From Candidatus Eiseniibacteriota bacterium (GTDB taxonomy: Bacteria; Orphanbacterota; Orphanbacteria; Orphanbacterales; Orphanbacteraceae): a stretch of DNA of 64,000 bases. How positions within the stretch are numbered: the stretch's first letter is position 1; the number at the start of each line of letters is the position of its first letter. The translations under genes were made by a program, and so were the position numbers. The stretch is taken from positions 310,001-374,000 of the forward strand of contig JAJCZU010000003.1 in the NCBI GenBank assembly GCA_029262235.1. Reading direction: 5' to 3'. This document shows positions 1 through 64,000 of this stretch, piece after piece. A model generated the notes under the pieces. It was not told the DNA's origin. It worked only from the letters and a program-made list of their open reading frames with translations, and made no database searches.

Positions 1-1493
1 ACGGCCCGTTCCGGGTCGGTCGCGGTCTGCGTCAGCGTCTCGAAATAGTTCACCCACAGCGTGCGCAGGTGATCGTCGCGCGCAATGCGCGCGCGCTCGG
101 GACGCGGATCGAGAACGTCGGCCGCCTTCGCGTCCGGCGCATCGGGCGTCTTGAACACGACTCCGTCCGGTGAAGGTTCTCCCATCGGCGCGTTCGAATA
201 GCACGGCGGCTCGAACGCGGGGTAGAAGTACACGGTTCCTTCGGGATTGCGGATCGAAACGTCGGTCCGGAATTCTTCGCACTGCTGCAGATAGAGCAGA
301 GGGAAGAGGAGGTCGTCCCCCGCTGCGTAAAGCCTGGCGGAATCCGGGAGCGTGGAAAGAACTTCGCGCGCGTATGCCTCGGGCAGACGGACGTCGCGCA
401 TGCGATGCGCGGGAATATCGCGCATCGCCCCCCCGAGCGCCACCAGCAGAAACAGCGCAGGAACGAACCGCCCCGCGCGCCCGAGGACAATGGCGAGGCG
501 ATCGATTCCGACTGCCGCGCCGACGGCAAGAAGGATCAGAACCGGGGTGAAGAAGACGGCGTTCGTCTGTGTTTCCCGCACGGTCGGAGGAAAGCGGAGC
601 AGCAGAACGAGAACCGGCCCGTAGAGCGCGATCCCCGCCAGAAAGAGACGCCGGGGAATGCGCACCACGCCGGAATGCGAGCCCGCCGCCATGCCGGCCG
701 CCGCGAGCGGAAGCAGCAGCAGAAGCGCGCTTCCGCGCATGAGTTCCCGCGCGAGATCCGACGCGTTCCGCACGAGCAGCTCCCACGAAAAAGCCGGTCG
801 CGCCACGATTCCGTACTGCGATCGCGTAACGTGGTCGAACAGCCCCGTGAGCGTATTCGGCTCGCCCCAGTTCACGAACGGATCCTGCTGCGAGCGCACC
901 ATCAGCACAAACAGAAGCGTAAACGCGACGACACCGGCCGGGATCGCGAAGGCGAGAGTACGCCGCACGCCCGCGCGAAGCGCGACCAGGATCCACGTTC
1001 CGGCCCCGAGCGGGTGGGCGAGCGTCGCGAGAGCGGCGCCGTATCCCGCGACCGGCGCGCTGCGATCTGACCGGCCGGACAGGAGTGCGAGCAGCACGAG
1101 CGCGAAAAGAAGAGAGTGCAGTGCGTAGACCTCGGGCATCACGGCCTGCTCCCAGTAGAGCGGGCTCGTTCCGAGCAGCGCGAGTGCCGCAAACGCGGCG
1201 CCCGGAGTCGCGAAACGAATCGCCACCTTGTGCAGAACCGCCAGCGCGGCGGCGCCCGCGACCGCCGAGAGCAGCGCCACCCGCCACGCGGAAGTGGCGA
1301 ACGGGAGCATGTCGAACAGCCGGGCGATCAGGAGCCAGAGCGGGTAGCCGGGAGGATGGGCGATGTCGAGCGTGTGCGCCGCGGCGACGAGTTCGCCGGA
1401 GTCGCCGAGATAGATGCGGGCGCCGAGGCACGAGAGATAGATGGCGGCAAAACCGAGCCCGAAAAGGGCCGAGGAGTGGCGTCTGGCGATCAT
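1..1493 (-). CDS. DUF2723 (TMEM260-like) membrane protein, C-terminus cut by window edge
   Basis: An uninterrupted reading frame runs from the ATG at 1493 to the window edge. It begins MIARRHSSALFGLG and carries the hallmark GDSGELVAAAHTLDIAHPPG followed by YPLW near residues 27-52. That segment is diagnostic of the DUF2723/TMEM260 family of multi-spanning GT-C-type proteins. Human TMEM260 is an O-mannosyltransferase; most bacterial members are uncharacterised. Many hydrophobic helices follow, then a soluble stretch near the left edge with LYAAGDDLLFPLLYLQQ, as in the family's periplasmic tail. GGGAGG lies 11 nt upstream of the start. The role is probably transfer of a lipid-linked sugar at the cytoplasmic membrane, inferred from family and from the other glycosyltransferases in the window. 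The 3' end is not visible. Confidence 0.85.
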   Translation of the reverse strand, partial: MIARRHSSALFGLGFAAIYLSCLGARIYLGDSGELVAAAHTLDIAHPPGYPLWLLIARLFDMLPFATSAWRVALLSAVAGAAALAVLHKVAIRFATPGAAFAALALLGTSPLYWEQAVMPEVYALHSLLFALVLLALLSGRSDRSAPVAGYGAALATLAHPLGAGTWILVALRAGVRRTLAFAIPAGVVAFTLLFVLMVRSQQDPFVNWGEPNTLTGLFDHVTRSQYGIVARPAFSWELLVRNASDLARELMRGSALLLLLPLAAAGMAAGSHSGVVRIPRRLFLAGIALYGPVLVLLLRFPPTVRETQTNAVFFTPVLILLAVGAAVGIDRLAIVLGRAGRFVPALFLLVALGGAMRDIPAHRMRDVRLPEAYAREVLSTLPDSARLYAAGDDLLFPLLYLQQCEEFRTDVSIRNPEGTVYFYPAFEPPCYSNAPMGEPSPDGVVFKTPDAPDAKAADVLDPRPERARIARDDHLRTLWVNYFETLTQTATDPERA

Positions 1494-1640
1494 CGCTGGC
1501 GAGTCCTCCCGTGCAAAATCGAACGCCTCCCGTTGCAGGAACCGAAATCGGCCTGGTCCGCAGAATACCGGGAGAACGGGGCGGGCTTCTACCTCTAACA
1601 GTACCAAGGGATTGGAAGCATCCGAGGAGATGGCCGGTTT

Positions 1641-1657
1641 CTGGCACTACTTTTGCA
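1641..1657 (+). promoter_or_regulatory. sigma-54-type -24/-12 promoter
   Basis: CTGGCACTACTTTTGCA has GG at 1643-1644 and GC at 1655-1656 with exactly ten bases between. It matches the RpoN consensus TGGCAC-N5-TTGCA. The expected start is near 1668, 37 nt before the ATG of the WxxGxW lipoprotein. No enhancer-binding protein gene is visible in the window. Confidence 0.6.
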
Positions 1658-1704
1658 ATTCTACTTAGTAGGGAAACGTGGGGCGACGCATGGAGGTCAA
1701 GTTG

Positions 1705-1911
1705 ATGAAAAGCGTAACATGGGGACTCCTGTTCGGCGCCCTGCTGCTCCAGAGCTGTGCGATCTATTCGCGGCCTTCGCCGCCGCCGTCACGGGCGGAA
1801 ATCCGGGTGGCGGCCCCGTGCCCCGGCGCGCAGTGGGCGTCCGGCAACTGGCGCTGGGAAGGGAAACGCAAAGGGTACCGCTGGGTCCCCGGCCACTGGC
1901 GCTGCCCGTAG
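1705..1911 (+). CDS. small WxxGxW-repeat lipoprotein
   Basis: This 68-residue protein starts at the ATG at 1705 with GGAGG at 1692-1696. An in-frame start at 1678 has no better site. The first 22 residues form a signal peptide ending LLLQSC, a plausible lipobox with the Cys as lipidation site. The mature part is only about 45 residues and contains WASGNW and WVPGHW, two copies of the WxxGxW repeat (PF12779-like) found in small secreted and outer-membrane-linked proteins of unknown function. It stands alone behind the sigma-54-type site at 1641-1657, so its expression may be conditional. The function is unknown; an envelope location is inferred from the leader. Confidence 0.75.
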   Translation: MKSVTWGLLFGALLLQSCAIYSRPSPPPSRAEIRVAAPCPGAQWASGNWRWEGKRKGYRWVPGHWRCP

Positions 1912-1972
1912 ATCCTGTCCGGTTTCCGGATCGCGGCGGTCGACGAAGATGCGTGCGCAGGGAGCGGCGCGC

Positions 1973-2001
1973 TTGCCCGTTTCGCGGGGAACGTCTACCG
2001 T
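1973..2001 (+). promoter_or_regulatory. possible sigma-70 promoter of the DUF2400 gene
   Basis: TTGCCC (1973-1978), 17 bases, TACCGT (1996-2001). The -10 match is weak. If used, transcription would start at or next to the ATG at 2008, giving a leaderless mRNA; no ribosome binding site precedes that ATG. Confidence 0.3.
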
Positions 2002-2007
2002 TCGGGT

Positions 2008-2901
2008 ATGAAGCACGCGCAGAAGATCGCCGGCCCGGATCCGCAGATGAAGGGTTTCCTCGATCGCATCTATGCGCGTTACGCGCGCCCCGACTATCTC
2101 GGCACCGATCCGCTTCCGCTCGTCCGGCAGTATTCCGACCCGAAAGACCGCGAAGTGGCGGGCGTACTCGCCGCACTGGCAGCATACGGTCGCGTATCCG
2201 CGATCTGTGCGCACGTCGAAGACTGCCTTCTGCTGCTCGGCGAAAAACCGTATCGCGCGGTGCGTTCGTTTCGACCCGACCGTGTTCCCGAAGCCTTCCT
2301 CGCAATCCGTTATCGGTTTCATACGGGGCGCGACATCGTCGCACTTCTCTCCGTTCTCGCTTCGATCTACCGCACCCACGACTCACTCGAAACACTCTTC
2401 CGATCCTTCCCGGGGAACACATATGACCGGCTCGAGGGCATGGTGGGCGAATTCCGAAAAACGGACGTTTCGCACGTTTATGACGAAGACGGCTGGAAAT
2501 CTTCGTACGGATTGAATTATTTATTTACCGACCCTTCGAAGGGGGGAGCGTGCAAACGGTGGAATCTTTTCCTGCGCTGGATGATCCGTGAAGACGACGG
2601 GATCGACTGCGGCGCCTGGGCGGATTGCGACCCGGCGGAGCTCCAGGTTCCGCTCGATACGCACCTGCTCCGCATCGGCCGCCGTCTCGGCTTCATTCCG
2701 CAGAAAACCGCCTCCAGAGCGGCCGTGCGCTCCATGACCTCCTCGCTCGCGCTCTACGATTCCCGCGATCCCGTCCGTTTCGACTTCCCACTCTGCCGCC
2801 TCGGAATTCTCGACCGTTGTCCCTCCGTGGGATTTGAAGAACGATGCTCGCAATGTGAAATGTTCGTCTCCTGCCGGCGCGCCGTCCCTCCCCCCATCTG
2901 A
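2008..2901 (+). CDS. DUF2400 / TIGR02757 family protein
   Basis: This is a 297-residue soluble protein. Recognisable family features are the N-terminal RYARPDYLGTDPLPL, the helical VAGVLAALAAYGRV near residue 50, GLNYLFTDPSKGGACKRWNL around 170-190, PLDTHLLRIGRRLGF around 215-230, and a C-terminal Cys cluster (CPSVGFEERCSQCEMFVSC). The family is widespread in the FCB group and distantly resembles helix-hairpin-helix DNA glycosylases of the endonuclease III type. The C-terminal cysteines resemble an iron-sulfur or zinc site. No activity has been assigned that I know of. The start is the ATG at 2008, without a clear ribosome binding site. It lies 96 nt after the WxxGxW gene. Confidence 0.85.
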   Translation: MKHAQKIAGPDPQMKGFLDRIYARYARPDYLGTDPLPLVRQYSDPKDREVAGVLAALAAYGRVSAICAHVEDCLLLLGEKPYRAVRSFRPDRVPEAFLAIRYRFHTGRDIVALLSVLASIYRTHDSLETLFRSFPGNTYDRLEGMVGEFRKTDVSHVYDEDGWKSSYGLNYLFTDPSKGGACKRWNLFLRWMIREDDGIDCGAWADCDPAELQVPLDTHLLRIGRRLGFIPQKTASRAAVRSMTSSLALYDSRDPVRFDFPLCRLGILDRCPSVGFEERCSQCEMFVSCRRAVPPPI

Positions 2902-2931
2902 AAATCGTATTTTCGAAGGTGACAAAAAACG

Positions 2932-2961
2932 TTGACAGCGTTTTCTGGCTTTCCATATATT
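2932..2961 (+). promoter_or_regulatory. sigma-70 promoter of the lysine-rich repeat protein
   Basis: A perfect TTGACA (2932-2937) is followed after 18 bases by TATATT (2956-2961). It lies in a noticeably AT-rich intergenic stretch (2902-3150). The predicted leader to the GTG at 3151 is about 180 nt and ends in a hairpin, GAAGGTT (3107-3113) with AACCTTC (3122-3128), directly before the AGGGAGG ribosome binding site. Confidence 0.6.
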
Positions 2962-3150
2962 CTCCCCAGCTTTTTTATAAGTGGAAAAAAGTGCGATTTT
3001 ACTAAAAGAACTCGTGAATCATGCCGATGACGAGTTTGAAGATAAATCCTGGGATGTGTGGTGGTGCGGAACAAACGTATTCGGCGATTATGTCGAATCG
3101 AATGCTGAAGGTTTACATTATAACCTTCGCGAACAAGGGAGGCATGAGAA

Positions 3151-3612
3151 GTGGCCACTAAAAAGAAATCCACGAGACGTCGTGCGAAGACTGCTTCCAG
3201 AGTGACTAAGAAAAAGACGGCGCGTAAGGCTACGAAGAAGAAAGCCACGCGCAAGAAAGCCACTCGGAAGAAAGCTACGCGTAAGAAAGCGACGAAGAAG
3301 AAAGCTACGCGCAAGAAAGCCAAGAAAAAGACTACGCGCAAGAAAGCTACGAAGAAGAAAGCCACGCGCAAGAAAGCTACGAAGAAGAAAGCTACGCGCA
3401 AGAAGGCTAAGAAGAAAACCACGCGCAAGAAAGCTACGAAGAAGAAAGCTACGCGCAAGAAGGCCAAGAAGAAAACTACGCGCAAGAAGGCTACGAAGAA
3501 GAAAGCCACGCGTAAGAAGGCCAAGAAGAAAGCTACGCGCCGCAAAGCCACGAAGAAGAAGGCTACGCGCAAGAAAGCTACGCGTCGGAAGGCTACGAAG
3601 AAGAAGAGATAA
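3151..3612 (+). CDS. lysine-rich histone-H1-like repeat protein
   Basis: This 153-residue protein is almost wholly K, R, T and A, built from repeats such as KKATRKKATKKK and KKAKKKTTRKK. It resembles the C-terminal tails of histone H1 and bacterial H1-like proteins (Hc1, AlgP class), which bind DNA or RNA electrostatically without a folded domain. Start is the GTG at 3151 with AGGGAGG 8 nt upstream; the ATG at 3144 terminates after five codons. The gene has its own promoter (2932-2961) and terminator (3658-3691). The internal near-identical codon blocks make it prone to length change. Nucleoid or polyanion binding is inferred from composition only. Confidence 0.85.
   Translation: MATKKKSTRRRAKTASRVTKKKTARKATKKKATRKKATRKKATRKKATKKKATRKKAKKKTTRKKATKKKATRKKATKKKATRKKAKKKTTRKKATKKKATRKKAKKKTTRKKATKKKATRKKAKKKATRRKATKKKATRKKATRRKATKKKR
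3205..3610 (+). repeat. tandem Lys/Arg/Thr/Ala codon repeats inside the H1-like gene
   Basis: Degenerate tandem blocks of the form AAGAAAGCTACGCGCAAG recur across the gene with units of 12 to 27 nt that differ mainly at third codon positions (GCT/GCC, CGC/CGT). They are coding repeats, not spacer-separated CRISPR repeats. Confidence 0.85.
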
Positions 3613-3657
3613 CTCTCCGCGCTGTTCGGCGCGATTTCTTCGTTGCATCGTAAGATC

Positions 3658-3691
3658 GGGCGGGTTCCTTTCGGGACCCGCCCTTTCTGTT
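3658..3691 (+). terminator. rho-independent terminator
   Basis: GGGCGGGT (3658-3665) pairs with ACCCGCCC (3676-3683) around a 10-base loop, followed by TTTCTGTT. It lies 45 nt after the stop codon of the lysine-rich gene. Confidence 0.8.
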
Positions 3692-3696
3692 ATCCT
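3688..3696 (+). promoter_or_regulatory. extended -10 element next to the sulfatase-fold gene start
   Basis: TGT-TATCCT ends 7 nt before the ATG at 3704, overlapping the U-tract of the preceding terminator. No Shine-Dalgarno sequence is present. The geometry suits a leaderless transcript. Confidence 0.35.
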
Positions 3697-3703
3697 CAGC
3701 GAC

Positions 3704-5062
3704 ATGGCGAACGGAATGACTCGACGACTCGGATTCCTCCTGCTTCTCCTTCTGCCGCTGCTCGCGGGTTGCGGTCGTTCCCGGCCGAACGTACTTCTCA
3801 TCTCGGTCGATACTTTGCGCGCGGACCGTCTCGGCTGTTACGGCGCTTACAACGTTCTGACTCCGCAGATGGACAGAATCGCGCGCGAGGGGGCGCTGTT
3901 TGCGGCCTGCACGACCCCGATCCCCGAAACCGCTCCGGCCCACGCCACGATTCTGACCGGCCTCTACCCGAGACATCACGGCATTCGCGAAAACGGGATC
4001 GTGCTCCGGAACGGGAACCCGCTCGCGGAGCGTTTCTCGCAGGCGGGCTATGAAACGGCCGGGTTCGTGAGCGGATTTCCTCTGATCGAACGGTTCGGTT
4101 TTGCGCGCGGCTTCGACCACTACGACGACTACCTGACCGATGGTTTCACGGGAAGCGGCACATCCGTGCAGGGGACGGAGCGCTCCGCCGCGAAGACGAT
4201 CGATGCGGCGCTCCGCTGGATTGCGGGCAGAAAAGATCCCTGGTTCGTCTGGATTCACCTGTTCGACCCGCATGCTCCGTATGCCGCGCCGGGACCCGAG
4301 CGGCGGCTTTACTACACGGGGGACGAACGATCGAGCGCGAACCGGAGCATGGAAGACATTCGCCTTCCGGCGAACCTGCTGCTCGGTGGCGTAACGGATA
4401 TCGCCTACCCGGTCGCTCTTTACGAGGGGGAGGTTTCGTACACGGACCGCCAGATCGGGCGCCTCGTGCGCGCTCTCGAAGCCGACGGCGCCTGGGAAAA
4501 CACGATCACGGCGCTTCTCGCGGATCATGGCGAAAGTCTCACGGAGCATCAGTACTACTTCGGTCATTCCCGCTTTCTCTACGACCCCTCCGTGCACGTG
4601 CCGCTCCTCGTGCGGGCGCCCGACACGAGTGCGCTTCCGCGCGGCGTCATCGTGCGGGACGAAGTTTCGCTGCTCGATGTGGCGCCGACTCTCGCCGAGC
4701 TGGCCGGCCTCGCGTCCGAGAATGCCGACGGCGTTTCGCTCGCAGGGGCTCTCCGCGGGGAACCGATCGCGCCGCGGCCGCTCTATCTGGAGCGTTCGCC
4801 GCACGAAGGACCGCTCTTCGGCATTCGTCAGGGAGGATGGAAACTGCTGGCGTCGCGCGAGCGTGGTCGCGAGCTCTATCATCTCGAAGCGGATCCGGGG
4901 GAACGTGTGAATCTTGCGGGCGATGCCGAAATTTTCGCGCGGGAGGGAGGACGGCTCGCGTCGATTCTCGACCGGTGGGCCGCCTCGGATACGCCCGTTG
5001 ACGAGGGCGCGATCGACGAAGAGACGAAGCGCGTTCTGCGCGGTCTCGGTTACGTGCGCTGA
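3704..5062 (+). CDS. sulfatase-fold (alkaline phosphatase superfamily) lipoprotein
   Basis: A 452-residue protein with a lipoprotein leader (LLPLLAGC, lipid Cys at 23), then the PF00884 core. Visible core features are NVLLISVDTLRADRLGCYG (29-47, first metal Asp), the active-site block ETAPAHATILTG (75-86), the helix-loop IHLFDPHAPY, and LADHGESLTEH with the second metal-site Asp-His. The residue aligned with the formylglycine Cys/Ser of true sulfatases is Thr76. It may therefore use Thr as nucleophile, like EptA or LtaS, and need no formylglycine-generating enzyme. Substrate is unknown; it acts outside the cytoplasmic membrane. It overlaps the convergent antiporter gene by 13 nt. Confidence 0.9.
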   Translation: MANGMTRRLGFLLLLLLPLLAGCGRSRPNVLLISVDTLRADRLGCYGAYNVLTPQMDRIAREGALFAACTTPIPETAPAHATILTGLYPRHHGIRENGIVLRNGNPLAERFSQAGYETAGFVSGFPLIERFGFARGFDHYDDYLTDGFTGSGTSVQGTERSAAKTIDAALRWIAGRKDPWFVWIHLFDPHAPYAAPGPERRLYYTGDERSSANRSMEDIRLPANLLLGGVTDIAYPVALYEGEVSYTDRQIGRLVRALEADGAWENTITALLADHGESLTEHQYYFGHSRFLYDPSVHVPLLVRAPDTSALPRGVIVRDEVSLLDVAPTLAELAGLASENADGVSLAGALRGEPIAPRPLYLERSPHEGPLFGIRQGGWKLLASRERGRELYHLEADPGERVNLAGDAEIFAREGGRLASILDRWAASDTPVDEGAIDEETKRVLRGLGYVR

Positions 5063-7002
5063 CTCGCCGCGACTTCCTCGTCCGGATTTTTCCCCGCGAA
5101 TCGAAGAATCAGAAAGAGCGTGGCGACGCCGCAGGCGAGGCAGATCCAGGGAGAAACGCCACGCGTGGCGGGAATATATCCCGCGAAAATGGCGACGACC
5201 ATCGTCGTCATCGCGTACGGAATCTGTGTGCGGACGTGATGAATGTGATCGGCCGCGGAGCTTACGGACGAGAGAATCGTCGTATCGGAAAGCGGGCTGC
5301 AGTGGTCGCCGAAGATCGATCCCTCGAGCACGGCGCCGATCGAAACGATCGTGAGTCCGTACGGCCCGAGCACGCTGTCCGCGCCGAGAAGATGCGCCAG
5401 CAGAACCGCGTTCGGCAGGATGATCGCCATCGTAGACCAGGACGAGCCGGTTGAAAACGAAACCAGGCACGACACGAGAAAGAGCACGATCGGGTACATG
5501 TTCGGCGAAATCGACTGCTTGAAGAGCGCCACGAGATAGTACGCCGTGCCCATGTCGCGGCACACCCCGCCGATGCACCACGCGAGAACGAGAATCACGA
5601 TCGCGAAGGCAAGCGCTCTCGTCGAACTGAACGACGCGCCGAGTACTTCCGTCGCCGTGAGGTTCTTTTGCGTAAGCATGAGCAGTGCCGCAAGCAGGAA
5701 TCCACTCCAGGCACCCCCAGCGATCGCCTGTGTTGAATTAGCGTTCGCAATGACATCGCGGAGCGCACTGAACGATAAAACCGCACTGAGGGGATAAGGC
5801 GCGTCGAGAGAGGCATTCCCTGAGTGCCACATCATGCCGAGTGTGACAATGACGACCGTGACGAGTGGAAGTACACCGTTCCACCATCGGTGCGGGATGT
5901 TTTCTTTCGGCTGCACGCGCGTCATCGCGTCCGAAACCATCGGGCGTGCGTCCGGATGCGACAGGTGACCGAGCGAGCGAGCCCGTTTTTCCGCCGCGAG
6001 CATCGGCCCGAACTCGCGCCCCGTAAAAATGCCGATCAGAATGAAAAGAAGCGTGAAGATTGCATAAAAACGATACGGAATGGTCTGCGCGAATACCAGA
6101 TACGGGTTGTCCGTGATGCCTACTTCGAGAAGCTGGGGTGAGAACAGGCTCACTTCGTACGCGACCCACGTCGACAGGATCGAGATTCCCGCGACGGGAG
6201 CGGCGGTAGAGTCGACGATGTAAGCCAGCTTCTCGCGACTCACGCGAAAGCGATCCGTGAGCGGGCGCATCGAGTTGCCGACGAGAATCGTGTTCGCGTA
6301 GTCGTCGAAGAAGATCGCGAGCCCCATGAGAAAGGTCGCGAACTGGGACGACTTCGCCGAGCGCACGAGCTTCGTGATCAGCTCCAGCATGCCCTGCACG
6401 CCACCGCCGCGGCTGATGATGCCGATCAGCGCCACGAGGCCGATCACGAAGCCGATCAGCTCGAGACGAAACGAGTCGAGAAGCGCCTGCTGGATCACGT
6501 ATTCGCGCACGAACAGCCAGAGCCCCTTGAGCGGGTTGTACCCCGAAAGAAGCGTCGTTCCGAGCCAGACACCGCTCGCGAGAGCCAGAATCGTGCGCTG
6601 AAAGAGCAGGGCGATCGCAATCGTCAGAAGAGGCGGGAGCAGCGAAGATGCGCGGATCGGGGCCTTCTCTTCGACATGCGTTTCCCCGCGCCAGGTCCAC
6701 GTCAGGCTCTGCGCGGCCACGGTTGCCGAGAACGAAAGCCCGAGCGGTTCGGTCGCCTCGCCGCCGTCTTCAGGCGCGAAACGGGCCGCGATTTCCGCGC
6801 GGCGTCCTGCAAGATAGGAGCCCGGGACTTCGCCGAGCGCATTCACCTCAGTGAGACGGGCGCCGGACGGGCCGATTTCTTCCTGCACGCGGTCGAGAAG
6901 CGACTGCATGTTGCGTTCGTAGAGATAAGTCTGGTCCGCTTCGGGGCGGACGAAAAAGAGGACGGCGAGAAGGACGAGAGTACCGATGCGAAGTAGGTTC
7001 AT
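5050..7002 (-). CDS. NhaC-family Na+/H+ antiporter with periplasmic N-terminal extension
   Basis: A 650-residue integral membrane protein. About 12 hydrophobic segments follow residue 110. NhaC/PF03553-type motifs include GLAIFFDDYANTILVGNSMRP, STAAPVAGISILSTWVAYEV, STGSSWSTMAIILPNA and EGSIFGDHCSPLSDTTILSS. The family exchanges Na+ (or other cations or organic acids) for protons. The first 110 residues are unusual: one N-terminal helix, then a polar domain of about 80 residues expected in the periplasm, which makes the protein longer than typical NhaC (about 460-520 aa). It starts 15 nt after the CcmH-like stop, so it is probably co-transcribed. Ion specificity cannot be read from sequence. 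Confidence 0.88.
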   Translation of the reverse strand: MNLLRIGTLVLLAVLFFVRPEADQTYLYERNMQSLLDRVQEEIGPSGARLTEVNALGEVPGSYLAGRRAEIAARFAPEDGGEATEPLGLSFSATVAAQSLTWTWRGETHVEEKAPIRASSLLPPLLTIAIALLFQRTILALASGVWLGTTLLSGYNPLKGLWLFVREYVIQQALLDSFRLELIGFVIGLVALIGIISRGGGVQGMLELITKLVRSAKSSQFATFLMGLAIFFDDYANTILVGNSMRPLTDRFRVSREKLAYIVDSTAAPVAGISILSTWVAYEVSLFSPQLLEVGITDNPYLVFAQTIPYRFYAIFTLLFILIGIFTGREFGPMLAAEKRARSLGHLSHPDARPMVSDAMTRVQPKENIPHRWWNGVLPLVTVVIVTLGMMWHSGNASLDAPYPLSAVLSFSALRDVIANANSTQAIAGGAWSGFLLAALLMLTQKNLTATEVLGASFSSTRALAFAIVILVLAWCIGGVCRDMGTAYYLVALFKQSISPNMYPIVLFLVSCLVSFSTGSSWSTMAIILPNAVLLAHLLGADSVLGPYGLTIVSIGAVLEGSIFGDHCSPLSDTTILSSVSSAADHIHHVRTQIPYAMTTMVVAIFAGYIPATRGVSPWICLACGVATLFLILRFAGKNPDEEVAASQRT

Positions 7003-7017
7003 GGGTCAGGGAGTTTA

Positions 7018-7542
7018 TCACGAGTCGGTGTCGAATTCCTCCCGAATGACCCGCTCGATTTCATCGTCCTCCCCGCGCGGATGTCCCGCCGCATCCTGGG
7101 CGGCGCGGTTCCCGCGCTTTCGCTGCGAACGGATCACGAGCAGGAGCACGCACGCGCCGAGCGCGAGCGCGGCCCACGGGCCGATGTCGGACATGCGGTT
7201 GAAGCCTTCGGGGGTCGGCTCGGACAGAATCTCCTCGCCGTACTGCGCCACGTAAATCGCGTGGATCGAATCGACGCTGAGCCCCTGCGCGACATAGTTC
7301 GCGATCGCGTCCTTCATTTCGAGCGCGCCCGGAGAGAAGTGATCCGCAAGCAGGCTGTGCCGGCAGCACGGGGCCATGAAGTGCCGCTCGAGCTTTTTGG
7401 GATCGATCGCGGTCTGAGACGCAGCCGCGGTAAACAGAAACAGGCCCGCGACGGCGCTGAGGATCGCGCGTTTCGACAGCGGGAATGCAGTCCGTGAAGA
7501 CCGGGCCCGCGCGATACCGGCTTTTCGATTCTGAGAGCGCAT
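7018..7542 (-). CDS. CcmH/CycL/NrfF-family cytochrome c maturation-like protein
   Basis: A 174-residue protein with an N-terminal hydrophobic leader (about residues 25-43), a soluble domain and one C-terminal helix (WAALALGACVLLLVI), the family layout. The conserved segment HFMAPCCRHSLLADHFSP near residues 55-72 replaces the usual LRCPVCQ redox motif with adjacent cysteines. It is followed by the typical DAIANYVAQGLSVDSIHAIYVAQYGEEIL. CcmH proteins reduce or bind apocytochrome c for haem ligation. No other ccm gene is in view, so the role here is uncertain. AAGGAG precedes the ATG at 7542, and a TATATT box lies upstream at about 7575-7580. Confidence 0.8.
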   Translation of the reverse strand: MRSQNRKAGIARARSSRTAFPLSKRAILSAVAGLFLFTAAASQTAIDPKKLERHFMAPCCRHSLLADHFSPGALEMKDAIANYVAQGLSVDSIHAIYVAQYGEEILSEPTPEGFNRMSDIGPWAALALGACVLLLVIRSQRKRGNRAAQDAAGHPRGEDDEIERVIREEFDTDS

Positions 7543-7622
7543 GCAGAACTCCTTCGCAAGCGTAGCTATAGAAGAATATACAGAGGGCGGGGCGCAATGG
7601 CCACGTCCAACGAAGCGATCCC

Positions 7623-9542
7623 TCAGCGGGCCGGGCGCGCCCCGGCAAGAGAGTCCACCAGCGCCGGTTCGATCCCGCGCGCGACCAGGCGCTCGATCCA
7701 GATCGCGATTTCGCCTTCGCGTCCGCGTGCCCGGAGCAGCGCGAAGCCGCCTGCGATTTCATCGGTCCCGGCGATTTCATTGCGCCCCGTGATTCCATCA
7801 CGCCCCGTGATTCCATTATCCCCCGCACGCGGTACGCTACGCAGCGCGCGCAGTGCGCCGAGCGAGAACAGCACTTCCGGTTCCGGCGCGCCGGTTCGGA
7901 GCGAGGCGGCGTACTCCCGCGCCGCGTCGTCGTAGCGTCCCATGCTTTCATAAACCGATCCGAGTGTCCGTTGTGCGGGCGTATCACCGGGTGAAACCGC
8001 GAGCAACGCGCGCAAAGCTTCCTCCGCTTCCGTGTGACGTCCCAGCAGCGAGTAGGAGAGCCCGAGATTGTAACGGGCGTTCCGATACGCCGGTTCTTCG
8101 TCGATCGCCTTCTGGAACCACGTGAGCGCTTCCTGTGCGTTTCCTTCCTGCAGCAGCACCGTCCCGATGTTGTAGTACCCCTGTGCGAACCGATCCTTTT
8201 CGACGGCGAGAAGTGGTGCATGCGCCAGCGCGGAGAGTCCGGCGAGCGCGACAAGCGTGAACGCGAGCGGAACATATGCGCGTTTCCGTATCCAATCGAC
8301 GATGGCGACCAGGCCGCATGCCGCAAACACGAGCAGAACCGGGACGAGCGGCATGCGATAGCGCGCGGTCACGAAGAAGAGCACGATCGAAAGCGCGTAC
8401 GCAGCGAGAAAAAGGAGCAGCAGGGTGCGGGCGCGACTGCCTCTCGTCACGACCACGCCCAGAAACGCGAGCGGGAAGAGCAGCCCCATGCCGAACAGCA
8501 TCAGCTTCGAGAGCAGCGGCGAGAACTGCGCGAAAAAGTAGATCCCCTGATTGTTGCTGACTTCGAAATCCGCGATCAGAAGCCACGTTTTCTTCAGCAG
8601 AAGCCGCGCCGCGTGCGCCGGGTCGGCCGCGATTTCATCGAGCCCGCGCCCGAACCAGTAGCTAGAGATCTCCGTCCTCGCGAGCGTTCTCCCTTCGGCC
8701 TCCTCCGCGATGCGAATGAGGTCGCGATAGCCGCCCCACCACGTGCCCTCCGTGCCGGGCGCGATCGCGGTCATGCCGTCCGCCGCGCGATTGTTCCCGA
8801 TGTAAAAGTTCGTGCCCGCCTGCCACGCGATCGGCACGAACTCCCCCTGCGACAGGTTGTGAAGCGTGACCGGCACGATCGGAAGCAGCAGACCCAGCGC
8901 ATACGGCGCCAGGCGATGTCGAAGCGCGCGTACTCCCGCCCAGGCGCCGATCGCGATCGCGAAGAGCAGGATGTTCGGCCGCGCGATCGCGGAGAGACCG
9001 AGCAGCAGTCCCGCGCCGAACCAGAGCGGGCGTTCTCCGCGATCCTCGCGTTCTTCGTGATCCTCATGCGCGCGTGCGCGCAGCAGCAGAAGCAGCGCGC
9101 CGAGATCGAGGGGCAGGAGCAGGACGACGATCAGAAAGCTCGCGTTGAAGTAGAGGATCATGCCGTAGCACGCGGCGAGAATGCCCGCGACGGCGCCGGC
9201 GGTGCGCGAATGGAGCGCGCGTCCGAGGGCGTAGACGAGCACGGGCGTCGCGAGCGCGAGCAGCATCTGGAGCACGCGGAGAATGACGTAATCGCGGCCG
9301 AACAGGCGCATCGCGCCGCTCAGGAGAAGCGGATAGAGAGGCGCGCGGAAGAACGGTTCACCCGGGAACCACGCCTCGTCGTTCGCCCATCGCCCGGCCC
9401 ATTCCAGATGAATCGCCTCGTCGAGGACGGGACGCGTGAAGAATGGATTGTCGCGGATTTCGTGGAGATAGAAAAACTGAAGCGCGGCCGTGAACACGAC
9501 GAGAGCGAGGAGGAAGAATCGTTCTTTCAATGCGAAATTCAA
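7623..9542 (-). CDS. GT39-type membrane glycosyltransferase with C-terminal TPR domain
   Basis: A 639-residue protein. Residues 1-440 are polytopic with the acidic first-loop motif VLDEAIHLEWAGRW and later RAPLYPLLLSGAMRL, typical of dolichyl/undecaprenyl-phosphate-mannose-dependent GT-C enzymes (PMT_2). Residues 450-570 hold three to four TPRs (YYNIGTVLLQEGNAQEALTWFQKAI, NARYNLGLSYSLLGRHTEAE). After these, residues 573-596 are a hexapeptide repeat encoded by an 18-nt minisatellite. Start is the TTG at 9542, 14 nt after the PAS-protein stop. It probably transfers a lipid-linked sugar on the periplasmic side; the TPRs would face outward or bind the acceptor (inference). Confidence 0.85.
   Translation of the reverse strand: MNFALKERFFLLALVVFTAALQFFYLHEIRDNPFFTRPVLDEAIHLEWAGRWANDEAWFPGEPFFRAPLYPLLLSGAMRLFGRDYVILRVLQMLLALATPVLVYALGRALHSRTAGAVAGILAACYGMILYFNASFLIVVLLLPLDLGALLLLLRARAHEDHEEREDRGERPLWFGAGLLLGLSAIARPNILLFAIAIGAWAGVRALRHRLAPYALGLLLPIVPVTLHNLSQGEFVPIAWQAGTNFYIGNNRAADGMTAIAPGTEGTWWGGYRDLIRIAEEAEGRTLARTEISSYWFGRGLDEIAADPAHAARLLLKKTWLLIADFEVSNNQGIYFFAQFSPLLSKLMLFGMGLLFPLAFLGVVVTRGSRARTLLLLFLAAYALSIVLFFVTARYRMPLVPVLLVFAACGLVAIVDWIRKRAYVPLAFTLVALAGLSALAHAPLLAVEKDRFAQGYYNIGTVLLQEGNAQEALTWFQKAIDEEPAYRNARYNLGLSYSLLGRHTEAEEALRALLAVSPGDTPAQRTLGSVYESMGRYDDAAREYAASLRTGAPEPEVLFSLGALRALRSVPRAGDNGITGRDGITGRNEIAGTDEIAGGFALLRARGREGEIAIWIERLVARGIEPALVDSLAGARPAR
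7755..7826 (-). repeat. 4 x 18-nt tandem repeat inside the GT39-TPR gene
   Basis: Four consecutive 18-base units (7755-7772, 7773-7790, 7791-7808, 7809-7826) share the core GATT(T/C)CAT on the + strand. They encode a repeated (A/T)G-x-(N/D)-(G/E)-I hexapeptide on the - strand. Unit length keeps frame, so copy number can change without breaking the protein. Confidence 0.85.
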
Positions 9543-9556
9543 TCCGTTCCGGCCGG

Positions 9557-10504
9557 TCAGTTGAGGCCCTGGCCGATGTCGCGTTCCATCGACTCGACGA
9601 GATCGATGATCTTCTTCACCTGCATTTCGAACAGCAGCAGTTCGGCCATCGGCCCGTTTTCGCCAGGCGCTACGAAACCGTGAATGGCGCGGCTCGAGGC
9701 GAGCAGGGCTTCGAGGTAGTCGCGCATCGACGTGCAGTCGCTTCGCAGCGTTTCGCCGATGTCGCTGCCGATCGATTCGGGCGCGGCCGCGGCGGCCACG
9801 GTCGAGGCGGCGATCAGCTTTTCAATCTGCATGTCGTTGATCTTGCGTTCGGATTCCGGGATCGATTTGTCGTCCATGCGCAGCACGATCCGCTCCGTCT
9901 CATCATGACGGTTTTTCCATGGATAGACGAGAATGTCGAGTGGAATCGGCGCGTGTCCGTTGCCGCTCGCAAAATGAACGTCCTGCAGCAGGATCGACGA
10001 ACCTTCGGACGCGCACGACTCGAGAATGCTGAGCAGCGGTTTGCCGCGGTGCGCGTAAATCTCCCCCGTGTAAATCTCTTTCGAAAGCGGGTGAAAGCGG
10101 AACGGTTTGCCGACGAGCTCTTCCTTTTCCTTCAGCGTCAGAAGATGGCGCTCGGCGTGGTTCATCGCGCGCACGTTCATCAGGCGGTCGAGCACGAGAA
10201 TGCCCGAACTCATCGTTTCGAGGATTTCGTCGAAGTAGAAACGGAGGTAGAGGAATTCTTCCCGGAGAAGGCGCAGGTGACTGGATGCCGTGTTCTCGAA
10301 GGGGGGGCGCAGCACGTTCCGCGCGAACCAGAAATTCAGAAACGTGAGCAGACCGAACAGAACGGCGGCGAACGACGCGACCTGGGCGACCGTCGGCTGC
10401 CCGAACGTGATCGCGGCGAGGAAAAGGCCGATGAGAACGACGTATTCGAGAACGACGATCAGTACGATTTTCGTAATGCGTCCGGCGCCCCGCTCTTCGT
10501 CCAT
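9557..10504 (-). CDS. membrane-anchored PAS-domain protein without a kinase domain
   Basis: A 315-residue protein from the ATG at 10504, which has GGAGG 9 nt upstream; a TTG at 10522 would bury that site. Two helices (about 10-34 and 42-62) precede a juxtamembrane coiled segment and a PAS fold beginning ILETMSSGILVLDRLMNVRAMNHAERHLL. The rest is helical, with an Ala-rich stretch (AASTVAAAAAPES) and a C-terminal amphipathic helix. No HisKA/ATPase, GGDEF or other output domain is seen, so it is either a sensor that signals by protein contact or a degenerate kinase. It heads the leftward group with the GT39, CcmH-like and antiporter genes. Confidence 0.75.
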   Translation of the reverse strand: MDEERGAGRITKIVLIVVLEYVVLIGLFLAAITFGQPTVAQVASFAAVLFGLLTFLNFWFARNVLRPPFENTASSHLRLLREEFLYLRFYFDEILETMSSGILVLDRLMNVRAMNHAERHLLTLKEKEELVGKPFRFHPLSKEIYTGEIYAHRGKPLLSILESCASEGSSILLQDVHFASGNGHAPIPLDILVYPWKNRHDETERIVLRMDDKSIPESERKINDMQIEKLIAASTVAAAAAPESIGSDIGETLRSDCTSMRDYLEALLASSRAIHGFVAPGENGPMAELLLFEMQVKKIIDLVESMERDIGQGLN

Positions 10505-10562
10505 TGGCCTGTGCCTCCGCAAAAGAGCAGTATATCACACGGATTGTGATCGCGATTCCCGC

Positions 10563-10591
10563 TTGCCGGGGGGAAGCCGCCTGTCTACAAT
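10563..10591 (+). promoter_or_regulatory. sigma-70 promoter of the small secreted protein
   Basis: TTGCCG (10563-10568), 17 bases, TACAAT (10586-10591). Predicted start is near 10598, so translation must begin downstream, supporting the TTG start at 10621. Confidence 0.6.
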
Positions 10592-10620
10592 CCCCGCAAA
10601 ACCGCCCCGGAGGAGAAGTT

Positions 10621-11076
10621 TTGCGCAAAACATGCATCGGAATCGCCCTGGCCGCCCTGCTCGCGTGTCCCTCCGCGGAGGCGTCCAGCAATCGCGTCGG
10701 CGTCGGCTACTCGCTCTACCCTCAGATCGGCGGGCTTTTTACACTTCGGTACAGCTCGTTCGGGTTCTTTCTCGAATCCGGGATCCGGGTCGTGGATGCC
10801 GGGGAATCCCAGATCCTGTATGGCTCGAAGTTCGCGATCCGGCCGTACGAGTATCGCGGAATTCCGCTCGAAATCGGGGGATCGCTCGGGATCGACACGA
10901 ACGCCGGCCCGGACGATACGTTGATTCACGGTGGTGTTTTCGTGGGGCTCTCGACGCTGGTAACGGACGAAATCGCGATCGGAGTCGCGGTGTACCCGGT
11001 GGCGATCGGCTTCGGCCTGCCGGAAGACCTCTACGAGTTTCTCACGCCGACCATCGACATCCATTTCCTGTTTTGA
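10621..11076 (+). CDS. secreted beta-rich (outer-membrane barrel-like) hypothetical protein
   Basis: A 151-residue protein starting at the TTG at 10621, with GGAGGAG just upstream. A signal peptide (RKTCIGIALAALLACPSAEA) is followed by alternating polar/aromatic strands such as GVGYSLYPQIGGLFTLRYSS and FGFFLESGIRVVDAG. It ends YEFLTPTIDIHFLF, with the terminal aromatic Phe common in outer-membrane barrels. About eight short strands can be drawn, so an OmpW/OmpX-sized barrel is plausible. I recognise no named family. It is divergent from the PAS gene. Confidence 0.65.
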   Translation: MRKTCIGIALAALLACPSAEASSNRVGVGYSLYPQIGGLFTLRYSSFGFFLESGIRVVDAGESQILYGSKFAIRPYEYRGIPLEIGGSLGIDTNAGPDDTLIHGGVFVGLSTLVTDEIAIGVAVYPVAIGFGLPEDLYEFLTPTIDIHFLF

Positions 11077-11083
11077 GCCTGCC

Positions 11084-11410
11084 CTAGAGACACCCGATCA
11101 GGCCGCCCGCGAGCGCCAGCACTCCGCAGACCGCGAGCGCCACCAGTCCGAGCACGGCCACGATGGCGAGCGGGACCGCGAGGATCGCGAGGGGGATCGC
11201 GAGGATCGCGATGGGGATGGCGAGCAGCCCGAGAAACAGGCCGCCGACGATCTGGAACGGGATCAGGATCAACTGGAAGAGAAAGCCGCCGATCTTGAGG
11301 AGCGCGATGCCGCCGAGGAAGACAAGCGCCACCAGCAGCAGCATGAACCCCACTTTGGCGAACAGCAGCGCGAACAGCGCGAGCCCGAGAAGCAGGAACA
11401 GTTCCAACAT
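11084..11410 (-). CDS. small, almost entirely hydrophobic membrane protein
   Basis: A 108-residue protein made of Leu, Ile, Ala, Val and Gly with very few charges. Three to four membrane helices are possible. The centre holds a seven-residue repeat (LAIPIAI, LAIPLAI, LAVPLAI) encoded by 21-nt tandem units. GGGAGG lies 6-7 nt before the ATG at 11410, supporting translation. No family is recognised, and composition bias means similarity searches will be noisy. It sits after queC on the same strand, 110 nt away, and may share its transcript. Confidence 0.6.
   Translation of the reverse strand: MLELFLLLGLALFALLFAKVGFMLLLVALVFLGGIALLKIGGFLFQLILIPFQIVGGLFLGLLAIPIAILAIPLAILAVPLAIVAVLGLVALAVCGVLALAGGLIGCL
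11160..11222 (-). repeat. 3 x 21-nt tandem repeat inside the hydrophobic protein gene
   Basis: Units 11160-11180, 11181-11201 and 11202-11222 share the pattern AGGATCGCGAGGGGGATCGCG with a few changes each and encode the LAIPLAI-type heptapeptide. Confidence 0.75.
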
Positions 11411-11520
11411 CGTAACCCTCCCCTGGAGACGGCGCTCCTTGATCTGACAAGACGCTTTCAGAATAGAAAACGTTTCAGAAAAGTGGCGCCTTGATCAGAA
11501 GTACCCGCCCGCCGCCCGCT

Positions 11521-12267
11521 TCATTCAGAGATTTCGTCAGAATTCTGGCGGGCGACCGGGGCCTGCCCGGACGCCGGACCGGACGCCGGCCCGGCCGAAG
11601 CGTACGGAATCGGATCTTCGAGCCCGTTCGCCTCGAACGCTCCCCGCCGAAGGCGGCAGGAGTCACAGACGCCGCACGCCCTCTCCGACTCGCTGTAGCA
11701 GGACCAGCTGAGCTCGAACGGCACGTCCAGATCACGCCCGCGCGCTACAATTTCGGATTTCCGCATATGAAGCAGGGGGGCGTGGATCGCGAGCCTGGTC
11801 TCGGGGCGTGTGCCCTGATTCGCGGCCGTTTCAAACGCGCGGAGGAACGATTCGGAGCAGTCGGGATACCCGCTCGAGTCCTCTTCGACCGCGCCGATGT
11901 AAATGGCGCCCGCGCCGAGGGACTCGGCCCACGAAACCGCGATCGAAAGGATGTGTGCGTTCCGGAATGGAACATACGTATTCGGAATGATGGATATGTC
12001 GATGCCGTGCGTGGGAACGGCTTGCGCGTGATCGGTCAGCGAAGAGCCCCCGATCGCAGACAAATGCGATAGATCGCATATGAGTGTTGTCGCGATCCCG
12101 TAGTGGGCCGCGATCCGGTCGAAGGCCAGGCGCTCACGGGCGGCGGTTCTCTGACCGTAAGTGACGTGCAGAAAGGCGGTTCTCTGTTTCCGCGAGGCGA
12201 TGGCGGCCGTTACCAGGCTGTCCATCCCGCCGCTTACGAGAACGACGGCATCGGCCGCGGCGGTCAC
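11521..12267 (-). CDS. queC: 7-cyano-7-deazaguanine synthase QueC
   Basis: A 248-residue protein. The N-terminal ATP-pyrophosphatase loop is VVLVSGGMDSLVTAA (8-22). The C-terminal zinc cluster is C-x7-C-x2-C-x2-C in CYSESERACGVCDSCRLRR. QueC converts 7-carboxy-7-deazaguanine to preQ0 using ATP and ammonia, in the queuosine or 7-deazaguanine DNA-modification pathways. No queD, queE, queF or dpd genes are in view. After the expected end (RRGAFEANGLEDPIPYA) there is an extra tail of about 25 residues rich in Gly, Pro, Ala and Ser. The ATG overlaps the stop of the thioesterase gene by 4 nt, so translation is coupled. Confidence 0.93.
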   Translation of the reverse strand: MTAAADAVVLVSGGMDSLVTAAIASRKQRTAFLHVTYGQRTAARERLAFDRIAAHYGIATTLICDLSHLSAIGGSSLTDHAQAVPTHGIDISIIPNTYVPFRNAHILSIAVSWAESLGAGAIYIGAVEEDSSGYPDCSESFLRAFETAANQGTRPETRLAIHAPLLHMRKSEIVARGRDLDVPFELSWSCYSESERACGVCDSCRLRRGAFEANGLEDPIPYASAGPASGPASGQAPVARQNSDEISE

Positions 12268-12668
12268 GAGTCCGCCCCCAGCGCCGCGCGCGCCCGCGAC
12301 GAAAACGCCGTCGGCTTGTGGTCCGGGTTTACGCAGATGTGCTCGGTCATCCCCTCGACGAGCAGATCTTCGCCGCGAAGCACGCGATAGCGGAACGTAA
12401 CACCGCGCGACCGCACCCTGTCGACCGTGGTTTCGACCGTAAGCAGGTCATCGTAGCGGGCCGGCCGCATGAGTCTGTACTCGACCCGTGAAACGGGAAG
12501 AATGAGCCCGTCGCGTTCCATTTCGGAGTACGGGTATCCGTGCGCGCGTAGAAGTTCGGCACGTCCGACCTCGAACCAGACGGGGTAATTCGCGTAGTAG
12601 GCCACTTTCATCTTGTCCGTGTCGGCGTAGCGGACGCGGAGGCTGGTCTGATGCATGCGCTGTGTCAT
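12264..12668 (-). CDS. YbgC/4-hydroxybenzoyl-CoA thioesterase-like hotdog-fold protein
   Basis: A 134-residue hotdog-fold protein. The family signature RVRYADTDKMKVAYYANYPVWFEVGRAELLR is near the start, with the catalytic Asp of the DTD(K/Q)M motif followed by YYANY. These enzymes hydrolyse acyl-CoA thioesters, and YbgC acts with the Tol-Pal envelope system. I chose the ATG at 12668; an ATG at 12704 would add 12 residues but neither start has a Shine-Dalgarno sequence. An extended -10 (TGC-TACCCT, 12675-12683) ends 6 nt before 12668, which favours a leaderless start there. It overlaps queC by 4 nt. Confidence 0.85.
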   Translation of the reverse strand: MTQRMHQTSLRVRYADTDKMKVAYYANYPVWFEVGRAELLRAHGYPYSEMERDGLILPVSRVEYRLMRPARYDDLLTVETTVDRVRSRGVTFRYRVLRGEDLLVEGMTEHICVNPDHKPTAFSSRARAALGADS

Positions 12669-12674
12669 GAGACA

Positions 12675-12683
12675 AGGGTAGCA
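12675..12683 (-). promoter_or_regulatory. extended -10 element before the thioesterase start
   Basis: On the - strand, TGC-TACCCT is followed by 6 nt and then ATG. There is no convincing -35 and no ribosome binding site. Confidence 0.35.
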
Positions 12684-12712
12684 CTGCCGGCGGCCGGGCA
12701 CCATATGCCGAA

Positions 12713-12735
12713 GGCCGTCCCATTACAGGACGGCC
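12713..12735 (-). terminator. hairpin between the PDZ and thioesterase genes
   Basis: GGCCGTCC (12713-12720) pairs perfectly with GGACGGCC (12728-12735) around a 7-base loop, 41 nt after the PDZ gene stop. No U-tract follows on the - strand, so intrinsic termination is uncertain; it may only stabilise the mRNA 3' end. Confidence 0.4.
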
Positions 12736-12775
12736 CCCGGTCTCGAAACACGAAGGAAGGATTCGTGTCAGAGTC

Positions 12776-13708
12776 TTACGATTCGTCGCGGAGTTCCTGC
12801 AGCTCGCGCCGCAGCTCTTCGAGTTCTTCGCGCAGTTCGTCGAGCGCGCCGCGCGGATGGCCGTCCTTCTGCTGGAAGTGCGGCGCGTGGGGCGCCATCG
12901 GGGCGCGCTGCATGCGCGGCATTCCGGGCATACCGGGCATTTTCATGCTGAGATCCATCGGGCGCTTTTCGAGCGTCAGCTTCGCGGTCTGGCTTTTGCC
13001 TTTCCGCATGTAGGCGATCTCGACCTGATCGCCGGCCTTGCGGTCGCGCACGGCCCGGATCAGGTCCGCGCCCCCGGTCACTTTCGCTTGTTCGAATTTC
13101 ACGATGACGTCGCCGCTCTCGAGGCCCGCTTTCTGCGCGGGGCTTTCGTCGTGCACCCGCGTGACCAGCGATCCCTCGTTGCTTTTCACTCCGAAGTAGG
13201 AGGCGAGCGAGTTGTCTTCGAGGTCCTGTAGTTCGACCCCGATCCACGGCTTCGCCGTCATGTTCTTCATTTTCCCTTCGAAGTCGTGCGTCCGGGCCGA
13301 TTTCTTCTCGACCTTTCTGCTCATGGCCGGCGGCTCTCCGAGGACGGCCGCCAGGTTGATGTACTTCTGGCTGCGGAGAATGCGGAGATCGACCGACTGG
13401 CCCGGTTCGTACCTGCGAATCAACTCGCGGAACTCGCCCGGCGAGGTGACCGCGGTTTTTTCGACTTCGATGATGACGTCGCCGACTTTCACCTGAGCCT
13501 TGCCGGCCGGGCTGTCGGCGAGAACGGATGCCACAAGCACGCCCCTGCCGGGGGCGAGCGCAAGCGCTTCGGCGATGGCATCCTCAATGGCCTGTACGGA
13601 AACGCCGAGGAATCCGGCTTCGAGAGCGGATGCGGGAGAAAAGGATCCTGCAAGCAGGATGGCGGCCGCGGCGCCCATGCGTGCGGTTCGGAGGAATGCG
13701 GTGATCAT
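12776..13708 (-). CDS. secreted double-PDZ protein with Met-rich segment and C-terminal coiled coil
   Basis: A 310-residue protein from the ATG at 13708 (GGGGAG about 9 nt upstream). After a signal peptide ending SPASA there are two PDZ domains: residues about 30-120 (LGVSVQAIEDAIAEAL, GVLVASVLADSPAGKAQVKVGDVII) and about 150-240 (WIGVELQDLEDNSLASYFGV, SLVTRVHDESPAQKAGLESGDVI). No trypsin-like protease domain precedes them, unlike HtrA/DegP. The tail has KMPGMPGMPRMQ, a His/Pro stretch, then LDELREELEELRRELQELRD, a clear heptad coiled coil. Probably a periplasmic scaffold or client-binding adaptor (inference). Confidence 0.82.
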   Translation of the reverse strand: MITAFLRTARMGAAAAILLAGSFSPASALEAGFLGVSVQAIEDAIAEALALAPGRGVLVASVLADSPAGKAQVKVGDVIIEVEKTAVTSPGEFRELIRRYEPGQSVDLRILRSQKYINLAAVLGEPPAMSRKVEKKSARTHDFEGKMKNMTAKPWIGVELQDLEDNSLASYFGVKSNEGSLVTRVHDESPAQKAGLESGDVIVKFEQAKVTGGADLIRAVRDRKAGDQVEIAYMRKGKSQTAKLTLEKRPMDLSMKMPGMPGMPRMQRAPMAPHAPHFQQKDGHPRGALDELREELEELRRELQELRDES

Positions 13709-14116
13709 GGAAAAAACTCCCCGGAAAGGCCGCCGGAAGATGCAGCGGCTGGTGCGTGTTTCTCTTACCCTTACTATAGAGAATGAAACGCGCGGGAGAG
13801 AACTCCGGTTCCCGATGGCTCGATGACGGGCAGAAAAAGAGGAGCAACCGCAGCGGTCGTGGTGCACGAGTCCGATGGTTGCATGCGGGACTCCGGCTCA
13901 CGAGGAAAGCAGTACGCTCCTGATGAAAGGCTTGTTTGTCGAGGAAGTGGAATTATCCCAGATAGTGTATCGCGAATCAAGCACAAAATGCGATAAAGTG
14001 GAAATTGTGCGCTCAAGGGGAATCTCGCTCGCTTGACAGTTTTTCCGGCGCTTTGTTAGCCTCGCAACGCTTATCGCCCACACTTTTCCCAGTTTCATCC
14101 GGGAGGATTTAAAGAA
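13709..14116 (+). other. 408-bp divergent intergenic region
   Basis: No gene is supported here. It separates the leftward PDZ gene from rightward etfBA. A TATAGT-like -10 for the PDZ gene lies at 13773-13778 (- strand). GCACAA and TTGTGC, 18 bases apart at about 13980-14010, form an inverted repeat that could be an operator. A consensus -35 for etfB follows at 14033. Confidence 0.5.
14033..14061 (+). promoter_or_regulatory. possible sigma-70 promoter of etfBA
   Basis: Perfect TTGACA (14033-14038), 17 bases, then TTAGCC (14056-14061), a poor -10. The position 56 nt before the etfB ATG is suitable. Confidence 0.4.
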
Positions 14117-14911
14117 ATGAAAGCGATCGTTTTCGTCAAGGAGGTCCCGGAAACGCCCGAAGGCGTTTCGGTCTCCGAGAACGGCCAGGTGCAGGCCGCG
14201 GGCGGGGGGAATTTCCTGACCGACCCGATCGATCCCTTCGCCATCGAGACTGCGCTGCAGCTCAAGGATGCCAAAGGCGGAGAGGTGCACGCCGTGACGG
14301 CCGGAAACAGCCGCGCGGAGAAGATCTTGAAGGAGGCGCTCGCGATGGGCGTCGACAACAGCTATCTGGTCGCCGATGACGCGATCGAGGGGAGCGACCC
14401 GAACGCGATCGCACGGGTGCTTGCCGGCGCGGCGAAGAAAATCGGTGACTACGATCTCCTCGTAACGGGCGACCGCGCGGCCGACGACAATGCCTCGATC
14501 GTAACGGCCGCTCTCGCGCAGCTGCTCGACATTCCGGTGCTGACATTCGTGTCGGAGATCCGGGAGTTCGACGCCGACGCGATGAAGATCCGTGTCGTCC
14601 GCACGCTCGAGAATGGCAGGCAGGTGGTCGAAGCGACACTGCCGGCCGTGATCTCGGTCGTAAAGGGCATTCACGAGCCGCGCTACCCGTCGCTGCTCGG
14701 GATCCGCAAGGCGTCGAAGCGGGAAGTGCCGACATGGTCGCTCGCGGATATCGGCGTTGATCCGGCGACGGTCGGCGCGGCGGGATCCCCGACGAAGATC
14801 CGCAGCCTCGATCCGCCCCCGGCGCCGTCGGGAGTCGAAATGATCACCGGCAGCGCGGAAGAAATGGCGGCCACACTCGTGCAGCGAATCATGGACAAGA
14901 AAGTCCTTTAG
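14117..14911 (+). CDS. etfB: electron transfer flavoprotein subunit beta
   Basis: A 264-residue EtfB. Features are the N-terminal MKAIVFVKEVPETPEGV, DPIDPFAIETALQLKD near 35-50, GDRAADDNASIVTAALAQLLDIPVLTFVSEI around 118-148, and LPAVISVVKGIHEPRYPSLLGIRKASKREV, the AMP/FAD-binding signature region. GGGAGG precedes the ATG. EtfB with EtfA forms a soluble FAD heterodimer carrying electrons from acyl-CoA dehydrogenases or similar enzymes to a quinone oxidoreductase. Partner dehydrogenases are not in view. etfA follows after 11 nt. Confidence 0.95.
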   Translation: MKAIVFVKEVPETPEGVSVSENGQVQAAGGGNFLTDPIDPFAIETALQLKDAKGGEVHAVTAGNSRAEKILKEALAMGVDNSYLVADDAIEGSDPNAIARVLAGAAKKIGDYDLLVTGDRAADDNASIVTAALAQLLDIPVLTFVSEIREFDADAMKIRVVRTLENGRQVVEATLPAVISVVKGIHEPRYPSLLGIRKASKREVPTWSLADIGVDPATVGAAGSPTKIRSLDPPPAPSGVEMITGSAEEMAATLVQRIMDKKVL

Positions 14912-14922
14912 AAGGAGATCCG

Positions 14923-15903
14923 ATGTCGAAAACGATATGGGTCGTGGCCCAGCGCGGCGAATCGGGGATCTCCCGCACGACGAAAGAAATACTCGGGAAG
15001 GCGAAAGAACTCGCGGGGGGCGGCACGGTTGCCGGCGTCTACTGCGGCGCATCGAAAGACAGCGTGGCGGAAGGATTGCAGGCGGCCGGCGCCTCGCAGG
15101 TCGTCCTGATGGTCGATCCGAAGCTCGAAACGTACCTGGCCGAAACGTATACCTCCGCGATCGGGGCGCTCGCACGCGACCGCAAGCCGGATGTCATTCT
15201 GATCCCGGGTACCCTGAACGGCAAGGAGCTCGCGGCCTCGCTTGCGGCCTCGCTCGACGGCGGCGCAGTCCAGGACTGCACGCACCTCGACTGGGACGGC
15301 GACGTGCTCGTCGGAACGCGCGCGTTCTTCGGCGGCAATCTGACGGCCACGGTCGAGAACCGCTCGTCCGGGCCGAAGATTTTCTCCGTGAAGCCGAAGG
15401 CGTTTCCGGTGCCGGCGGACAGCGCGGGTGCGGGCGGCGAAGTGGAAGAGGTGGCCCCGCAGCTTCCTGCGGCGCTGCGCACGACGGTCGTCGAGTTTCT
15501 CGCGGATGAAGGCAAAACCGTGAACCTGATCGACGCGAACGTGATCGTCTCGGGCGGGCGCGGCCTCGGCGCGCCGGAAGGATTCGAGATCGTGAACGAA
15601 CTCGCCGCGGTTCTCGGCGGCGCAGTAGGTGCGTCGCGCGCGGTCGTCGATGCAGGCTGGATCCCGTACGCGCATCAGGTCGGGCAGACGGGAAAAACAG
15701 TAAAGCCGAAGCTCTACATCGCATGCGGCATTTCCGGCGCGATTCAGCATCTCGCCGGCATGCGCACCTCGGACAATATCGTCGCGATCAACAAAGACGA
15801 GAACGCGCCCATCTTCAAAGTGGCGCACTACGGACTTGTGGGTGACGTGTTCGCGATCGTTCCTGAGCTGACGAAGAAATTCAAAGAAGCGCTTCAGGGA
15901 TAA
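14923..15903 (+). CDS. etfA: electron transfer flavoprotein subunit alpha
   Basis: A 326-residue EtfA preceded by AAGGAG. The C-terminal FAD domain is clear: VSGGRGLGAPEGFEIVNELA, GAVGASRAVVDAGWIPYAHQVGQTGKTVKP, LYIACGISGAIQHLAGMRTS and the closing VAHYGLVGDVFAIVPELT. The N-terminal half has the usual Rossmann-like fold with ILIPGTLNGKELAASLAASL. It forms the heterodimer with EtfB and holds FAD. The 3' end overlaps the convergent sulfatase-fold gene by 10 nt. Confidence 0.95.
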   Translation: MSKTIWVVAQRGESGISRTTKEILGKAKELAGGGTVAGVYCGASKDSVAEGLQAAGASQVVLMVDPKLETYLAETYTSAIGALARDRKPDVILIPGTLNGKELAASLAASLDGGAVQDCTHLDWDGDVLVGTRAFFGGNLTATVENRSSGPKIFSVKPKAFPVPADSAGAGGEVEEVAPQLPAALRTTVVEFLADEGKTVNLIDANVIVSGGRGLGAPEGFEIVNELAAVLGGAVGASRAVVDAGWIPYAHQVGQTGKTVKPKLYIACGISGAIQHLAGMRTSDNIVAINKDENAPIFKVAHYGLVGDVFAIVPELTKKFKEALQG

Positions 15904-17786
15904 ACGTTCACGTTTTCAGCAGTAAGCCATGAAGGAAGTTCCCCCCCGTCGGCCAGTGTGTCGGCGGGGGTTTTTGCGATCCATGCGTTCAGTTCGTTCG
16001 TGAGTGTGCGCACGGTTTCCGGGTGCTCGGTCGCGACGTTCAGCGTTTCGGCAGGATCCGTGTGGAGGTCGTAGAGTTCCACGCGGTCATCTCCGGGCGC
16101 CGGCGTCTGAATCAGTTTCCAGCGACCGTCGCGCACCGCGCGCAGTTTCCCGGCGATAGTAGGGATCGGGCGAGCGTGATTGAATCGCGGCGACAGCGAC
16201 TCGCCCGACTCGACGAACACCGGCAGCACTTCCGCGCTGTTCTCACGCTGAACGAGCCGCATCAGGCTGACCCCCTCCACGCGTTCCGAGATCTCGAAGT
16301 GCAGAATGTCGAGCAGCGTGGGCACAATGTCGAGGTTGCGGACCTGTGACTCGATCATCATGCGCGGCAGATTCTCCGCGCGGATGATGAGCGGAATCTG
16401 AATGACGGGGTCGTAGAGCAGCTCGCCATGATCGTAGTAATATCCGTGCTCCCCGAGACTCTCCCCGGACGTTCCCGCCAGCAGTATCAGCGAATTGTGG
16501 AGGCGGTCCTCGCGTTCGAGCGCTGCCAGCAGCCTGCCGATTTCGTGGTCGACGGACCGGAGTTCACTGTCGTAGAGGCGCTCGATCTGGGCCGTGTCGG
16601 TCGAATCGAACCGGGACAGGCCGAACACCACGCACCCTCGCGACGGCGTGTAGTCGAAGCAGTGCGGAAACGCTCCGTCGTAGAGCGGATCGATGTCGAT
16701 CAGCTCCTGGGAGGGGGGGCAGTACGGCATTTTCGGATCGTCGTAATGCATCCAGAGAAAGAACGGCCGGTCTTTGCGCGAATCGAGCCATTCGATCGCG
16801 GCATTCGTAATGCCCGCAGCGCCGGCCTTGCGATTCGCCGCAAACTTCTGAAAGCCCTGCGCGAATCCGAACGCGTCGCCGGGCGCCGGAAGCGAGGCAA
16901 ACCCGCCGGTGTCGTAGCCGCGGTCGGCGAGAATTTCCGTGACGGTCATCTCGCGGTCGCCGAGCCGGTCCCATAAGCGGCGCACGCCCGTCGTCTGCGG
17001 ATAGCGCCCGGTCAGGATCGTGGCGAGCGCCTGCGTCGTGCGGGGGGATGTGGTATACGCGTTTGCGAACTGAATTCCCTGTGACGCAATGCGATCCACG
17101 TTCGGCGTGGGACTCGCGAGCCGCCCCTGCGAACCGAGACGGTCGGGGCGCAGCGCATCCACCGTAAGCAGGATGACGTTCGGACCGCGCGGAAAATTCT
17201 TCGTGTGATTGATGTAGCGCGCCGAATTCGCCGCTGCGAGCAGGAACAGCACGAGCATCACGACACGAAACGGCACGATCCGAATCATCGCGTGCAGCGC
17301 TTTCGACGTATCGTAAAGAAGGCGCGCGAGCCCGATCGCGAGGATCGTCACGAAAAAGCTCAGGATGCCGCGCCACACATCGGGGGAGACGCCGAGCGCG
17401 CTCCGGAAGTCCCACCCTTCGAGGAAGAAGCCGCGGCTGCCGACAAATAGAATGAGAAGCGCGAGCGCGAGAACGGCGTAAACCTGGCGGAAAGAGCGCG
17501 GCGCGATCCGGTAGAGCAGAAAGAGCGCGAGAGCCGCCGGAATCAGGATGAGGATGAAGTGGAAGAACGTGGCATTCAGATGATCCACGAATACGTCGAG
17601 CGAAGCGTGACGAAGGCCCTGATCGCCGTAGTCGTTCGCACGAATGTGCGAAAGCCCGGAAATGGTGCCGAGGAGCAGGCCCAGCAGCAGGATCAGGGAG
17701 ACACCCCTCTGTAATGTGGCGACCGCATCGTGGCCTCTCTGGGAGCGGAGCATCGACTTCCTTCCGGCAGGTTCCGCGGGTTTCAT
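15894..17786 (-). CDS. membrane protein with five helices and an extracytoplasmic sulfatase-fold domain
   Basis: A 630-residue protein. Five hydrophobic segments (about 29-48, 72-93, 102-118, 140-158, 168-188) precede the PF00884 domain, the same layout as lipoteichoic acid synthase. The catalytic domain starts NVILLTVDALRPDRLG (203-218), with PRTTQALATILTG at 248-260. Thr250 aligns with the formylglycine residue of sulfatases and the nucleophilic Thr of LtaS/EptA. AGTSGESLGEHGYYYDH holds the later metal site; the usual Asp-His of LADHGE is replaced there by GTSGE, which is odd. It could be a phosphoglycol or phosphoethanolamine transferase, or a degenerate sulfatase. A TTGAGA-N17-TATTAA promoter lies 33-61 nt upstream. 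Confidence 0.87.
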   Translation of the reverse strand: MKPAEPAGRKSMLRSQRGHDAVATLQRGVSLILLLGLLLGTISGLSHIRANDYGDQGLRHASLDVFVDHLNATFFHFILILIPAALALFLLYRIAPRSFRQVYAVLALALLILFVGSRGFFLEGWDFRSALGVSPDVWRGILSFFVTILAIGLARLLYDTSKALHAMIRIVPFRVVMLVLFLLAAANSARYINHTKNFPRGPNVILLTVDALRPDRLGSQGRLASPTPNVDRIASQGIQFANAYTTSPRTTQALATILTGRYPQTTGVRRLWDRLGDREMTVTEILADRGYDTGGFASLPAPGDAFGFAQGFQKFAANRKAGAAGITNAAIEWLDSRKDRPFFLWMHYDDPKMPYCPPSQELIDIDPLYDGAFPHCFDYTPSRGCVVFGLSRFDSTDTAQIERLYDSELRSVDHEIGRLLAALEREDRLHNSLILLAGTSGESLGEHGYYYDHGELLYDPVIQIPLIIRAENLPRMMIESQVRNLDIVPTLLDILHFEISERVEGVSLMRLVQRENSAEVLPVFVESGESLSPRFNHARPIPTIAGKLRAVRDGRWKLIQTPAPGDDRVELYDLHTDPAETLNVATEHPETVRTLTNELNAWIAKTPADTLADGGELPSWLTAENVNVYP

Positions 17787-17818
17787 TCGGTCTCGCCGTG
17801 CGTGACGGGGCCGTCATT

Positions 17819-17847
17819 TTAATACAAGCCCGCCCGGTTCGTCTCAA
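17819..17847 (-). promoter_or_regulatory. sigma-70 promoter of the five-helix sulfatase-fold gene
   Basis: On the - strand: TTGAGA (17847-17842), 17 bases, TATTAA (17824-17819). Predicted leader to the ATG at 17786 is about 25 nt. Confidence 0.55.
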
Positions 17848-17882
17848 AAATGGCGATCGGGCCGTGAAACGGGGGAATCGGC

Positions 17883-17912
17883 TTGACGCTGTCTCGCCGC
17901 AGTCCTTATCAT
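17883..17912 (+). promoter_or_regulatory. sigma-70 promoter of the bactofilin gene
   Basis: TTGACG (17883-17888), 18 bases, TATCAT (17907-17912), 36 nt before the ATG at 17948, divergent from the promoter at 17819-17847. Confidence 0.55.
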
Positions 17913-17947
17913 TCGACCACCGTCCACAACTTGAGGAGTAGGAAAGC

Positions 17948-18403
17948 ATGGCCAAATCGAATTACGAAGACACCAACGTGGCCTCCATTATCGCCGCGGG
18001 TTGCTCTTTCGACGGCTCCATCAGTGTGAAAGGGAGCATCCGCGTCGATGGCGAATTCAAAGGGAAACTGACGGTTTCCGAAACGCTGGTCGTCGGCAAG
18101 AGTGGAAAACTGGACGCCGAAGTGGAAACGCAGCGGGCCGCGATCGCCGGGAATATCAAAGGCGAAGTCAACGCGCAGGACGGCGTGAAGCTGCAGGCCG
18201 GCTCCCATTTCGAGGGGAACATCTACACGAAGAACCTCGTGATCGAAGAAGGCGTTTATTTCGACGGCGGCTGCTGGCGGTCGGTGGAGAGTCGCAAGTC
18301 GCTGCAGGGCCAGAGCGGCAAGATGACCGCGCAGAAGCCTTCCGGCGCTCCGCAGGCTCCGTCGCAGAAAGATCAGCGGAAAGAAACCGCCTCGACTTCC
18401 TGA
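17948..18403 (+). CDS. bactofilin (polymer-forming cytoskeletal protein)
   Basis: A 151-residue protein with the bactofilin beta-helix core (PF04519) at about residues 12-105: GCSFDGSISVKGSIRVDGEFKGKLTVSETLVVGKSGKLDAEV, then AAIAGNIKGEVNAQDGVKLQAGSHFEGNI. Bactofilins polymerise without nucleotide and organise cell shape, stalks or polar assemblies. The short N-terminus and the disordered basic/Gln-Pro C-terminal tail (about 110-151) are typical. It stands alone between its promoter and the convergent histidine kinase gene; no M23 peptidase partner is adjacent. Confidence 0.93.
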   Translation: MAKSNYEDTNVASIIAAGCSFDGSISVKGSIRVDGEFKGKLTVSETLVVGKSGKLDAEVETQRAAIAGNIKGEVNAQDGVKLQAGSHFEGNIYTKNLVIEEGVYFDGGCWRSVESRKSLQGQSGKMTAQKPSGAPQAPSQKDQRKETASTS

Positions 18404-18429
18404 TCGGCTGTTTGACTACAGGGAACTGA

Positions 18430-19773
18430 TTACGAAGAGATGAGCTGAGGGTCGCCCGGCCGGGTGTCCTCGGTTTCCTGTCTGTCGCGCGGGAGCGCGA
18501 CCGTGAACTGCGATCCCTTGCCGACTTCCGAAGCGACCTGGATCGATCCATCCTGACCTTCGACGATCTGCTTGGCGAGCGACAGCCCGATGCCGCTGCC
18601 GCCGTGCGTTCGCGTCCCGGAACCGTCGATCTGGCGGAAGCTGTCGAAGATCGCCCCGATCTTGTCTTCGGCGATGCCGATCCCCGAGTCTTCCACGGAG
18701 AACGTCACGCGGTCCTCGGCGCAACCGGACGTGAGCCTCACGACGCCGGCGTTGTCCGTGAACTTGATCGCGTTGTCGAGCAGGTTCAGGAGCACGCGCC
18801 GCGTCTTCATCGGATCGAACCACGACTCTTCCATTTTGGGCTCGAGCGCCATCTCGAGACGGATCTCCTTCTCTTCGATTTCGATCTGCATCGTTTCCAC
18901 GACTTCCAGAATGAGATCGTTCAGATTCCCCTTCTGCTTTTCGAACTGCAGATGCTTCTGGCTGATCTCCGAGAGGTCGAGGATCTGGTCGATGAGGTTC
19001 GAGAGCTTCTGGCTCTGGCGCATGATGTTGTTCGAGAAGTCCTGCCGCATGTCTTCGTCGACTTCGCTGTAGCTCAGGCATTGCGCGAAGCCGAGAATGC
19101 ACGTGAGCGGCGTTCTGAGCTCATGCCCTACGTTCGACAGAAACTCGTTCTTGAGCGTGTCGAGTTCCTGGAGGCGCTGGTTCGAGTCCGCGAGCGAGGT
19201 GTTCGCGTGTTTCAGGCCTTCGTAGAGCTGCACGTTGTGAATCACGATCCCCGCGAGATCGAGAATCGAAAGCAGCATCTCTTCGTCGAACGACTGAATC
19301 TCTTTCGCATCCATGCGCGTGCCGAGAAGGATGATGCCGCGCAGTTCGCCCTGTGCGCGAATGCCGGCGGCCTGCGTGATCTTCTGCCCTGTGAGTTTTT
19401 CGACGAGCTCCGTTTCGCGCGCGGGCAGTCCGTCGCCGCGCACTTCGGTGATGCCGCGTGCCGCTTTGATCCGGCGCGCGAATACGCCGGACGGACGCAG
19501 GAACGGCTCGTCTTCGGGAAAGAGGTCTTTCGGAATGCCGCGCGAGTACAGGCGAAACCGGTCCTCACCCGCTTGACACGTCAATAGAATTGCCCGGGAG
19601 ACAGAGAGCAGTCCCATTACGGTCAGCAGTACGAGGCCGTCCAGACGGCGCGCTTCCTGAACGGAGACGAGCGACCGGCTCAGCTCGAGAAGCGTCTGTA
19701 GTCCGAGCACGCGCTTGTGCATCGAGTCCATGTCGGACTTGTCCCAGCGCTTGCTTTCATGAACTTCGGGCAT
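18430..19773 (-). CDS. soluble sensor histidine kinase (GAF-HisKA-HATPase)
   Basis: A 447-residue protein without membrane helices. Residues 20-185 form a GAF-like sensor domain. A coiled linker (LADSNQRLQELDTLKNE) leads to the H box FLSNVGHELRTPLT (phospho-acceptor His217). The ATPase domain has the N box NLLDNAIKF (330-338), G1 DSGIGI (362-367), and G2 HGGSGIGLSLAKQIV (390-404). There is no receiver domain and no response regulator nearby. GAGGA lies 7 nt before the ATG at 19773. It is the last gene of the long leftward array, 20 nt after the STAS gene, so its partner is probably among the upstream regulators or encoded elsewhere. Confidence 0.92.
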   Translation of the reverse strand: MPEVHESKRWDKSDMDSMHKRVLGLQTLLELSRSLVSVQEARRLDGLVLLTVMGLLSVSRAILLTCQAGEDRFRLYSRGIPKDLFPEDEPFLRPSGVFARRIKAARGITEVRGDGLPARETELVEKLTGQKITQAAGIRAQGELRGIILLGTRMDAKEIQSFDEEMLLSILDLAGIVIHNVQLYEGLKHANTSLADSNQRLQELDTLKNEFLSNVGHELRTPLTCILGFAQCLSYSEVDEDMRQDFSNNIMRQSQKLSNLIDQILDLSEISQKHLQFEKQKGNLNDLILEVVETMQIEIEEKEIRLEMALEPKMEESWFDPMKTRRVLLNLLDNAIKFTDNAGVVRLTSGCAEDRVTFSVEDSGIGIAEDKIGAIFDSFRQIDGSGTRTHGGSGIGLSLAKQIVEGQDGSIQVASEVGKGSQFTVALPRDRQETEDTRPGDPQLISS

Positions 19774-19793
19774 GCAGGTTTCCTCGCGTGTTC

Positions 19794-20171
19794 TTACGCG
19801 TTACCCGAGAGAAGAATCTCGCGGGCCGACTCCTGGTCGTTTCGAATCTGCAGGAACTCGAGCACGTTCAGCACGTCGAAGATGCGCTGAATCGCTTCGG
19901 GAACGCTCAGGAAAACGACGCCGCCGCCTTCCGAATTCAGTTCTTCCACGAGCGACAGAAAGATGCCGATCCCGGCCGAACCGATGAACGTGACTTCTTC
20001 GAGATCCACCATGAACCGGATCGATCCCGTCGACCGACTCTTCTCGATCTCGGCGAGAACGACCGGAAGGCCCTCGGCATCGAAACGGCCCTCCAGTTTC
20101 AGAAGGCTGATCGGAGGATTCTCCTGGATCGTGTCCGACCGGATCTGCAGGCTTGCTGTACTCTGCGTCAT
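19794..20171 (-). CDS. STAS-domain anti-sigma-factor antagonist
   Basis: A 125-residue SpoIIAA/RsbV-like protein. The STAS core includes ISLLKLEGRFDAEGLPVVLAEIE and MVDLEEVTFIGSAGIGIFLSLVEEL; Ser65 in GSAGIG sits at the phosphorylation position of SpoIIAA. In partner switching the unphosphorylated form binds the RsbW-type kinase and releases its target, and a PP2C phosphatase restores it. Both partners are the next genes upstream (20168-20737 and 20782-22386). The ATG overlaps the RsbW-like stop by 4 nt. Confidence 0.9.
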   Translation of the reverse strand: MTQSTASLQIRSDTIQENPPISLLKLEGRFDAEGLPVVLAEIEKSRSTGSIRFMVDLEEVTFIGSAGIGIFLSLVEELNSEGGGVVFLSVPEAIQRIFDVLNVLEFLQIRNDQESAREILLSGNA

Positions 20172-20737
20172 GCTATGTCTCCCTTTTGCAGTGCCAGTAC
20201 GCGGGAGCGCGCGTGCGCACGGTTCCCTATGAGTTTCACGAGATAAAGCTGATTCTGGCCCGCGACCCGGCGATAGCGGATCTGGTCCATCGATTTACGA
20301 ATGATCTGTAATCCGAAGCCGCGACCCCGGCGTCTCACGTGCGGATCCGCCATGTCGGGTTCGGGAATGCTTTCCATGTCGAAAGCCCGTCCCTGGTCCA
20401 GGAACAGGAGCTGGGCGCGCTCGGGCAGCATCTTCATGCGGACGCCGATGCGTGCGTTCGGATCGAAGCCGTAGGCATGTTCGATGATATTGAGGCCGAT
20501 TTCGTAGGCGGCGATTTCGATGCTCTGCAGCTCCGATTCGCGCAGTCCGTGGCACTCGCCGATCATGTTCAGAAACGCGCAGAGAGGACCGATCGACTCG
20601 ATCCGCGCCGGGATCTCGATCTCGTAGCAGGCGCCCGTGCGGTGGTCCGCCGACTCGCCTTCGTACGTACTTTCCTGTCTGAACGTCACGGAGCCCACCT
20701 GATCCTCCTCGAGGGCGTCGAATTCACGATGTCGCAT
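20168..20737 (-). CDS. RsbW/SpoIIAB-like ATP-binding anti-sigma/serine kinase
   Basis: A 189-residue protein from the ATG at 20737 (GGAAAG upstream). The GHKL ATPase fold is visible: EIAAYEIGLNIIEHAYG (N box, Glu79/Asn83), FLDQGRAFD (G1), and RRRGRGFGLQII (G2, 136-146). Such proteins phosphorylate STAS antagonists and sequester a sigma factor or other client. The first 35 residues are polar and not part of the ATPase fold. No sigma-factor gene is in the window, so the client is unknown and may not be a sigma factor. It lies 44 nt after the phosphatase gene and overlaps the STAS gene. Confidence 0.9.
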   Translation of the reverse strand: MRHREFDALEEDQVGSVTFRQESTYEGESADHRTGACYEIEIPARIESIGPLCAFLNMIGECHGLRESELQSIEIAAYEIGLNIIEHAYGFDPNARIGVRMKMLPERAQLLFLDQGRAFDMESIPEPDMADPHVRRRGRGFGLQIIRKSMDQIRYRRVAGQNQLYLVKLIGNRAHARSRVLALQKGDIA

Positions 20738-20781
20738 CGCTTTCCCTTCGTTCCGATCATCGGTACTCAATCCGGGCTCCT

Positions 20782-22386
20782 TTATGCCATAACCCGGATG
20801 GTGTTCCGGCTCTCTACCGACGGCTCTTTGCGCTTGATGCCGAGGAGCGTGATGTCGTCGAACTGCGCGGTTCCTTCCGCGAACTCGAAGACACCTTCGA
20901 CAACCGAGTCGACCAGGTCCCGCGTGGAACGGCCGCATTCCTGCGCCACGATCTGCACGAGGCTGTCGAGCCCGAATTCCTCGAGGTTCCGGTTGACCGC
21001 TTCGTTGACGCCGTCGGTGTACTGGACGATGCCGTCGCCCGCGCCGAGTACGATCGTCTGATCCTTGATCCGTTCGTCGAACCGGGGACCCGTGAAGAGG
21101 CCGAGCGGTACGCCTGTGGTCTTCATGAGGCTCTGCAGTCCCGATTCGCGCCGGAAATGAATCAGCGGGTTGTGTCCGGCTCCCGCGAAAGCGAGCCGGC
21201 CGGACGGGAGGTGCAGAATGCCGTAGAACATCGTGATGAACATGCCGCGCCGCATGTTGGGTTGGAGCATGCGGTTCAGTTCGATCAACGTTTCCGACGG
21301 CGTCTTGTAGCGCGGCCCGTGTGTGCGGAGCAGCGCGCTCGTCATCGCCATGACGACGAGGCCCGGGATCCCCTTGCCTGCGACGTCGGCGACCGTGATG
21401 CCGACGTGCTCGCCGTCGAGCGGAATCACGTCGTAGTAGTCGCCGCCGACCTGCTGCGCGGACTGATGAAATCCCGTGATGTCGTAGCCCGGGATCGCGA
21501 GGTTCGGCTTCGGCAGAAGACGGTCTTCGATCTCGGATGCGATCTCGAGTTCTTTCCCGAGGCGTTCCTTCTCGACGAGGTCATCCTGCGCGACCTTGAG
21601 CTGCGAGGTCATTTCGTTGAACTGCCACGCGAGGCGCCCGATTTCGGTGCGGCTCTTGAGCTGGATCTTGTGGTCGAGGTTGCCCTTCGCGATCTCTTCC
21701 GATCCCTTCGTAAGAAGATTGATCGGGCGCGTGATATTCGAAACGAGCAGGTATGTGACCAGCAGGCCGATCAGCAGCGAGATGCCCACGATCTTGATGG
21801 TCTGCTTCGACGCTTCGTCGATGACGGACTGGATGTGCGACATCTGCATGGCGAGATAGACGCGGCCCAGGTTCGTGCCGTCCGAGTAGCGAATGGGGAC
21901 GGAGACTTCGACAACGTTGCTGGTCGAACGGAACCGTTCGCCCTGGCGCGTGACGATCGTGACGTTGCGTTCGATCAGCGCCGGGTTGTCTTCGAAGACG
22001 TTCGCGACGTCGCGAATGTCGCCGGACCCGCGGATCTTGCCGTTCGGATCGACGACGTACGTATACGCGATTTCTTCGTTCTCGTTCACGATGTCTTTGA
22101 TGAGGGGCGTCAGGACGAATTCGGGAAACTCGTCGAGGAGCGGCGCCGCGGAAAGAGAAGCGAGGCTGCGGCACTGGGCGAGAATCCGCCGTTCGGCTTC
22201 GGCCTCGAGGAACTCCTGTTCCCGGTCGAGGATGATGCGCGCGGAAAAGAGCGTAACGCCCGTAAGCAGCAGCATCACCGAGAGGGCGAAGAGCAGCGTG
22301 AGGCTGAACGTCTTTTTCTCGCGCGGATTCTCGCGCGGGTTCCCGCGCGCTTCGTCGCGCACTTTTTCCGTCTTAGCGTTCGCCAC
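20782..22386 (-). CDS. membrane HAMP-SpoIIE (PP2C) serine phosphatase
   Basis: A 534-residue RsbU/RsbP-like protein. TM1 is at about 29-50, an extracytoplasmic sensor domain of about 145 residues follows (YVVDPNGKIRGSGDIRDVANVFE), then TM2 (about 197-217) and HAMP (NITRPINLLTKGSEEIAKGNLDHKI). A coiled linker (ELEIASEIEDRLLPK) leads to the PP2C domain with QVGGDYYDVIPLD, GITVADVAGKGIPGLVVMAMTSALLR and GAGDGIVQYTDGVNEA, which carry the metal-binding Asp/Gly residues. It probably senses an envelope signal and dephosphorylates the STAS protein. Its start overlaps the PorV-TPR gene by 14 nt, so surface-protein and regulatory genes are translationally linked. Confidence 0.93.
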   Translation of the reverse strand: MANAKTEKVRDEARGNPRENPREKKTFSLTLLFALSVMLLLTGVTLFSARIILDREQEFLEAEAERRILAQCRSLASLSAAPLLDEFPEFVLTPLIKDIVNENEEIAYTYVVDPNGKIRGSGDIRDVANVFEDNPALIERNVTIVTRQGERFRSTSNVVEVSVPIRYSDGTNLGRVYLAMQMSHIQSVIDEASKQTIKIVGISLLIGLLVTYLLVSNITRPINLLTKGSEEIAKGNLDHKIQLKSRTEIGRLAWQFNEMTSQLKVAQDDLVEKERLGKELEIASEIEDRLLPKPNLAIPGYDITGFHQSAQQVGGDYYDVIPLDGEHVGITVADVAGKGIPGLVVMAMTSALLRTHGPRYKTPSETLIELNRMLQPNMRRGMFITMFYGILHLPSGRLAFAGAGHNPLIHFRRESGLQSLMKTTGVPLGLFTGPRFDERIKDQTIVLGAGDGIVQYTDGVNEAVNRNLEEFGLDSLVQIVAQECGRSTRDLVDSVVEGVFEFAEGTAQFDDITLLGIKRKEPSVESRNTIRVMA

Positions 22387-24403
22387 CCGAGAGCTCCCCT
22401 GCTTTTCGCTTCGCTACGTTCGCCCGCCGGACGAACTCGAGCGCCTGACCGTCGCTGGGATCGATCTTCAGGATCTTCTCCCAGGTCTGAATCGCCTCGT
22501 CGAGCTGTCCGCTCGAGTAAAGCTCCATTCCCGTCGAGAGATACGCCTGCTTCAGATAAGACTCGACGTTCTCGAAGTCGGGAATGATCCCGTATACGAA
22601 TTCGAAGTACGGGATCGATTCGGAGTTTCTCCGCTGCCGGAATTCACCGAGACCCACTCCGTACATGCGTTCTGCTTCGGCGCGTTCTTCCGCGCTCACG
22701 TTGCGCCGCGGTTTCGGCCGCTCTGCCGCCTTGGCGCCTTCCGCGCCCGCGCGATTCGCCTGGGCGGCGTCGAGTCGCGCGATCTCGTTCCGGATGCGCG
22801 CGCTCGGCTGCAGGGCGTTGGCTTCGTTGAAGCGGGCCCGCGCCGACGCGATATCGCCCCGGCTGCGGAACCAGCGGCCCTCGTCGACCAGGTCGTCGAC
22901 CTTGACCGTGATCAGCGAGTCGCTCCGCGCCAGGTACCTCTGAGCATCGGCATTCTCCGGATCGATCTGGAGGACCTGGTTGAACGACCCGCGGGCCTTC
23001 GAGAACTGCGAGAGCGCGAGAAACTCGATGCCGCGTGTCAAACTTTCGTTCACTTCTTCGCTTCTGGCCGTCGAGGTGCGCAGCATGTCCGTGGCGCGCG
23101 CAAGGCGACGGATCGTCGGCGCGTGCTTTGAGTCAACCGCGATGGCGGCGTTGTAGGACGCGATCGCTTCGAGCAGGCTTCCCGATTCGAGCGAGCGATC
23201 CCCTTCGGCGATGTGGCGCTCGATCCGCGCCTGCTTGAGCGAAGCGTTCACTTCGGGGTTTTCAGGTTCCCAGAGAAGCGCGCGGTCGAACCACGACTCG
23301 GCTTCGAGATATCGCTTCTCGGCGAGATGCTGCTTGCCGCGTTCCAGGTTGTCCTCGAACTGCGCGCGCGCGTTCCGTTCGAGCTCTTCCTGCGTGCGGA
23401 TTGCGAGGCGTTCTTCTTCGCGTGACGAACGATCGGCGCGCAGATTCGTGAGCGACGAGCCGAACGACATCGTGAGTTCGAGGCGGTGCGAGGTGCCCAG
23501 TTCCTGCGATCCGAAGGCGTAGTCGAGCTGGCCGCCGGCCAGCTGGAATCCGATGCCCGTGGCCCATTCGTCCGGCCCGGCGCCCCCGCGGAACGCAAGC
23601 CCCGACGGCGTCATCACTTCAGCCCCGAACTTCGAACGGCCGCCCGACTGCTTGCCCTGTTCGAACGAGGCAAGGAGCAGGACGCGGTCGAGAAACCCGC
23701 CCATCGGGATCGAGTAGCCGACGCCGCTCCGCATGAGCGTGGGGAGTCGTTCTTCTTCCGTTCGCAGCGTCAGGCGCGGCTCGAGAGCGTTCCGGATCAT
23801 GACGCCGAACGCGAGATTCCGCGTCGACCAGAGCGAGCGGCTCGACTGGCTCGCCTGAAACAGGAACCCGACGTCCGCGCCGACTGCCGTGGCGGATTCG
23901 CCGTCGAGCGAATGTGTCTCCATTTTAATGTTGGCGCCGAAACGCGCCCGTCCGAAGGCCGGAAGTGCGTAGCCGATGATCCATTCGTTCTGTGCATTGT
24001 CGAACGAACCGAGCGCGGCGCCGCCGGCGTCGTATTTCGCAATATCCGACACGCCGTATCGCATATTGCCAAAGGCCACCGTGCCCAGATCGAGGAAGGG
24101 ATGCACGTATCCGACGAACGAATAACGATTTCCCTCAACGAAGGGCGATGTGTAGAAAAGCGAGAATTGCTTCGACTGCACGTTCGCGAGACCGGCCGGA
24201 TTCCATGTCATGGCGGTGGGGCCTTCGGCGCTCGCGACATACGCTCCGCCGAGTGAGAGGGCGCGTGCCCCCACACCGAACGCGAACGGCGACTCGGTTC
24301 CCCCGCTCTGCGACGCCTCGGCGTGCAGGGGGAGTGCGAGTGCGAGTGCGAGAGCCGCAACTCGCGCGTTTCTAATTGAGTACGGCGATCTTATGAATCG
24401 CAT
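22373..24403 (-). CDS. PorV/UPF0164-like outer-membrane barrel with C-terminal TPR domain
   Basis: A 676-residue protein with a signal peptide (ALALALALPLHAEA). Residues about 37-320 match the PorV/PorQ/UPF0164 barrel type: FAFGVGARALSLGGAYVASAEGPTAMTWNPAGLA, FVGYVHPFLDLGTVAFGNMRYG, closing with beta-hairpins typical of FadL-like barrels. Residues about 335-670 are TPR-like: RGKQHLAEKRYLEAESWFDRALLWEPENPEVNASL, SLLEAIASYNAAIAVDSKHA, FSKARGSFNQVLQIDPENADA. PorV is the outer-membrane shuttle of type IX secretion. Fused TPRs would lie in the periplasm and could bind clients (inference). It overlaps giant 2 by 32 nt and the phosphatase by 14 nt. Confidence 0.85.
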   Translation of the reverse strand: MRFIRSPYSIRNARVAALALALALPLHAEASQSGGTESPFAFGVGARALSLGGAYVASAEGPTAMTWNPAGLANVQSKQFSLFYTSPFVEGNRYSFVGYVHPFLDLGTVAFGNMRYGVSDIAKYDAGGAALGSFDNAQNEWIIGYALPAFGRARFGANIKMETHSLDGESATAVGADVGFLFQASQSSRSLWSTRNLAFGVMIRNALEPRLTLRTEEERLPTLMRSGVGYSIPMGGFLDRVLLLASFEQGKQSGGRSKFGAEVMTPSGLAFRGGAGPDEWATGIGFQLAGGQLDYAFGSQELGTSHRLELTMSFGSSLTNLRADRSSREEERLAIRTQEELERNARAQFEDNLERGKQHLAEKRYLEAESWFDRALLWEPENPEVNASLKQARIERHIAEGDRSLESGSLLEAIASYNAAIAVDSKHAPTIRRLARATDMLRTSTARSEEVNESLTRGIEFLALSQFSKARGSFNQVLQIDPENADAQRYLARSDSLITVKVDDLVDEGRWFRSRGDIASARARFNEANALQPSARIRNEIARLDAAQANRAGAEGAKAAERPKPRRNVSAEERAEAERMYGVGLGEFRQRRNSESIPYFEFVYGIIPDFENVESYLKQAYLSTGMELYSSGQLDEAIQTWEKILKIDPSDGQALEFVRRANVAKRKAGELSGGER

Positions 24404-27400
24404 GGTCTCGCTTTCCGTCGTTGTAAGTCACTACGATTGACGCAAGATAAACGCCGCTGATGACGTTCTTCCCGTCGCCGTTTTCGCCCTGCCAGAAAAC
24501 TTCCACGAGGCCCGGCTCGCTGATCGTGCGCGTGATCGTTTTCACGGGAACGCCGAGCCCGGTAAAGATATCAATCGAAACGCGGCCTCCCCCGTGGCAA
24601 TAGAAAGCAATGGTCGTGCCGCCCGAGACCGCGAAGGGGTTCGGGTAGTTCCGCAGGCTCGTTTCAAACTGTTTGTCGACGAAGTACGTCAATCCGGACG
24701 GATTCGTGCCCGGATCGTCGAACGCGCGGGCCAGCAGAGCCACGTTTTCTTCCAGCACGACGGCATCTTCGACAATGCGGACGCGATACGACGCGACGTT
24801 CGGATTGTCGACCACGGTCCAGTCGACCGAGAGTGTCAGCGTGTCGCCCGGGGTGATCGGTTCGCCGTCGCTTGCGAAGTGCGCGACAAGGCGGTCGCTC
24901 GCGAGCGTCATGACGACTTCGTTTCCGTTCGAAGTACGCGCGGTGGCGTTCGCGATGATGTCAGCCGGCGCGATCACGCTGCCGTTCTCGTCTTCGAGCG
25001 CGATCGTGAAGCTTGCGAGGTGGAGGGTAACGTCACCCTGCTCGCCCGATGCGAGAATACCGACTGTCGCGCCGGACTCGACCGCGCCGCCCCCGACCGA
25101 CGTGGCAGGCAGCGAAGCGTCGAAGTACAGATCTACGCGGCTGGTTACTTCGCGAACGGCAAGGCCGGACGTTTTGATTGTGTCGACCGTAGTAACGAAG
25201 GAAACGGGAGTTCCGGCATTCGCGTCGGTCAGTTCGATCGCGGCGACAGGAATCGTGAATCGATAGTCCGCGCGGGGGGCGTCGGCTTTGAGATCGATCG
25301 ATAGAGCGATGTTGCGCGTTGAGCCCGGGCGAACAGGCAGCGGAACGTCGAGCGGGACCCGGAGCGCATTTCCCGAGAGTCCCGCGGCAGACGCGGCTCC
25401 GATCCGCGCGCCATCCTGGGTCAGGATGACCAGTTCTGTAAGATCCGCCATGGCGGTCGCGGCACCGTTCGTATCTGTAAGAGCGATCGTAATCGCATGC
25501 AGTGTCGCTGACGCGCCGTTTTCTTTCGGCACAGGTTCGAACACGACGTCGACGATCGGCACGGCGCGCGCGCCCTGAAACACGGGGTCGATCGGAACGC
25601 GATTCCGGGACCGTCCGGCGATTTCCGCAATGCGTTCCTGAATCGTCGTCGTGAATGGTTCATGCGCCGTAACGAGGAGGGGAAGCGAGTCCGACGCGGC
25701 GCTGCGAATCAGCACGAACGCGCTGTCGATACTACTGGCGCCGAGCACGGCGTCCGTTCGGACGTCGCCGCGGAGCGTGACGCGGATCGGGTTGTTCGCC
25801 GGGATGCCGAGCGCCGGAATCAGAGGCAGATAGAGCGTGTCGCCCTGCATCGACCAGCCCGATTCCGCAAAGTGGCGTACGTCACCTGCCCACACCGAGA
25901 GCGAGGCGTACGGGAATGTCGTGTCGGTCACGACGAGACAGAGGTTGTCTGCCAGAATGCTCGCTGTCTCTTCGGGGATGCCGGTGCTCGAAAGCGTGAG
26001 TTCGCCGATTGCGACATCGTTGCTTCCCCGGTTCACGGCTTCGGGCAACCGGTTCGCGGCCGCGACTTCGAGTCCGGACGGGGCGTTGAACAGCCCGACG
26101 ACTTCCGACAGATACGGAAGGTTACCCGACAGCGGGACTGATTCGTGCGAGTTCGCGTCATGAGCCTGCACGGCGTGGTCGCTTTCGAATCCGATCCGGA
26201 ACCGGGCGACGCTTGCGGAGTCGCTGATGTCGAACAGGAGGACCAGCGACGTGCCGCCTCCCGGCAGCACGCGGACCGTGTCCGTGAACGTGATCGTCAA
26301 TGTCGAGTCCGTGTTCTTCGCCAGCTCGCTTGTGCCGATCGTCGCACCCGTTCGCTGTACGGTCGCGCGACTGATTACGAGTGAGGGATCCAGTGTGACG
26401 CCGTCTTCGTCCGTCACCCGGAACTGAAGATCGTGAATTGCGATGTCGCTGCGCCCGGTGCCCGCGTCGTCCGCGTGTGAGCAGTCGAGCACGAACGCGC
26501 GGAGGTCCCGGAGCCCGCGCGTCACGGATGTCGGGATCGCGCTCACGACGCTGACGACCGTTCCGGTCGCGGGGTCCTGCACGAGAACCGGCGGAGACGT
26601 GCTCGCAAGCGATGTTTCGCTCCCGTTGCTGCCGTCGGCGGTCGCGTTCCCCGAGAACGTGACCGTGCCTGCAGAATCCGCGCGGACCGTCCAGACGAAG
26701 AGAGCCGTGTCGCCTGGCGCGAGTTCGTCGATGGTCTCCGTGTTCGGCACGGTGACCGACGCCGGACCGGTGATCGTGAACAGGTTCGGTTCGACCTCGA
26801 TCAGCGTGTCCATTTCGGTCGATATATTGATCGCGAACAGCGTGACGTCGAACGTCTGCCCCGCGCTGACGCGCCGCGGCGGCGTCATGAAGCGCGTGAA
26901 GAGCGGCGCGTCGGTAATCGTAAATTCGTCCGGGGCGTCGAACGGGGCGTCGATCGGACCGTCGTTGTCCGAGTCCATTTCGATACCGTCGAGAGCCAGC
27001 CGCACGCGTACGGTTCCCCCTTCGGGAGCACCGAGGGCGATCGCTCCGTGGATCTCGATCGGGACGCCGCCTGCCGGCACCGGAACATCGAAGCCGTCCC
27101 GGACCCACGCCAGTCCGTCCCAGACCAGATCGCCGACGTTCGCGCCGTTCGCGACGAGACGCAGCGAGGAGAAGGCCGTGTAGTCCGCCGATCCGGCGTT
27201 CACGATCTCGATCGCGTTCATGCGGTCCGCACCGCAGCCGTTCGAAGGGATCTGCGCCCGCAGCAGGAGCTGCTCCGCGCCGCCCGGTGCGATCGGGCCG
27301 TCGCCGAGAACGTCCGCGGCGATCTGCATCGTCGAAAATCCGTCGACGACGACCGGTGCCAGCGTTGCCGCGGGGAAGATGCCGGTCACGAATCGCGAGA

Positions 27401-30400
27401 GTCCGGTCTGGAAAGACTGCGCGGACGCGATCCGCATCGAGAGGACGTCGCCGTCGGACACGCACGTTGTCGCGATCGTTCCCTCGACCGAAAGAGTGCA
27501 GATCTTGCCGGGCGGAAGCGTCAGCGAGAATCCGTCGAGCAGTCCGAGGCCGCCCGCGATGTTCGTTTCGGTCAGGCTTTCGCGGCCACCCGCAGCGCCC
27601 TCACGATAGAGTCGCACGATCGAGAACGCCGAGTCCGCCGGAGAGGTCGACTCGTCGACGACCGCCAGACCGCGTATCGACACGGTGTCCGCATAGAGGT
27701 TCGAAAGCGTGAAACGTAACAGCGAGGTCTCGTATCCCGGCGGGACCGTTCGGTCCCCGGGTTCGTCCGTCTGGCTGAACAGAATGCGGTTCGCGGAGCC
27801 GATCGTTCGGCCGTTCGCAAGGCGCGCTTCGACGTCGATCGGGCCGTCGTTTCGAGACGTCATGTCCGCGCCGTCCACGGGGATTCCGAGGCGGATCGTC
27901 TGCGATTCGCGCGCGAACTCGGTGATGTCGACCGTCGCGAAAAGGCGTACGCCCCCCGGGGGTACGAAGACGCGTTCCGAAAGAGACCAGTACCCTTCGC
28001 CGATCCAGGCCGCATATCCGAGTCGCGTGTCGTCTCCCGCGCCGCGGTCGTAGACGCCGTCGCCGCCGTCCCGCCAGATGCTGACGCGGGAGATGTCGAG
28101 GTCGACTTCGGCGGTGCCGAAGTTCCTGATCGCGAGAGAGCGCAGTGTGTCGGATTCGTAGCCGTTCGACGGAAGATCGAGCACGAGTGCGAGTGAGTCG
28201 GCCGCGCCGCCCGCGATGTTCGGGCTGAACGGGGCGGACGTTCCGATCTGGGCCGCGATCATGCCGTCGACGAAATGGTCGCCCGGCGAGAACAGCGTGT
28301 CGGCGCCGAAGACGATCGTCCCCGGGCCGCAGTCGAACGAGAGCGTGTCGCCCGTGAACCAGGCGTCGACCTGCGTGCCGTCCGGCACGTGCATCAAAGA
28401 AACGTCGGCGGTCGTCAACAGCGAAAGCGTATCTTCCGGCGCAAGCATGAGGTCCGTGTTCGCGAACGTCAGAGATCCGCCCGTGAAGCGGCCCGTCGCG
28501 ATAGTAGTGTCGGACGCGTCGACGAGCCCGTCACGATTGCGGTCGTGCACGAGTCGCACCGCCGTCAGCACACTGTCGCGTTCGCTCTGGGTTCCCGTTC
28601 CGTCCGTCGCGTTCCGGGCCGTGACCGATGCCAGCGTACGATTCGTTTCGTACAGGTTCACGATTTCGAGATGAGCCAGAATGACGTCTTCCGCGCCGGG
28701 CGGGTGAATTGCACCCTCGATTCCCTCTGTACTGACGAACACGTAGGGCGGCGCGATCTGGAGAGCGTTCTTCTTTGCCGTGTACGTCGTAGCGAGCGGC
28801 AGCCCTGCTTCATTCTCGCCGTCGACGAGGAACGTGAGCGCATAAGACCCCGCGGTCCAGTCCGTCGGGATGGTCCTGATTTCGAATCGCGCGGTGCTTC
28901 CGGACCCACCGGCAGGCAGGCTTACCGCTTCGAGCAGATCGGCCTCGACCGTGGTCACGCCGTTGTCGATCACGAGCCGCGTGCCGGTTCGCAGGATCAG
29001 GTCTTCGGTGCCTTCGTTCCGAAGCTGGATCACGAAACCCGCCGACTGCCCCGGGCGCATCTTGCCCGGGAAGAACGACCGGGCCACGTCGTCGAGCTGA
29101 AGCCCCGAAAGCACGATCCAGTCGCCGGTCACGTCCGGCGCGAGGTCCGCGACCGGCAGCCCCGTCGCCTCCAGTTCCCCGACCGCGCTCGCCCCGATCG
29201 TGACGACCTCGTCCGTTTCGGCCGTTCCGAGGACGTCGACGAAGAACGTCAGCGTGTCGGACTCGCCGTTGGCGAGCGTGTGATCTTTGGACGGGGCTTC
29301 ACTGGTCAGGTACTGGCCCGTCACGCCTCGGCCCGCGATATGGAAATACATGGAGACGGTGATTCCGTTTATGCGGTCGCCCGACTCGTTCGTCATTGCA
29401 ACTCGCACCGGAATGCCGGTCTCGCCCTGGATCACGGTCGCGCGGTCTTCGAGTACGGCAGTGATGCGCAGCCCGGACCCGTCGAAGACGATCGCTGTCG
29501 CCGTGTCCGCGAGTGACCCGACCGTGGCGACGATTCCCGTGGTCCCGACGGTGTCGGCGTGGAAGAGGCCGCTCGAATCGATCGACCCCGCAATGCCCGT
29601 CGAAGTCCAGGCAACCGCGCCGGAAGTCTCGTTGCCGTCCGCGTCGCGAAGCGTTGCCGTGAAGGTCGAATCGCTGCCAACGCCGGTCAGCATTGTGTCA
29701 GGCGTTACGGCGATCGTAGCGACAACGCCTGGGGTCACGGCAATCGGACCCGAGGCGATCGTCGTATCGTTCCAGGTCGCGGTCACCGTGTCGGTTCCCA
29801 CTGTCGTCGCGTCGAAGAACCCGGACACCGGGCTGATGGTGCCGATCGAAACGCCGCCTCCCCAGGAGACGCTGTCGAGAGAGACCGGATTCCCGAACGC
29901 GTCGGCGCCGGCGAGCAGGAAGGAGAAGACGTCGTCCGCTGTGACCGTCGTGTCATGCGGCGTAATGGTGAACACGACCGGTGTTCCGGGTGTTACGAAG
30001 ACTGCGGACGAGTCGGCGATCGAACCGAGTGAGGCCGAAGGGCGCGCAAGCCCCGCTGTCGTTCCGACGTAGTTGCCGGAGCCGTCGATGACGCCCACGT
30101 CCGTCGCCCAGGAAACAGTCGTGTCGACCGTGTTCCCCTGCGCGTCCGTTACGCTTGCCGTGAATGAAACGGTGTCCCCGGCTGCGGCACCGGTGCTGTC
30201 CGGCAGCACGTCGAGACTGACGGCGGTTCCGGGGACGACCGCGAACCAGACCGTGTCGGCGATGGCGCCGGTATCGGCGACCACGGCGCCGAACCCGGCC
30301 GTACCGCCGGTGAAAGAGCCGCCTGCATCGATCGATCCGATTCCGCCGAGCACCGTCCATGACGGTGTGAGGGCGATGGGGAATCCGAGCGCGTCGTAGC

Positions 30401-33400
30401 CGGTCGCCGTGAAAACGAGTGTCGTGTCGGACGAGAGCGTATCGGGAGCGGGCGCGATTACGATGCTCACAAGCGGGCCCGGCACGATCGAGACGGCCGC
30501 GAAGGCCATGATACTCTCCGCTTCCGCCCGCACTTCCCCAAGTCCGACGCTCGCCGACACGAAAACGCCGGTCGTGTCGATCGAACCGAGTGCTGTCGGT
30601 TCGCTCCATGTGAAGGGGGGCGTGAAGACGTTGCTGTCTGCGTCCATCGCCGTTGCGCTGAACGCGATCGAGTCGGTGACGACGATCGTGTCGATTGCAG
30701 GCACGATCTGGATCGAGGCGACTGCGCCCCGCGTGACCGTTACGTCGGCCGTATCGGTATGCGCGCCGCGCACAGCGATGACCAGTCCGGAGCCGACCGT
30801 GGTCGGGTCGAACGTTCCGTCCGTCTGGATCGTTCCGATTCCGCCGACCACGCTCCAGGTCGGTGATACGGGGGACGTCGACGCGTCGTTGTAATAGCCC
30901 GTGGCGCCGAACGCGATCGACGAGTCGGTCGTCGTCAGAACGGGAGACGGCACGATCACGATGCTGTCGAGGAGGGCCGAAGTGATATCCAGCGTTGCGG
31001 AGTCGCCGACCCCGCTGAAGAATGCCGCGACGGTATCGACGCCGGTCGCGGTGCAGACGAATGATCCCGCGCCGAAGTAGGTCGAGAACCCGTGATTCGA
31101 CCACCAGGACCCGCCTGTCATGGGCGTGATTTCGTTGTTGTCCGCGTCGAAACCGCGGGCGATGTAGGTCACCGTGTCGCCGACGGAAGCGCTCTGGTAG
31201 CTCGGCGACAGATTGACGCGTGCGAGCGCGCCGACCGTGACGAAAACGTCCGCGGTATCGAAGAGCCCGGCCGTTTCGGCGATGACGATCCCCGAGCCGG
31301 TTTTCGTCGCGTCGAACAGGCCCGTGCTGTCGATCGTGCCGATGCCCCCTTCGGTTCGCCAGAGCGCGGAAACGGCGCCGCTCGACGCGTCGGAATAGTA
31401 TCCGGTCGCCGTGAACGTGATCGAAGAGTCCGCGCTGAGAGAGCTGGAGTCGGGCGTGATCACGATGCTGTCGAGCGTTGCTGCCAGGATCGACAGCGAA
31501 GCCGTGTCGGAGCGGGCGTTCATTGCGAATACGATGTATTCGAAACCGGTCGCGTCCGCTTCGAACGCGCCGCCGCCGAGCGATGTCGCGAGGCCGTTCG
31601 GCGCCCACCACGATCCGAGCGATGAGTCGAGCGCGGTGCCGATCGTGTCGAACGCCTGCGCCGTGTAATAGACCGTGTCGCCGGGGAACGCCGTGAGGCT
31701 GTCGGGCGTGATCACGACGGTTCGCGCGGCTCCGGCCGTGACCGTCACGGTCGCGTTTCCCTTGATGGGGCCTACAGCGGCCCGTACGGTGCCGGTACCG
31801 ACGTTAGTGGGCGTAAAGAGGCCGCCGAAAGTAACCCAGCCGATGCCGCCCTGTACGTTCCAGACCGGATTGATCGCGACCGGGTTCCCGTGTTCGTCGT
31901 AGCCGCTTGCATAATACTGGCGCGTTGAATCGGCGGACACGGTGTCCGGTGACGGCGTTACGAGAATGCTGTCCAGCGCGTCCGCGACGACGATCACGCG
32001 GGACGAATCGGTCTGTCCGCCATAGGCGGCCCACACGTAGGTCGTTCCTGCCGTTGTCGTCGCGAACTCGCCGTCGTCGACCGTGCCGAGCCCCCTCGGC
32101 TCGCTCCACGTCACGTCCTCCGGATCGGGATAGAAGAAGTTCGAGTCGGCATCCATGACGCCCGCGAGAAAGAGGGCGTCTTCGTCCGCGACGACGAGCG
32201 TGTCGGACGGCGAGAGCAGGAGATCGACCCACGATCCGTAGCCGACGGTGACCGTGGCCGTGTCGGCGAGCGCACCTTCCGACACGATGACCCTGCCGCT
32301 TCCGACCGTGTTCGGATTGAAGACGCCCGCCGAGTCGATCGTGCCGATCCCGCCCGCGACGTTCCAGGTTGCCGTGTGAGAAACGGTGGTGTCCGAAAAG
32401 ATCGCGTCGAAATCGATGATCGAGTCGGTCGTCACGCTCGCCGAGGCGGGCGTGATCGTGACGCTGGCTTTCACGTCCGCGACATCGACCCTGAGCTGGT
32501 CCCAGTCGCCGGGCGTGCCGTTCGCCTCACCCTCGGGCACGATCTGCCAGGTGGACCGGCTCGTATTGCCCACCCGCGGATGAAACCAGATGCCGCCGAG
32601 GCTGGGAGTCGTCGGCGTGTTGACGGCCATGTCGATCTCGAGGCGGCCGTCGAACGACAGCTCGAACCACGTGTTCAGGACGACCGCATTCGGGCCGCTC
32701 GCGTCGTTGTACTGGCCGAAGGGCGAGCCCCAGCGACGCACTGCGACGACTTCGTCGAGCGTGAATCCCGCCGGCATGTCGATGTAGAAGATGTCGACCC
32801 CGTCGTCCCCGAAACCGAAGTCGAGGTCGATCGAAAGAGTCAGCGTGTCAAGAGTGCTCTTGATAAGCGTGTACGGTTCGATTTCGCCGACCACGCTGTC
32901 GATGACGGAAGTCGTAAAGCTCAGCGAGTCGTAGTAGACAATCACTTTCGGGTGCAGTGTCGTGTCGCTCTCTTCCGTAGACCAGGCCTCGACGTACTGG
33001 CCGTTTCCGGTGGTCGGGTCGATGAAACCGGTCGCCTGTCCGAGGACGAGCCCGAAGTTCGTGCTCGTGTCGGCCGCCCACGCTTCGAAGATGTTCGTGA
33101 TGTCGATCGAAAGCGCCGTATCCGCGGGCGTGACATTGAACCTGGACACCATCGACGAGTCGAACGTGCCGCCCGGATTCGTCCACGGGATTCCGCTGTC
33201 GCGATGGATCCACGAAATGTCGAAGCCGGCGACGGCCCCGCCTTCCTGGAACTCTTCGAGCAGAGGGTAGGCATCGTAAAGCTGCGTGCTCGCCAGGTTG
33301 TTGTCTTTCAGAGGCCATCGGAGCTCTACGGCAGCGATATCCTTGAGCTTCGTGAATCGATCGAGGCCGAATCGCAGTACGCCGCGGTTCGTGTCGTTCT

Positions 33401-34244
33401 GAAATCCCATCGTTACGTAGTCGCGATCGGGATGGCTGTGCGTGACATCCGTCCCCTCGATATAGGAGTCGCGCGTAAACGTACTCTGCAGCACGACACA
33501 GGAACTGTCGCCCGTGGCAGGTTTGATCACCGGCGCGTACGAAACGATCAGATAGGGATGCTCGGACGTCGTGCCGCTCGAGCTTGCCGTGATCCTGATG
33601 CCGTGGTCGTCGTAGTTCCACGCAGGCTGCGCGAAGTAGAGCGAGTCGCCGAGAATGAGCCCGTGATTCTTCGACGTATCCGCAACCCACGCCTGGAACT
33701 GCGTCGTGATGTCGAGCACGAGACTGTCGTGCCAGGTTTCCACGGTTGTTCGTGAGAGCTTGCCCGGATCCCAGCTCCCGCCGGGAACGGACCACGGGAT
33801 TCCGTTCATGCGATCGTTCCAGGAGACGTCGTACCCGTTCGTTCCGGTGCCCTCGATGAATCGCTCCGCGAGCGAGTACGCGTGCAGGTCCATCGGAGCG
33901 TCGTCGAGGTAGTTGTCGTTGATCTTCAGTACCAGCAGCACCGACGTCACGGTACCCGGGTTCGGAACGAGGCTCGTTTCAAAGCGGAAGACGCCGCGTT
34001 TCAAATCGTCGTTGTTGAAACCGACTCGGAAGTTGTTGTTGTCGCCGAGGCTGTTGTTCGGATTGTCGCGGTTGATATGCGCGTCGTCCGTAAACGCCGA
34101 GTCGAGGGCGACGATGACGGGCTGCGCATCGGAGGGCGAAGGAAGTGACATCGCAAGGCAGCATGCTAGGAATAGAGCACGCGAAAACTTCCGGACGCCT
34201 GCCCGCGAACTGCCAGCCATGATCTGTATGAGATTCCTGGACAT
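24372..34244 (-). CDS. giant secreted multi-domain surface protein 2 (DNRLRE, 12 BIG2 repeats, FlgD-like CTD)
   Basis: 3,290 residues. Signal peptide to about residue 40 (SLPSPSDA|Q). Two DNRLRE-type beta-sandwich domains (about 45-235 and 245-440), a cohesin-like beta module (about 455-590), then 12 bacterial Ig-like BIG2 repeats (about 590-1585), each opening like LDSIVITPDSSSLSADSSITF. Residues 1590-3190 are further beta-rich modules, including TNESGDRINGITVSMYF and VIQLRNEGTEDLIL (CARDB-like). The last 90 residues carry RNYPNPF ... ISGVYLAS ... HKIAVLN, a FlgD-Ig-like/type IX sorting-like domain. It is a likely adhesin or surface fibre. The paralogue lies 122 nt upstream. Start is the ATG at 34244; 34208 is an alternative. 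Confidence 0.9.
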   Translation of the reverse strand: MSRNLIQIMAGSSRAGVRKFSRALFLACCLAMSLPSPSDAQPVIVALDSAFTDDAHINRDNPNNSLGDNNNFRVGFNNDDLKRGVFRFETSLVPNPGTVTSVLLVLKINDNYLDDAPMDLHAYSLAERFIEGTGTNGYDVSWNDRMNGIPWSVPGGSWDPGKLSRTTVETWHDSLVLDITTQFQAWVADTSKNHGLILGDSLYFAQPAWNYDDHGIRITASSSGTTSEHPYLIVSYAPVIKPATGDSSCVVLQSTFTRDSYIEGTDVTHSHPDRDYVTMGFQNDTNRGVLRFGLDRFTKLKDIAAVELRWPLKDNNLASTQLYDAYPLLEEFQEGGAVAGFDISWIHRDSGIPWTNPGGTFDSSMVSRFNVTPADTALSIDITNIFEAWAADTSTNFGLVLGQATGFIDPTTGNGQYVEAWSTEESDTTLHPKVIVYYDSLSFTTSVIDSVVGEIEPYTLIKSTLDTLTLSIDLDFGFGDDGVDIFYIDMPAGFTLDEVVAVRRWGSPFGQYNDASGPNAVVLNTWFELSFDGRLEIDMAVNTPTTPSLGGIWFHPRVGNTSRSTWQIVPEGEANGTPGDWDQLRVDVADVKASVTITPASASVTTDSIIDFDAIFSDTTVSHTATWNVAGGIGTIDSAGVFNPNTVGSGRVIVSEGALADTATVTVGYGSWVDLLLSPSDTLVVADEDALFLAGVMDADSNFFYPDPEDVTWSEPRGLGTVDDGEFATTTAGTTYVWAAYGGQTDSSRVIVVADALDSILVTPSPDTVSADSTRQYYASGYDEHGNPVAINPVWNVQGGIGWVTFGGLFTPTNVGTGTVRAAVGPIKGNATVTVTAGAARTVVITPDSLTAFPGDTVYYTAQAFDTIGTALDSSLGSWWAPNGLATSLGGGAFEADATGFEYIVFAMNARSDTASLSILAATLDSIVITPDSSSLSADSSITFTATGYYSDASSGAVSALWRTEGGIGTIDSTGLFDATKTGSGIVIAETAGLFDTADVFVTVGALARVNLSPSYQSASVGDTVTYIARGFDADNNEITPMTGGSWWSNHGFSTYFGAGSFVCTATGVDTVAAFFSGVGDSATLDITSALLDSIVIVPSPVLTTTDSSIAFGATGYYNDASTSPVSPTWSVVGGIGTIQTDGTFDPTTVGSGLVIAVRGAHTDTADVTVTRGAVASIQIVPAIDTIVVTDSIAFSATAMDADSNVFTPPFTWSEPTALGSIDTTGVFVSASVGLGEVRAEAESIMAFAAVSIVPGPLVSIVIAPAPDTLSSDTTLVFTATGYDALGFPIALTPSWTVLGGIGSIDAGGSFTGGTAGFGAVVADTGAIADTVWFAVVPGTAVSLDVLPDSTGAAAGDTVSFTASVTDAQGNTVDTTVSWATDVGVIDGSGNYVGTTAGLARPSASLGSIADSSAVFVTPGTPVVFTITPHDTTVTADDVFSFLLAGADAFGNPVSLDSVSWGGGVSIGTISPVSGFFDATTVGTDTVTATWNDTTIASGPIAVTPGVVATIAVTPDTMLTGVGSDSTFTATLRDADGNETSGAVAWTSTGIAGSIDSSGLFHADTVGTTGIVATVGSLADTATAIVFDGSGLRITAVLEDRATVIQGETGIPVRVAMTNESGDRINGITVSMYFHIAGRGVTGQYLTSEAPSKDHTLANGESDTLTFFVDVLGTAETDEVVTIGASAVGELEATGLPVADLAPDVTGDWIVLSGLQLDDVARSFFPGKMRPGQSAGFVIQLRNEGTEDLILRTGTRLVIDNGVTTVEADLLEAVSLPAGGSGSTARFEIRTIPTDWTAGSYALTFLVDGENEAGLPLATTYTAKKNALQIAPPYVFVSTEGIEGAIHPPGAEDVILAHLEIVNLYETNRTLASVTARNATDGTGTQSERDSVLTAVRLVHDRNRDGLVDASDTTIATGRFTGGSLTFANTDLMLAPEDTLSLLTTADVSLMHVPDGTQVDAWFTGDTLSFDCGPGTIVFGADTLFSPGDHFVDGMIAAQIGTSAPFSPNIAGGAADSLALVLDLPSNGYESDTLRSLAIRNFGTAEVDLDISRVSIWRDGGDGVYDRGAGDDTRLGYAAWIGEGYWSLSERVFVPPGGVRLFATVDITEFARESQTIRLGIPVDGADMTSRNDGPIDVEARLANGRTIGSANRILFSQTDEPGDRTVPPGYETSLLRFTLSNLYADTVSIRGLAVVDESTSPADSAFSIVRLYREGAAGGRESLTETNIAGGLGLLDGFSLTLPPGKICTLSVEGTIATTCVSDGDVLSMRIASAQSFQTGLSRFVTGIFPAATLAPVVVDGFSTMQIAADVLGDGPIAPGGAEQLLLRAQIPSNGCGADRMNAIEIVNAGSADYTAFSSLRLVANGANVGDLVWDGLAWVRDGFDVPVPAGGVPIEIHGAIALGAPEGGTVRVRLALDGIEMDSDNDGPIDAPFDAPDEFTITDAPLFTRFMTPPRRVSAGQTFDVTLFAINISTEMDTLIEVEPNLFTITGPASVTVPNTETIDELAPGDTALFVWTVRADSAGTVTFSGNATADGSNGSETSLASTSPPVLVQDPATGTVVSVVSAIPTSVTRGLRDLRAFVLDCSHADDAGTGRSDIAIHDLQFRVTDEDGVTLDPSLVISRATVQRTGATIGTSELAKNTDSTLTITFTDTVRVLPGGGTSLVLLFDISDSASVARFRIGFESDHAVQAHDANSHESVPLSGNLPYLSEVVGLFNAPSGLEVAAANRLPEAVNRGSNDVAIGELTLSSTGIPEETASILADNLCLVVTDTTFPYASLSVWAGDVRHFAESGWSMQGDTLYLPLIPALGIPANNPIRVTLRGDVRTDAVLGASSIDSAFVLIRSAASDSLPLLVTAHEPFTTTIQERIAEIAGRSRNRVPIDPVFQGARAVPIVDVVFEPVPKENGASATLHAITIALTDTNGAATAMADLTELVILTQDGARIGAASAAGLSGNALRVPLDVPLPVRPGSTRNIALSIDLKADAPRADYRFTIPVAAIELTDANAGTPVSFVTTVDTIKTSGLAVREVTSRVDLYFDASLPATSVGGGAVESGATVGILASGEQGDVTLHLASFTIALEDENGSVIAPADIIANATARTSNGNEVVMTLASDRLVAHFASDGEPITPGDTLTLSVDWTVVDNPNVASYRVRIVEDAVVLEENVALLARAFDDPGTNPSGLTYFVDKQFETSLRNYPNPFAVSGGTTIAFYCHGGGRVSIDIFTGLGVPVKTITRTISEPGLVEVFWQGENGDGKNVISGVYLASIVVTYNDGKRDHAIHKIAVLN
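29490..32475 (-). repeat. 12 BIG2 Ig-like repeats in giant protein 2
   Basis: Twelve units of 78-95 residues (235-285 nt) share an opening of the type (L/V)xSIxIxPxxxxxxxDS and a middle G(G/L)IGxIDxxGxF. They are diverged rather than identical, so copy number was probably gained over long time. The paralogue has four. Confidence 0.8.
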
Positions 34245-34332
34245 ACTTCGCCTTCACTCCTCTTGCTGAGTATCGGCAAAACGCCTGTAATGCTTACGAT
34301 TAGAGCGAATCAGGCAGCATGGCTTACAGCTT

Positions 34333-34350
34333 GAGCGGACAGGGCCGCTC
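34333..34350. other. small hairpin between the two giant genes
   Basis: GAGCGG (34333-34338) and CCGCTC (34345-34350) form a 6-bp stem with a 6-base loop inside the 122-bp gap. No U-tract follows on the - strand, so it should not block read-through; I see no convincing promoter in this gap. Confidence 0.35.
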
Positions 34351-34366
34351 CGTTTGGAAGGCGCGG

Positions 34367-37300
34367 CTAGTTCAGAACGGCGATCTTGTGCGTTTTTACG
34401 TCAACGGAGCCGCTTTCGTACCGGATCTCGAATGACGCCAGATAGACGCCGCTCAGGATCCGGTTGCCGTCGCCGTTCACGCCCGCCCAGGGGATTTCGA
34501 CGAAGCCGGGGGCGCTGATCGGGGCTTCGACGGTCCAGACGGGAGTGCCGAGTCCGGTGAAGACGCGGATGATCGCCGTGCCTGCCTCGCGGGCATAGAA
34601 CGCGAGAGTCGTCCCGTCTTCGCCCGCGGAGAACGGGTTCGGGTAGTTTCGTACACTCGACTCGAAGTCGCGGTTCGCAAAATGCGTCCAGGCGGATTCG
34701 CCCGCGTTCTGTGTCGTGGAACGAACGACGGGTCCGACTTCGACGATCGTGATTTCCTCGACAGGGATGCGCAGCTTGAAACGGCTGAGCGAAGTCGCCG
34801 CCGCCAGTTCGACAGAAAGTGCGAACTCCTGTTCGATGCCCGGCTTCAGAACAACGGGTTCGTCGAACGTGAAGAAGATACCGTTCTGCGTAAACGTGCC
34901 GACGTACTCGACTTCACCAGTATGGAATAGCGCGGAAGCGAGGGCCTGCGCGGGATCGATCGTACCCGCTTCTCCCATCACTTCCAGCAGGATCGAGGTC
35001 AGGTGCACATCGCTGACGCGTTCGTCGCCGCTCGCCTTGATGCGAATGGTACCGGCCGGGTCGATCGAAGCGCCGGGAACGGTGGTGGCCGGCAGCGCAA
35101 AGGCGATCGTCACGTCGACGGCGTCACTCTGGCGCCTGACCGCAAGCGGTCCCGTGAAGAACGTGCTTGGGGCGTCACCGTCGAGACGCACGGTGACGGC
35201 GCCGCGCTGGTTTTTCTCGACGACGGTGATACCGGTGCTCGCTACTGACACGACGTAGTCGCCGGCGGCCGCGTCGGCGCGAATATCGAACTCCACGAGA
35301 AGCGTGACGGACTCGCCGCTCGTCATGCGCACGAGATCCGCGGGTGCCGGCGCGAGTGCAAGCGTGTTCAAGCCGGGCTCGATCGGCGCCGCCGACGCGA
35401 TTGTGACGCCGTTTCTGATCAGGCGCGCGCGGTCCAGCAGCGTTTCGAGCGCCACGGCATCTCCGCCCGCGTCACGCACCGAGAATACGATTCCATTCAC
35501 TTCGATGTCGGAGAGCGAGTTCCCCGCGCCATGGTCGAACCGCAGTTCGAAGGCCGGGACTTTGCGCGTACCGGTAATGACGAAAGAAGTGTCCACGCGG
35601 TCCGTGCCCGTAACCGTGATCTCGTCCGTCCGTATCCTGATGTCGGTCTGAAGAGGCTCCTCGAGCACGAGCGTCACGACCGGACTCTCCGCCGTTCCGG
35701 AGGAGGGAGGCCCGTCCGGTTCGGGATCTACGAAAACGGAATCGACGAGTCCCACCTGAAACGGTCCGAGCGCCGCGTCGGCGCGCACGGCACCGCGGAT
35801 CTTCAAGTTGAGCGTGGCCTCGGATGTCACGCGAATCGGAGGACTGAGCGGGAGTATCAGCACATGTTCACTTCCGAGCGAATCTTCGGCCTGGATCCAG
35901 TGGCTCCCGTTGAAGTACGGAGGGAAGCCCTCCTGCTCGACGACAAGGCGGGAGAACGGAAAGTCGGCCGCGCCGGGAAGCATGCGGATCTCGTTCACGA
36001 GAAGATCCGCGGTCTGCGTTTCGTTCTCCGCGATCGCGAGCGTGAAGTCCATCAGTACTACGTTCTGGTCGCCGCGGTTGATCTGTTCCGGGAGCCCGCT
36101 CAGCACCGTGACGTCGAGGCCGGCAGGGGGGTCGACGACCGGTATCGTGTCCGATACGACGGCACTGTCGAGCAGATAGCCGATCGCGCTCCCGCCGTTC
36201 AGGTCGAAGAGCGCGAGCGCGCCCGCGGTTTCCCAGCGGATCGTGAAAGCCTGCACGCTCGACTCTTCGCGGAACGAGAATTCGAACGCGAGATCCGCGT
36301 CGTTCCCCGAACGCAGTACGATCGTCGAGTCGAGCGCCACGGTGATCGCCCCGGTGCCCATATCGTTCGAAAGGAGCCTTGCCACGCGCCTGCGGTTCGC
36401 TTCCAGGTCGACGACGTCGAGCTGCGAGAGAAACGCCGATGGGTCGATCACGTTGCCGAGTTCGTCATCGAGACGGAACGTGACCTCTTCGAGGCGCACG
36501 GGCGCCGTATTCGGATTGCCGTTTTCGTGCGTGACGTTGATCTTCACGAGCTCCTGCCCGAACGAACCGCGCACGACTTCGCTCGGAATGTCCATGTCGA
36601 CGTCGAGCGTGATCGAGTCGGCGGGCACCTGCACCGTGACGATGCCGGATGAAACGATTCCCGTACTCACGATTTCCTCGGACCCGACCGGCTTCCCTCC
36701 GAACGATGTCTGGACCTGCAGCGTGCCGCCGTCGTGCGCCTGGACGGTCCACGTCACGGGGAGCTTTTCGCCGGGGGCGAGTTTGCGGTTGATGTCGATC
36801 TCGGGAGAAACGACTTCAGTGAGCGTGCCGCCGACGCCCGTCAGACCGGGAGTGAAGATGGAGTGCATCGTGTCGGCCACGCTCGGGTTCGAAATCTCGA
36901 ATGTGATGTCGTACGGTTGCCCCGTCGAAACGATCGTGACGCCGGAATCGATGAACTGCGCGAAAATAGGGGCCGTCGTAATCGTGAAAACCGCGGGCGA
37001 TGCGACCGGCTGATTCCCAGGACCGAGGCGCCCGGAAGCCAGAGATACACCGTTTACGGGAATCTGAAGCGCCACGGTTTCATCTCCCGAAGCCCCCGCG
37101 TCGATATTGATCCATACATAAAGATCCGCGCCGCCGTGGGGAACCGGAATCGCAAGATCGTTCCGGAACCAGCTGCGATCGCCTGTCCCGAACAGCGCGA
37201 TGGCGCCCGCGGGCGAAGCCGTTGTCGTGATCGAAAGGCTCGCGATGTCGGCCACCCGGACGGCGGTTCCCAGGTTGTCGATCTGGAGCGCCCTCAGCGT

Positions 37301-40300
37301 GTCTGTCAGGCAGCCGTTCGACGGCACCCGGATCTGGAAAGCGAGTCGACCGGATTCGCCCGGGATCATCGCGCCGTCTTCCAGATTCGGAATCATGAAG
37401 TTCTGGGAGCGAAGCGCCCGCACGGTGACGAACGTCGATCGCTGAATCGGGAATGTGCCGATTGCCACGCGTTCCTGCGGGAAGCCGAACGAGCCTCCGG
37501 AATCGATGACGACCGCGATCGAATCACCCTGCGATGCGCACGACTCGCCCGCATCGACCATGATCGCGATCCGGCGTTCCCCCGACGGCGGAATCGTAAG
37601 ACCCTGCAGCGCGACGGCCGCACTCCGGTTCGTGAAGCTCGCGCTTCCGAACACGAGCCCGGTCGTGTCGTCGACCACATGGACCTGGCTCAGCACGCTG
37701 TCGGCGCCCGATCGGCCGTGCGATCCGTTGCGAAGCAGGAGCGAGGACACGGTCGCTTCGGTCGTGTCCAGATTCGTGAGCGTGAACGCGTACAGCTTCA
37801 CATCGGTGACGCCCGGGTAAACCGTGCTGACGGCTGACGCTGTGAAGTCGCCGATCGAAATCCCCTGACTCCCCCCGATGATCTGGAGTGTCGCGGTGTA
37901 CGCGGGTCCGTCGATCGGCCCGTCGTTCGTCGATTTGTACTGGAGCCCGCCCGGTGGAATCGAAAGCTGCAGAACGCCGCCCGAAGGCGCCTCTACGACA
38001 CTCGCGCTCGCGAAGATGCGGGCGCCTCCCGGCGGCACGTAGAGTCCGCCCGTTCCCCAGAACCAGTTGTTGCCTGCCGGGACGGCCGTGCCGAGATAGA
38101 TGTCGTCGCCTGTCCCGCGGTCGAACGCCCCGTTGCCGCCGTCACGCCACAGCTTGAGCCCCGCAAGGTCCGATGCGGTTGCCTCGCCCCGATTCTTGAG
38201 CGTGATCGAGTAGAGCGTATCGCTCTGAAACCCGTTCGAAGGCACGACGAACGAAAGGGCGAGAGAATCGACGGACCCTGCCGGCAGCTCCTCGGGGAGC
38301 GCGGGATCGAGCGTGATCTGGGCCGCGATCGATCCGTCTACGATCGGGTTTCCCGGCGAGTCCAGCGGGAACGTCGCGAGTATGGTGGACGACGGCGTGA
38401 ACGTGACTTCCGATTCCGAGCTCACGACCGCGTCGAGCACGAAGCCGGAGGGCGCGTTCAAGAGCGAAACGTCGACCGCCAGCAGAAAGTGAATCGAGTC
38501 CGAAGGAGCCAGGGCGAAGTTCAGGCCCGACAGCACGAGTCTCCCGTTCGCGAACACACTGTTTGTCAGCAGGGCGTCGCCCGCGCTCAGGTCGCTCGAA
38601 CGATCCACGTCGCGGTATACGGCGACGCTTTCGAATACGCCGTCACGCTGCGCGATGCTGCCGATCTGCGAAGCGTCGTTCGCGAACGCGATCGATGTCA
38701 GCGTTCTGGTTTGCGCATAAAGATTCGTGAAACGGACAGAGAGAAGCGCGATATCGGTGGATCCCGGATACACGGTTCCTGCTTCGACCGGGTTCACGGC
38801 CGCCTGCACGTGCGGCGGGAGCACCGCGAGGTCGTTGTTCAGCGTCGTGACGCTCTTCGAGAAGGCGGCGCCGTTCCCGTCGAGCCCCGAAAGCACGAGC
38901 TTTGCCTGGTACTGGCCCGGCAGGAACGTGGCCGGCAGGCTGGCCGGATCGAACAGAAGCGAAACGACGCTGCTGTCGGCCGCGAGCGCCATGGCCCCCG
39001 TGATCGGCGCCGTGAGGCTGTCGGTTCCGTCCGTGAGCACGAGGCAGGACGTCGAGTCGAGCGCCAGATCAGCGCCGCCTATGTTCTGCACGCCGAGGAA
39101 GAAGCCGCTGCTCCCGCCCGGGATCGCGGTCTTCGGAAACAGAGTGCGCAGCAGGTCGACGAGGCGCGGCGGTTCGGTAACTGTCCAGTGGCCGGTTGCC
39201 TGCGATGCGTCGGTCTGAATCGGTGACCCGTTCGTTACGAACGCGCCTGACGCGAAGCCCCGGATCGTGACGGGGAAGTCGACCGTCGCCAGCGAGTCGA
39301 CCGTGACGTCGACCCAGACCGTGTCCGACGCTCCGGAGGAGAGTGTGTCGAACGGCGCTTGGATGGAGTCGAGAACGTATTCGGCGTTCAGCGGCTGTCC
39401 GAGCGGCCCTTCGAACGTGAGGCTGAACGAGAACGACGCGATATCGTTCCCTGAGTCGTTCTTGAGCGCGATGCCGACCGGAAGTCCCGACTCTCCCTGC
39501 GTCACGCGTTCGCGACTCTCGATCACCGCTTCGATGACGAGTCCTTCGTTGTCGAGCACTTCGACAGAAGCCGTATCACTCACGCTTCCGACCGTCACGA
39601 TCGCGAGCCCGTTGCCCGGAGAAGTGGCCGTCAGGAGCCCGCTCCCGCTGATCGTGCCGAGGCCGCCGGTGATTGTCCACGCAGGAGCTTCTGTCGCGGC
39701 ATTTCCGTCCGCGTCAAAGGCTTGATACGTAAACTGTACGGCCCCTCCGATTCCGAGCGACGTCGAAGCGGGCGAAATGGTGACGCTCGTGGCCGGCCCC
39801 GGGGTCACGGTAATCGAGTCTGTAAGTCCTACGATCGTGGCGCCGAGAGCCACTTCCCCTTCGGGCGTGATCACGTTCGGCTTCTTGTAGGAAACGCGGA
39901 TCACGTCTTTGCCCGCGGTCGTCGCATCGAAAAGTCCCGTGCCCGTATCGATCGTTCCGATCAGCGTGCCGCCGCCCCACGTATACGTGCCCGGGTCGGC
40001 GACCTCATTGCCGTGCGCGTCGCGCGCCGTCGCCTGGAACTGAATCTGCTGCAGTGATGTGATCGTGGCGCTCATCGGATCGATGTCGATCGCCGCGATC
40101 CCGCCCGGTGCAATGCGCACGGAACTCGTGTCGCTCAGGCCGTCGAACGATCCCACGACGAACGTGCTCCCGGTTGCAGCCGGCGTAAGGAGACCACTCG
40201 TGTCGATCGCCGCGAGGGCGGGGTTCAGGACGGACCACGTGGTCTTCGGGCGATACCAGTTGAAGTCGCCGTCGATCGCGATGGACACGAAGTCCACCGT

Positions 40301-41737
40301 CTGGTCCATGGTGATCGCGGTGTCCGGCGGCGCAATCGCGAAGCCGATCGGTTTTCCGGGAATGATGTGCGTGTAGAGACTCCCCGCGACCGCGCCGTCG
40401 GTGGCGATAACATAGCCTTCGCTCACACGGACCGGGTCGAAGTGACCGCTGATCGGATCCAGTACGGCCACCAGCGATGGGGCGGACCAGAGCGCGCTCA
40501 CGGGAACGTCGTTCGATGCGTTGTCGTAGCCGCTTGCCGTGAAGGTGATGGTCGTGTCTGCCGAGATCGAGTCGAGCGCCGGATCGATCCCGATCGTCGC
40601 AAGAACTCCCGGAACCGTAACGCGCATGTGGTTGCCGTTGCTCAAACCGTCCACGTCACCCGGCGACGGCGTCATCGGTCCGAACAGCGTATTCGTATCG
40701 TCGATCGAGGGCGGAACGGAAAACGTTTCGGCGGTATCCACGCCCGGTGCTTCCATCGTGAACGAGATCTGCAGAACACCGGAGGAATCGATCGGCGGCG
40801 CGAGGTCGAGAACGAGCGAGTTCGCCGAACCGCTGACAACCGGGTTCAAGTCGACGCCTTCGAACGTTGTCCGGACGTGCGTTACGTTCTGGAGGCCGGC
40901 CGGCAGCGGAAGGGTCACGCGGTCGAAGCCCGTGTCGTATCCGCGCCCTCGAATCGTAACCCGCACCTGCAGGTCGAACGCGACCGGGCCGCCCCGCGGC
41001 AGCAGATGCGGCGAAATCTCGCCGATCGCGGACGTTACGGGGGGGAGTACGTCGTCGGGCGGGTAGGCCGTGATCACGAAATAGGGTTCGCCGGCGGTCG
41101 GATCCGTCTGGTCCGACGATTCGAACGTGGTCGGCTTGTGTACGACAATGGGGCCGCTGAGCCCGAAGATGTCCGGAACGATGATGATGATGCCCGGCTC
41201 GCTCGTGGCGCGGATCATCATCCCCTTGTTCGTCGAGGGAGAGGCGACCCAGCCCGCGACGAGGGACGTGAGATCGACCACGGCCATCGTGTCACCCTTT
41301 TCGACGGTGAATGAAGCGATGGTCGTCGTGTCGTAATCGCCGCCGTCCTTGTTCCAGGTCTTGGCGGAGTCCGCCATCGTCCAGGTTGCGTAGTCCGCGT
41401 CCCAGTCGCCCGTCATCCTGTGGATCGCGTAGCGCGTGTTCTCGAGAACGCTCCCTTTGTATTCCCGGATCGGAATGTGCAGGACCGCGGAGCCGATCGT
41501 GCCGCCGCCGGGAATGAGCGGAGTCGCGTAATGAATGAGCGCCCGGTTGCGCTGCGAGTTCCCGCCCGACTTCAGCGAGTCGGCGTCGGCGTAGTTCGTG
41601 TTCGGGAACTTCTCGGAGATGTACGTGTCGTTCGTATTCGCACTCGACAGCGGAGATGTAAAAGTATACGGATCCGACCACGCGGGTGCAGCGCTCAGAA
41701 ACAGACCCATCAATATAAGAACGACTCGTGTCAGCAA
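34367..41737 (-). CDS. giant secreted multi-domain surface protein 1 (DNRLRE, 4 BIG2 repeats, FlgD-like CTD)
   Basis: About 2,456 residues if started at the TTG at 41737, which has GAGGA 8 nt upstream and places the hydrophobic signal peptide (LLTRVVLILMGLFLSAAPAWS) at the N-terminus. An in-frame GTG at 41881 would add 48 charged residues and has no ribosome binding site. Order: one DNRLRE domain (TNDTYISEKFPNTNYADADS ... WTMADSAKTWNKDGGDYDTT), a cohesin-like module, four BIG2 repeats (DNA about 39550-40610), CARDB-like and other beta modules collinear with giant 2, and the C-terminal RNYPNPF ... LSGVYLAS ... HKIAVLN domain. Likely an exported surface fibre. First gene after the sigma-54-type site at 41992-42006. 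Confidence 0.88.
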   Translation of the reverse strand: MLTRVVLILMGLFLSAAPAWSDPYTFTSPLSSANTNDTYISEKFPNTNYADADSLKSGGNSQRNRALIHYATPLIPGGGTIGSAVLHIPIREYKGSVLENTRYAIHRMTGDWDADYATWTMADSAKTWNKDGGDYDTTTIASFTVEKGDTMAVVDLTSLVAGWVASPSTNKGMMIRATSEPGIIIIVPDIFGLSGPIVVHKPTTFESSDQTDPTAGEPYFVITAYPPDDVLPPVTSAIGEISPHLLPRGGPVAFDLQVRVTIRGRGYDTGFDRVTLPLPAGLQNVTHVRTTFEGVDLNPVVSGSANSLVLDLAPPIDSSGVLQISFTMEAPGVDTAETFSVPPSIDDTNTLFGPMTPSPGDVDGLSNGNHMRVTVPGVLATIGIDPALDSISADTTITFTASGYDNASNDVPVSALWSAPSLVAVLDPISGHFDPVRVSEGYVIATDGAVAGSLYTHIIPGKPIGFAIAPPDTAITMDQTVDFVSIAIDGDFNWYRPKTTWSVLNPALAAIDTSGLLTPAATGSTFVVGSFDGLSDTSSVRIAPGGIAAIDIDPMSATITSLQQIQFQATARDAHGNEVADPGTYTWGGGTLIGTIDTGTGLFDATTAGKDVIRVSYKKPNVITPEGEVALGATIVGLTDSITVTPGPATSVTISPASTSLGIGGAVQFTYQAFDADGNAATEAPAWTITGGLGTISGSGLLTATSPGNGLAIVTVGSVSDTASVEVLDNEGLVIEAVIESRERVTQGESGLPVGIALKNDSGNDIASFSFSLTFEGPLGQPLNAEYVLDSIQAPFDTLSSGASDTVWVDVTVDSLATVDFPVTIRGFASGAFVTNGSPIQTDASQATGHWTVTEPPRLVDLLRTLFPKTAIPGGSSGFFLGVQNIGGADLALDSTSCLVLTDGTDSLTAPITGAMALAADSSVVSLLFDPASLPATFLPGQYQAKLVLSGLDGNGAAFSKSVTTLNNDLAVLPPHVQAAVNPVEAGTVYPGSTDIALLSVRFTNLYAQTRTLTSIAFANDASQIGSIAQRDGVFESVAVYRDVDRSSDLSAGDALLTNSVFANGRLVLSGLNFALAPSDSIHFLLAVDVSLLNAPSGFVLDAVVSSESEVTFTPSSTILATFPLDSPGNPIVDGSIAAQITLDPALPEELPAGSVDSLALSFVVPSNGFQSDTLYSITLKNRGEATASDLAGLKLWRDGGNGAFDRGTGDDIYLGTAVPAGNNWFWGTGGLYVPPGGARIFASASVVEAPSGGVLQLSIPPGGLQYKSTNDGPIDGPAYTATLQIIGGSQGISIGDFTASAVSTVYPGVTDVKLYAFTLTNLDTTEATVSSLLLRNGSHGRSGADSVLSQVHVVDDTTGLVFGSASFTNRSAAVALQGLTIPPSGERRIAIMVDAGESCASQGDSIAVVIDSGGSFGFPQERVAIGTFPIQRSTFVTVRALRSQNFMIPNLEDGAMIPGESGRLAFQIRVPSNGCLTDTLRALQIDNLGTAVRVADIASLSITTTASPAGAIALFGTGDRSWFRNDLAIPVPHGGADLYVWINIDAGASGDETVALQIPVNGVSLASGRLGPGNQPVASPAVFTITTAPIFAQFIDSGVTIVSTGQPYDITFEISNPSVADTMHSIFTPGLTGVGGTLTEVVSPEIDINRKLAPGEKLPVTWTVQAHDGGTLQVQTSFGGKPVGSEEIVSTGIVSSGIVTVQVPADSITLDVDMDIPSEVVRGSFGQELVKINVTHENGNPNTAPVRLEEVTFRLDDELGNVIDPSAFLSQLDVVDLEANRRRVARLLSNDMGTGAITVALDSTIVLRSGNDADLAFEFSFREESSVQAFTIRWETAGALALFDLNGGSAIGYLLDSAVVSDTIPVVDPPAGLDVTVLSGLPEQINRGDQNVVLMDFTLAIAENETQTADLLVNEIRMLPGAADFPFSRLVVEQEGFPPYFNGSHWIQAEDSLGSEHVLILPLSPPIRVTSEATLNLKIRGAVRADAALGPFQVGLVDSVFVDPEPDGPPSSGTAESPVVTLVLEEPLQTDIRIRTDEITVTGTDRVDTSFVITGTRKVPAFELRFDHGAGNSLSDIEVNGIVFSVRDAGGDAVALETLLDRARLIRNGVTIASAAPIEPGLNTLALAPAPADLVRMTSGESVTLLVEFDIRADAAAGDYVVSVASTGITVVEKNQRGAVTVRLDGDAPSTFFTGPLAVRRQSDAVDVTIAFALPATTVPGASIDPAGTIRIKASGDERVSDVHLTSILLEVMGEAGTIDPAQALASALFHTGEVEYVGTFTQNGIFFTFDEPVVLKPGIEQEFALSVELAAATSLSRFKLRIPVEEITIVEVGPVVRSTTQNAGESAWTHFANRDFESSVRNYPNPFSAGEDGTTLAFYAREAGTAIIRVFTGLGTPVWTVEAPISAPGFVEIPWAGVNGDGNRILSGVYLASFEIRYESGSVDVKTHKIAVLN
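39550..40610 (-). repeat. 4 BIG2 Ig-like repeats in giant protein 1
   Basis: Openings ATIGIDPALDSISADTTITF, GFAIAPPDTAITMDQTVDF, AIDIDPMSATITSLQQIQF and SVTISPASTSLGIGGAVQF mark four consecutive units. The flanking modules are collinear with those around the 12-repeat tract of the paralogue. Confidence 0.75.
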
Positions 41738-41991
41738 AGCTGTTTTCCTCGACCGGGCTCGCCCCCCGGATCCGTTCGCCCGTTCCCTATCCTTCTGAAA
41801 TTCGACGAACCTGGGCAATTCCTTGATCCCTTCTTGGAATCTTCGTGTTCCCTTTTTGCCCACGATGCGCGGGACATGCACAGCGTCGGCAGCGGGTGTG
41901 CAGAAGCGCTCTCACAAAGTATTGCTGCGCAATGACTTGCGGAACGGCTTGCCACGACTGAATTTCAGTTCAGTTCTGAGGAAGAAAGATT

Positions 41992-42006
41992 GCAGGTGTC
42001 GTGCCG
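41992..42006 (-). promoter_or_regulatory. sigma-54-type -24/-12 promoter of the giant-protein array
   Basis: On the - strand the sequence CGGCACGACACCTGCA has GG at 42005-42004 and GC at 41993-41992 with ten bases between. It matches GGCACG-N5-TGCA of the RpoN consensus. Predicted start is near 41981, about 240 nt before the TTG at 41737. It lies only 8 nt beyond the stop codon of the sulfatase-fold gene. Confidence 0.6.
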
Positions 42007-42013
42007 AAAGCGG

Positions 42014-43762
42014 CTAAAAGTACCCGAGTGCGCGCAATCGGTCCCGTTCGGCAGGGGACAGGTCGATCGTTTCGGGCGAATTCGTGATCGGAAGCAGGTC
42101 GATCGAGATCGCGGGGGGGGCGACGGGGGCGTCGGGCGGATCGAACGCGCCTTCCGGCGCGCGCGCCGGATCGAGAGTGAAACGGCCCGAAGGGGGTGAC
42201 ATGCCGCGCTCCCCGATCCGGATGCGATCCGCGCTCACGATGCGGCCGTCCGTGCTGAAAGAGAACGTGACCGCCGCGTCCGGAGGCGCCACCCGAAAGC
42301 GCCAGACACACTCTTCGTTCGCCCGCGTTGCGAAGCGGAAGCCGGTGTTGTCGGTCGCATTCACAGGAGTCGTGCGCGGGGTGAGCGGGAGCACGTCGAG
42401 TATGAAGCCGGCGACGCTTACGGTCCCGGCGACGGCGGCCTCCTGCGCCGGCACGCGAATCGTCCATCCCTCTGTCGCCGTCGCAGCCAGGCTTTCGAAA
42501 AGCGGTGCGTCGGCGTCGCCGGGCGCACGCCGTTCTTCGTCAGAGTCGTGCACGGGATCGAGCATGGCGCTCCCTTCCCGGTCCCAGACGAGCTTGCGTG
42601 ATCCGGCAAGCACGGCGCCCCCGTAGCGGCCGTCGCGGTTCGTCGCGGCGTACAGCGCGCGCGGCGCGGCGGTGCCGGTAAGCGTGGCAAGTGGGGGGCG
42701 CGCCGCCCCGGCCGGCGCGGCTCCCGCCAGTGAGAGCAGCGTCGGGGAGAGGGCCGACGTCGAGACCCATTCCGTGCGAACCTCGCCTTTCCCGTTGCGG
42801 TCGGGCAGGCGCAGGATGAGCGGTACGCGCAGCACCTCATCGTAAAACGTGTACGCGTGGCCGAGTCCGCCATGTTCCTGAAACTCTTCGCCATGGTCGG
42901 CGGTCAGCGCGACGACCGGTTCGCTCGGCTCCCTCGCGAGCCGCGTCAGCAGTGTATCGATCCAGGCGTCCGTATAGCGGATTTCCTCGTCGTATAAATC
43001 TTTCAGATGGGAAGCATCGCGAGGGGAGAGGTCCGCCGCCCGGTCCATGTAGGGGCGGATCGAAGCGAACGAGCCGTCGACGGCAAACGAATCCGAAGAG
43101 CCCGCGAGCGTCCCCGCGAACGGCGGTGGTGCGGCATAGTCCCAGTGCGGGTCGAACAGATGCACGGTGAGAAAGAAGGGGCGCGATCGATCCCGGCTGT
43201 CGAGCCAGTCGATCGCGGCCGTGATGACGCGCTCCGCGTTCGGCTCCTTCGCTTGATCGAACGCGTAGTTCTCGGCAAGGCCGAACTCTTCGAACGTTTC
43301 GCAGCCCCGGTCGAAACCGTAGCGGGACGATGTGTAGATATGACTCACGAACGCCGCCGTTTCGTACCCGGCATCGTGCAGCTCTTCCGCCAGAAGGGGG
43401 ACGTCATCCCTTACCGCGAAGTAGTCGAGCGATGCGCCGTGTTCGTGCGGGTAGAGTCCGGTCAGAATCGAGGCGAATGCGGGAAGCGTCCAGGGCGCGG
43501 TGGAATAGGCGCGCTCGAACAGGATCGATTCGGCCGCCAGCCGGTCGATTGCCGGGGACGTGGCGCGCTCGTAGCCGTAGCACCCGAGATGGTCGGCGCG
43601 CAGTGTGTCGATTACGATCAGTACGAGATCGGGGGGCCGGGGTGCGCCGCCACACTGCAGCAGCAGAGCCGCGAGCATCAGCAGCAGCAGTACATGGCGG
43701 GGACGTTTGCGGCCGGGAGCGGACAGCCCGCGGAAGTACCGTCGTCTGCGGGATGTGTTCAT
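42014..43762 (-). CDS. sulfatase-fold (alkaline phosphatase superfamily) exported protein
   Basis: A 582-residue protein. An N-terminal helix (HVLLLLMLAALLLQCGG, 23-39) is a signal anchor or atypical lipoprotein leader; Gln at -1 of Cys37 is not a normal lipobox. Core motifs are LVLIVIDTLRADHLGCYGY (47-64), APWTLPAFASILTG (89-102), VHLFDPHWDY and LTADHGEEFQEHGGLGH. Thr92 sits where sulfatases carry the formylglycine Cys/Ser. The C-terminal 130 residues form an additional beta-rich domain not seen in the other two sulfatase-fold proteins here. The start ATG overlaps the GNAT stop by 4 nt. Substrate unknown. Confidence 0.88.
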   Translation of the reverse strand: MNTSRRRRYFRGLSAPGRKRPRHVLLLLMLAALLLQCGGAPRPPDLVLIVIDTLRADHLGCYGYERATSPAIDRLAAESILFERAYSTAPWTLPAFASILTGLYPHEHGASLDYFAVRDDVPLLAEELHDAGYETAAFVSHIYTSSRYGFDRGCETFEEFGLAENYAFDQAKEPNAERVITAAIDWLDSRDRSRPFFLTVHLFDPHWDYAAPPPFAGTLAGSSDSFAVDGSFASIRPYMDRAADLSPRDASHLKDLYDEEIRYTDAWIDTLLTRLAREPSEPVVALTADHGEEFQEHGGLGHAYTFYDEVLRVPLILRLPDRNGKGEVRTEWVSTSALSPTLLSLAGAAPAGAARPPLATLTGTAAPRALYAATNRDGRYGGAVLAGSRKLVWDREGSAMLDPVHDSDEERRAPGDADAPLFESLAATATEGWTIRVPAQEAAVAGTVSVAGFILDVLPLTPRTTPVNATDNTGFRFATRANEECVWRFRVAPPDAAVTFSFSTDGRIVSADRIRIGERGMSPPSGRFTLDPARAPEGAFDPPDAPVAPPAISIDLLPITNSPETIDLSPAERDRLRALGYF

Positions 43763-44265
43763 AATGGTTCGATTCGCTTCTGCAGAAGGTGCACGTCGAG
43801 CAGGCGATCGAATTTTAGGCCGACTCCGCGCATGACGCCGACGACTTCGAAGCCCGCCGTTTCGTGCAGGCGAAGGCTCGCGTCGTTCTGCTCCGCGATG
43901 CGGGCGAGCACGGTGCGGTACGCGAGTGTGCGGGCCGCGTCAAGCAGGGCGCCGAGCAGAACCGTGCCGATTCCGTTCCCCCGATCCTCCTCGCGGACGT
44001 AGAGCGTCACTTCCCCGGTTCCCTCGTACGCGCGCTTCGGCGACCAGAGGTGGAGCCACGCCCAGCCGGTCACGCGTTCGCCCGCAAGGCTCACGATCAC
44101 GGGCTCCCGCTCTCCCTGGCGGCGAAGCCATGCGGCGCGCTCGTTAACCGTCTTCGGCTCCGTGTCGAACGTCCCGGTCGTGCCGAGAACCGCCTGGTTG
44201 TAGATCTCCGTAATCGCCGGCAGATCGGGCTCTTCCGCCGGTCGGCAGCGATGGTGCCTCATCAT
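43759..44265 (-). CDS. GNAT acetyltransferase (phosphinothricin acetyltransferase-like)
   Basis: About 168 residues from the ATG at 44265. The GNAT fold includes CRPAEEPDLPAITEIYNQAV, EVTLYVREEDRGNGIGTVLLGALLDAAR (motif A, acetyl-CoA pyrophosphate loop RGNGIG) and SLRLHETAGFEVVGVMRGVG, the arrangement of the PAT/YncA N-acetyltransferases. The natural substrate is probably an amino acid or amine. TGC-TATGAT ends 6 nt before the chosen start, fitting a leaderless transcript. It is followed with 4-nt overlap by the sulfatase-fold gene. Confidence 0.87.
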   Translation of the reverse strand: MMRHHRCRPAEEPDLPAITEIYNQAVLGTTGTFDTEPKTVNERAAWLRRQGEREPVIVSLAGERVTGWAWLHLWSPKRAYEGTGEVTLYVREEDRGNGIGTVLLGALLDAARTLAYRTVLARIAEQNDASLRLHETAGFEVVGVMRGVGLKFDRLLDVHLLQKRIEPL

Positions 44266-44271
44266 GGGCGC

Positions 44272-44280
44272 ATCATAGCA
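44272..44280 (-). promoter_or_regulatory. extended -10 element before the GNAT start
   Basis: On the - strand TGC-TATGAT is followed by 6 nt and ATG (44265). TATGAT is a 5/6 match to TATAAT with the TGn extension; no ribosome binding site is present. Confidence 0.45.
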
Positions 44281-44289
44281 TGGGGCCGG

Positions 44290-44318
44290 TTGACCGGCTG
44301 AATGAAAGCTGATACCTT
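44290..44318 (+). promoter_or_regulatory. sigma-70 promoter of vanZ-like gene and aspS
   Basis: TTGACC (44290-44295), 17 bases, TACCTT (44313-44318), 39 nt before the TTG start at 44357. It is divergent from the GNAT -10. Confidence 0.45.
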
Positions 44319-44356
44319 GCTTCACTTACACTCAAGCCGGCTCGGGAGCATCAACG

Positions 44357-44752
44357 TTGACCAGGGATCGCAGGAACCGGTGGCTCGCGGCTGCAATCGG
44401 GTGGACGATCGTGATGATCATCGGATCGTCGATTCCGTCCTCCTCGCGCACCGTTCCTCTCTTCGCGTACGACAAGATTTTTCACCTCATCGAATACGCG
44501 ATTTTTTCGATTCTGTGGGGGGGATATCTGCGTCTGGCGCTGGGAATCCGCGGCTGGAGGGCGGCGCTGCTCGCGATTCTGATCGGCACGGTTTACGGCG
44601 CCCTGGACGAACTCTACCAGGGGCGCGTAGGACGCAGCACCGACCCGAAAGACTGGGTGGCGGACACGGCAGGCGCCATCGCCGGACAAGCTTTGTTTCT
44701 GGGCGCGGCGAGACGGCCGCGAAAAAAGAACGATACGCCCGCGCCGGATTGA
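44357..44752 (+). CDS. VanZ-like membrane protein
   Basis: A 131-residue protein starting at the TTG at 44357 (GGGAG upstream). Four hydrophobic segments carry the VanZ family signature: DKIFHLIEYAIFSILWGGY near 39-57 and GALDELYQGRVGRSTDPKDWVADTAGA near 81-107. VanZ gives low-level teicoplanin resistance in enterococci, but most homologues have no known role. It is 26 nt upstream of aspS and probably shares its transcript. Confidence 0.85.
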   Translation: MTRDRRNRWLAAAIGWTIVMIIGSSIPSSSRTVPLFAYDKIFHLIEYAIFSILWGGYLRLALGIRGWRAALLAILIGTVYGALDELYQGRVGRSTDPKDWVADTAGAIAGQALFLGAARRPRKKNDTPAPD

Positions 44753-44778
44753 CGGCGCGCGCCGAAAGGAGACGGAAC

Positions 44779-46542
44779 ATGGACGCGACCCGTACGCACA
44801 CGTGCGGAGAACTTCGCGCCGAAATGGACGGCACCGAAACGCTCCTGATGGGCTGGGTCCATCGGATGCGTGACCAGGGGGGCATCGTGTTCCTCGACCT
44901 GCGCGATCGTTTCGGGATGACGCAGGTGGTGGTCGAACCGGACGGGCCCGTTTCGCTCGAAAGCGCGCGTGCATTTAAACGCGAGTACGTCGCCGCCGTG
45001 CGCGGCAAGGTCCGCAAGCGCCCGGCCAACATGGTGAACGCGAACCTCGGCACCGGCGCGATCGAAGTCGTTGCGGAAGAAATCACGCTCCTCAATAAAT
45101 GCAAGACGCCGCCGTTCGTGATCGAGGACGAAACGGACGCTTCGGAAGAAGTCCGTCTCCAGTACCGGTTCCTCGATCTGCGCCGCCACAGGATGCAGCA
45201 GATGCTCGAGCTGCGGCACCGGGCCTCGCAGGTCGGTCGCCAATACCTTTCGGAGCACGGATTTCTCGAGATCGAAACGCCGCTTCTCGTCCGCAATTCG
45301 CCGGAAGGCGCCCGCGACTTTCTCGTGCCGAGCCGTCTCTGGCCCGGCAAGTTCTACTCGCTCCCGCAGTCGCCCCAGATCTACAAGCAGATGCTCATGA
45401 TCAGCGGCTGCGACCGCTATTTTCAGTTCGCGAAGTGTCTGCGCGACGAAGCGCTGCGCGCGGATCGCCAGCCGGAGTTCACGCAGATCGATATCGAGAT
45501 GTCGTTCACGACGGAACGCCAGGTCTTCGAGATCATGGAAGGTCTCATGACCACGATCCTCAGAGACGGCGCCGGAATCGACGTGAAGCATCCGTTCCCT
45601 GTGCTCTCCTATCATGAGGCGATGGAACGGTACGGGAGCGACAAGCCCGACACGCGTTTCGAGATGGAGCTGATCGACGTGGGCGCCATGGCCGCCGCGT
45701 CCGAGTTCCGCGCGTTTCAGACGGTCCTCGAAGGCGGGGGCACGGTGCGCGCGCTCGTCGTGCCGGGGGGCGCCGCCTTTTCGCGCAAGGACATCGACAA
45801 CCTCGAAGCGCACGCCAAGACATACGGGGCCGCCGGCCTTGCCTGGTGCAAGGTCAAAGGCGGGGAGCTGGAGGGGGGCGTCGCCCGATTCTTTGACGCC
45901 GCCGCTGTGGTCAAAGCGACGGGCGCCGGCGACGGTGACCTGGTCACGATGGTGGCCGGTCCGTACAAGTCGGCGCTGACTTCGCTTGGCGCCGTGCGGC
46001 TTCTGCTCGGGAACAAACTCGATCTCATCGACAAGGACGCCTGGAACTTTTTATGGGTTAACCGATTCCCGCTGTTCGACTGGGACGAAGAAGAGAAACG
46101 CTGGGAGCCCGCGCATCACATGTTCACGATGCCGTACGCGGACGAGATCGAGTATCTCGAAACGGATCCGGGCAAAGTCCACGGTCAGCTGTACGACATG
46201 GTGCTGAACGGGTGGGAGATCGCGTCGGGCTCGATTCGTTGTCATGACCCCGAGATTCAGCGGCGCATCATGGCGGTCGTCGGCATCAAGGGCGCCGACG
46301 CGGACGAGCGGTTCGGCTTCATGCTGGATGCGCTGGCATACGGCGCGCCGCCGCACGGCGGCATCGCGTTCGGGTGGGATCGCGTGATCACGCTTCTGGC
46401 CGGTTTCGAGTCGATTCGCGACGTGATTCCGTTCCCGAAGACGACGTCCGGCATTTCGCTCATGGACGGATCGCCTTCTGTTGTCGACCAGGAACTGCTC
46501 GACGACCTGCAGCTCGCCGTGAACAAGAAGAAGAAAGATTAG
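44779..46542 (+). CDS. aspS: aspartate-tRNA ligase
   Basis: A 587-residue class II synthetase. AGGAG lies 7 nt before the ATG at 44779. The OB-fold anticodon domain (about 1-105: [25 protein letters not shown]) is followed by the catalytic core with motif 2 [20 protein letters not shown] and the bacterial GAD insertion (about 290-410). Motif 3 is [14 protein letters not shown], near 530. It charges tRNA-Asp; whether it also charges tRNA-Asn cannot be told from sequence alone. The last four bases overlap the convergent DUF255 gene. Confidence 0.97.
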
Positions 46543-48590
46543 AGTCCGGGAGAGGCCGTAAGCGAGGCGCGGATTTCCGCGGGATCCGTAATCGGTAATT
46601 GACAGGTGAACGACCGGCATACGTGTACGGTGGTTCGATCGGAGACGCTTCCACGCCCCTCGAGCAGGGGGATCACCGTGGAAGCGTTTTCCTGTTTCAG
46701 CGCCACGACTTCCCCGGGCCTGTACGTCTCGCTGAGCATCGCCGCGGCGCCCGCCGTGTCGCCGCCCTTCGGCACAACGACGGCAATCTCGCGCGGGTCC
46801 CCCAGCACGTACTCGAGAACGCCGAGCCAGTGTCCGAACGCGTTCGGATACTGCGCAAGCAGCGGCTCCATGCCCGCAAGGGCGCGATGCACCGGTTCCC
46901 GATAGCGGGCCTCCCCCGTGTACGACGCGAGCCGCGCCAGCACGCCGAGCGCCATGGCGTTCCCGCTCGGGACCGCGTTGTCCTGAATGGCCTTCGGCCG
47001 TGTTACGAGTTTTTCGTGGTCGTCTGCCGTGTCGTAGAATCCGCCGTTCGGGTCGTCCGCGAAGTGCGCCAGGATGCCGTCGGCGGCATCGCGCGCGTGC
47101 GTGAACCACCGTTCGTCGAACGTGGCCGCGTAGAGCGCGAGGAAGCCTTCGCCGCAGTACGCGTAGTCTTCCAGATAGCCGTGAAAGCGCGCGCGCCCGT
47201 TTTTCCATGTGTGACGATACCGTTTGTTCTCGATGATTTCGTTCGCCAGGAACTCGCCGTTCGCGACGGCCGCCGCGCGGTAGTCGTCGCGATTCAGATA
47301 GCGCGCCGCCTCGGCGAATGCCGCAAGCGCGAGGCCGTTCCACGAGGCGATCACCTTGTCGTCGCGCCCGGGCGCGATCCGTTTTGCGCGGGCCTTGTAC
47401 AGGCTGTCGCGCGCGCGGTCCAGTTGCGCCAGGAAAGCGGCTTCGCTCACACCGCGCGACTTCGCGTGATACGCGACCGGCTTCGGCTGGTGCAGGATGT
47501 TCCTTCCCTCGAAGTTGCCCGTGTCCGTCACGTCGTAGAACGAAATCAGGAGCTCCGCCTGGTCCTGATCCTGAAGCGCCGCGCGTATCTCGGCCGGCGA
47601 CCAGAGAAAGAACGTGCCCTCTTCCCCTTCGGAATCGGCGTCCTGTGACGAGTAGAAGCCGCCGGAAGGATCCGTCATCTCGCGCAGAATGTAGTCGAGC
47701 GTCTGTTCGGTGATGCGCCGAAACGACTGGTTGCCCGTCACCAGAAACGCGTGCAGGTAAAGCCGCGCGAGAAGCGCGTTGTCGTAGAGCATCTTCTCGA
47801 AGTGGGGCACGAGCCAGTACGCGTCGACGGAATAGCGGTGGAAGCCGCCCCCGATCTGATCGTAGATGCCGCCGCCCGCCATCTTCTCGAGAGAGAGCGT
47901 GATCATGTCGCGCGCGTTCTCGTTACCGGTTCGCGTGAGATAGCGCATCAGGAAGTCGAGGTTCATGGGCTGCGGAAACTTCGGAGCGGATCCGAAGCCG
48001 CCGTACACGCCGTCGAAGCTTTCGTGAAACTTGCGCACCGCGGCATCGGGAAGCGACGCGTTCAGCGAACCGCCCTGCGAGTCGAGGGAGAGGCCGCGCT
48101 GCACATGCTCCAGAAGCGCGTCCGACTGACGCGCCACGTCTTCGCGCCGGTTCTGGTACGCGTCGAGCACGCCGGCAAGCACGGTTTGAAACGAGGGCAT
48201 GCCGTGGCGCTCTTCGGGCGGATAGTACGTGCCGCCGTAAAACGGCTTGCCGTCGGGCGACAGGAACACGCTCATCGGCCAGCCGCCGTGCCCCGTCATC
48301 GCCTGGACCGCGTCCATATAGATCGAATCGAGATCGGGGCGTTCCTCCCGATCCACCTTGATGTTTACGAAGTTTTCGTTCAGAAACGCGGCGGTCTTTT
48401 CGTCTTCGAACGATTCCCGTTCCATGACGTGGCACCAGTGACAGGCGCTGTACCCGATGGACAGAAAAACGGGCCGCCCGGATCGGGCGGCCTCGTCGAG
48501 AGCTTCTTTCCCCCAGGGATACCAGTCGACCGGGTTGTCCCGATGCTGGAGGAGGTAGGGGCTCGTTTCGTGCTGAAGTCGGTTCGCCAT
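46539..48590 (-). CDS. DUF255 / YyaL-type thioredoxin-domain protein
   Basis: A 683-residue protein. It begins [20 protein letters not shown], the family signature, and has a thioredoxin-like domain to about 160 with the redox motif SACHWCHVM near residue 50. The remainder is an (alpha/alpha)6 barrel resembling N-acylglucosamine epimerases. The family (SSP411/SPATA20 in animals) is widespread with no firmly assigned activity. Start is the ATG at 48590, 4 nt after the stop of the choice-of-anchor-B gene; an in-frame upstream extension would overlap that gene and is not family-like. The two genes are probably co-transcribed. Confidence 0.92.
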
Positions 48591-48594
48591 TCGC

Positions 48595-51036
48595 TTAGCG
48601 CACGAGCAGCATTTTGCGCGTTTCGGAGAACGAGTCCGTGCGCAGCGTATAGAAGTAGACGCCGCTCGCGACCCCGTCGCCGCGATCGTTGCTTCCGTCC
48701 CAGACGACCGTGTGATTCCCCGTCTCGCGCGCGTCACGGGCGAGGCGTTTTACGAGGCGGCCCGCCGTGTCGTATACGTCGAGCTCGACGACCGCCGCGG
48801 CCGGAAGCGAGAACCGGATCGAGGTCGTGGGATTGAACGGATTCGGGAAGTTGCCCGCGAGAATCGGTCGTGCCGGCGCGCCGGACTCCCCGTCCGCGAG
48901 GTCGACCCCCACGTACGTGTCGATCCCTTCGGTGATCGAGAAATCATCGATGCCCGATTCGACCACCGACTCGGCGCCGAGGTCGGCGACCGTGATCTTG
49001 ACGCGCATGTCGTTCGTCAGCGCGAGGTACGATGCCGGCTTGAACGCCACTTCGCGCCACTGCCGGTTCAGATTGATGTCATTGTCCGTAGTCGACTCGA
49101 TCAGCGTCCAGTTCGAACCGCCGTCGTTCGAGAGCCACGTTTCGTACGGGTCGCCATCGTAGGGATGGTACCCGGCGTTCACGGAGTGAAAGCGGTAGAA
49201 CGAAATCGTGGGGTTTGCCGTGGTCGTCAGGTCGAAGATCGGCGAAAGAACGGAAGTCTTCCCGTCGACCTCGCTCTCCTCGAGGGGTTCGCCCAGGAGG
49301 CCGCGCTCGGTCAGCATCGCGTAGTTGTTGAAGCCGGGGCTCTGATCGTACGAAGGGACCACTTTCCCGGTTTCGCGGCCGATGACGGAAGCTCGTTCCC
49401 AGACGCCGGCCGTGGCGTTGTCGCCCGGAGCGCCGATCGTCCAGCCCTTGTCCGTCGAGAAGTCGTCCGCGAAAAGCGCGTCGGCGAGCGCGAAGTCGAC
49501 CGCCGCGGCGCCGCCAGACGGCACGTCCGCCACTTCGAGCCCGGGCGTGTAGCCGATCAGGCGCGCGCGAACCTGCCACGTGCCTTCGGGCACGTTGCTG
49601 AACGAATAGGCGCCCGAAGCGTCCGTCGAGTCGATGTATTCGCTTTCGTCGGCATACGAAACGCCGACGAGTTCGACCACCACATCTTCGAGCGGGTTGT
49701 TCGAGCCGTCTTCAATCGTGCCCGTGATCGATCCGGTCGGGTACGGGGTCATGACGATCGCCAGTGCCGAGTCCGATCCCGCCGTGATGCTGATCGGAAA
49801 GTTGACGGGCTGATAGCCGTAGCGTTCGATCGTGACCGTATAGTTACCGGCCGGCTGCGAAACCCAGAAGTCGCCGAGACTGCTGACTTCCTGGGTGTAC
49901 GGCGTACCGTCGACGCTTACGTTCGCGTTCAGAATCGGCGAGGCGTCGAGGCTCGATTCGAGCGTGCCCGTGCAGCCGCCGTACGTCGTGTCCCGCTTCG
50001 CGACGAAGAGCCCGCGTCCGATATCGCTGCCGTAGAACGTGCCGTCATCCGTGTACGGGAAGATCCCCCAGCTCCCTTTGAAGCCGGTCCCCGTCGACAG
50101 GTACGTGCGGAGATAGCCGAGTTCGGACGGGTTCGTCGGGTCCGCGATGTCGACCAGGCGCAACCCCTCCGTATAATAGGAGACGTAAGCGATGTCGCCC
50201 TTCACCATGACGTTGTGCACGATCGAATTCGGGCTGCCCGTCTGGTACTGGGCAACCTGGTTGATCGATCCGAGATTGCTGATGTCCCAGATGCGGACCC
50301 GCCCGCCCGCGTTCTCGTCGGTGCTCAGGACGTACTGGTTGTCTTCGGTCGGCCACACGTTATGCGTGAACGCTGTGGCGTAACTCGTAGCGGACAGCAG
50401 CGAAGGCGATGCGGGGTTCGCGATGTCCCAGAGGCGGAACTGGCCGATGTTGATATTTCCCGTGTAAAGGATTCCGTCTTTCGCCATCAGGTCATGCGCA
50501 TACGGACTCGAGATCTGGCCGATGCGGACCGGGGCCGTCGGCGTCGTGACGTCGAGAATGTGTGTGCCGCCCGAGGCGCCGCAGACGATGGCGAGCCCGG
50601 CCGTCGAGTCCACGTGCATGTTGTGCGCCGTCACGAACGTCGTGGTGTAGGTTCCCACGAGCGTCGGGTTTTCCGGATCGCCGAGGTCGATGATCTGCAT
50701 TCCCTCGTCGACGCCGCTCCCTTCGGTCGTAACGTAGCAGTACGTGCCGTAGGTTTTCATGTCGCGCCAGGTCGACTTCGGCCCGCCGACAAAGCCGACG
50801 AGATCGGGGTTGCGGCGGTCTTCGACGTTGTAGAACGCCGTTCCCCACTCCGTGCCGAGGATGGCGTAGTCACGCCCGTCCGGCGCGGTGTATCCCCACA
50901 CGTCGGAATAGGCGATGAAGTCGTTCGCGCGCCCGAGCTGCTCCACGTTCTTTCCGTCGAGCGCGAACGCGGCCGAAGCGGAGAAGAGGAGCATGGCACA
51001 GAGGCAGGTCGTTCGTTTCCAATAGCGAGGCAGCAT
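48595..51036 (-). CDS. secreted choice-of-anchor-B (LVIVD-repeat) protein with FlgD-like CTD
   Basis: About 813 residues from the ATG at 51036 (GGAG 9 nt upstream); an ATG at 51057 is less suitable. A signal peptide ([13 protein letters not shown]) precedes a beta-propeller of LVIVD-type repeats typical of TIGR04312: [53 protein letters not shown]. Two carboxypeptidase-regulatory-like beta domains follow ([39 protein letters not shown]). A jelly-roll like that of MAM domains comes next. The C-terminus is [17 protein letters not shown] ... [12 protein letters not shown] ... KMLLVR, the same sorting-like domain as the giant proteins. Cell-surface or released; no enzymatic motif seen. Confidence 0.88.
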
Positions 51037-51129
51037 AGGTTTCTCCACGAAATACATCGGTATGAGGGATTAAATTCAAAAGCAGGAGCGACTTATAGAA
51101 TACCAGACATTCGCCTGCGCCACAAGGCC

Positions 51130-51849
51130 TCAGCGCTTCCCGCGGAGCGCGAGAACCCCGATCGTACCGAGAATCTTGTACCCGGCCAGAACCGTCCCTT
51201 TGAGCGTGCCGCTGATCTTGGATTTGCCGATCCGCTTCCGGTATGTGGCCGGGACCTCGACGACCCGAAGCCCCGCCTGGATCGCTTTGACCTGCATTTC
51301 CACCGTCCAGCCGTAGTCGGGGTCGCGCATCCCGATCCGGGTGAGCGCGCTCCGCGTGATCGCGCGGAACGGGCCGAGGTCCGTCGTTTCATGCTTCCAG
51401 AACAGGCGGATCAGAAAAGCGGCGAGCCTGTTGCCGAACTCCTGCTGGGGCGTGAGCGCGCCGCGCTCCGCGTGGCCGAGGACGCGTGACCCGATGACCA
51501 GATCGGCGCCTCCGCGCGTGATCGCTTCGAGAAGCAGAGGCGTCTCCGCCGGGTCGTCGGAGCGGTCCGCGTCGGCGAAGAGCACGATTTCGCACCCGTC
51601 GGACAGGGACGCGATCGCCTTCAAGCACGCGGATCCGTACCCCTGGCGCGTTTCACTTACGACGCGGGCGCCGGCGGCCTGCGCGGCATCGGCCGTACCG
51701 TCCGTCGAGTTGTTGTCGCAAACGATGACCTCGTCGACCGCCGGCCCGTCGTCGCCCGGAACGGCGAGGAAGTCGCGTATGACGAGACCTACCGATTGCG
51801 ATTCGTTGAATGCGGGGATGACGCACGAGACGCGGCGGCCATGAAACAT
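51130..51849 (-). CDS. GT2 polyprenyl-phosphate sugar synthase-like glycosyltransferase
   Basis: A 239-residue GT-A enzyme. It starts MFHGRRVSCVIPAFNESQSV; DEVIVCDNNSTDGTAD and LFADADRSDD give the nucleotide-sugar and metal-binding acidic residues, and FWKHETTDLGPFRAITRSAL is the acceptor-side segment of DPM1/DPG synthase-type proteins. It lacks membrane helices and the C-terminal GtrA domain. It probably makes a polyprenyl-phosphate hexose, which the GT-C enzymes in this window (51849-53270, 7623-9542, 1-1493) could use as donor (inference). Its ATG overlaps the stop of the GT87-like gene by one base. Confidence 0.9.
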   Translation of the reverse strand: MFHGRRVSCVIPAFNESQSVGLVIRDFLAVPGDDGPAVDEVIVCDNNSTDGTADAAQAAGARVVSETRQGYGSACLKAIASLSDGCEIVLFADADRSDDPAETPLLLEAITRGGADLVIGSRVLGHAERGALTPQQEFGNRLAAFLIRLFWKHETTDLGPFRAITRSALTRIGMRDPDYGWTVEMQVKAIQAGLRVVEVPATYRKRIGKSKISGTLKGTVLAGYKILGTIGVLALRGKR

Positions 51850-53270
51850 CAGAATGCGAGCCGGTCTGTTTCCTCGTCGGCGGTTGGTTCGAGAATCGGC
51901 ATGCCGAAATCGCGCCGGTGGAGATCCCAGATCATGAAGAAGAGAACGGGAAGCAGAGAGGCGGCCTGCAAGGGATAGTTCTCGATCCATCCCTGGCCGA
52001 GGCGCTGCGCAAGCAGTACTTCATAGCTGAATGGAATCGTGACGGTCCATACGAGGAAGGCGCGCACATAGTGAAGCGTGAGCAGCGGGAGGAGCCAGGT
52101 CAGGTACCACGGGTGAATGGTCGGTTGCACGAGCAGAAACACGCCGAGCGACCACACGGCGATCACAGCCGGCCGGGCGCCGGCGCGCACGGCGGCCGCA
52201 GTGCCCGCCAGTACGAGAAGCGAAAGGAGCGCGCGCCCGATCTTTTTCTGCGCTTCCGTGCCCGCGTTCCCGAGTTTCGACCACTCCCGGCGCTCGATGC
52301 GTTCCGGAATCGCCCCCCAGGCGTCCACATGGAGCAGGCGATGTACGACACCGTTGAACTCCCATCGTGCCTGATACGTGCGCAGGGAATCGATCGCCTC
52401 GGCGCCGCTGTTCCAGAACGGAAGGGAAAGGAGTACCGCCGCGATCGCAAAACCCGCGAGACGCTTGCGTTTCCCGCGCAGCGCCACGAACGCGATGAGT
52501 GATGGCAGCACGAGCAGTTTCGTGAGGAACGAGGCCGCGAGAAATACACCGGACAGAATGCGTTGTCTCAGAAATATGAGACCCGTGGCGCCGGCCAGCA
52601 GACCCACGCCCGCCGCGTCGACATGCCCGGACGCATAGAACTCGATGACCGCAAGGGGCGACCAGCCGTAGAGCAGGAACGCGATCCCCCTGTTCTTGCG
52701 ATAGAGGCCCCAGGCGAGCAGGAGCGCGCCGGACATTTCCACGGTGAGCATCACCAGTTTCCAGGCGAGCACGGGGCGATTCGCCAGGGCGGGGACCCTC
52801 TCTTCGAGGAAGACCGCCGCCCGTGAGAAGTAGAGCGCGACCGGCGGATAGATCGTGCGCAGTTCCGGATGATTGATGCTCGGCCACACGATTCCTTCGC
52901 GCAGGTGCGCGACGGCGGGATCAGCCGGCGCGTGCGCGTACGGATCGATGCCGGCGGCCTGTGTTCTGCCGTCCCATATGTTGCGGTAGAGATCGTCCGA
53001 GAGCGACGGCGCGAGCGGAATGGCCGTCAGTCGAAATCCGAGCGCGACGAGCACGAACAGCGCCATATGGTAAGGGCGCACGCGTGTGCGCCGCTTCAGC
53101 ACATGATGCACGATCGCAAAATGGACCGCGCCCCCGATCACGAGGACCCACATCCATCGCAGCGCGTCGAATGAGGGGGGCAGGCTCAGATAGCCCGACA
53201 GGAGAAGCAGTTCGATCAGAACGGCTCCCCCCCAAACGACCAGATGACTTCCGAATTTGCTCCAGCTCAA
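51849..53270 (-). CDS. GT87-like (GT-C) polyprenol-phosphate-mannose-dependent membrane glycosyltransferase
   Basis: A 473-residue polytopic protein with about 11 helices. The first large loop has SDDLYRNIWDGRTQAAGIDPYAHAP (91-115), the acidic GT-C motif with the NPY/DPY-type sequence, followed by RTIYPPVALYF. Helices later carry FYASGHVDAAGVGLLAG and LLVQPTIHPWYLTWLLPLL, also typical of GT87/DUF2029 proteins. Start is the TTG at 53270 with GAGGAC upstream. An AT-rich stretch with TATGAT (about 53300-53320) probably holds the promoter. It is coupled to the GT2 gene that may supply its lipid-linked donor. Confidence 0.85.
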   Translation of the reverse strand: MSWSKFGSHLVVWGGAVLIELLLLSGYLSLPPSFDALRWMWVLVIGGAVHFAIVHHVLKRRTRVRPYHMALFVLVALGFRLTAIPLAPSLSDDLYRNIWDGRTQAAGIDPYAHAPADPAVAHLREGIVWPSINHPELRTIYPPVALYFSRAAVFLEERVPALANRPVLAWKLVMLTVEMSGALLLAWGLYRKNRGIAFLLYGWSPLAVIEFYASGHVDAAGVGLLAGATGLIFLRQRILSGVFLAASFLTKLLVLPSLIAFVALRGKRKRLAGFAIAAVLLSLPFWNSGAEAIDSLRTYQARWEFNGVVHRLLHVDAWGAIPERIERREWSKLGNAGTEAQKKIGRALLSLLVLAGTAAAVRAGARPAVIAVWSLGVFLLVQPTIHPWYLTWLLPLLTLHYVRAFLVWTVTIPFSYEVLLAQRLGQGWIENYPLQAASLLPVLFFMIWDLHRRDFGMPILEPTADEETDRLAF

Positions 53271-53397
53271 TGGGGCCGTCCTCTTCGCATCGTCCCGGTT
53301 GATCGTTCATTATGTATCATATTAATTGCGCTTTTCCTGAAAGATTTTAGTGGGGCCGGAGCACTCACGCCCTGGATTGACGGGCTTCAGGCGGCCT

Positions 53398-53426
53398 TGC
53401 CACCGCATACCGCTTTCGTTAGACTC
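53398..53426 (+). promoter_or_regulatory. possible sigma-70 promoter of the processive GT2 gene
   Basis: TTGCCA (53398-53403), 17 bases, TAGACT (53421-53426), 54 nt before the ATG at 53480. Confidence 0.45.
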
Positions 53427-53479
53427 CACCCCGGATCAAGCCGGACCATTTCGCAGCACGCACGCGAGGGAGCGACCGC

Positions 53480-54931
53480 ATGGAGACCTTGAGCAGCATC
53501 ATCGTGCCCATGTACATGGGTTCCCTTCTGCTGCTCGCGCTGTTCGGAATTCATCGTTACTCCTTGCTGTATCTATACTTACGCAACAAGAAGCCGGTTC
53601 AGGACCGCGTGTTCGACCCCGGTGCGGCTCCCGTCGTCACGGTTCAGCTTCCTATATATAACGAACGGTATGTCGTCGATCGGCTCGTGCGGTCCGTGGC
53701 CGCCATGCGTTATCCGAGAGGAATGCTCGAGATTCAGATTCTCGACGATTCCACGGACGAGACAGCCGGTCTGCTCCGCGACCTCACCGACGAACTCCGG
53801 GCCGAGGGGCACGACGTGGTCTATCTACACCGGACCGACCGTGCGGGATTCAAGGCAGGCGCCCTTGAGGCCGGGCTCCAGGTTGCGCGCGGTGAACTGA
53901 TCGCCGTTTTCGATGCGGATTTCACGCCGGACCCGGGGTTCTTCGAGCGTGTGGTTCCCCACTTTGCGGATCAGAAGATCGGCATGGTGCAGACGCGCTG
54001 GGCGCACATCAACCGCAATCACTCGATGCTGACGCGCGTACAGTCGATGCTCCTCGACGGGCACTTCGTGATCGAGCACACGGCCCGGTTCCGCACAGGG
54101 CGCTTCTTCAATTTCAATGGAACGGCCGGCGTCTGGCGTCGCGAAACGATCGTAGATTCCGGCGGGTGGCAGCACGACACGCTGACCGAGGATCTCGACC
54201 TCAGCTATCGCGCCCAGCTTCGCGGCTGGCAGTTCCAGTATCTCGTGGATGTGACATCCCCCGCGGAGCTGCCGGTCGAAATGAACGCGTACAAGAGCCA
54301 GCAGCATCGGTGGGCCAAGGGATCGATCCAGACTGCGATCAAGCTTCTGCCGAAAGTCTGGGCGAGCAAGTTTCCGTTCAAGGCGAAGGTCGAGGCCACG
54401 ATTCATCTCGCGAGCAATATTGCGTACGCGCTGATGGTGATTCCCGTGTTTCTGATGCTTCCGGTGCTTCTGCTGCAGGGGGGAAGGGAGTCGTCGACCG
54501 TTCTGTTCTTCTACATGCTCGTGTTTCTGGCTTCCACAATGTCCGTGATCATCTTCTATCTTTTCGCGGAACATCGCGCGACCGGCAAGATTCTTCGACA
54601 TATCAAATATCTGCCGTGTCTCATGTCGGTCGGCATCGGGATGTCGCTCAACAATGCACGCGCCGTGGTCGAGGCGCTCGCGCGGAAGAGCACGCCGTTT
54701 CTGCGCACGCCGAAGTACAATGTGGTCGAGGGCGGAGTCGGCTGGAAAAAGATGAGCTACAGGGCCGGCGTCTCGATGCTTTCGATTCTCGAAGTGCTGC
54801 TGGCCGTCTACTTTCTCGTTTCGATCTACTTCGCGATCGCGAACAAACTCTTTCTCGCCGTACCCGTGCTGCTCCTGTTCCTGTTCGGGTTTCTCTACGT
54901 CGGCTGTCTCTCGCTCTGGCAGCGCAGCTGA
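53480..54931 (+). CDS. processive GT2 (cellulose/mannan synthase-like) membrane glycosyltransferase
   Basis: A 483-residue protein with one N-terminal helix and about four C-terminal helices around a cytosolic GT-A domain. The D,D,D,Q(Q/R)xRW set is visible: QILDDSTDET, AVFDADFTPD, LTEDLDLSYR (about 236) and QQHRWAKG (about 274). The layout resembles plant CslA/bacterial beta-mannan or glucan synthases rather than BcsA, since no PilZ domain follows. It would polymerise a beta-linked polysaccharide from a nucleotide sugar and push it across the membrane. No export partner (BcsB-like) is adjacent. Product unknown. Confidence 0.9.
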   Translation: METLSSIIVPMYMGSLLLLALFGIHRYSLLYLYLRNKKPVQDRVFDPGAAPVVTVQLPIYNERYVVDRLVRSVAAMRYPRGMLEIQILDDSTDETAGLLRDLTDELRAEGHDVVYLHRTDRAGFKAGALEAGLQVARGELIAVFDADFTPDPGFFERVVPHFADQKIGMVQTRWAHINRNHSMLTRVQSMLLDGHFVIEHTARFRTGRFFNFNGTAGVWRRETIVDSGGWQHDTLTEDLDLSYRAQLRGWQFQYLVDVTSPAELPVEMNAYKSQQHRWAKGSIQTAIKLLPKVWASKFPFKAKVEATIHLASNIAYALMVIPVFLMLPVLLLQGGRESSTVLFFYMLVFLASTMSVIIFYLFAEHRATGKILRHIKYLPCLMSVGIGMSLNNARAVVEALARKSTPFLRTPKYNVVEGGVGWKKMSYRAGVSMLSILEVLLAVYFLVSIYFAIANKLFLAVPVLLLFLFGFLYVGCLSLWQRS

Positions 54932-55074
54932 CGCGCAGGCCCGAATCACCCTGATCGCGCCCTTGCGCCTGTCCGCTTACGCTGGAAACCGCACAGTCCC
55001 TCTGTTAAGCTTCACGGGTAGATACTCCCCCCGTGCCTGTCTTCTTATTCTCGCGAATCCACTGGAGGTGCGCA

Positions 55075-56535
55075 TTGCGTTTCGTAATGCTCTCGGTTTC
55101 TCTGCTTGTACTGAGTGCGGCGTCGGCCGTGGCGTCGGCTTCGATCGAACTCGTTGCTTCCGGACTGAACCGCCCGATTTATGCAACGGCCCCAGCGGGG
55201 GACGACCGGCTCTTCATCGTCGAACAGCGCGGCCGCGTATTCGTGCTGGAGGCGGACACCGTGAACGCGGATCCGTTTCTGAATATCGATTCGCTGGTCG
55301 TCAATGTGAATTCGTTCAGCGAGCAGGGGTTGCTCGGAATGGAATTCGCGCCCGACTACGACTCGACGGGCTACTTCTACGTGCACTATTCGAACCTCAG
55401 CGGGAACACGGTGATTGCGCGCTACACCGTTGACGCCGGCAACCCGAACAAAGCCGACCACTCATCGGCCGAGATCGTCCTGACGGCCACCCAGCCATTT
55501 GCGAATCACAACGGCGGTTCGATCGCGTTCGGGCCCGACGGCTATCTGTACATCGGGCTCGGCGACGGCGGCTCCGGCGGCGACCCCGGGAATCGGGCGC
55601 AGACACTGACCACGCTTCTCGGAAAGATACTGCGAATCGACGTCAGTACGCTGCCCTATACGATCCCGCTCGACAATCCGTTCGTCGGCGATTCCACCGC
55701 GCTCGACGAGATCTGGGACTACGGTCTTCGCAATCCGTACCGGTTCAGCTTCGATCGGCTGACCGGGGATCTCTGGATCGCCGACGTCGGCCAGGAGACG
55801 TTCGAAGAAGTCGATGTCGAAGCGTATCCGAGTACGGGCAAGCGGAACTACGGCTGGAGGCTCATGGAAGGATTCAGCTGCTACAATCCGGGCGCCAACT
55901 GCGGTTCGGACACGCTGGACCTCCCTGTCTACGTCTACAACCACGGCGCCGGCTGTTCGATCACCGGCGGTTACGTGTATCGCGGCACGGACGTGCCCGA
56001 ACTTTACGGGAAGTACTTGTTCGGCGATTTCTGTTCCGGCTTCGTGCGTGCTATTACGATCGACACCGACACGACGGTCGAAGCTCTTACGAGCCAGCTG
56101 AACCCGAACTTCCCGAACAACATCGGAAGCCTCGCTTCGTTCGCCGAAGACGGATTCGGCGAGATGTACATTATCGATCGGGCCAGTACCAATAGCGGCG
56201 AGGTGTACAAGATCGTGCAGGATCCGACGACCGTCGGCGACACCGAAGACTCGCGTTCCGTGCTGCGACTCGGACGACCCGCGCCGAATCCGACGACGGG
56301 ATCGACGCAGCTGCGGCTCTTCCTTGACCGGCGGGCGGACGTACTCGCCACCGTGCACGACATCGCCGGCCGGCGCATTCGCACACTGACGCACGAAGTC
56401 CGCGGCGCGGGCGAATCGCTTCTCGAGTGGGACGGACGCGACGAAAGCGGCGCGCGCGTCGCCTCCGGTGTCTATTTCATCGGAGCGAAAGTCGACGGGC
56501 AGGAATTCAAGCAACGCGTTACGCTGGTGCGCTGA
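55075..56535 (+). CDS. secreted PQQ-type sugar/sorbosone dehydrogenase-like propeller with FlgD-like CTD
   Basis: 486 residues from the TTG at 55075 (GGAGG 6 nt upstream); the ATG at 55090 would be too far from that site. The signal peptide ends SAVASA. Residues about 25-370 form a six-bladed GSDH/HHIP-type propeller: GLNRPIYATAPAGDDRLFIVEQRG, LLGMEFAPDYDSTGYFYVHY, NHNGGSIAFGPDGYLYIGLGDGG, EIWDYGLRNPYRFSFDR. The last 85 residues are PAPNPTTGSTQLRLFLD ... ASGVYFIGAKVD ... QRVTLVR, the same C-terminal domain as the other secreted proteins. Whether it binds PQQ or oxidises sugars is unproven. Confidence 0.9.
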   Translation: MRFVMLSVSLLVLSAASAVASASIELVASGLNRPIYATAPAGDDRLFIVEQRGRVFVLEADTVNADPFLNIDSLVVNVNSFSEQGLLGMEFAPDYDSTGYFYVHYSNLSGNTVIARYTVDAGNPNKADHSSAEIVLTATQPFANHNGGSIAFGPDGYLYIGLGDGGSGGDPGNRAQTLTTLLGKILRIDVSTLPYTIPLDNPFVGDSTALDEIWDYGLRNPYRFSFDRLTGDLWIADVGQETFEEVDVEAYPSTGKRNYGWRLMEGFSCYNPGANCGSDTLDLPVYVYNHGAGCSITGGYVYRGTDVPELYGKYLFGDFCSGFVRAITIDTDTTVEALTSQLNPNFPNNIGSLASFAEDGFGEMYIIDRASTNSGEVYKIVQDPTTVGDTEDSRSVLRLGRPAPNPTTGSTQLRLFLDRRADVLATVHDIAGRRIRTLTHEVRGAGESLLEWDGRDESGARVASGVYFIGAKVDGQEFKQRVTLVR

Positions 56536-56539
56536 GTTG

Positions 56540-56618
56540 GCGGCGGGTCCTGTCGCGCCGCGACACCCCTGCCTCGGCAGGCTCGGCAGGGGTCCCCGTC
56601 CGGCGCGCCACCCGCCGC
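56540..56618. repeat. nested GC-rich inverted repeat (cruciform/hairpin)
   Basis: Three stacked perfect stems: GCGGCGGGT (56540-56548) with ACCCGCCGC (56610-56618); CGCGCCG (56554-56560) with CGGCGCG (56601-56607); ACCCCTGCC (56565-56573) with GGCAGGGGT (56585-56593), loop 11 bases. It begins 5 nt after the stop codon of the dehydrogenase-like gene. There is no U-tract, so it may act as mRNA 3' stabiliser or cruciform target rather than an intrinsic terminator. Confidence 0.75.
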
Positions 56619-56633
56619 AATTCCGCGCATCAG

Positions 56634-56765
56634 CTTCGCGAAGTGGAGGAGCCGGATCAGAGCCCGGATCGGATTCCCCTCGCCCCTCGTCCTGGCGTAC
56701 GGCCAATGGGCCTCGGGGCTCGGGGAACCGATCCGGGCTCGCGGTTCTCGCCTTTTTTCGCGAAG
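56634..56765 (+). repeat. structured dispersed repeat, copy A
   Basis: Core 56674-56729 contains CCTGGCGTACGGCCAATGGG. It is enclosed by a long inverted repeat, GAGCCCGGATCGG-a-TTCCCC (56660-56679) with GGGGAA-CCGATCCGGGCTC (56722-56740), 19 pairs with one bulged A. CTTCGCGAA (56634-56642) and TTCGCGAAG (56757-56765) mark the outer ends. Confidence 0.75.
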
Positions 56766-57107
56766 GAAAGAAGAAGGGCGGGTGATGGGTTGGTCCAAAC
56801 TCGCGGGCAATCGGTTCAGCACTCCCTCTTCAAATCAGTTTCTTAATTCATGAATAGATATTCATCCGTGTATGCTTGGCGGAAGAAAGACCATGAAGTG
56901 ATCGTGTTTCGAATTGATTTCAAAACTCGGTGCGAAGTTCAATGAACCATGTCCGATCGCCAACGCTCACTACGGACTCCTCCACCCACTTCCCGTTCGA
57001 TTTTCAAGCCTGCTGCCGTTCCTGGCGCAATGGCGCGCGCCGGTGCCCGCGGAACGCTAGCCGTCCGCCCCCCGTCATTCCCCTCCGGATTCCTCACGGC
57101 GAGGAAG

Positions 57108-57172
57108 TCGAGTTCCCGAAGCCCTGAGCCCCATTGGCCGTACGCCAGGGCGAAGGGCGGAGGGAATTCGAC
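57108..57172 (-). repeat. structured dispersed repeat, copy B (inverted relative to A)
   Basis: On the - strand it reads TTCCCTCCGCCCTTCG, then CCTGGCGTACGGCCAATGGG, then a GGGAA arm. It matches copy A over about 56 bases with roughly nine differences. GTCGAGTTCCC (57108-57118) pairs with GGGAATTCGAC (57162-57172), 11 positions with one G-U-type mismatch. The stem sequence outside TTCCC/GGGAA differs completely from that of copy A yet still pairs. Confidence 0.75.
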
Positions 57173-57199
57173 GACGAGTTGGGAATTCGACGACGAGTT
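57162..57199. repeat. 19-bp tandem duplication
   Basis: GGGAATTCGACGACGAGTT occurs twice head to tail (57162-57180 and 57181-57199). It duplicates one arm of copy B and ends at the stop codon of the STAS gene. Confidence 0.85.
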
Positions 57200-57534
57200 T
57201 AGATTCCCGAGGCCGCCTCGTCGGCTGTCGGGAAGATCTTCATGACGGTCGAGAGTCGGACGATATCGAGCAGTTTCCTGAGGGAAGCGGGGGGGCTCGT
57301 GAAGCCGACTTTGGCGCCGCCGCCTTCTGCTGAGGTGATGATCGACGCGAGAATGCCGAGGCCGGTGCTGTCGGAGTCGTTCACTTCGCCGAGGTCGATC
57401 ACGATCTTCTTCTTGCCGTCGGCGATCTCTTTGCGCACGGCTTCGAGCACGTTGTAGCCCGTAGGCTGCCCCCGGAGATTGCCGTGGAGTTCGAATACGA
57501 GAGCGTCTCCGCTCTCCCGCGTTTCGTATTTCAT
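57199..57534 (-). CDS. orphan STAS-domain anti-sigma-factor antagonist
   Basis: A 111-residue SpoIIAA/RsbV-like protein: DALVFELHGNLRGQPTGYNVLEAV, KKIVIDLGEVNDSDSTGLGILASIITSAE with Ser56/Thr57 at the phospho-acceptor site, and a C-terminal helix pair. AAGGCC lies before the ATG at 57534. Unlike the STAS gene at 19794 it has no kinase or phosphatase next to it; it could be a second substrate for the module at 20.2-22.4 kb or serve a distant one. Its 3' end abuts the 19-bp tandem duplication of repeat copy B. Confidence 0.88.
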   Translation of the reverse strand: MKYETRESGDALVFELHGNLRGQPTGYNVLEAVRKEIADGKKKIVIDLGEVNDSDSTGLGILASIITSAEGGGAKVGFTSPPASLRKLLDIVRLSTVMKIFPTADEAASGI

Positions 57535-57724
57535 GACGGGGGGCCTTTCTGAGTTTCGGACACGCTTCGAGAATAAAAGATACCCGGTACGCTTGCAACT
57601 CCCGCGGCGGGGTCGGGATACGCGGGGGCGAACGGCCGGGGACGACGCCGGGGCACCCCAGGAACTGCATCGACCTAAGTTGTGCTATAATAACGCGGTA
57701 TAGATTTATGACAGCGGCGGTGCG

Positions 57725-57753
57725 TTGACACTCACCGGTGCTTGTCGTAGATT
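57725..57753 (+). promoter_or_regulatory. sigma-70 promoter of the phoH operon
   Basis: Perfect TTGACA (57725-57730), 17 bases, TAGATT (57748-57753). Predicted start is near 57760, which lies downstream of the in-frame GTG at 57738 and so excludes it as the phoH start for this transcript. A TATAAT at 57686-57691 lacks a -35. Confidence 0.65.
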
Positions 57754-57800
57754 GTTCGTCAACTTGTAAGCGTCTGCATCCAAAGGGGACACCGCTCACT

Positions 57801-58850
57801 TTGAGCGCCAACGTCGTTAAAAGACTGCACCTCGTCGAGGTCGACCCTCTACTCATCTACGGTCACCGGGACCAGTTCCTGCGCCATATCCAAGATGCGT
57901 TCCCGCACGTGCAAATCGTGGCACGCGGCGCCGACATCTATCTGGAAGGGGCGGCGGCTGCCGTGGGGAGCGTGGAGGGCCTGTTCCTCGATCTCACCTC
58001 TCTCGCCAAGCAGGGAAAAGAACTGTCGGATACGGATATCCGCTATTTCACCGAGATGGCTCAGGAGCAAGGGGGAAGCGACATCTCACAGCTTTACGCA
58101 CCGAAGAAGCAGTATTTCCATCTGAAGAAGCAGGTGAAGCCGAAAACGCTGGGCCAGGAGGAATATATCCAGGCGATGGATCGTTCGGACATCGTCTTCG
58201 GGATCGGGCCCGCGGGGACGGGGAAGACGTATCTTGCTGTGGCGGCGGCGGTTTCGGCGCTCAGGCGTCGCGAAAAAAACCGGATCGTGCTCGTACGGCC
58301 CGCCGTGGAGGCGGGGGAGAGTCTCGGCTTCCTGCCGGGGGATTTCCAGGAGAAGGTGGACCCGTATCTCCGGCCGCTGTACGATGCTCTGCAGGATCTT
58401 CTCGGAGCCGACCGGATCCGCCGGTCCTTCGATATGGACATTGTCGAGGTGGCGCCGCTCGCCTACATGCGCGGCCGCACGCTGAACGACGCGTTCGTCA
58501 TCCTCGATGAAGCGCAGAACTCGACGATCGGACAGATGAAGATGTTTCTGACCCGCCTTGGTACGAACTCGCGCGCCGTGATCACGGGCGACGTCACGCA
58601 GATCGATCTGCCGGACGCGAACGAGTCCGGGCTCGTACGCATCCAGCCGATTTTGCAGGACGTCCCGGGGATCGAATTCGTGTACCTGACGCCGCGTGAC
58701 GTGGTGCGCCATCATCTCGTGCAGCGCATTATCCGCGCGTTCGACGATCACACGATGGGCGAAGCGAGCGCGCGCGCGGAGCAGAGCGGTCGCGACCGGG
58801 GACAGAAGACGGGCCTCCCCAGGGGCGGGGCCAAGGGCAAGCCGGAATAA
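57801..58850 (+). CDS. phoH: PhoH-like ATPase
   Basis: 349 residues from the TTG at 57801, the only start codon downstream of the promoter at 57725-57753; AAAGGGG precedes it at a long 13-nt spacing. An in-frame GTG at 57738 would add 21 residues unlike the family. The ATPase domain has Walker A GPAGTGKT (136-143) and Walker B AFVILDEAQNST, with the N-terminal KH-like region before it. PhoH/YbeZ proteins are ATPases linked to RNA metabolism and to YbeY. pgpH follows after 4 nt and ybeY after that, the widely conserved order. Confidence 0.92.
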   Translation: MSANVVKRLHLVEVDPLLIYGHRDQFLRHIQDAFPHVQIVARGADIYLEGAAAAVGSVEGLFLDLTSLAKQGKELSDTDIRYFTEMAQEQGGSDISQLYAPKKQYFHLKKQVKPKTLGQEEYIQAMDRSDIVFGIGPAGTGKTYLAVAAAVSALRRREKNRIVLVRPAVEAGESLGFLPGDFQEKVDPYLRPLYDALQDLLGADRIRRSFDMDIVEVAPLAYMRGRTLNDAFVILDEAQNSTIGQMKMFLTRLGTNSRAVITGDVTQIDLPDANESGLVRIQPILQDVPGIEFVYLTPRDVVRHHLVQRIIRAFDDHTMGEASARAEQSGRDRGQKTGLPRGGAKGKPE

Positions 58851-58854
58851 CGCA

Positions 58855-61146
58855 ATGAAGATCTTCCCGTTCCAGAACAAACGGAATGTCCGCGGTAAAT
58901 CGAAGCGCGGCAAAGAGGGTGAGAAGAAGGGGTGGAATCTCCATCGCCTGAAAGCGCTCACCCGCATGCACGGGAAGACGCTGCGCCGCCTCGCGATCGG
59001 CGCGGCTCTCGTATCCATCATAATGGTCCTGTATATGCCCCGCTCCACGAGCAAGGGACTGCTTCTCGCCGAGGGCCAGATCGCGAAGGAGAACATCCTC
59101 GCGCCGTTCGACTTCCCCGTTCTGAAGGGCGATGACGAACTCGACAAAGAGCGTTCGCTCGAGGCGCGCAAGGTGCTTCCGGTCGTACGCGAGAGCGAGG
59201 AAACGACGCAGTCGATCAAGAATCGCGTGCGCGATTTCTTCCTGCAGGTGGAAGCGATCATCGACGAAGACGTCGTGCCTGCGGAACGGCAGAGCCGTCT
59301 TTCGGAACTCGAAGGCGACTTCACGGAGTCCGCCGGCATGGTCCTGCTGGACCTGGCGAACGAAACGCGCCTGCGCCAGGAGGTCGTGCGCTTCCTGGAC
59401 GAGGTCCTGGCGCGTGGCGTGCTGACGGACAAGAAAGTGTTCGAAGAGGCCGACTACAATCGCCTGTCTGTCATTCGGGACGGCGAGGAATACGCGCTCG
59501 GCCTCGATCGCTTCCTGGACCTCGACGAGTACTACGCGGCCGCGACGGAGTGGGGCCGAACGGCGTTCGGAACGCGCCAGGAGCTCGTTGCCTCGTTCTT
59601 CGAAGTGAGCAAGCAGTTCGGCGAAGCGAACCTTTTCTACGACGTCACGGAAACCTCCGCCCGCAGAGAGGCGCGCCGGGCGGGCGTTTCGCCCTACACC
59701 GAGCTCTACCTCAAGGACCAGAAGATCATCGGCGCGCACGAACGCGTGACGAAGCGTCATATGCGCATTCTCGAGTCGATGGAGTCGAAAGTGAGCGAGG
59801 AGCGCCTCGAGGCGAAGCCGTGGAAGCGCGTCTATCCGCACTTCGGCCGGCTGCTCACGCTGCTTGCCGTGATGGTGCTGTTCGTCTTCTTTCTACAGCG
59901 CAATCGCCCGAAGATCTACGCGCGCGACAGCCATCTCATTCTGCTCGCGACGGTCGCGCTGATGGGCTTCGTGCTCACGTTCTTTATCAACCGGCTCGAT
60001 CTTTCGCCGTTTCTGATGCCGATCGTGCTGATCGCGATGCTCGGGACACTGCTGTTCGACGATCGTGTGGGTATGTCGCTTTCGGGTACGTATCTGATCT
60101 GTGTCGCGCTCCTCGAGGGACTCACGCTCCCGGTCGCGTTCACGATGGGGATCGTGGGCGCCACGGCCGTGTACGGCGTTTCGGGGCTGCGCGAACGGAA
60201 GAGCTTCTGGATTTCGCTCGCCTATATCGGCGCCGCGTACATCGTGGCGATCGCCGCGGCGGATTTTCTGCACCTCGTGCCGAGTGTCGACACACTGCAG
60301 AAGATCGGGTACGGGCTGCTCTCGGCATTCGTCTGCGCGGGGCTCACGATGATCGTGCTGCCGCTGTTCGAATCGCTTTTCCGCGTTACGACGAACATTA
60401 CGCTGCTCGAGCTTTCGGATCTGAACCAGCCGCTGCTGAAGAACCTCTCGCTGTTCGCACCCGGCACGTACCATCACTCGATCATGGTCGGGAACCTGAG
60501 CGAAGCGGCGTGCGAACGGATCGGGGCGCATTCGCTGCTGGCGCGTGTGGGCGGCTACTATCACGACATCGGAAAGATGTCGAAGCCCGAATACTTCGTC
60601 GAAAACCAGATCAGCGGCGTCAACAAGCACGACAAGCTTTCGCCCAAGATCAGCGCGCTCATTCTGATTTCCCACGTGCGCGAAGGCGTCGAGATGGGAC
60701 GCAAGGAAGGGCTGCCGGACGAGATCATCGATGCGATCGGCGAACACCACGGCACCACGCTGATGGCGTTCTTCCATGACAAGGCGATGAAGACTTCGCC
60801 GTCCGAGGTGCAGGAATCCGACTTCCGCTACCCGGGTCCGCGGCCACGGACGAAAGAAAACGCCGTGATCATGCTCGCGGACGTGTCCGAGGCTTCCGTG
60901 CGCGCCCTGAACGAACCGACGCCGGCGAAGATTCGCCAGCGCATCGAACAGGTGACGCGCGCGAAGTTCGACGAGAAACAGCTCGACGAATGCGCACTCA
61001 CGTTCCGCGACCTTCGGCTGATTCAGGAGAGCTTCATCCCGATCCTGACCAGTTCCATGCATTCCCGTATCCGTTACCCTGACGAAACCAAATCGGAGGA
61101 GGCTCGACTAGCCGTTGGAGATTACCTGCGAAAACCTGCTCGATAA
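58855..61146 (+). CDS. pgpH: PgpH/YqfF-type 7TM HD-domain cyclic-di-AMP phosphodiesterase
   Basis: 763 residues from the ATG at 58855, 4 nt after the phoH stop. A basic N-terminus and one helix (about 42-60) are followed by the extracytoplasmic 7TMR-HDED domain (about 70-325: VLPVVRESEETTQSIKNRVRDFF). Seven helices follow (about 330-505), then the HD domain with APGTYHHSIMVGNLSEAAC and GGYYHDIGKM (His570/Asp571) and EHHGTTLMAFF. Characterised Firmicute members hydrolyse c-di-AMP to pApA. No diadenylate cyclase gene is in view, so nucleotide specificity here is by homology. It overlaps ybeY by 32 nt. Confidence 0.93.
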   Translation: MKIFPFQNKRNVRGKSKRGKEGEKKGWNLHRLKALTRMHGKTLRRLAIGAALVSIIMVLYMPRSTSKGLLLAEGQIAKENILAPFDFPVLKGDDELDKERSLEARKVLPVVRESEETTQSIKNRVRDFFLQVEAIIDEDVVPAERQSRLSELEGDFTESAGMVLLDLANETRLRQEVVRFLDEVLARGVLTDKKVFEEADYNRLSVIRDGEEYALGLDRFLDLDEYYAAATEWGRTAFGTRQELVASFFEVSKQFGEANLFYDVTETSARREARRAGVSPYTELYLKDQKIIGAHERVTKRHMRILESMESKVSEERLEAKPWKRVYPHFGRLLTLLAVMVLFVFFLQRNRPKIYARDSHLILLATVALMGFVLTFFINRLDLSPFLMPIVLIAMLGTLLFDDRVGMSLSGTYLICVALLEGLTLPVAFTMGIVGATAVYGVSGLRERKSFWISLAYIGAAYIVAIAAADFLHLVPSVDTLQKIGYGLLSAFVCAGLTMIVLPLFESLFRVTTNITLLELSDLNQPLLKNLSLFAPGTYHHSIMVGNLSEAACERIGAHSLLARVGGYYHDIGKMSKPEYFVENQISGVNKHDKLSPKISALILISHVREGVEMGRKEGLPDEIIDAIGEHHGTTLMAFFHDKAMKTSPSEVQESDFRYPGPRPRTKENAVIMLADVSEASVRALNEPTPAKIRQRIEQVTRAKFDEKQLDECALTFRDLRLIQESFIPILTSSMHSRIRYPDETKSEEARLAVGDYLRKPAR

Positions 61147-61564
61147 GTTCGCCATCGACACCGAGTCTTTCCGGAACATCGCCGCACAGGTCTTAGGGGA
61201 ACTCGCTGACCCCGAAGGGGAAGCGAGCGTCGTCTTCGTTTCGGATGAACGGATTCGCGAACTGAACCGGGAATATCGGAACAAGGATCGCCCGACGGAC
61301 GTGCTTTCCTTCAGTTTCTACGATGACCCGACGAGCCCCGGTATAATTGGAGACGTTTACATTTCACTGCCGACGGCGCTCCGCCAGGCGGAAGAGCGCG
61401 AGATGGCGCTGGAAGAGGAACTGCTGCGACTCATGATTCACGGACTGCTGCATCTTGTCGGCCATACGCACGACGCGGAGGAAGATACCGCGCGCATGCG
61501 GGCCCGCGAAAACGAATTCTTCGACGCCCACTGGCCCTCACTCGAGGAGCGGACGGCGTCATGA
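61115..61564 (+). CDS. ybeY: endoribonuclease/rRNA maturation factor YbeY
   Basis: A 149-residue protein starting at the TTG at 61115; GGAGGAGG lies 12-13 nt upstream inside pgpH. The zinc motif H-x3-H-x5-H is MIHGLLHLVGHTHD, and REYRNKDRPTDVLSFSF is the other family signature. YbeY is a single-strand RNase needed for 16S rRNA 3' maturation and ribosome quality control. It is the third gene of the phoH-pgpH-ybeY operon, and its stop overlaps the next ATG (ATGA). Confidence 0.95.
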   Translation: MEITCENLLDKFAIDTESFRNIAAQVLGELADPEGEASVVFVSDERIRELNREYRNKDRPTDVLSFSFYDDPTSPGIIGDVYISLPTALRQAEEREMALEEELLRLMIHGLLHLVGHTHDAEEDTARMRARENEFFDAHWPSLEERTAS

Positions 61565-64000
61565 TCACCGTATTTCTCTGCTTCTTTCTGTCAGGCATTG
61601 CGGGCCTCATGTACCAGGTGCTCTGGATACGCCAGCTTTCGCTGATCTTCGGAACGACGTCATTCGCCGTCAGTACCGTGCTGGCCGCGTTCATGGGCGG
61701 ACTCGCGCTCGGCAGTTTCTGGTTCGGGAAGATCGCCGACCGCAGACGCGATCACCTGCGCATTTACGCACTGCTCGAAATCGGCATTGCCGTGTACTGC
61801 CTTTTGCTCCCGTTTCTCTTCAAGGGAGTGACCGGGATTTATACGGCCGCGTATCATTCGATCGGCGAGAACTTCTACCTGATGAGCCTGTTGCGTTTCG
61901 CGATCAGTTCCCTGCTGCTCGTGCTGCCTGCCACGTTCATGGGCGCCACGCTGCCCGTGCTCTCGCGCTTCGTGGTGCGCCGCCTCGACCAGTTCGGGAG
62001 CGGCTTCGGAAAGCTTTACGGCCTGAATACGTTCGGCGCGATGATCGGCTGCTTCAGCGCCGGCTATCTGCTGATCGGAACCGTGGGCGTCTGGCGCACG
62101 ACCTGGATTGCCGCGGGACTGAATGTCCTGGTGGCCGTACTCGCGTGGCGCCTTTACAAGGGCGGGAGTATCGAAGAGGCGGGGGCGGAGCCGGCCGCCG
62201 GATCTTCCGACTCGTCTACAAGTGACAGGCCGGCCGCCTTCTCGGGCTATCAGCGCATTCTGATCCTCGCCGTCGGGATGGCGGGCGCGGCATCGCTCGT
62301 GTATGAAGTCGCGTGGACGCGGATTCTGGCCCTCGTTCTCGGCAGCTCCGTTTATGCGTTCTCGGCGATGCTGACCACGTTTCTGCTCGGCATCGCGCTC
62401 GGGTCGCTGATCGTATCGCTCTTCGCGGATCGCTTCGGCTCGCCCTCGCGCGCGTTCGTCGTGGTGCAGGGGCTCGTGGCGATTTCGGCGATGGCGATTA
62501 CGCCGCACTTCGACCGTCTCCCTGAGTTTTTCATTACGCTCTTCGCGAAAGTGGGCGACACGTTCTGGTCGTTCCAGATGGTGCAGTTCACATGCACTGT
62601 TGTCGTGATGCTGCTTCCCACGATCCTGATCGGCGCGGCACTGCCGCTCGCGGCGAAGGCGTTCACCGAACAGATCAGCTCACTCGGCCGCAGCGTCGGC
62701 CGCGTCTACGCGTCGAACACGATCGGGGCCATTCTGGGTTCGTTCCTCGCCGGGTTCGTTCTGATTCCGCTGGTCGGCACGCAGAACGCGATTTCGATCG
62801 CCTCGGTCGTGAACCTCTCCGCGGCGCTTCTCGCGGGGCTCACGCTCCCGCGGATCAACCTGGGCGCGCGACTGGCCACCGTGGGCATTCCGCTCGTGAT
62901 CGCGGTCCTGCTGATGGCGACCGGGGGAAAGTGGGATCGCTACCTGCTGAACGCGGGGCTCTTCGACAGCCCGCAGTTCGCACTCTACAACATCTCCCAG
63001 AAGGGCTTTCGCGACTATATTTACTCTTACGATATCAAGTATTTCGAAGAGGGAACGTACGCGAACGTCGCGGTGAGCCAGGAATCGGGCTCGCTGTTTC
63101 TGCAGATCAACGGGCGAACGGAAGCTTCGACCACGTCGGACATGTCGAACCAGATTCTCGTATCGCAGATTCCGATGCTTCTGCATCCGGACCCGCGCAA
63201 AGTGCTCGTGATCGGTCTCGGCAGCGGGATCACGTTCGGGAGCGTACTCACGCATCCGGTCGACGAGGCCGAGTGCGTCGAAATCTCCCCCGCGGTCGTC
63301 CGTGCGGCGCGCTACTTCGCGGACTGGCATTCCGATGTCACCCGCAACCCGAAAGCGCAGATCATCATGGACGACGGCCGCAACTACATGCTATCGACAG
63401 ACCAGAAATACGACGTGATCATCTCCGAGCCTTCGAAGCCGTGGATCAGCGGCGTCTCGAATCTGTTCACGCGCGAGTCGTACGAGATTTCGAAGAAGCG
63501 GCTGAACGATCGCGGCCTTTTCTGCCAGTGGTTCCACTACTACAGCATGGGGCCCGAAGATTTCAAAACGGCGCTCCGCACGTTTCTTTCGGTGTTTCCG
63601 TACGCCCAGATCTGGAACGCGGACAACAATATCTTCATGGTCGGCGCGAACGAACCGATCCCTCTGAACTATCCGCAGATTGCGGAGAAACTGAACGAAC
63701 CGAAGGTGGCGAAGGATCTGGACCGCATCGGCGCGCGGTCGGTCTATCTTCTGCTCGGCTACTTCCTGTTTGCTGAAGAAGAGGCGCGTGAGTTCGTCGG
63801 TTCCGGTCAGATCAATACGGATGATCTTCCGGTCATCGAGTTTTCGACACCCAAACACGTGAACTCGTTTCAGCACGACGAGATCTTCGACGCGATGCTC
63901 GAGCTGCGTCCGAAGTACGACCGCTATCCGCTCGTCGGCCATATTTCACACGAAAACGGTCAGGTTCGCTACGACCTCGCGAATCTCGTCGTCGAGTCTC
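61561..64000 (+). CDS. membrane-fused spermidine synthase-like protein, C-terminus cut by window edge
   Basis: At least 813 residues. Two blocks of about six helices each resemble the 'fused MFS/spermidine synthase' group: FFLSGIAGLMYQVLWIRQLSLIFGTTSFA and, after a short linker (about 205-225), AVGMAGAASLVYEVAWTRILALVLG, so the membrane part is an internal duplication. A soluble domain from about 490 has SAM-fold motifs VLVIGLGSGITFGSVLTHP, AECVEISPAVV and DVIISEPSKPWISGVSNLFT. The polyamine-synthase Asp of the usual D-D-G-R region is present in MDDGRNY. True aminopropyl transfer is unproven for such fusions. It is coupled to ybeY by a 4-nt overlap. Confidence 0.88.
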   Translation, partial: MITVFLCFFLSGIAGLMYQVLWIRQLSLIFGTTSFAVSTVLAAFMGGLALGSFWFGKIADRRRDHLRIYALLEIGIAVYCLLLPFLFKGVTGIYTAAYHSIGENFYLMSLLRFAISSLLLVLPATFMGATLPVLSRFVVRRLDQFGSGFGKLYGLNTFGAMIGCFSAGYLLIGTVGVWRTTWIAAGLNVLVAVLAWRLYKGGSIEEAGAEPAAGSSDSSTSDRPAAFSGYQRILILAVGMAGAASLVYEVAWTRILALVLGSSVYAFSAMLTTFLLGIALGSLIVSLFADRFGSPSRAFVVVQGLVAISAMAITPHFDRLPEFFITLFAKVGDTFWSFQMVQFTCTVVVMLLPTILIGAALPLAAKAFTEQISSLGRSVGRVYASNTIGAILGSFLAGFVLIPLVGTQNAISIASVVNLSAALLAGLTLPRINLGARLATVGIPLVIAVLLMATGGKWDRYLLNAGLFDSPQFALYNISQKGFRDYIYSYDIKYFEEGTYANVAVSQESGSLFLQINGRTEASTTSDMSNQILVSQIPMLLHPDPRKVLVIGLGSGITFGSVLTHPVDEAECVEISPAVVRAARYFADWHSDVTRNPKAQIIMDDGRNYMLSTDQKYDVIISEPSKPWISGVSNLFTRESYEISKKRLNDRGLFCQWFHYYSMGPEDFKTALRTFLSVFPYAQIWNADNNIFMVGANEPIPLNYPQIAEKLNEPKVAKDLDRIGARSVYLLLGYFLFAEEEAREFVGSGQINTDDLPVIEFSTPKHVNSFQHDEIFDAMLELRPKYDRYPLVGHISHENGQVRYDLANLVVES

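Follow-up and report, generated by a model that had tools for sequence, protein, structure and literature searches.

Based on the open reading frames of the window, by which we mean the whole stretch of 64,000 nucleotides that was analyzed, seven genes stand in one row on the minus strand: two giant genes (giant 1 and giant 2), PorV-TPR, an sCache-HAMP-SpoIIE phosphatase, an RsbW-type kinase, a STAS antagonist, and a GAF histidine kinase. The first-pass annotation had described the same seven genes, and their places and order were confirmed. On re-check of the ORF coordinates, the overlaps (32, 14 and 4 nt) and gaps (122 and 20 nt) that it gave proved exact, and the gap in front of the RsbW-type gene is either 11 or 44 nt, as set by the choice of start codon (TTG at 20770 or ATG at 20737).

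Protein domains were called with Pfam and NCBIfam, and both giants have signal peptides as judged by eye. Giant 1 (34367..41881; 2504 aa, GTG start) is a predicted secreted surface protein with a CBM96/DNRLRE-like N-terminal domain, Ig-like domains, and a T9SS type A-like CTD (NYPNPF...KIAVLN). Its paralogue, giant 2 (24372..34244; 3290 aa), contains a DNRLRE domain, Ig-like repeats, and a T9SS-like CTD. PorV-TPR (22373..24403; 676 aa) combines a signal peptide and a PorV/FadL-type beta-barrel (about residues 78-314) with a C-terminal TPR solenoid (about 318-671), the latter part with a Pfam match to TPR. The predicted inner-membrane phosphatase (20782..22386; 534 aa) is built of a TM segment, an sCache-like periplasmic sensor, a second TM segment, HAMP, and a SpoIIE PP2C domain with all metal-binding Asp residues; its Pfam matches are SpoIIE (1.5e-39), HAMP (1.7e-11), and sCache_3_2 (9.3e-5, which is under the cut-off of that family). 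The row continues with the RsbW-type serine kinase (20168..20770; HATPase_c_2, 4.6e-20), the STAS antagonist (19794..20171; 125 aa; STAS, 4.8e-13) with the phospho-Ser motif FIGSAG, and a soluble histidine kinase (18430..19773; 447 aa) with GAF-like, HisKA and HATPase_c regions, which is the proposed client of the STAS protein.

Two sulfatase-family genes, likewise on the minus strand, flank the array upstream (42014..43762), outside the proposed switch, and downstream (15894..17786). A bactofilin gene on the plus strand (17948-18403) is convergent with the histidine kinase gene, the two stops being 26 nt apart. Elsewhere in the window, two long ORFs have no Pfam match (48712-51489, plus strand, 925 aa; 13898-15175, minus strand, 425 aa), and a scan of the window with Rfam returned no RNA family.

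Two promoter-like sites were considered, both on the minus strand. The sigma-54-type GG-N10-GC site reported ahead of the array is indeed present between the sulfatase stop and giant 1 (CGGCACGACACCTGCA, 42006-41991); it matches the consensus and is a putative promoter. A site of this type recurs right after the upstream sulfatase gene in the related genomes G003 and G004 (CGGCACGACTCCTGCA and CGGCACAGCTCCTGCA, respectively) and is absent from that position in a third sister genus, G002; RpoN is encoded in all seven genomes of the window phylum. Since no convincing sigma-54 sites were found 5' of the Zixibacterial giants described below, we rejected this promoter as a part of the wider conserved unit. 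The second candidate is a weak sigma-28-like sequence 5' of giant 2, TAAGCATT-N11-GCCGAT (34272..34296), with a similar sequence before the giant of G002. When one mismatch was allowed, the pattern occurred once in the window's own genome, with one unrelated match in G004, and because of this single occurrence no genome-wide sigma-28-like regulon could be defined.

The window comes from a small candidate phylum (Candidatus Eisenbacteria-like), and we compared seven genomes of that phylum, including the 4.47 Mb genome of the window itself (G000); the relatives are labelled Candidatus Eisenbacteria or Gemmatimonadetes. The core order of giant, PorV-TPR, SpoIIE, RsbW, STAS and histidine kinase is kept in four further genera (G002, G003, G004, G005), and one more array is partial, its contig ending within the phosphatase gene (G001). 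The remaining genome (G006) lacks the orthologues of both PorV-TPR and the phosphatase, a joint absence to be taken with caution because the assembly is 91% complete. In G002-G004, as in the window, the array has a sulfatase-family gene at each end, and G005 keeps that on the downstream side.

In addition to their arrays, G003 and G004 encode a second pair of giant and PorV-TPR without switch genes (loci L048 and L043-L044). In the tree built from the last 950 residues, giant 1 groups with the array giants of these two genomes, while giant 2 falls among the stand-alone ones, for which a separate PorV-TPR is encoded. Giant 2 is the window counterpart of the switch-less giant, and in the window organism both giant paralogues stand in one row with a single PorV-TPR. 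The switch-less pairs show that a giant and its carrier can exist without the switch, and thus that the carrier can work without it. Generic SpoIIE genes without PorV also occur in the window's own genome. The other SpoIIE loci of this genome were rejected as a source of the client, as none has a full PorV-TPR match; one is a compact trio of STAS, RsbW and SpoIIE without a PorV neighbour (L116, 5636-8866), and in another (L114) a FliA/WhiG-type sigma gene (12697-13569) and a large SpoIIE gene (15240-17783) are about 1.7 kb apart. A similar closeness of sigma and SpoIIE genes is seen by coordinates in G002-G005.

To the first-pass proposal that FCB genomes be searched for conserved adjacency of PorV-TPR with HAMP-SpoIIE, RsbW and STAS genes, the answer was strongly positive and extends over two phyla. 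We scanned a PorV-TPR alignment against the genomes of 84,980 species and obtained three loci outside the window group, with 23-28% identity, these two groups being the only ones returned. Two of the three loci are named Zixibacteria, and the third was assigned to the same phylum via a later search set. All three (L131-L133) have the identical six-gene order, the giant of L133 being cut at the contig end, and their RsbW-type protein has an additional N-terminal STAS domain. Across 133 Zixibacterial genomes, the phosphatase gene follows 31 of the 32 strong PorV-TPR genes, which we call type I, at a distance of -7 to +20 nt. Another 45 weaker PorV-TPR matches in these genomes mostly represent another form (type II), and a phosphatase match lies just downstream of 37 of them.

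Beyond L131-L133, we read seven type I and thirteen type II Zixibacterial arrays in full, and in all of them the kinase and STAS follow. A histidine kinase comes after STAS in six of the seven further type I arrays (14/15 type I arrays overall), the exception being L178. The type II order is PorV-TPR, a single protein with kinase, sensor, HAMP and SpoIIE parts, STAS, and then a GGDEF diguanylate cyclase. The cyclase is found in 13/13 type II arrays; in L181, undetermined bases interrupt its frame. In eleven of the arrays the next gene encodes a polysaccharide export protein, and genes for Wzz- or ParA-like proteins are close by. In 12/13 type II arrays PorV-TPR is preceded by a giant that has the common C-terminal part; L186 has a short frame there, and none was detected in L192. 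In six type II arrays (L181, L182, L187, L190, L192, L193), the genes for the fused kinase-phosphatase and for STAS are separated by one for a ParA/MinD-type ATPase. The type II kinase-phosphatase chain of L181 (9824-12661) terminates in transposase-like helix-turn-helix domains. Both forms of the array sometimes occur in one genome, for example in G008 and G096. As judged from the sequences, the type II fusion of kinase and phosphatase supports their being parts of one switch.

The orthologous regulators do not routinely occur without a surface-protein neighbour, as PorV-TPR lies directly upstream of 31 of the 34 type I phosphatase genes; among the three exceptions, one has PorV-TPR on another contig and one is 512 nt from a contig start. 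The trees of PorV-TPR and SpoIIE contain the same three clades (window phylum, Zixibacterial type I, and type II), each with 98-100% bootstrap. The pairwise distances of the two proteins are correlated as well (rho 0.57-0.78 for the full set of arrays, 0.79-0.88 when type I is taken separately). This agreement would fit one old pairing of PorV-TPR and SpoIIE that diverged together. The array is not a product of chance, since its gene order is conserved across two phyla, and the surface-protein, PorV-TPR and partner-switch genes form one conserved unit, as had been proposed from the window alone.

The secretion half of the array is probably of the type IX kind. The barrel of the window protein is PorV/PorQ-like by family match, and its PorV part matches NF033709 at 2e-23, with 83.5 bits against a cut-off of 90. 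In its AlphaFold2 model (pLDDT 80) a beta-barrel is followed by a TPR solenoid, which is likely periplasmic, and the best fold match in the PDB is the PorV of the SprA translocon (6h3i_F, E 2.6e-9). SprA was detected over the cut-off in 15/15 genomes tested and in 0/14 controls, and a C25 peptidase (sortase-type) is encoded in all 15 genomes tested. The 28 giant C-termini share a CTD of FlgD-Ig/T9SS type A character, and at E <= 0.01 they match the PorU model (28/28; its CTD end, for the member shown), FlgD_ig (27/28), and TIGR04183 (16/28); for the window giant CTD shown, the matches are under the curated cut-offs, including that of Pfam, and the TIGR04183 match is weak. Given SprA and C25, the PorV fold match, and the character of the CTD, export of the giants by the T9SS is likely. 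Elsewhere in G000 a separate C25 gene adjoins a PorV-like gene (C2:677585 and C2:679918), which is probably the ordinary PorU/PorV pair of this organism, and the PorV-TPR of the window is therefore a dedicated paralogue. The array resembles the known PorV shuttle with its C-terminal-domain cargo (PDB 6h3i) in a probable PorV-type barrel, a putative CTD-like cargo end, and SprA and C25 in the genome, but its barrel is fused to a TPR solenoid, and the gene for it stands with those of the giant cargo and the switch and not next to PorU.

The other half is predicted to be a complete partner-switching module, as the first-pass annotation had also read it, with nearly all checked catalytic residues of phosphatase, kinase and STAS intact in 28 arrays. 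The metal-binding Asp of the phosphatase and the phospho-Ser of STAS are invariant (28/28), and so are the checked ATP-binding residues in the N, G1 and G2 boxes of the kinase, except for one G2 glycine (27/28); the corresponding biochemical activities are predicted. By fold, the phosphatase matches Rv1364c RsbU/RsbW and SiaA-PP2C (TM 0.83) in the PDB. The phosphatase, kinase and antagonist resemble RsbU, RsbW and RsbV of Bacillus in having intact motifs. In contrast to that system, no sigma factor gene was seen in the 28 arrays examined, and the residue before the STAS Ser is G or S where RsbV has Asp.

Other partner switches, with a non-sigma output, can also be compared. The SypE/SypA output of Vibrio fischeri is connected to surface polysaccharide; to our knowledge the system includes no PorV or giant protein genes, and its domain layout differs. 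Like the arrays, it includes a STAS protein and a Ser kinase (PMC10120452). In Pseudomonas, the phosphorylated antagonists of two partner switches, SiaC and HsbA, bind diguanylate cyclases (PMC7647112, PMC8457831, PMC5085249). The SiaABCD operon of P. aeruginosa likewise encodes a HAMP-PP2C membrane phosphatase, a kinase, a phosphorylated antagonist, and an output enzyme (PMC7647112, PMC8457831); the window phosphatase matches the SiaA model at 2.8e-11, under its cut-off, and type II arrays share with this operon a GGDEF cyclase in the output slot. However, the window kinase is of the HATPase_c_2 family and the antagonist is a STAS protein with Ser, as opposed to SiaB and to SiaC with Thr68, and the two window proteins gave matches to HATPase and STAS families and none to the SiaB or SiaC families. 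Moreover, the window output slot holds a histidine kinase, the cyclase being confined to Zixibacterial type II, and the arrays include giants and PorV-TPR. The HptB-HsbR-HsbA-HsbD pathway of the same species (PMC5085249) also has an anti-anti-sigma-type protein, phosphorylated at Ser56, that binds a diguanylate cyclase, and it combines kinase and phosphatase in a single chain, as in type II. It differs in that HsbR is a response regulator with both activities, whereas the arrays use a membrane sensor, the window has separate kinase and phosphatase genes, and the type II fusion is without a receiver domain; furthermore, the Hsb locus as described includes no surface protein or carrier.

For the window switch, the first-pass annotation had suggested a possibly novel client of the RsbW-like protein. 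The premise that no sigma factor is adjacent held in the arrays examined, but the likeliest client is the enzyme encoded next to STAS, whether GAF histidine kinase or diguanylate cyclase, which argues that the last gene of the window array belongs to the switch and is not an add-on. We take the neighbouring enzyme as the client because SiaC and HsbA bind diguanylate cyclases and because the slot after STAS is conserved for a GAF enzyme. The GAF-like region of the histidine kinase and the GAF region of the type II cyclase can be aligned as profiles (E 1.4e-6); since GAF domains are common, such a match would be insufficient by itself to establish a shared client site.

We therefore propose that the array is a surface-protein secretion and signalling operon with a partner switch whose STAS protein acts on the adjacent output enzyme, a model that we regard as a whole as reasonably probable. 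The giants, with their T9SS type A-like CTD, would leave through the SprA translocon, carried by the dedicated PorV-type barrel with its periplasmic TPR solenoid. The RsbW-type kinase would phosphorylate STAS at the Ser of the (G/S)SAG motif, and stimulation of the periplasmic sensor would cause the inner-membrane sCache-HAMP-SpoIIE phosphatase to strip this phosphate. Depending on its phosphorylation state, STAS would then either stay on the kinase or bind to the GAF region of the adjacent output enzyme; this enzyme is a histidine kinase in type I, including the window, and a diguanylate cyclase in type II. In this way the switch would set the surface and attachment programme that accompanies the giant. 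The weakest part of this model is the action of STAS on a histidine kinase, and the switch-less pairs of G003 and G004 and the missing histidine kinase of L178 count against the model.

A stronger claim, compatible with the proposed model, is that the switch reports export status, as the first-pass annotation had suggested, with the phosphatase sensor binding the solenoid of PorV-TPR or a giant that has yet to be exported. It is plausible that the sensor would detect the state of the carrier or of the giant, because their genes adjoin and the parts concerned are both on the periplasmic side: in 31/32 type I arrays the PorV-TPR gene overlaps or almost abuts the phosphatase gene, the two follow the same tree, and the TPR part is predicted to be periplasmic, where the sensor lies. 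The sensors of the window phylum also have an invariant segment, LLDEFPEFVL, but this segment is not kept in the Zixibacterial sensors, and sCache domains mostly bind small ligands. Taken together, we consider such secretion-coupled feedback rather doubtful. The same holds for its most direct form, in which PorV-TPR, through its solenoid or the giant cargo, would itself set the activity of the SpoIIE phosphatase, and giant export would be read as histidine-kinase or c-di-GMP signalling; this is on the unlikely side, and if true it would represent a new class of outer-membrane-to-cytoplasm signalling.

The RsbW-type protein could instead be an anti-sigma factor for a distant sigma factor, for example the FliA/WhiG-type protein at C6:374778 of G000, which could read the site before giant 2. 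A group 3-like sigma is present in the genome, and the sequence at 34296-34272 would suit such a factor, with a TAAA-like box and, at the spacing of sigma-28 sites, GCCGAT; the giant of G002 is preceded by a similar sequence. The exact site is, however, unique in the genome, the FliA/WhiG-type sigma has its own SpoIIE gene nearby, none of the 28 arrays was seen to include a sigma gene, and the conserved neighbour of STAS is an enzyme, all of which makes this reading unlikely. That slow rearrangement keeps neighbours together in the absence of a joint function, as the likewise retained sulfatase flanks within the window phylum might suggest, is highly improbable, given that the core is constant while the flanks differ between phyla, that Zixibacteria have two forms of it, which some genomes combine, and that it has overlapping genes and a kinase-phosphatase fusion.

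Each half of the array under the preferred model, in which STAS acts on the adjacent enzyme, is of a known kind; what appears new is their conserved union, the TPR-bearing carrier, and the swap of the output enzyme. Our literature search, with most subscription papers and all bioRxiv preprints outside its coverage, found no relevant paper that connects SpoIIE or partner switching to PorV or to type IX secretion, or that concerns Zixibacteria with type IX secretion. The partner switches known so far act on sigma factors and a few second-messenger enzymes, and in Bacteroidetes type IX secretion is under other kinds of control (PorX/PorY and SigP). The array, kept by uncultured bacteria of two phyla, suggests an undescribed way of tying surface-protein secretion to a cell-wide decision. 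With a giant type IX-like protein, its own carrier and a serine-phosphorylation switch in one unit, secretion at the outer membrane would be coupled to signalling by a kinase or by c-di-GMP as well as to exopolysaccharide, and action on histidine kinases is a candidate role for STAS proteins that these arrays suggest.

Follow-up and report, generated by a model that had tools for sequence, protein, structure and literature searches.

Among described bacterial repeats, the REP and REPIN sequences (GTAG and CGTC super-families) come closest to the hairpins reported here. In the parts of PMC3733652 on which we draw, they are dispersed extragenic palindromes with more than 100 places per genome that are found near the ends of genes, in convergent as well as tandem regions, occur in pairs of opposite orientation and form species- or genus-specific families; the same parts describe CGTC REPs, too, without a known transposase. 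REPs can shield mRNA against exonucleases, according to the cited portion of PMC12306157. The present family shares the dispersal, the copy number, the location near gene 3′ ends in convergent and tandem regions, the pairs in opposite orientation and the restriction to one genus. Its build is unusual for a REP-like family, with a conserved core, arms made at the locus, nesting and placement in sense at 3′ ends. REPs measure 20 to 40 bp, whereas the hairpins here are longer, about 65 to 120 nt, with a conserved part of about 56 to 120 nt in the alignments and the arms extra, and unlike REPs the family joins a conserved core to long, locus-specific paired arms and stands sense to the upstream gene. 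No GTAG or CGTC tag was seen by eye beside the hairpins in our alignments A1 to A3.

Three other systems share part of this description. MITEs and small palindromic mobile sequences, such as the Rickettsia palindromic elements, are likewise non-coding, palindromic and dispersed, with lineage-specific copy numbers, and inverted termini are present in the hairpins, but their arms differ in every copy. Intrinsic terminators are also G+C-rich hairpins past a stop codon; the family differs from them in its 20-nt conserved core, in the lack of a general U-tract enrichment and in copies that stand beside an existing terminator. The repetitive hairpin elements of sponge mitochondria are recurrent and intergenic, with large differences between close relatives (PMC2800124); they differ in being mitochondrial, the cited part of that work describes no gene-orientation rule for them, and no shared sequence is known. 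A literature search judged by titles and the starts of abstracts brought up work on REPs, REPINs and template switching but no description of this hairpin family, which does not prove that none exists.

Three hairpins between convergent genes

The window, which is the whole 64,000-nt stretch of DNA that was analysed, corresponds to G000:C3:310001-374000, where G000 is the source genome (4.47 Mb, 95.5% complete). Convergent GSDH (+) and STAS (-) genes enclose three hairpins, one of subfamily VI and the two copies A and B, with the following features.

55087-56535, + strand: upstream gene of A, glucose/sorbosone dehydrogenase (GSDH, PF07995) with a C-terminal FlgD_ig domain (PF13860)
56540-56618, + strand: third hairpin, of subfamily VI (GCGGGTCCTGTCGCGC ... 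GCGCGCCACCCGC), located after the GSDH stop codon and before copy A
56660-56740, + strand: copy A, subfamily I hairpin with 13-bp perfect outer arms, 124 nt past the GSDH stop
56691-56710, + strand: invariant 20-base core of copy A
57107-57172, - strand: copy B, subfamily I hairpin with 5-bp outer arms, directly past the STAS stop
57130-57149, - strand: invariant 20-base core of copy B
57162-57199, - strand: two 19-bp tandem copies of the B 5′ arm
57199-57534, - strand: upstream gene of B, STAS domain (PF01740)

Copies A and B are each sense to, and behind, the gene on their own strand. The core, CCTGGCGTACGGCCAATGGG, is identical in both (0 mismatches). As 100 dinucleotide shuffles of the window contained no core match even at 3 mismatches, chance was rejected as its source. 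The two copies align at 85% over 60 nt, in agreement with the roughly 47 of 56 shared bases that an earlier note, made from the sequence of this DNA alone, had counted. The arms of A (GAGCCCGGATCGG, 56660-56672, and CCGATCCGGGCTC, 56728-56740), those of B (GTCGA, 57107-57111, and TCGAC, 57168-57172) and the TTCCC/GGGAA joint in both copies are as that note described them, and the tandem duplication that it saw in the B arm is a perfect repeat (57162-57180 and 57181-57199). Its reading of this duplication as a recent rearrangement did not hold, because in the sister species the ortholog of B has this tandem repeat too, in an 11-nt form (AACTCGTCGTC twice). In this sister species (G001, the only further genome of this genus in the comparison), copy B is present at the same place and copy A is missing from the orthologous place. 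A run of genes for PhoH, a 7TM-HD phosphohydrolase and YbeY adjoins the STAS gene (57801-61564).

No Rfam family was found in the window, where weak matches in 56400-57300 all scored under gathering. An Rfam identity was thus rejected, and the earlier note, too, had not recognised the family.

A dispersed hairpin family in one genus

With up to 2 mismatches allowed, the core occurs 17 times in the source genome and a reversed control pattern 0 times, and among the 41 genomes searched it is present only in the source genome and in same-genus G001. A search of the genome and its relatives, as proposed in the earlier note, thus revealed a dispersed family in two species. Matches in Gammaproteobacteria bin.62 and Nitratireductor HKST-UBA64 (2 of the 4 in named genomes) have no flanking arms and were set aside as chance or coding; viral spread was rejected, the pattern being absent from viral contigs.

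Covariance-model counts are lower bounds, because 150 of the first-look candidates were scored per genome (there were 3710 in the source genome). The A1 model (subfamily I), built from 16 copies and used at a threshold of E <= 0.1, marks at least 77 places in the source genome and at least 17 in the sister species, the A2 model (subfamily III, about 120 nt) at least 47 and at least 20, and the A3 model (subfamily II, R3) at least 88 and at least 4. These sets partly overlap, and their union in the source genome comes to at least about 121 places. Five more genomes from the same family, which make up the rest of the phylum as examined here, gave 0 places with the A1 model (150 candidates scored in each). 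In the cited part of PMC11323493, the name JABDJQ01 is used for an uncultured lineage of phylum level close to Eisenbacteria and Latescibacterota, to which the window probably belongs. The short arm sequence of subfamily VI has 22 matches in the source genome, 25 in the sister species and 1 in G006. A mini-form, CCGGATTCCCTCCGG, considered as a common progenitor, has just 4 matches in seven genomes (2 in the source genome, 1 in the sister species and 1 in G003).

At least four subfamilies (I, II, III and VI) have a common design of conserved core and variable paired arms. The A1 alignment shows an invariant core and asymmetric internal loops. Subfamily III holds a variable stretch of 40 to 50 nt within the hairpin, between its two conserved halves (e.g., C4:814430; loci are given as contig and position in the source genome). 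At several sites, the left arm and a truncated 5′ part of the core are repeated directly upstream of a full copy, as if a polymerase had restarted at the hairpin (C7:1924, C8:73779, C2:345207, C8:381172, C6:308705, C10:120479 and window positions 57162-57199). Long polypurine tracts of the GGAAGAG type lie downstream of many copies, before the next gene (e.g., L020 and L072).

Subfamily II copies form short tandem arrays with a spacing of about 130 to 175 nt, twice as two arrays facing each other (C8:128925-129335, C7:123712-124524, C8:381172-381959, C4:4924-5173, C3:631719-631959 and C6:72-310). Some of these arrays lie where a contig ends, which may mean that the repeats interrupt the assembly. 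The attC sites of integrons are likewise structured and located behind stop codons; no conserved attC-like GTTRRRY box was found, judged by eye, and the spacing of the arrays is too short for gene cassettes.

Genes were called with a purpose-made codon-usage caller. Ten of the 77 subfamily I copies are at contig ends and 4 are inside called genes; with at least 121 places in the genome, the family consists, like REPs, of high-copy extragenic palindromes. Of the remaining 63, 43 have as their closest gene boundary the stop codon of a gene on the same strand, at a median distance of 31 nt; 15 are nearest to a start on the opposite strand, 3 to a start on their own strand and 2 to a stop on the opposite strand. 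The own-strand gene is the nearer one for 28 of the 29 copies in convergent intergenic regions, and neighbouring copies less than 700 nt apart are mostly facing (23) or on the same strand (19), with one pair back to back. This position and orientation suggest that the hairpins form the 3′ ends of transcripts, although the 15 of 63 copies nearest the start of an opposite-strand gene are a counterpoint to this reading.

U-tracts (at least 6 T of 8) follow 8 of 73 copies, versus 10 of 73 by the antisense measure. This absence of enrichment indicates that most copies are not classical terminators, even though single loci, such as C2:405486, do combine hairpin and U-tract in sense orientation. At C8:67796/67508, both copies are missing from the sister species and the ordinary terminator between them is conserved in both genomes, indicating that the copies there are not needed for termination.

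Sister-species sites and the making of arms

A and B are members of a dispersed, non-coding hairpin family that is confined, among the genomes examined, to one genus. We consider it probable that this is a REP-like family of 3′-end hairpins, built of a conserved core with arms of the locus, that spreads at the DNA level. Each copy would fold into a strong and long hairpin within the 3′ untranslated region of an mRNA, in sense as in REPs, and its most likely role would be to block 3′ exonucleases, to serve as an accessory terminator, or both. A new copy would seat the conserved core on the tip of the hairpin that follows a gene. The arms outside it would be native to the locus, being either the stem of a hairpin or terminator that was there before or the gene-proximal flank copied in inverse, and as they belong to the locus they would differ between copies yet pair within each.

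The earlier note had proposed two causes for the differing but pairing stems, RNA-structure selection and a palindromic element that takes up new arms. The second fits better, in that cores are found at the tips of hairpins which have another tip, or none, in the sister species. Sites were located there with 28 joined flanks. At C2:405486, the source genome has the core and retains a U-tract; the sister species has an ordinary terminator there, which resembles it in stem base and U-tract but has AAAGGGCCGGATTCCCTCCGGCCCTTTTTTT in place of the core. At C8:333535, the arms of a subfamily VI hairpin enclose a subfamily I copy and the sister species has plain VI; C3:90687 is occupied by subfamily I in the source genome and by VI in the sister species. 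The sister species has III nested in a subfamily-I-like hairpin at C6:308705 (L053/L155), and III instead of the source-genome type at C6:133833. The copy at C8:8127 contains an additional mini-hairpin, nested and about 22 nt long, that the sister species lacks; at C4:1010136, no hairpin copy was seen in that species. Remnants such as CGGATTCC in the sister species at C2:258025, C7:169935 and C4:1218863 indicate that loss is possible there, and at most sites that species could have lost tips rather than the source genome gained them. At the start of G001:C577 (L123), a tandem 12-mer, CCGAATTCCCCT, stands where the source genome has a subfamily II copy.

The arms might have arisen by DNA template switching (fold-back copying), in which the gene-proximal flank is inversely copied on the far side of the core. 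Template switching can create and repair hairpin stems, according to the cited part of PMC8794818. At C4:769250, the sister species has a shorter hairpin and the source genome 11 extra nucleotides whose reverse complement matches the left flank of the same copy at 10 positions (mean of other copies, 4.3; maximum, 7), an inverse copy of that flank. An insertion in the sister species (L159) matches the opposite arm with a score of 13, against a mean of 4.7. Left arms are recognisable at 6 of 11 sister-species sites and right arms at 2 of 11, but this asymmetry may be due in part to the conserved gene being near. Among 7 internal insertions found on comparing ortholog pairs, just 1 has the pattern, and the clustering of double changes sought as a mark of template switching did not appear (0 v 1.5 and 2 v 2.2 expected). 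Judged from these sequences, the mechanism would fit single loci; as a general account of the arms, we hold it to be possible but doubtful.

Arm covariation, spread and role

A second alternative is a functional structured RNA, such as a 3′-UTR regulatory motif, whose stems are kept by base-pairing selection. The sense orientation behind stop codons and the invariant core and the asymmetric internal loops are in its favour, as is strong covariation among copies, for which the earlier note had proposed a covariance model. In the A1 alignment, 37 compensated cells were counted against 15.7+-3.3 after shuffling, a number reached by 0 of 500 shuffles; in A2, there were 48 against 14.8+-3.8. The other copies, like A and B, have different arms that pair, as the description of a structured repeat in the earlier note implied. 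After 5 of the 77 copies were dropped (contig ends and one partial copy), 41 of the 72 left had arms that paired better with each other than did left and right arms in mismatched combination, and the sequence outside the model is unique to each copy on both sides. The covariation and this pairing of the arms count in favour of the REP-like reading as well.

Orthologous copies speak mostly against such selection. We examined 21 copies of the sister species, 17 of which have a source-genome copy at the same place and orientation (2 of these of another subfamily), and counted changes from both sides in the 15 same-subfamily pairs. Single changes broke pairing in 191 cases and kept it in 53. There was some excess of double changes that keep a standard pair (59 of 107, against 40.8+-4.7 expected), but it hinges on the reference species (24/59, p 0.15, with one; 33/58, p 2e-4, with the other). 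Selection at the RNA level would make G-U commoner than A-C; the two are about equal both among standing arm mismatches (100 v 90) and among the arm changes that separate orthologs (45 v 48). The conserved stems were also compared for strand asymmetry, which was uninformative because it is not independent between copies. Copy numbers also differ widely between the sister species. Since most arms decay between orthologs and G-U is not in excess of A-C, the arms look as if they were fixed at the birth of a copy and then mostly decayed, rather than being maintained by RNA-level selection. The first of the causes proposed in the earlier note is weakened by these counts, and we regard a structured RNA of this kind as unlikely.

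It is similarly improbable that the hairpins are REPs/REPINs or MITEs of the classical kind, mobilised by a RAYT or another transposase. Their extragenic 3′-end position and facing pairs resemble those of REPs as described in the cited parts of PMC3733652, and copy numbers are subfamily-specific, as for R3 (at least 88 and at least 4). However, neither Y1_Tnp (PF01797, RAYT) nor reverse transcriptase (PF00078) had a match in the source genome at its 95.5% completeness, unlike what is expected of RAYT-linked REPs, and an element borne by either enzyme within that genome was rejected; the lack of a visible terminal tag and the locus-specific arms argue in the same direction.

A bolder version of DNA-level spread, to which we give little credence, is that the core would make its own arms: it would settle past a stop codon or on the tip of a 3′ hairpin, and the gene-proximal flank would be copied inversely on its far side without a dedicated transposase or reverse transcriptase, so that every copy would be a long hairpin made of flank sequence from its host gene. 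That the core belongs to a conserved protein-coding frame, as the translation of both A and B as LAYGQW-x-SGL could suggest, has next to no chance of being right and was rejected, since the core length varies by 1 to 3 nt between copies, so that no frame is kept, and just 4 of 77 copies are inside called genes.

Returning to the reading that we prefer, a REP-like family with a core at the tips of locus-borne hairpins, it occurs in a phylum-level uncultured lineage and in a genome in which no RAYT was found. Covariation among paralogous hairpins is commonly interpreted as a sign that RNA structure is under selection. In this family it occurs together with arms that, for the most part, decay from one ortholog to the other, which calls for caution in structured-RNA discovery, and the comparison of G-U with A-C changes provides a test that separates RNA-level selection from DNA-level stem making. 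The family also constitutes a natural, genome-wide set in which the birth, nesting and decay of hairpins can be compared in two close species.
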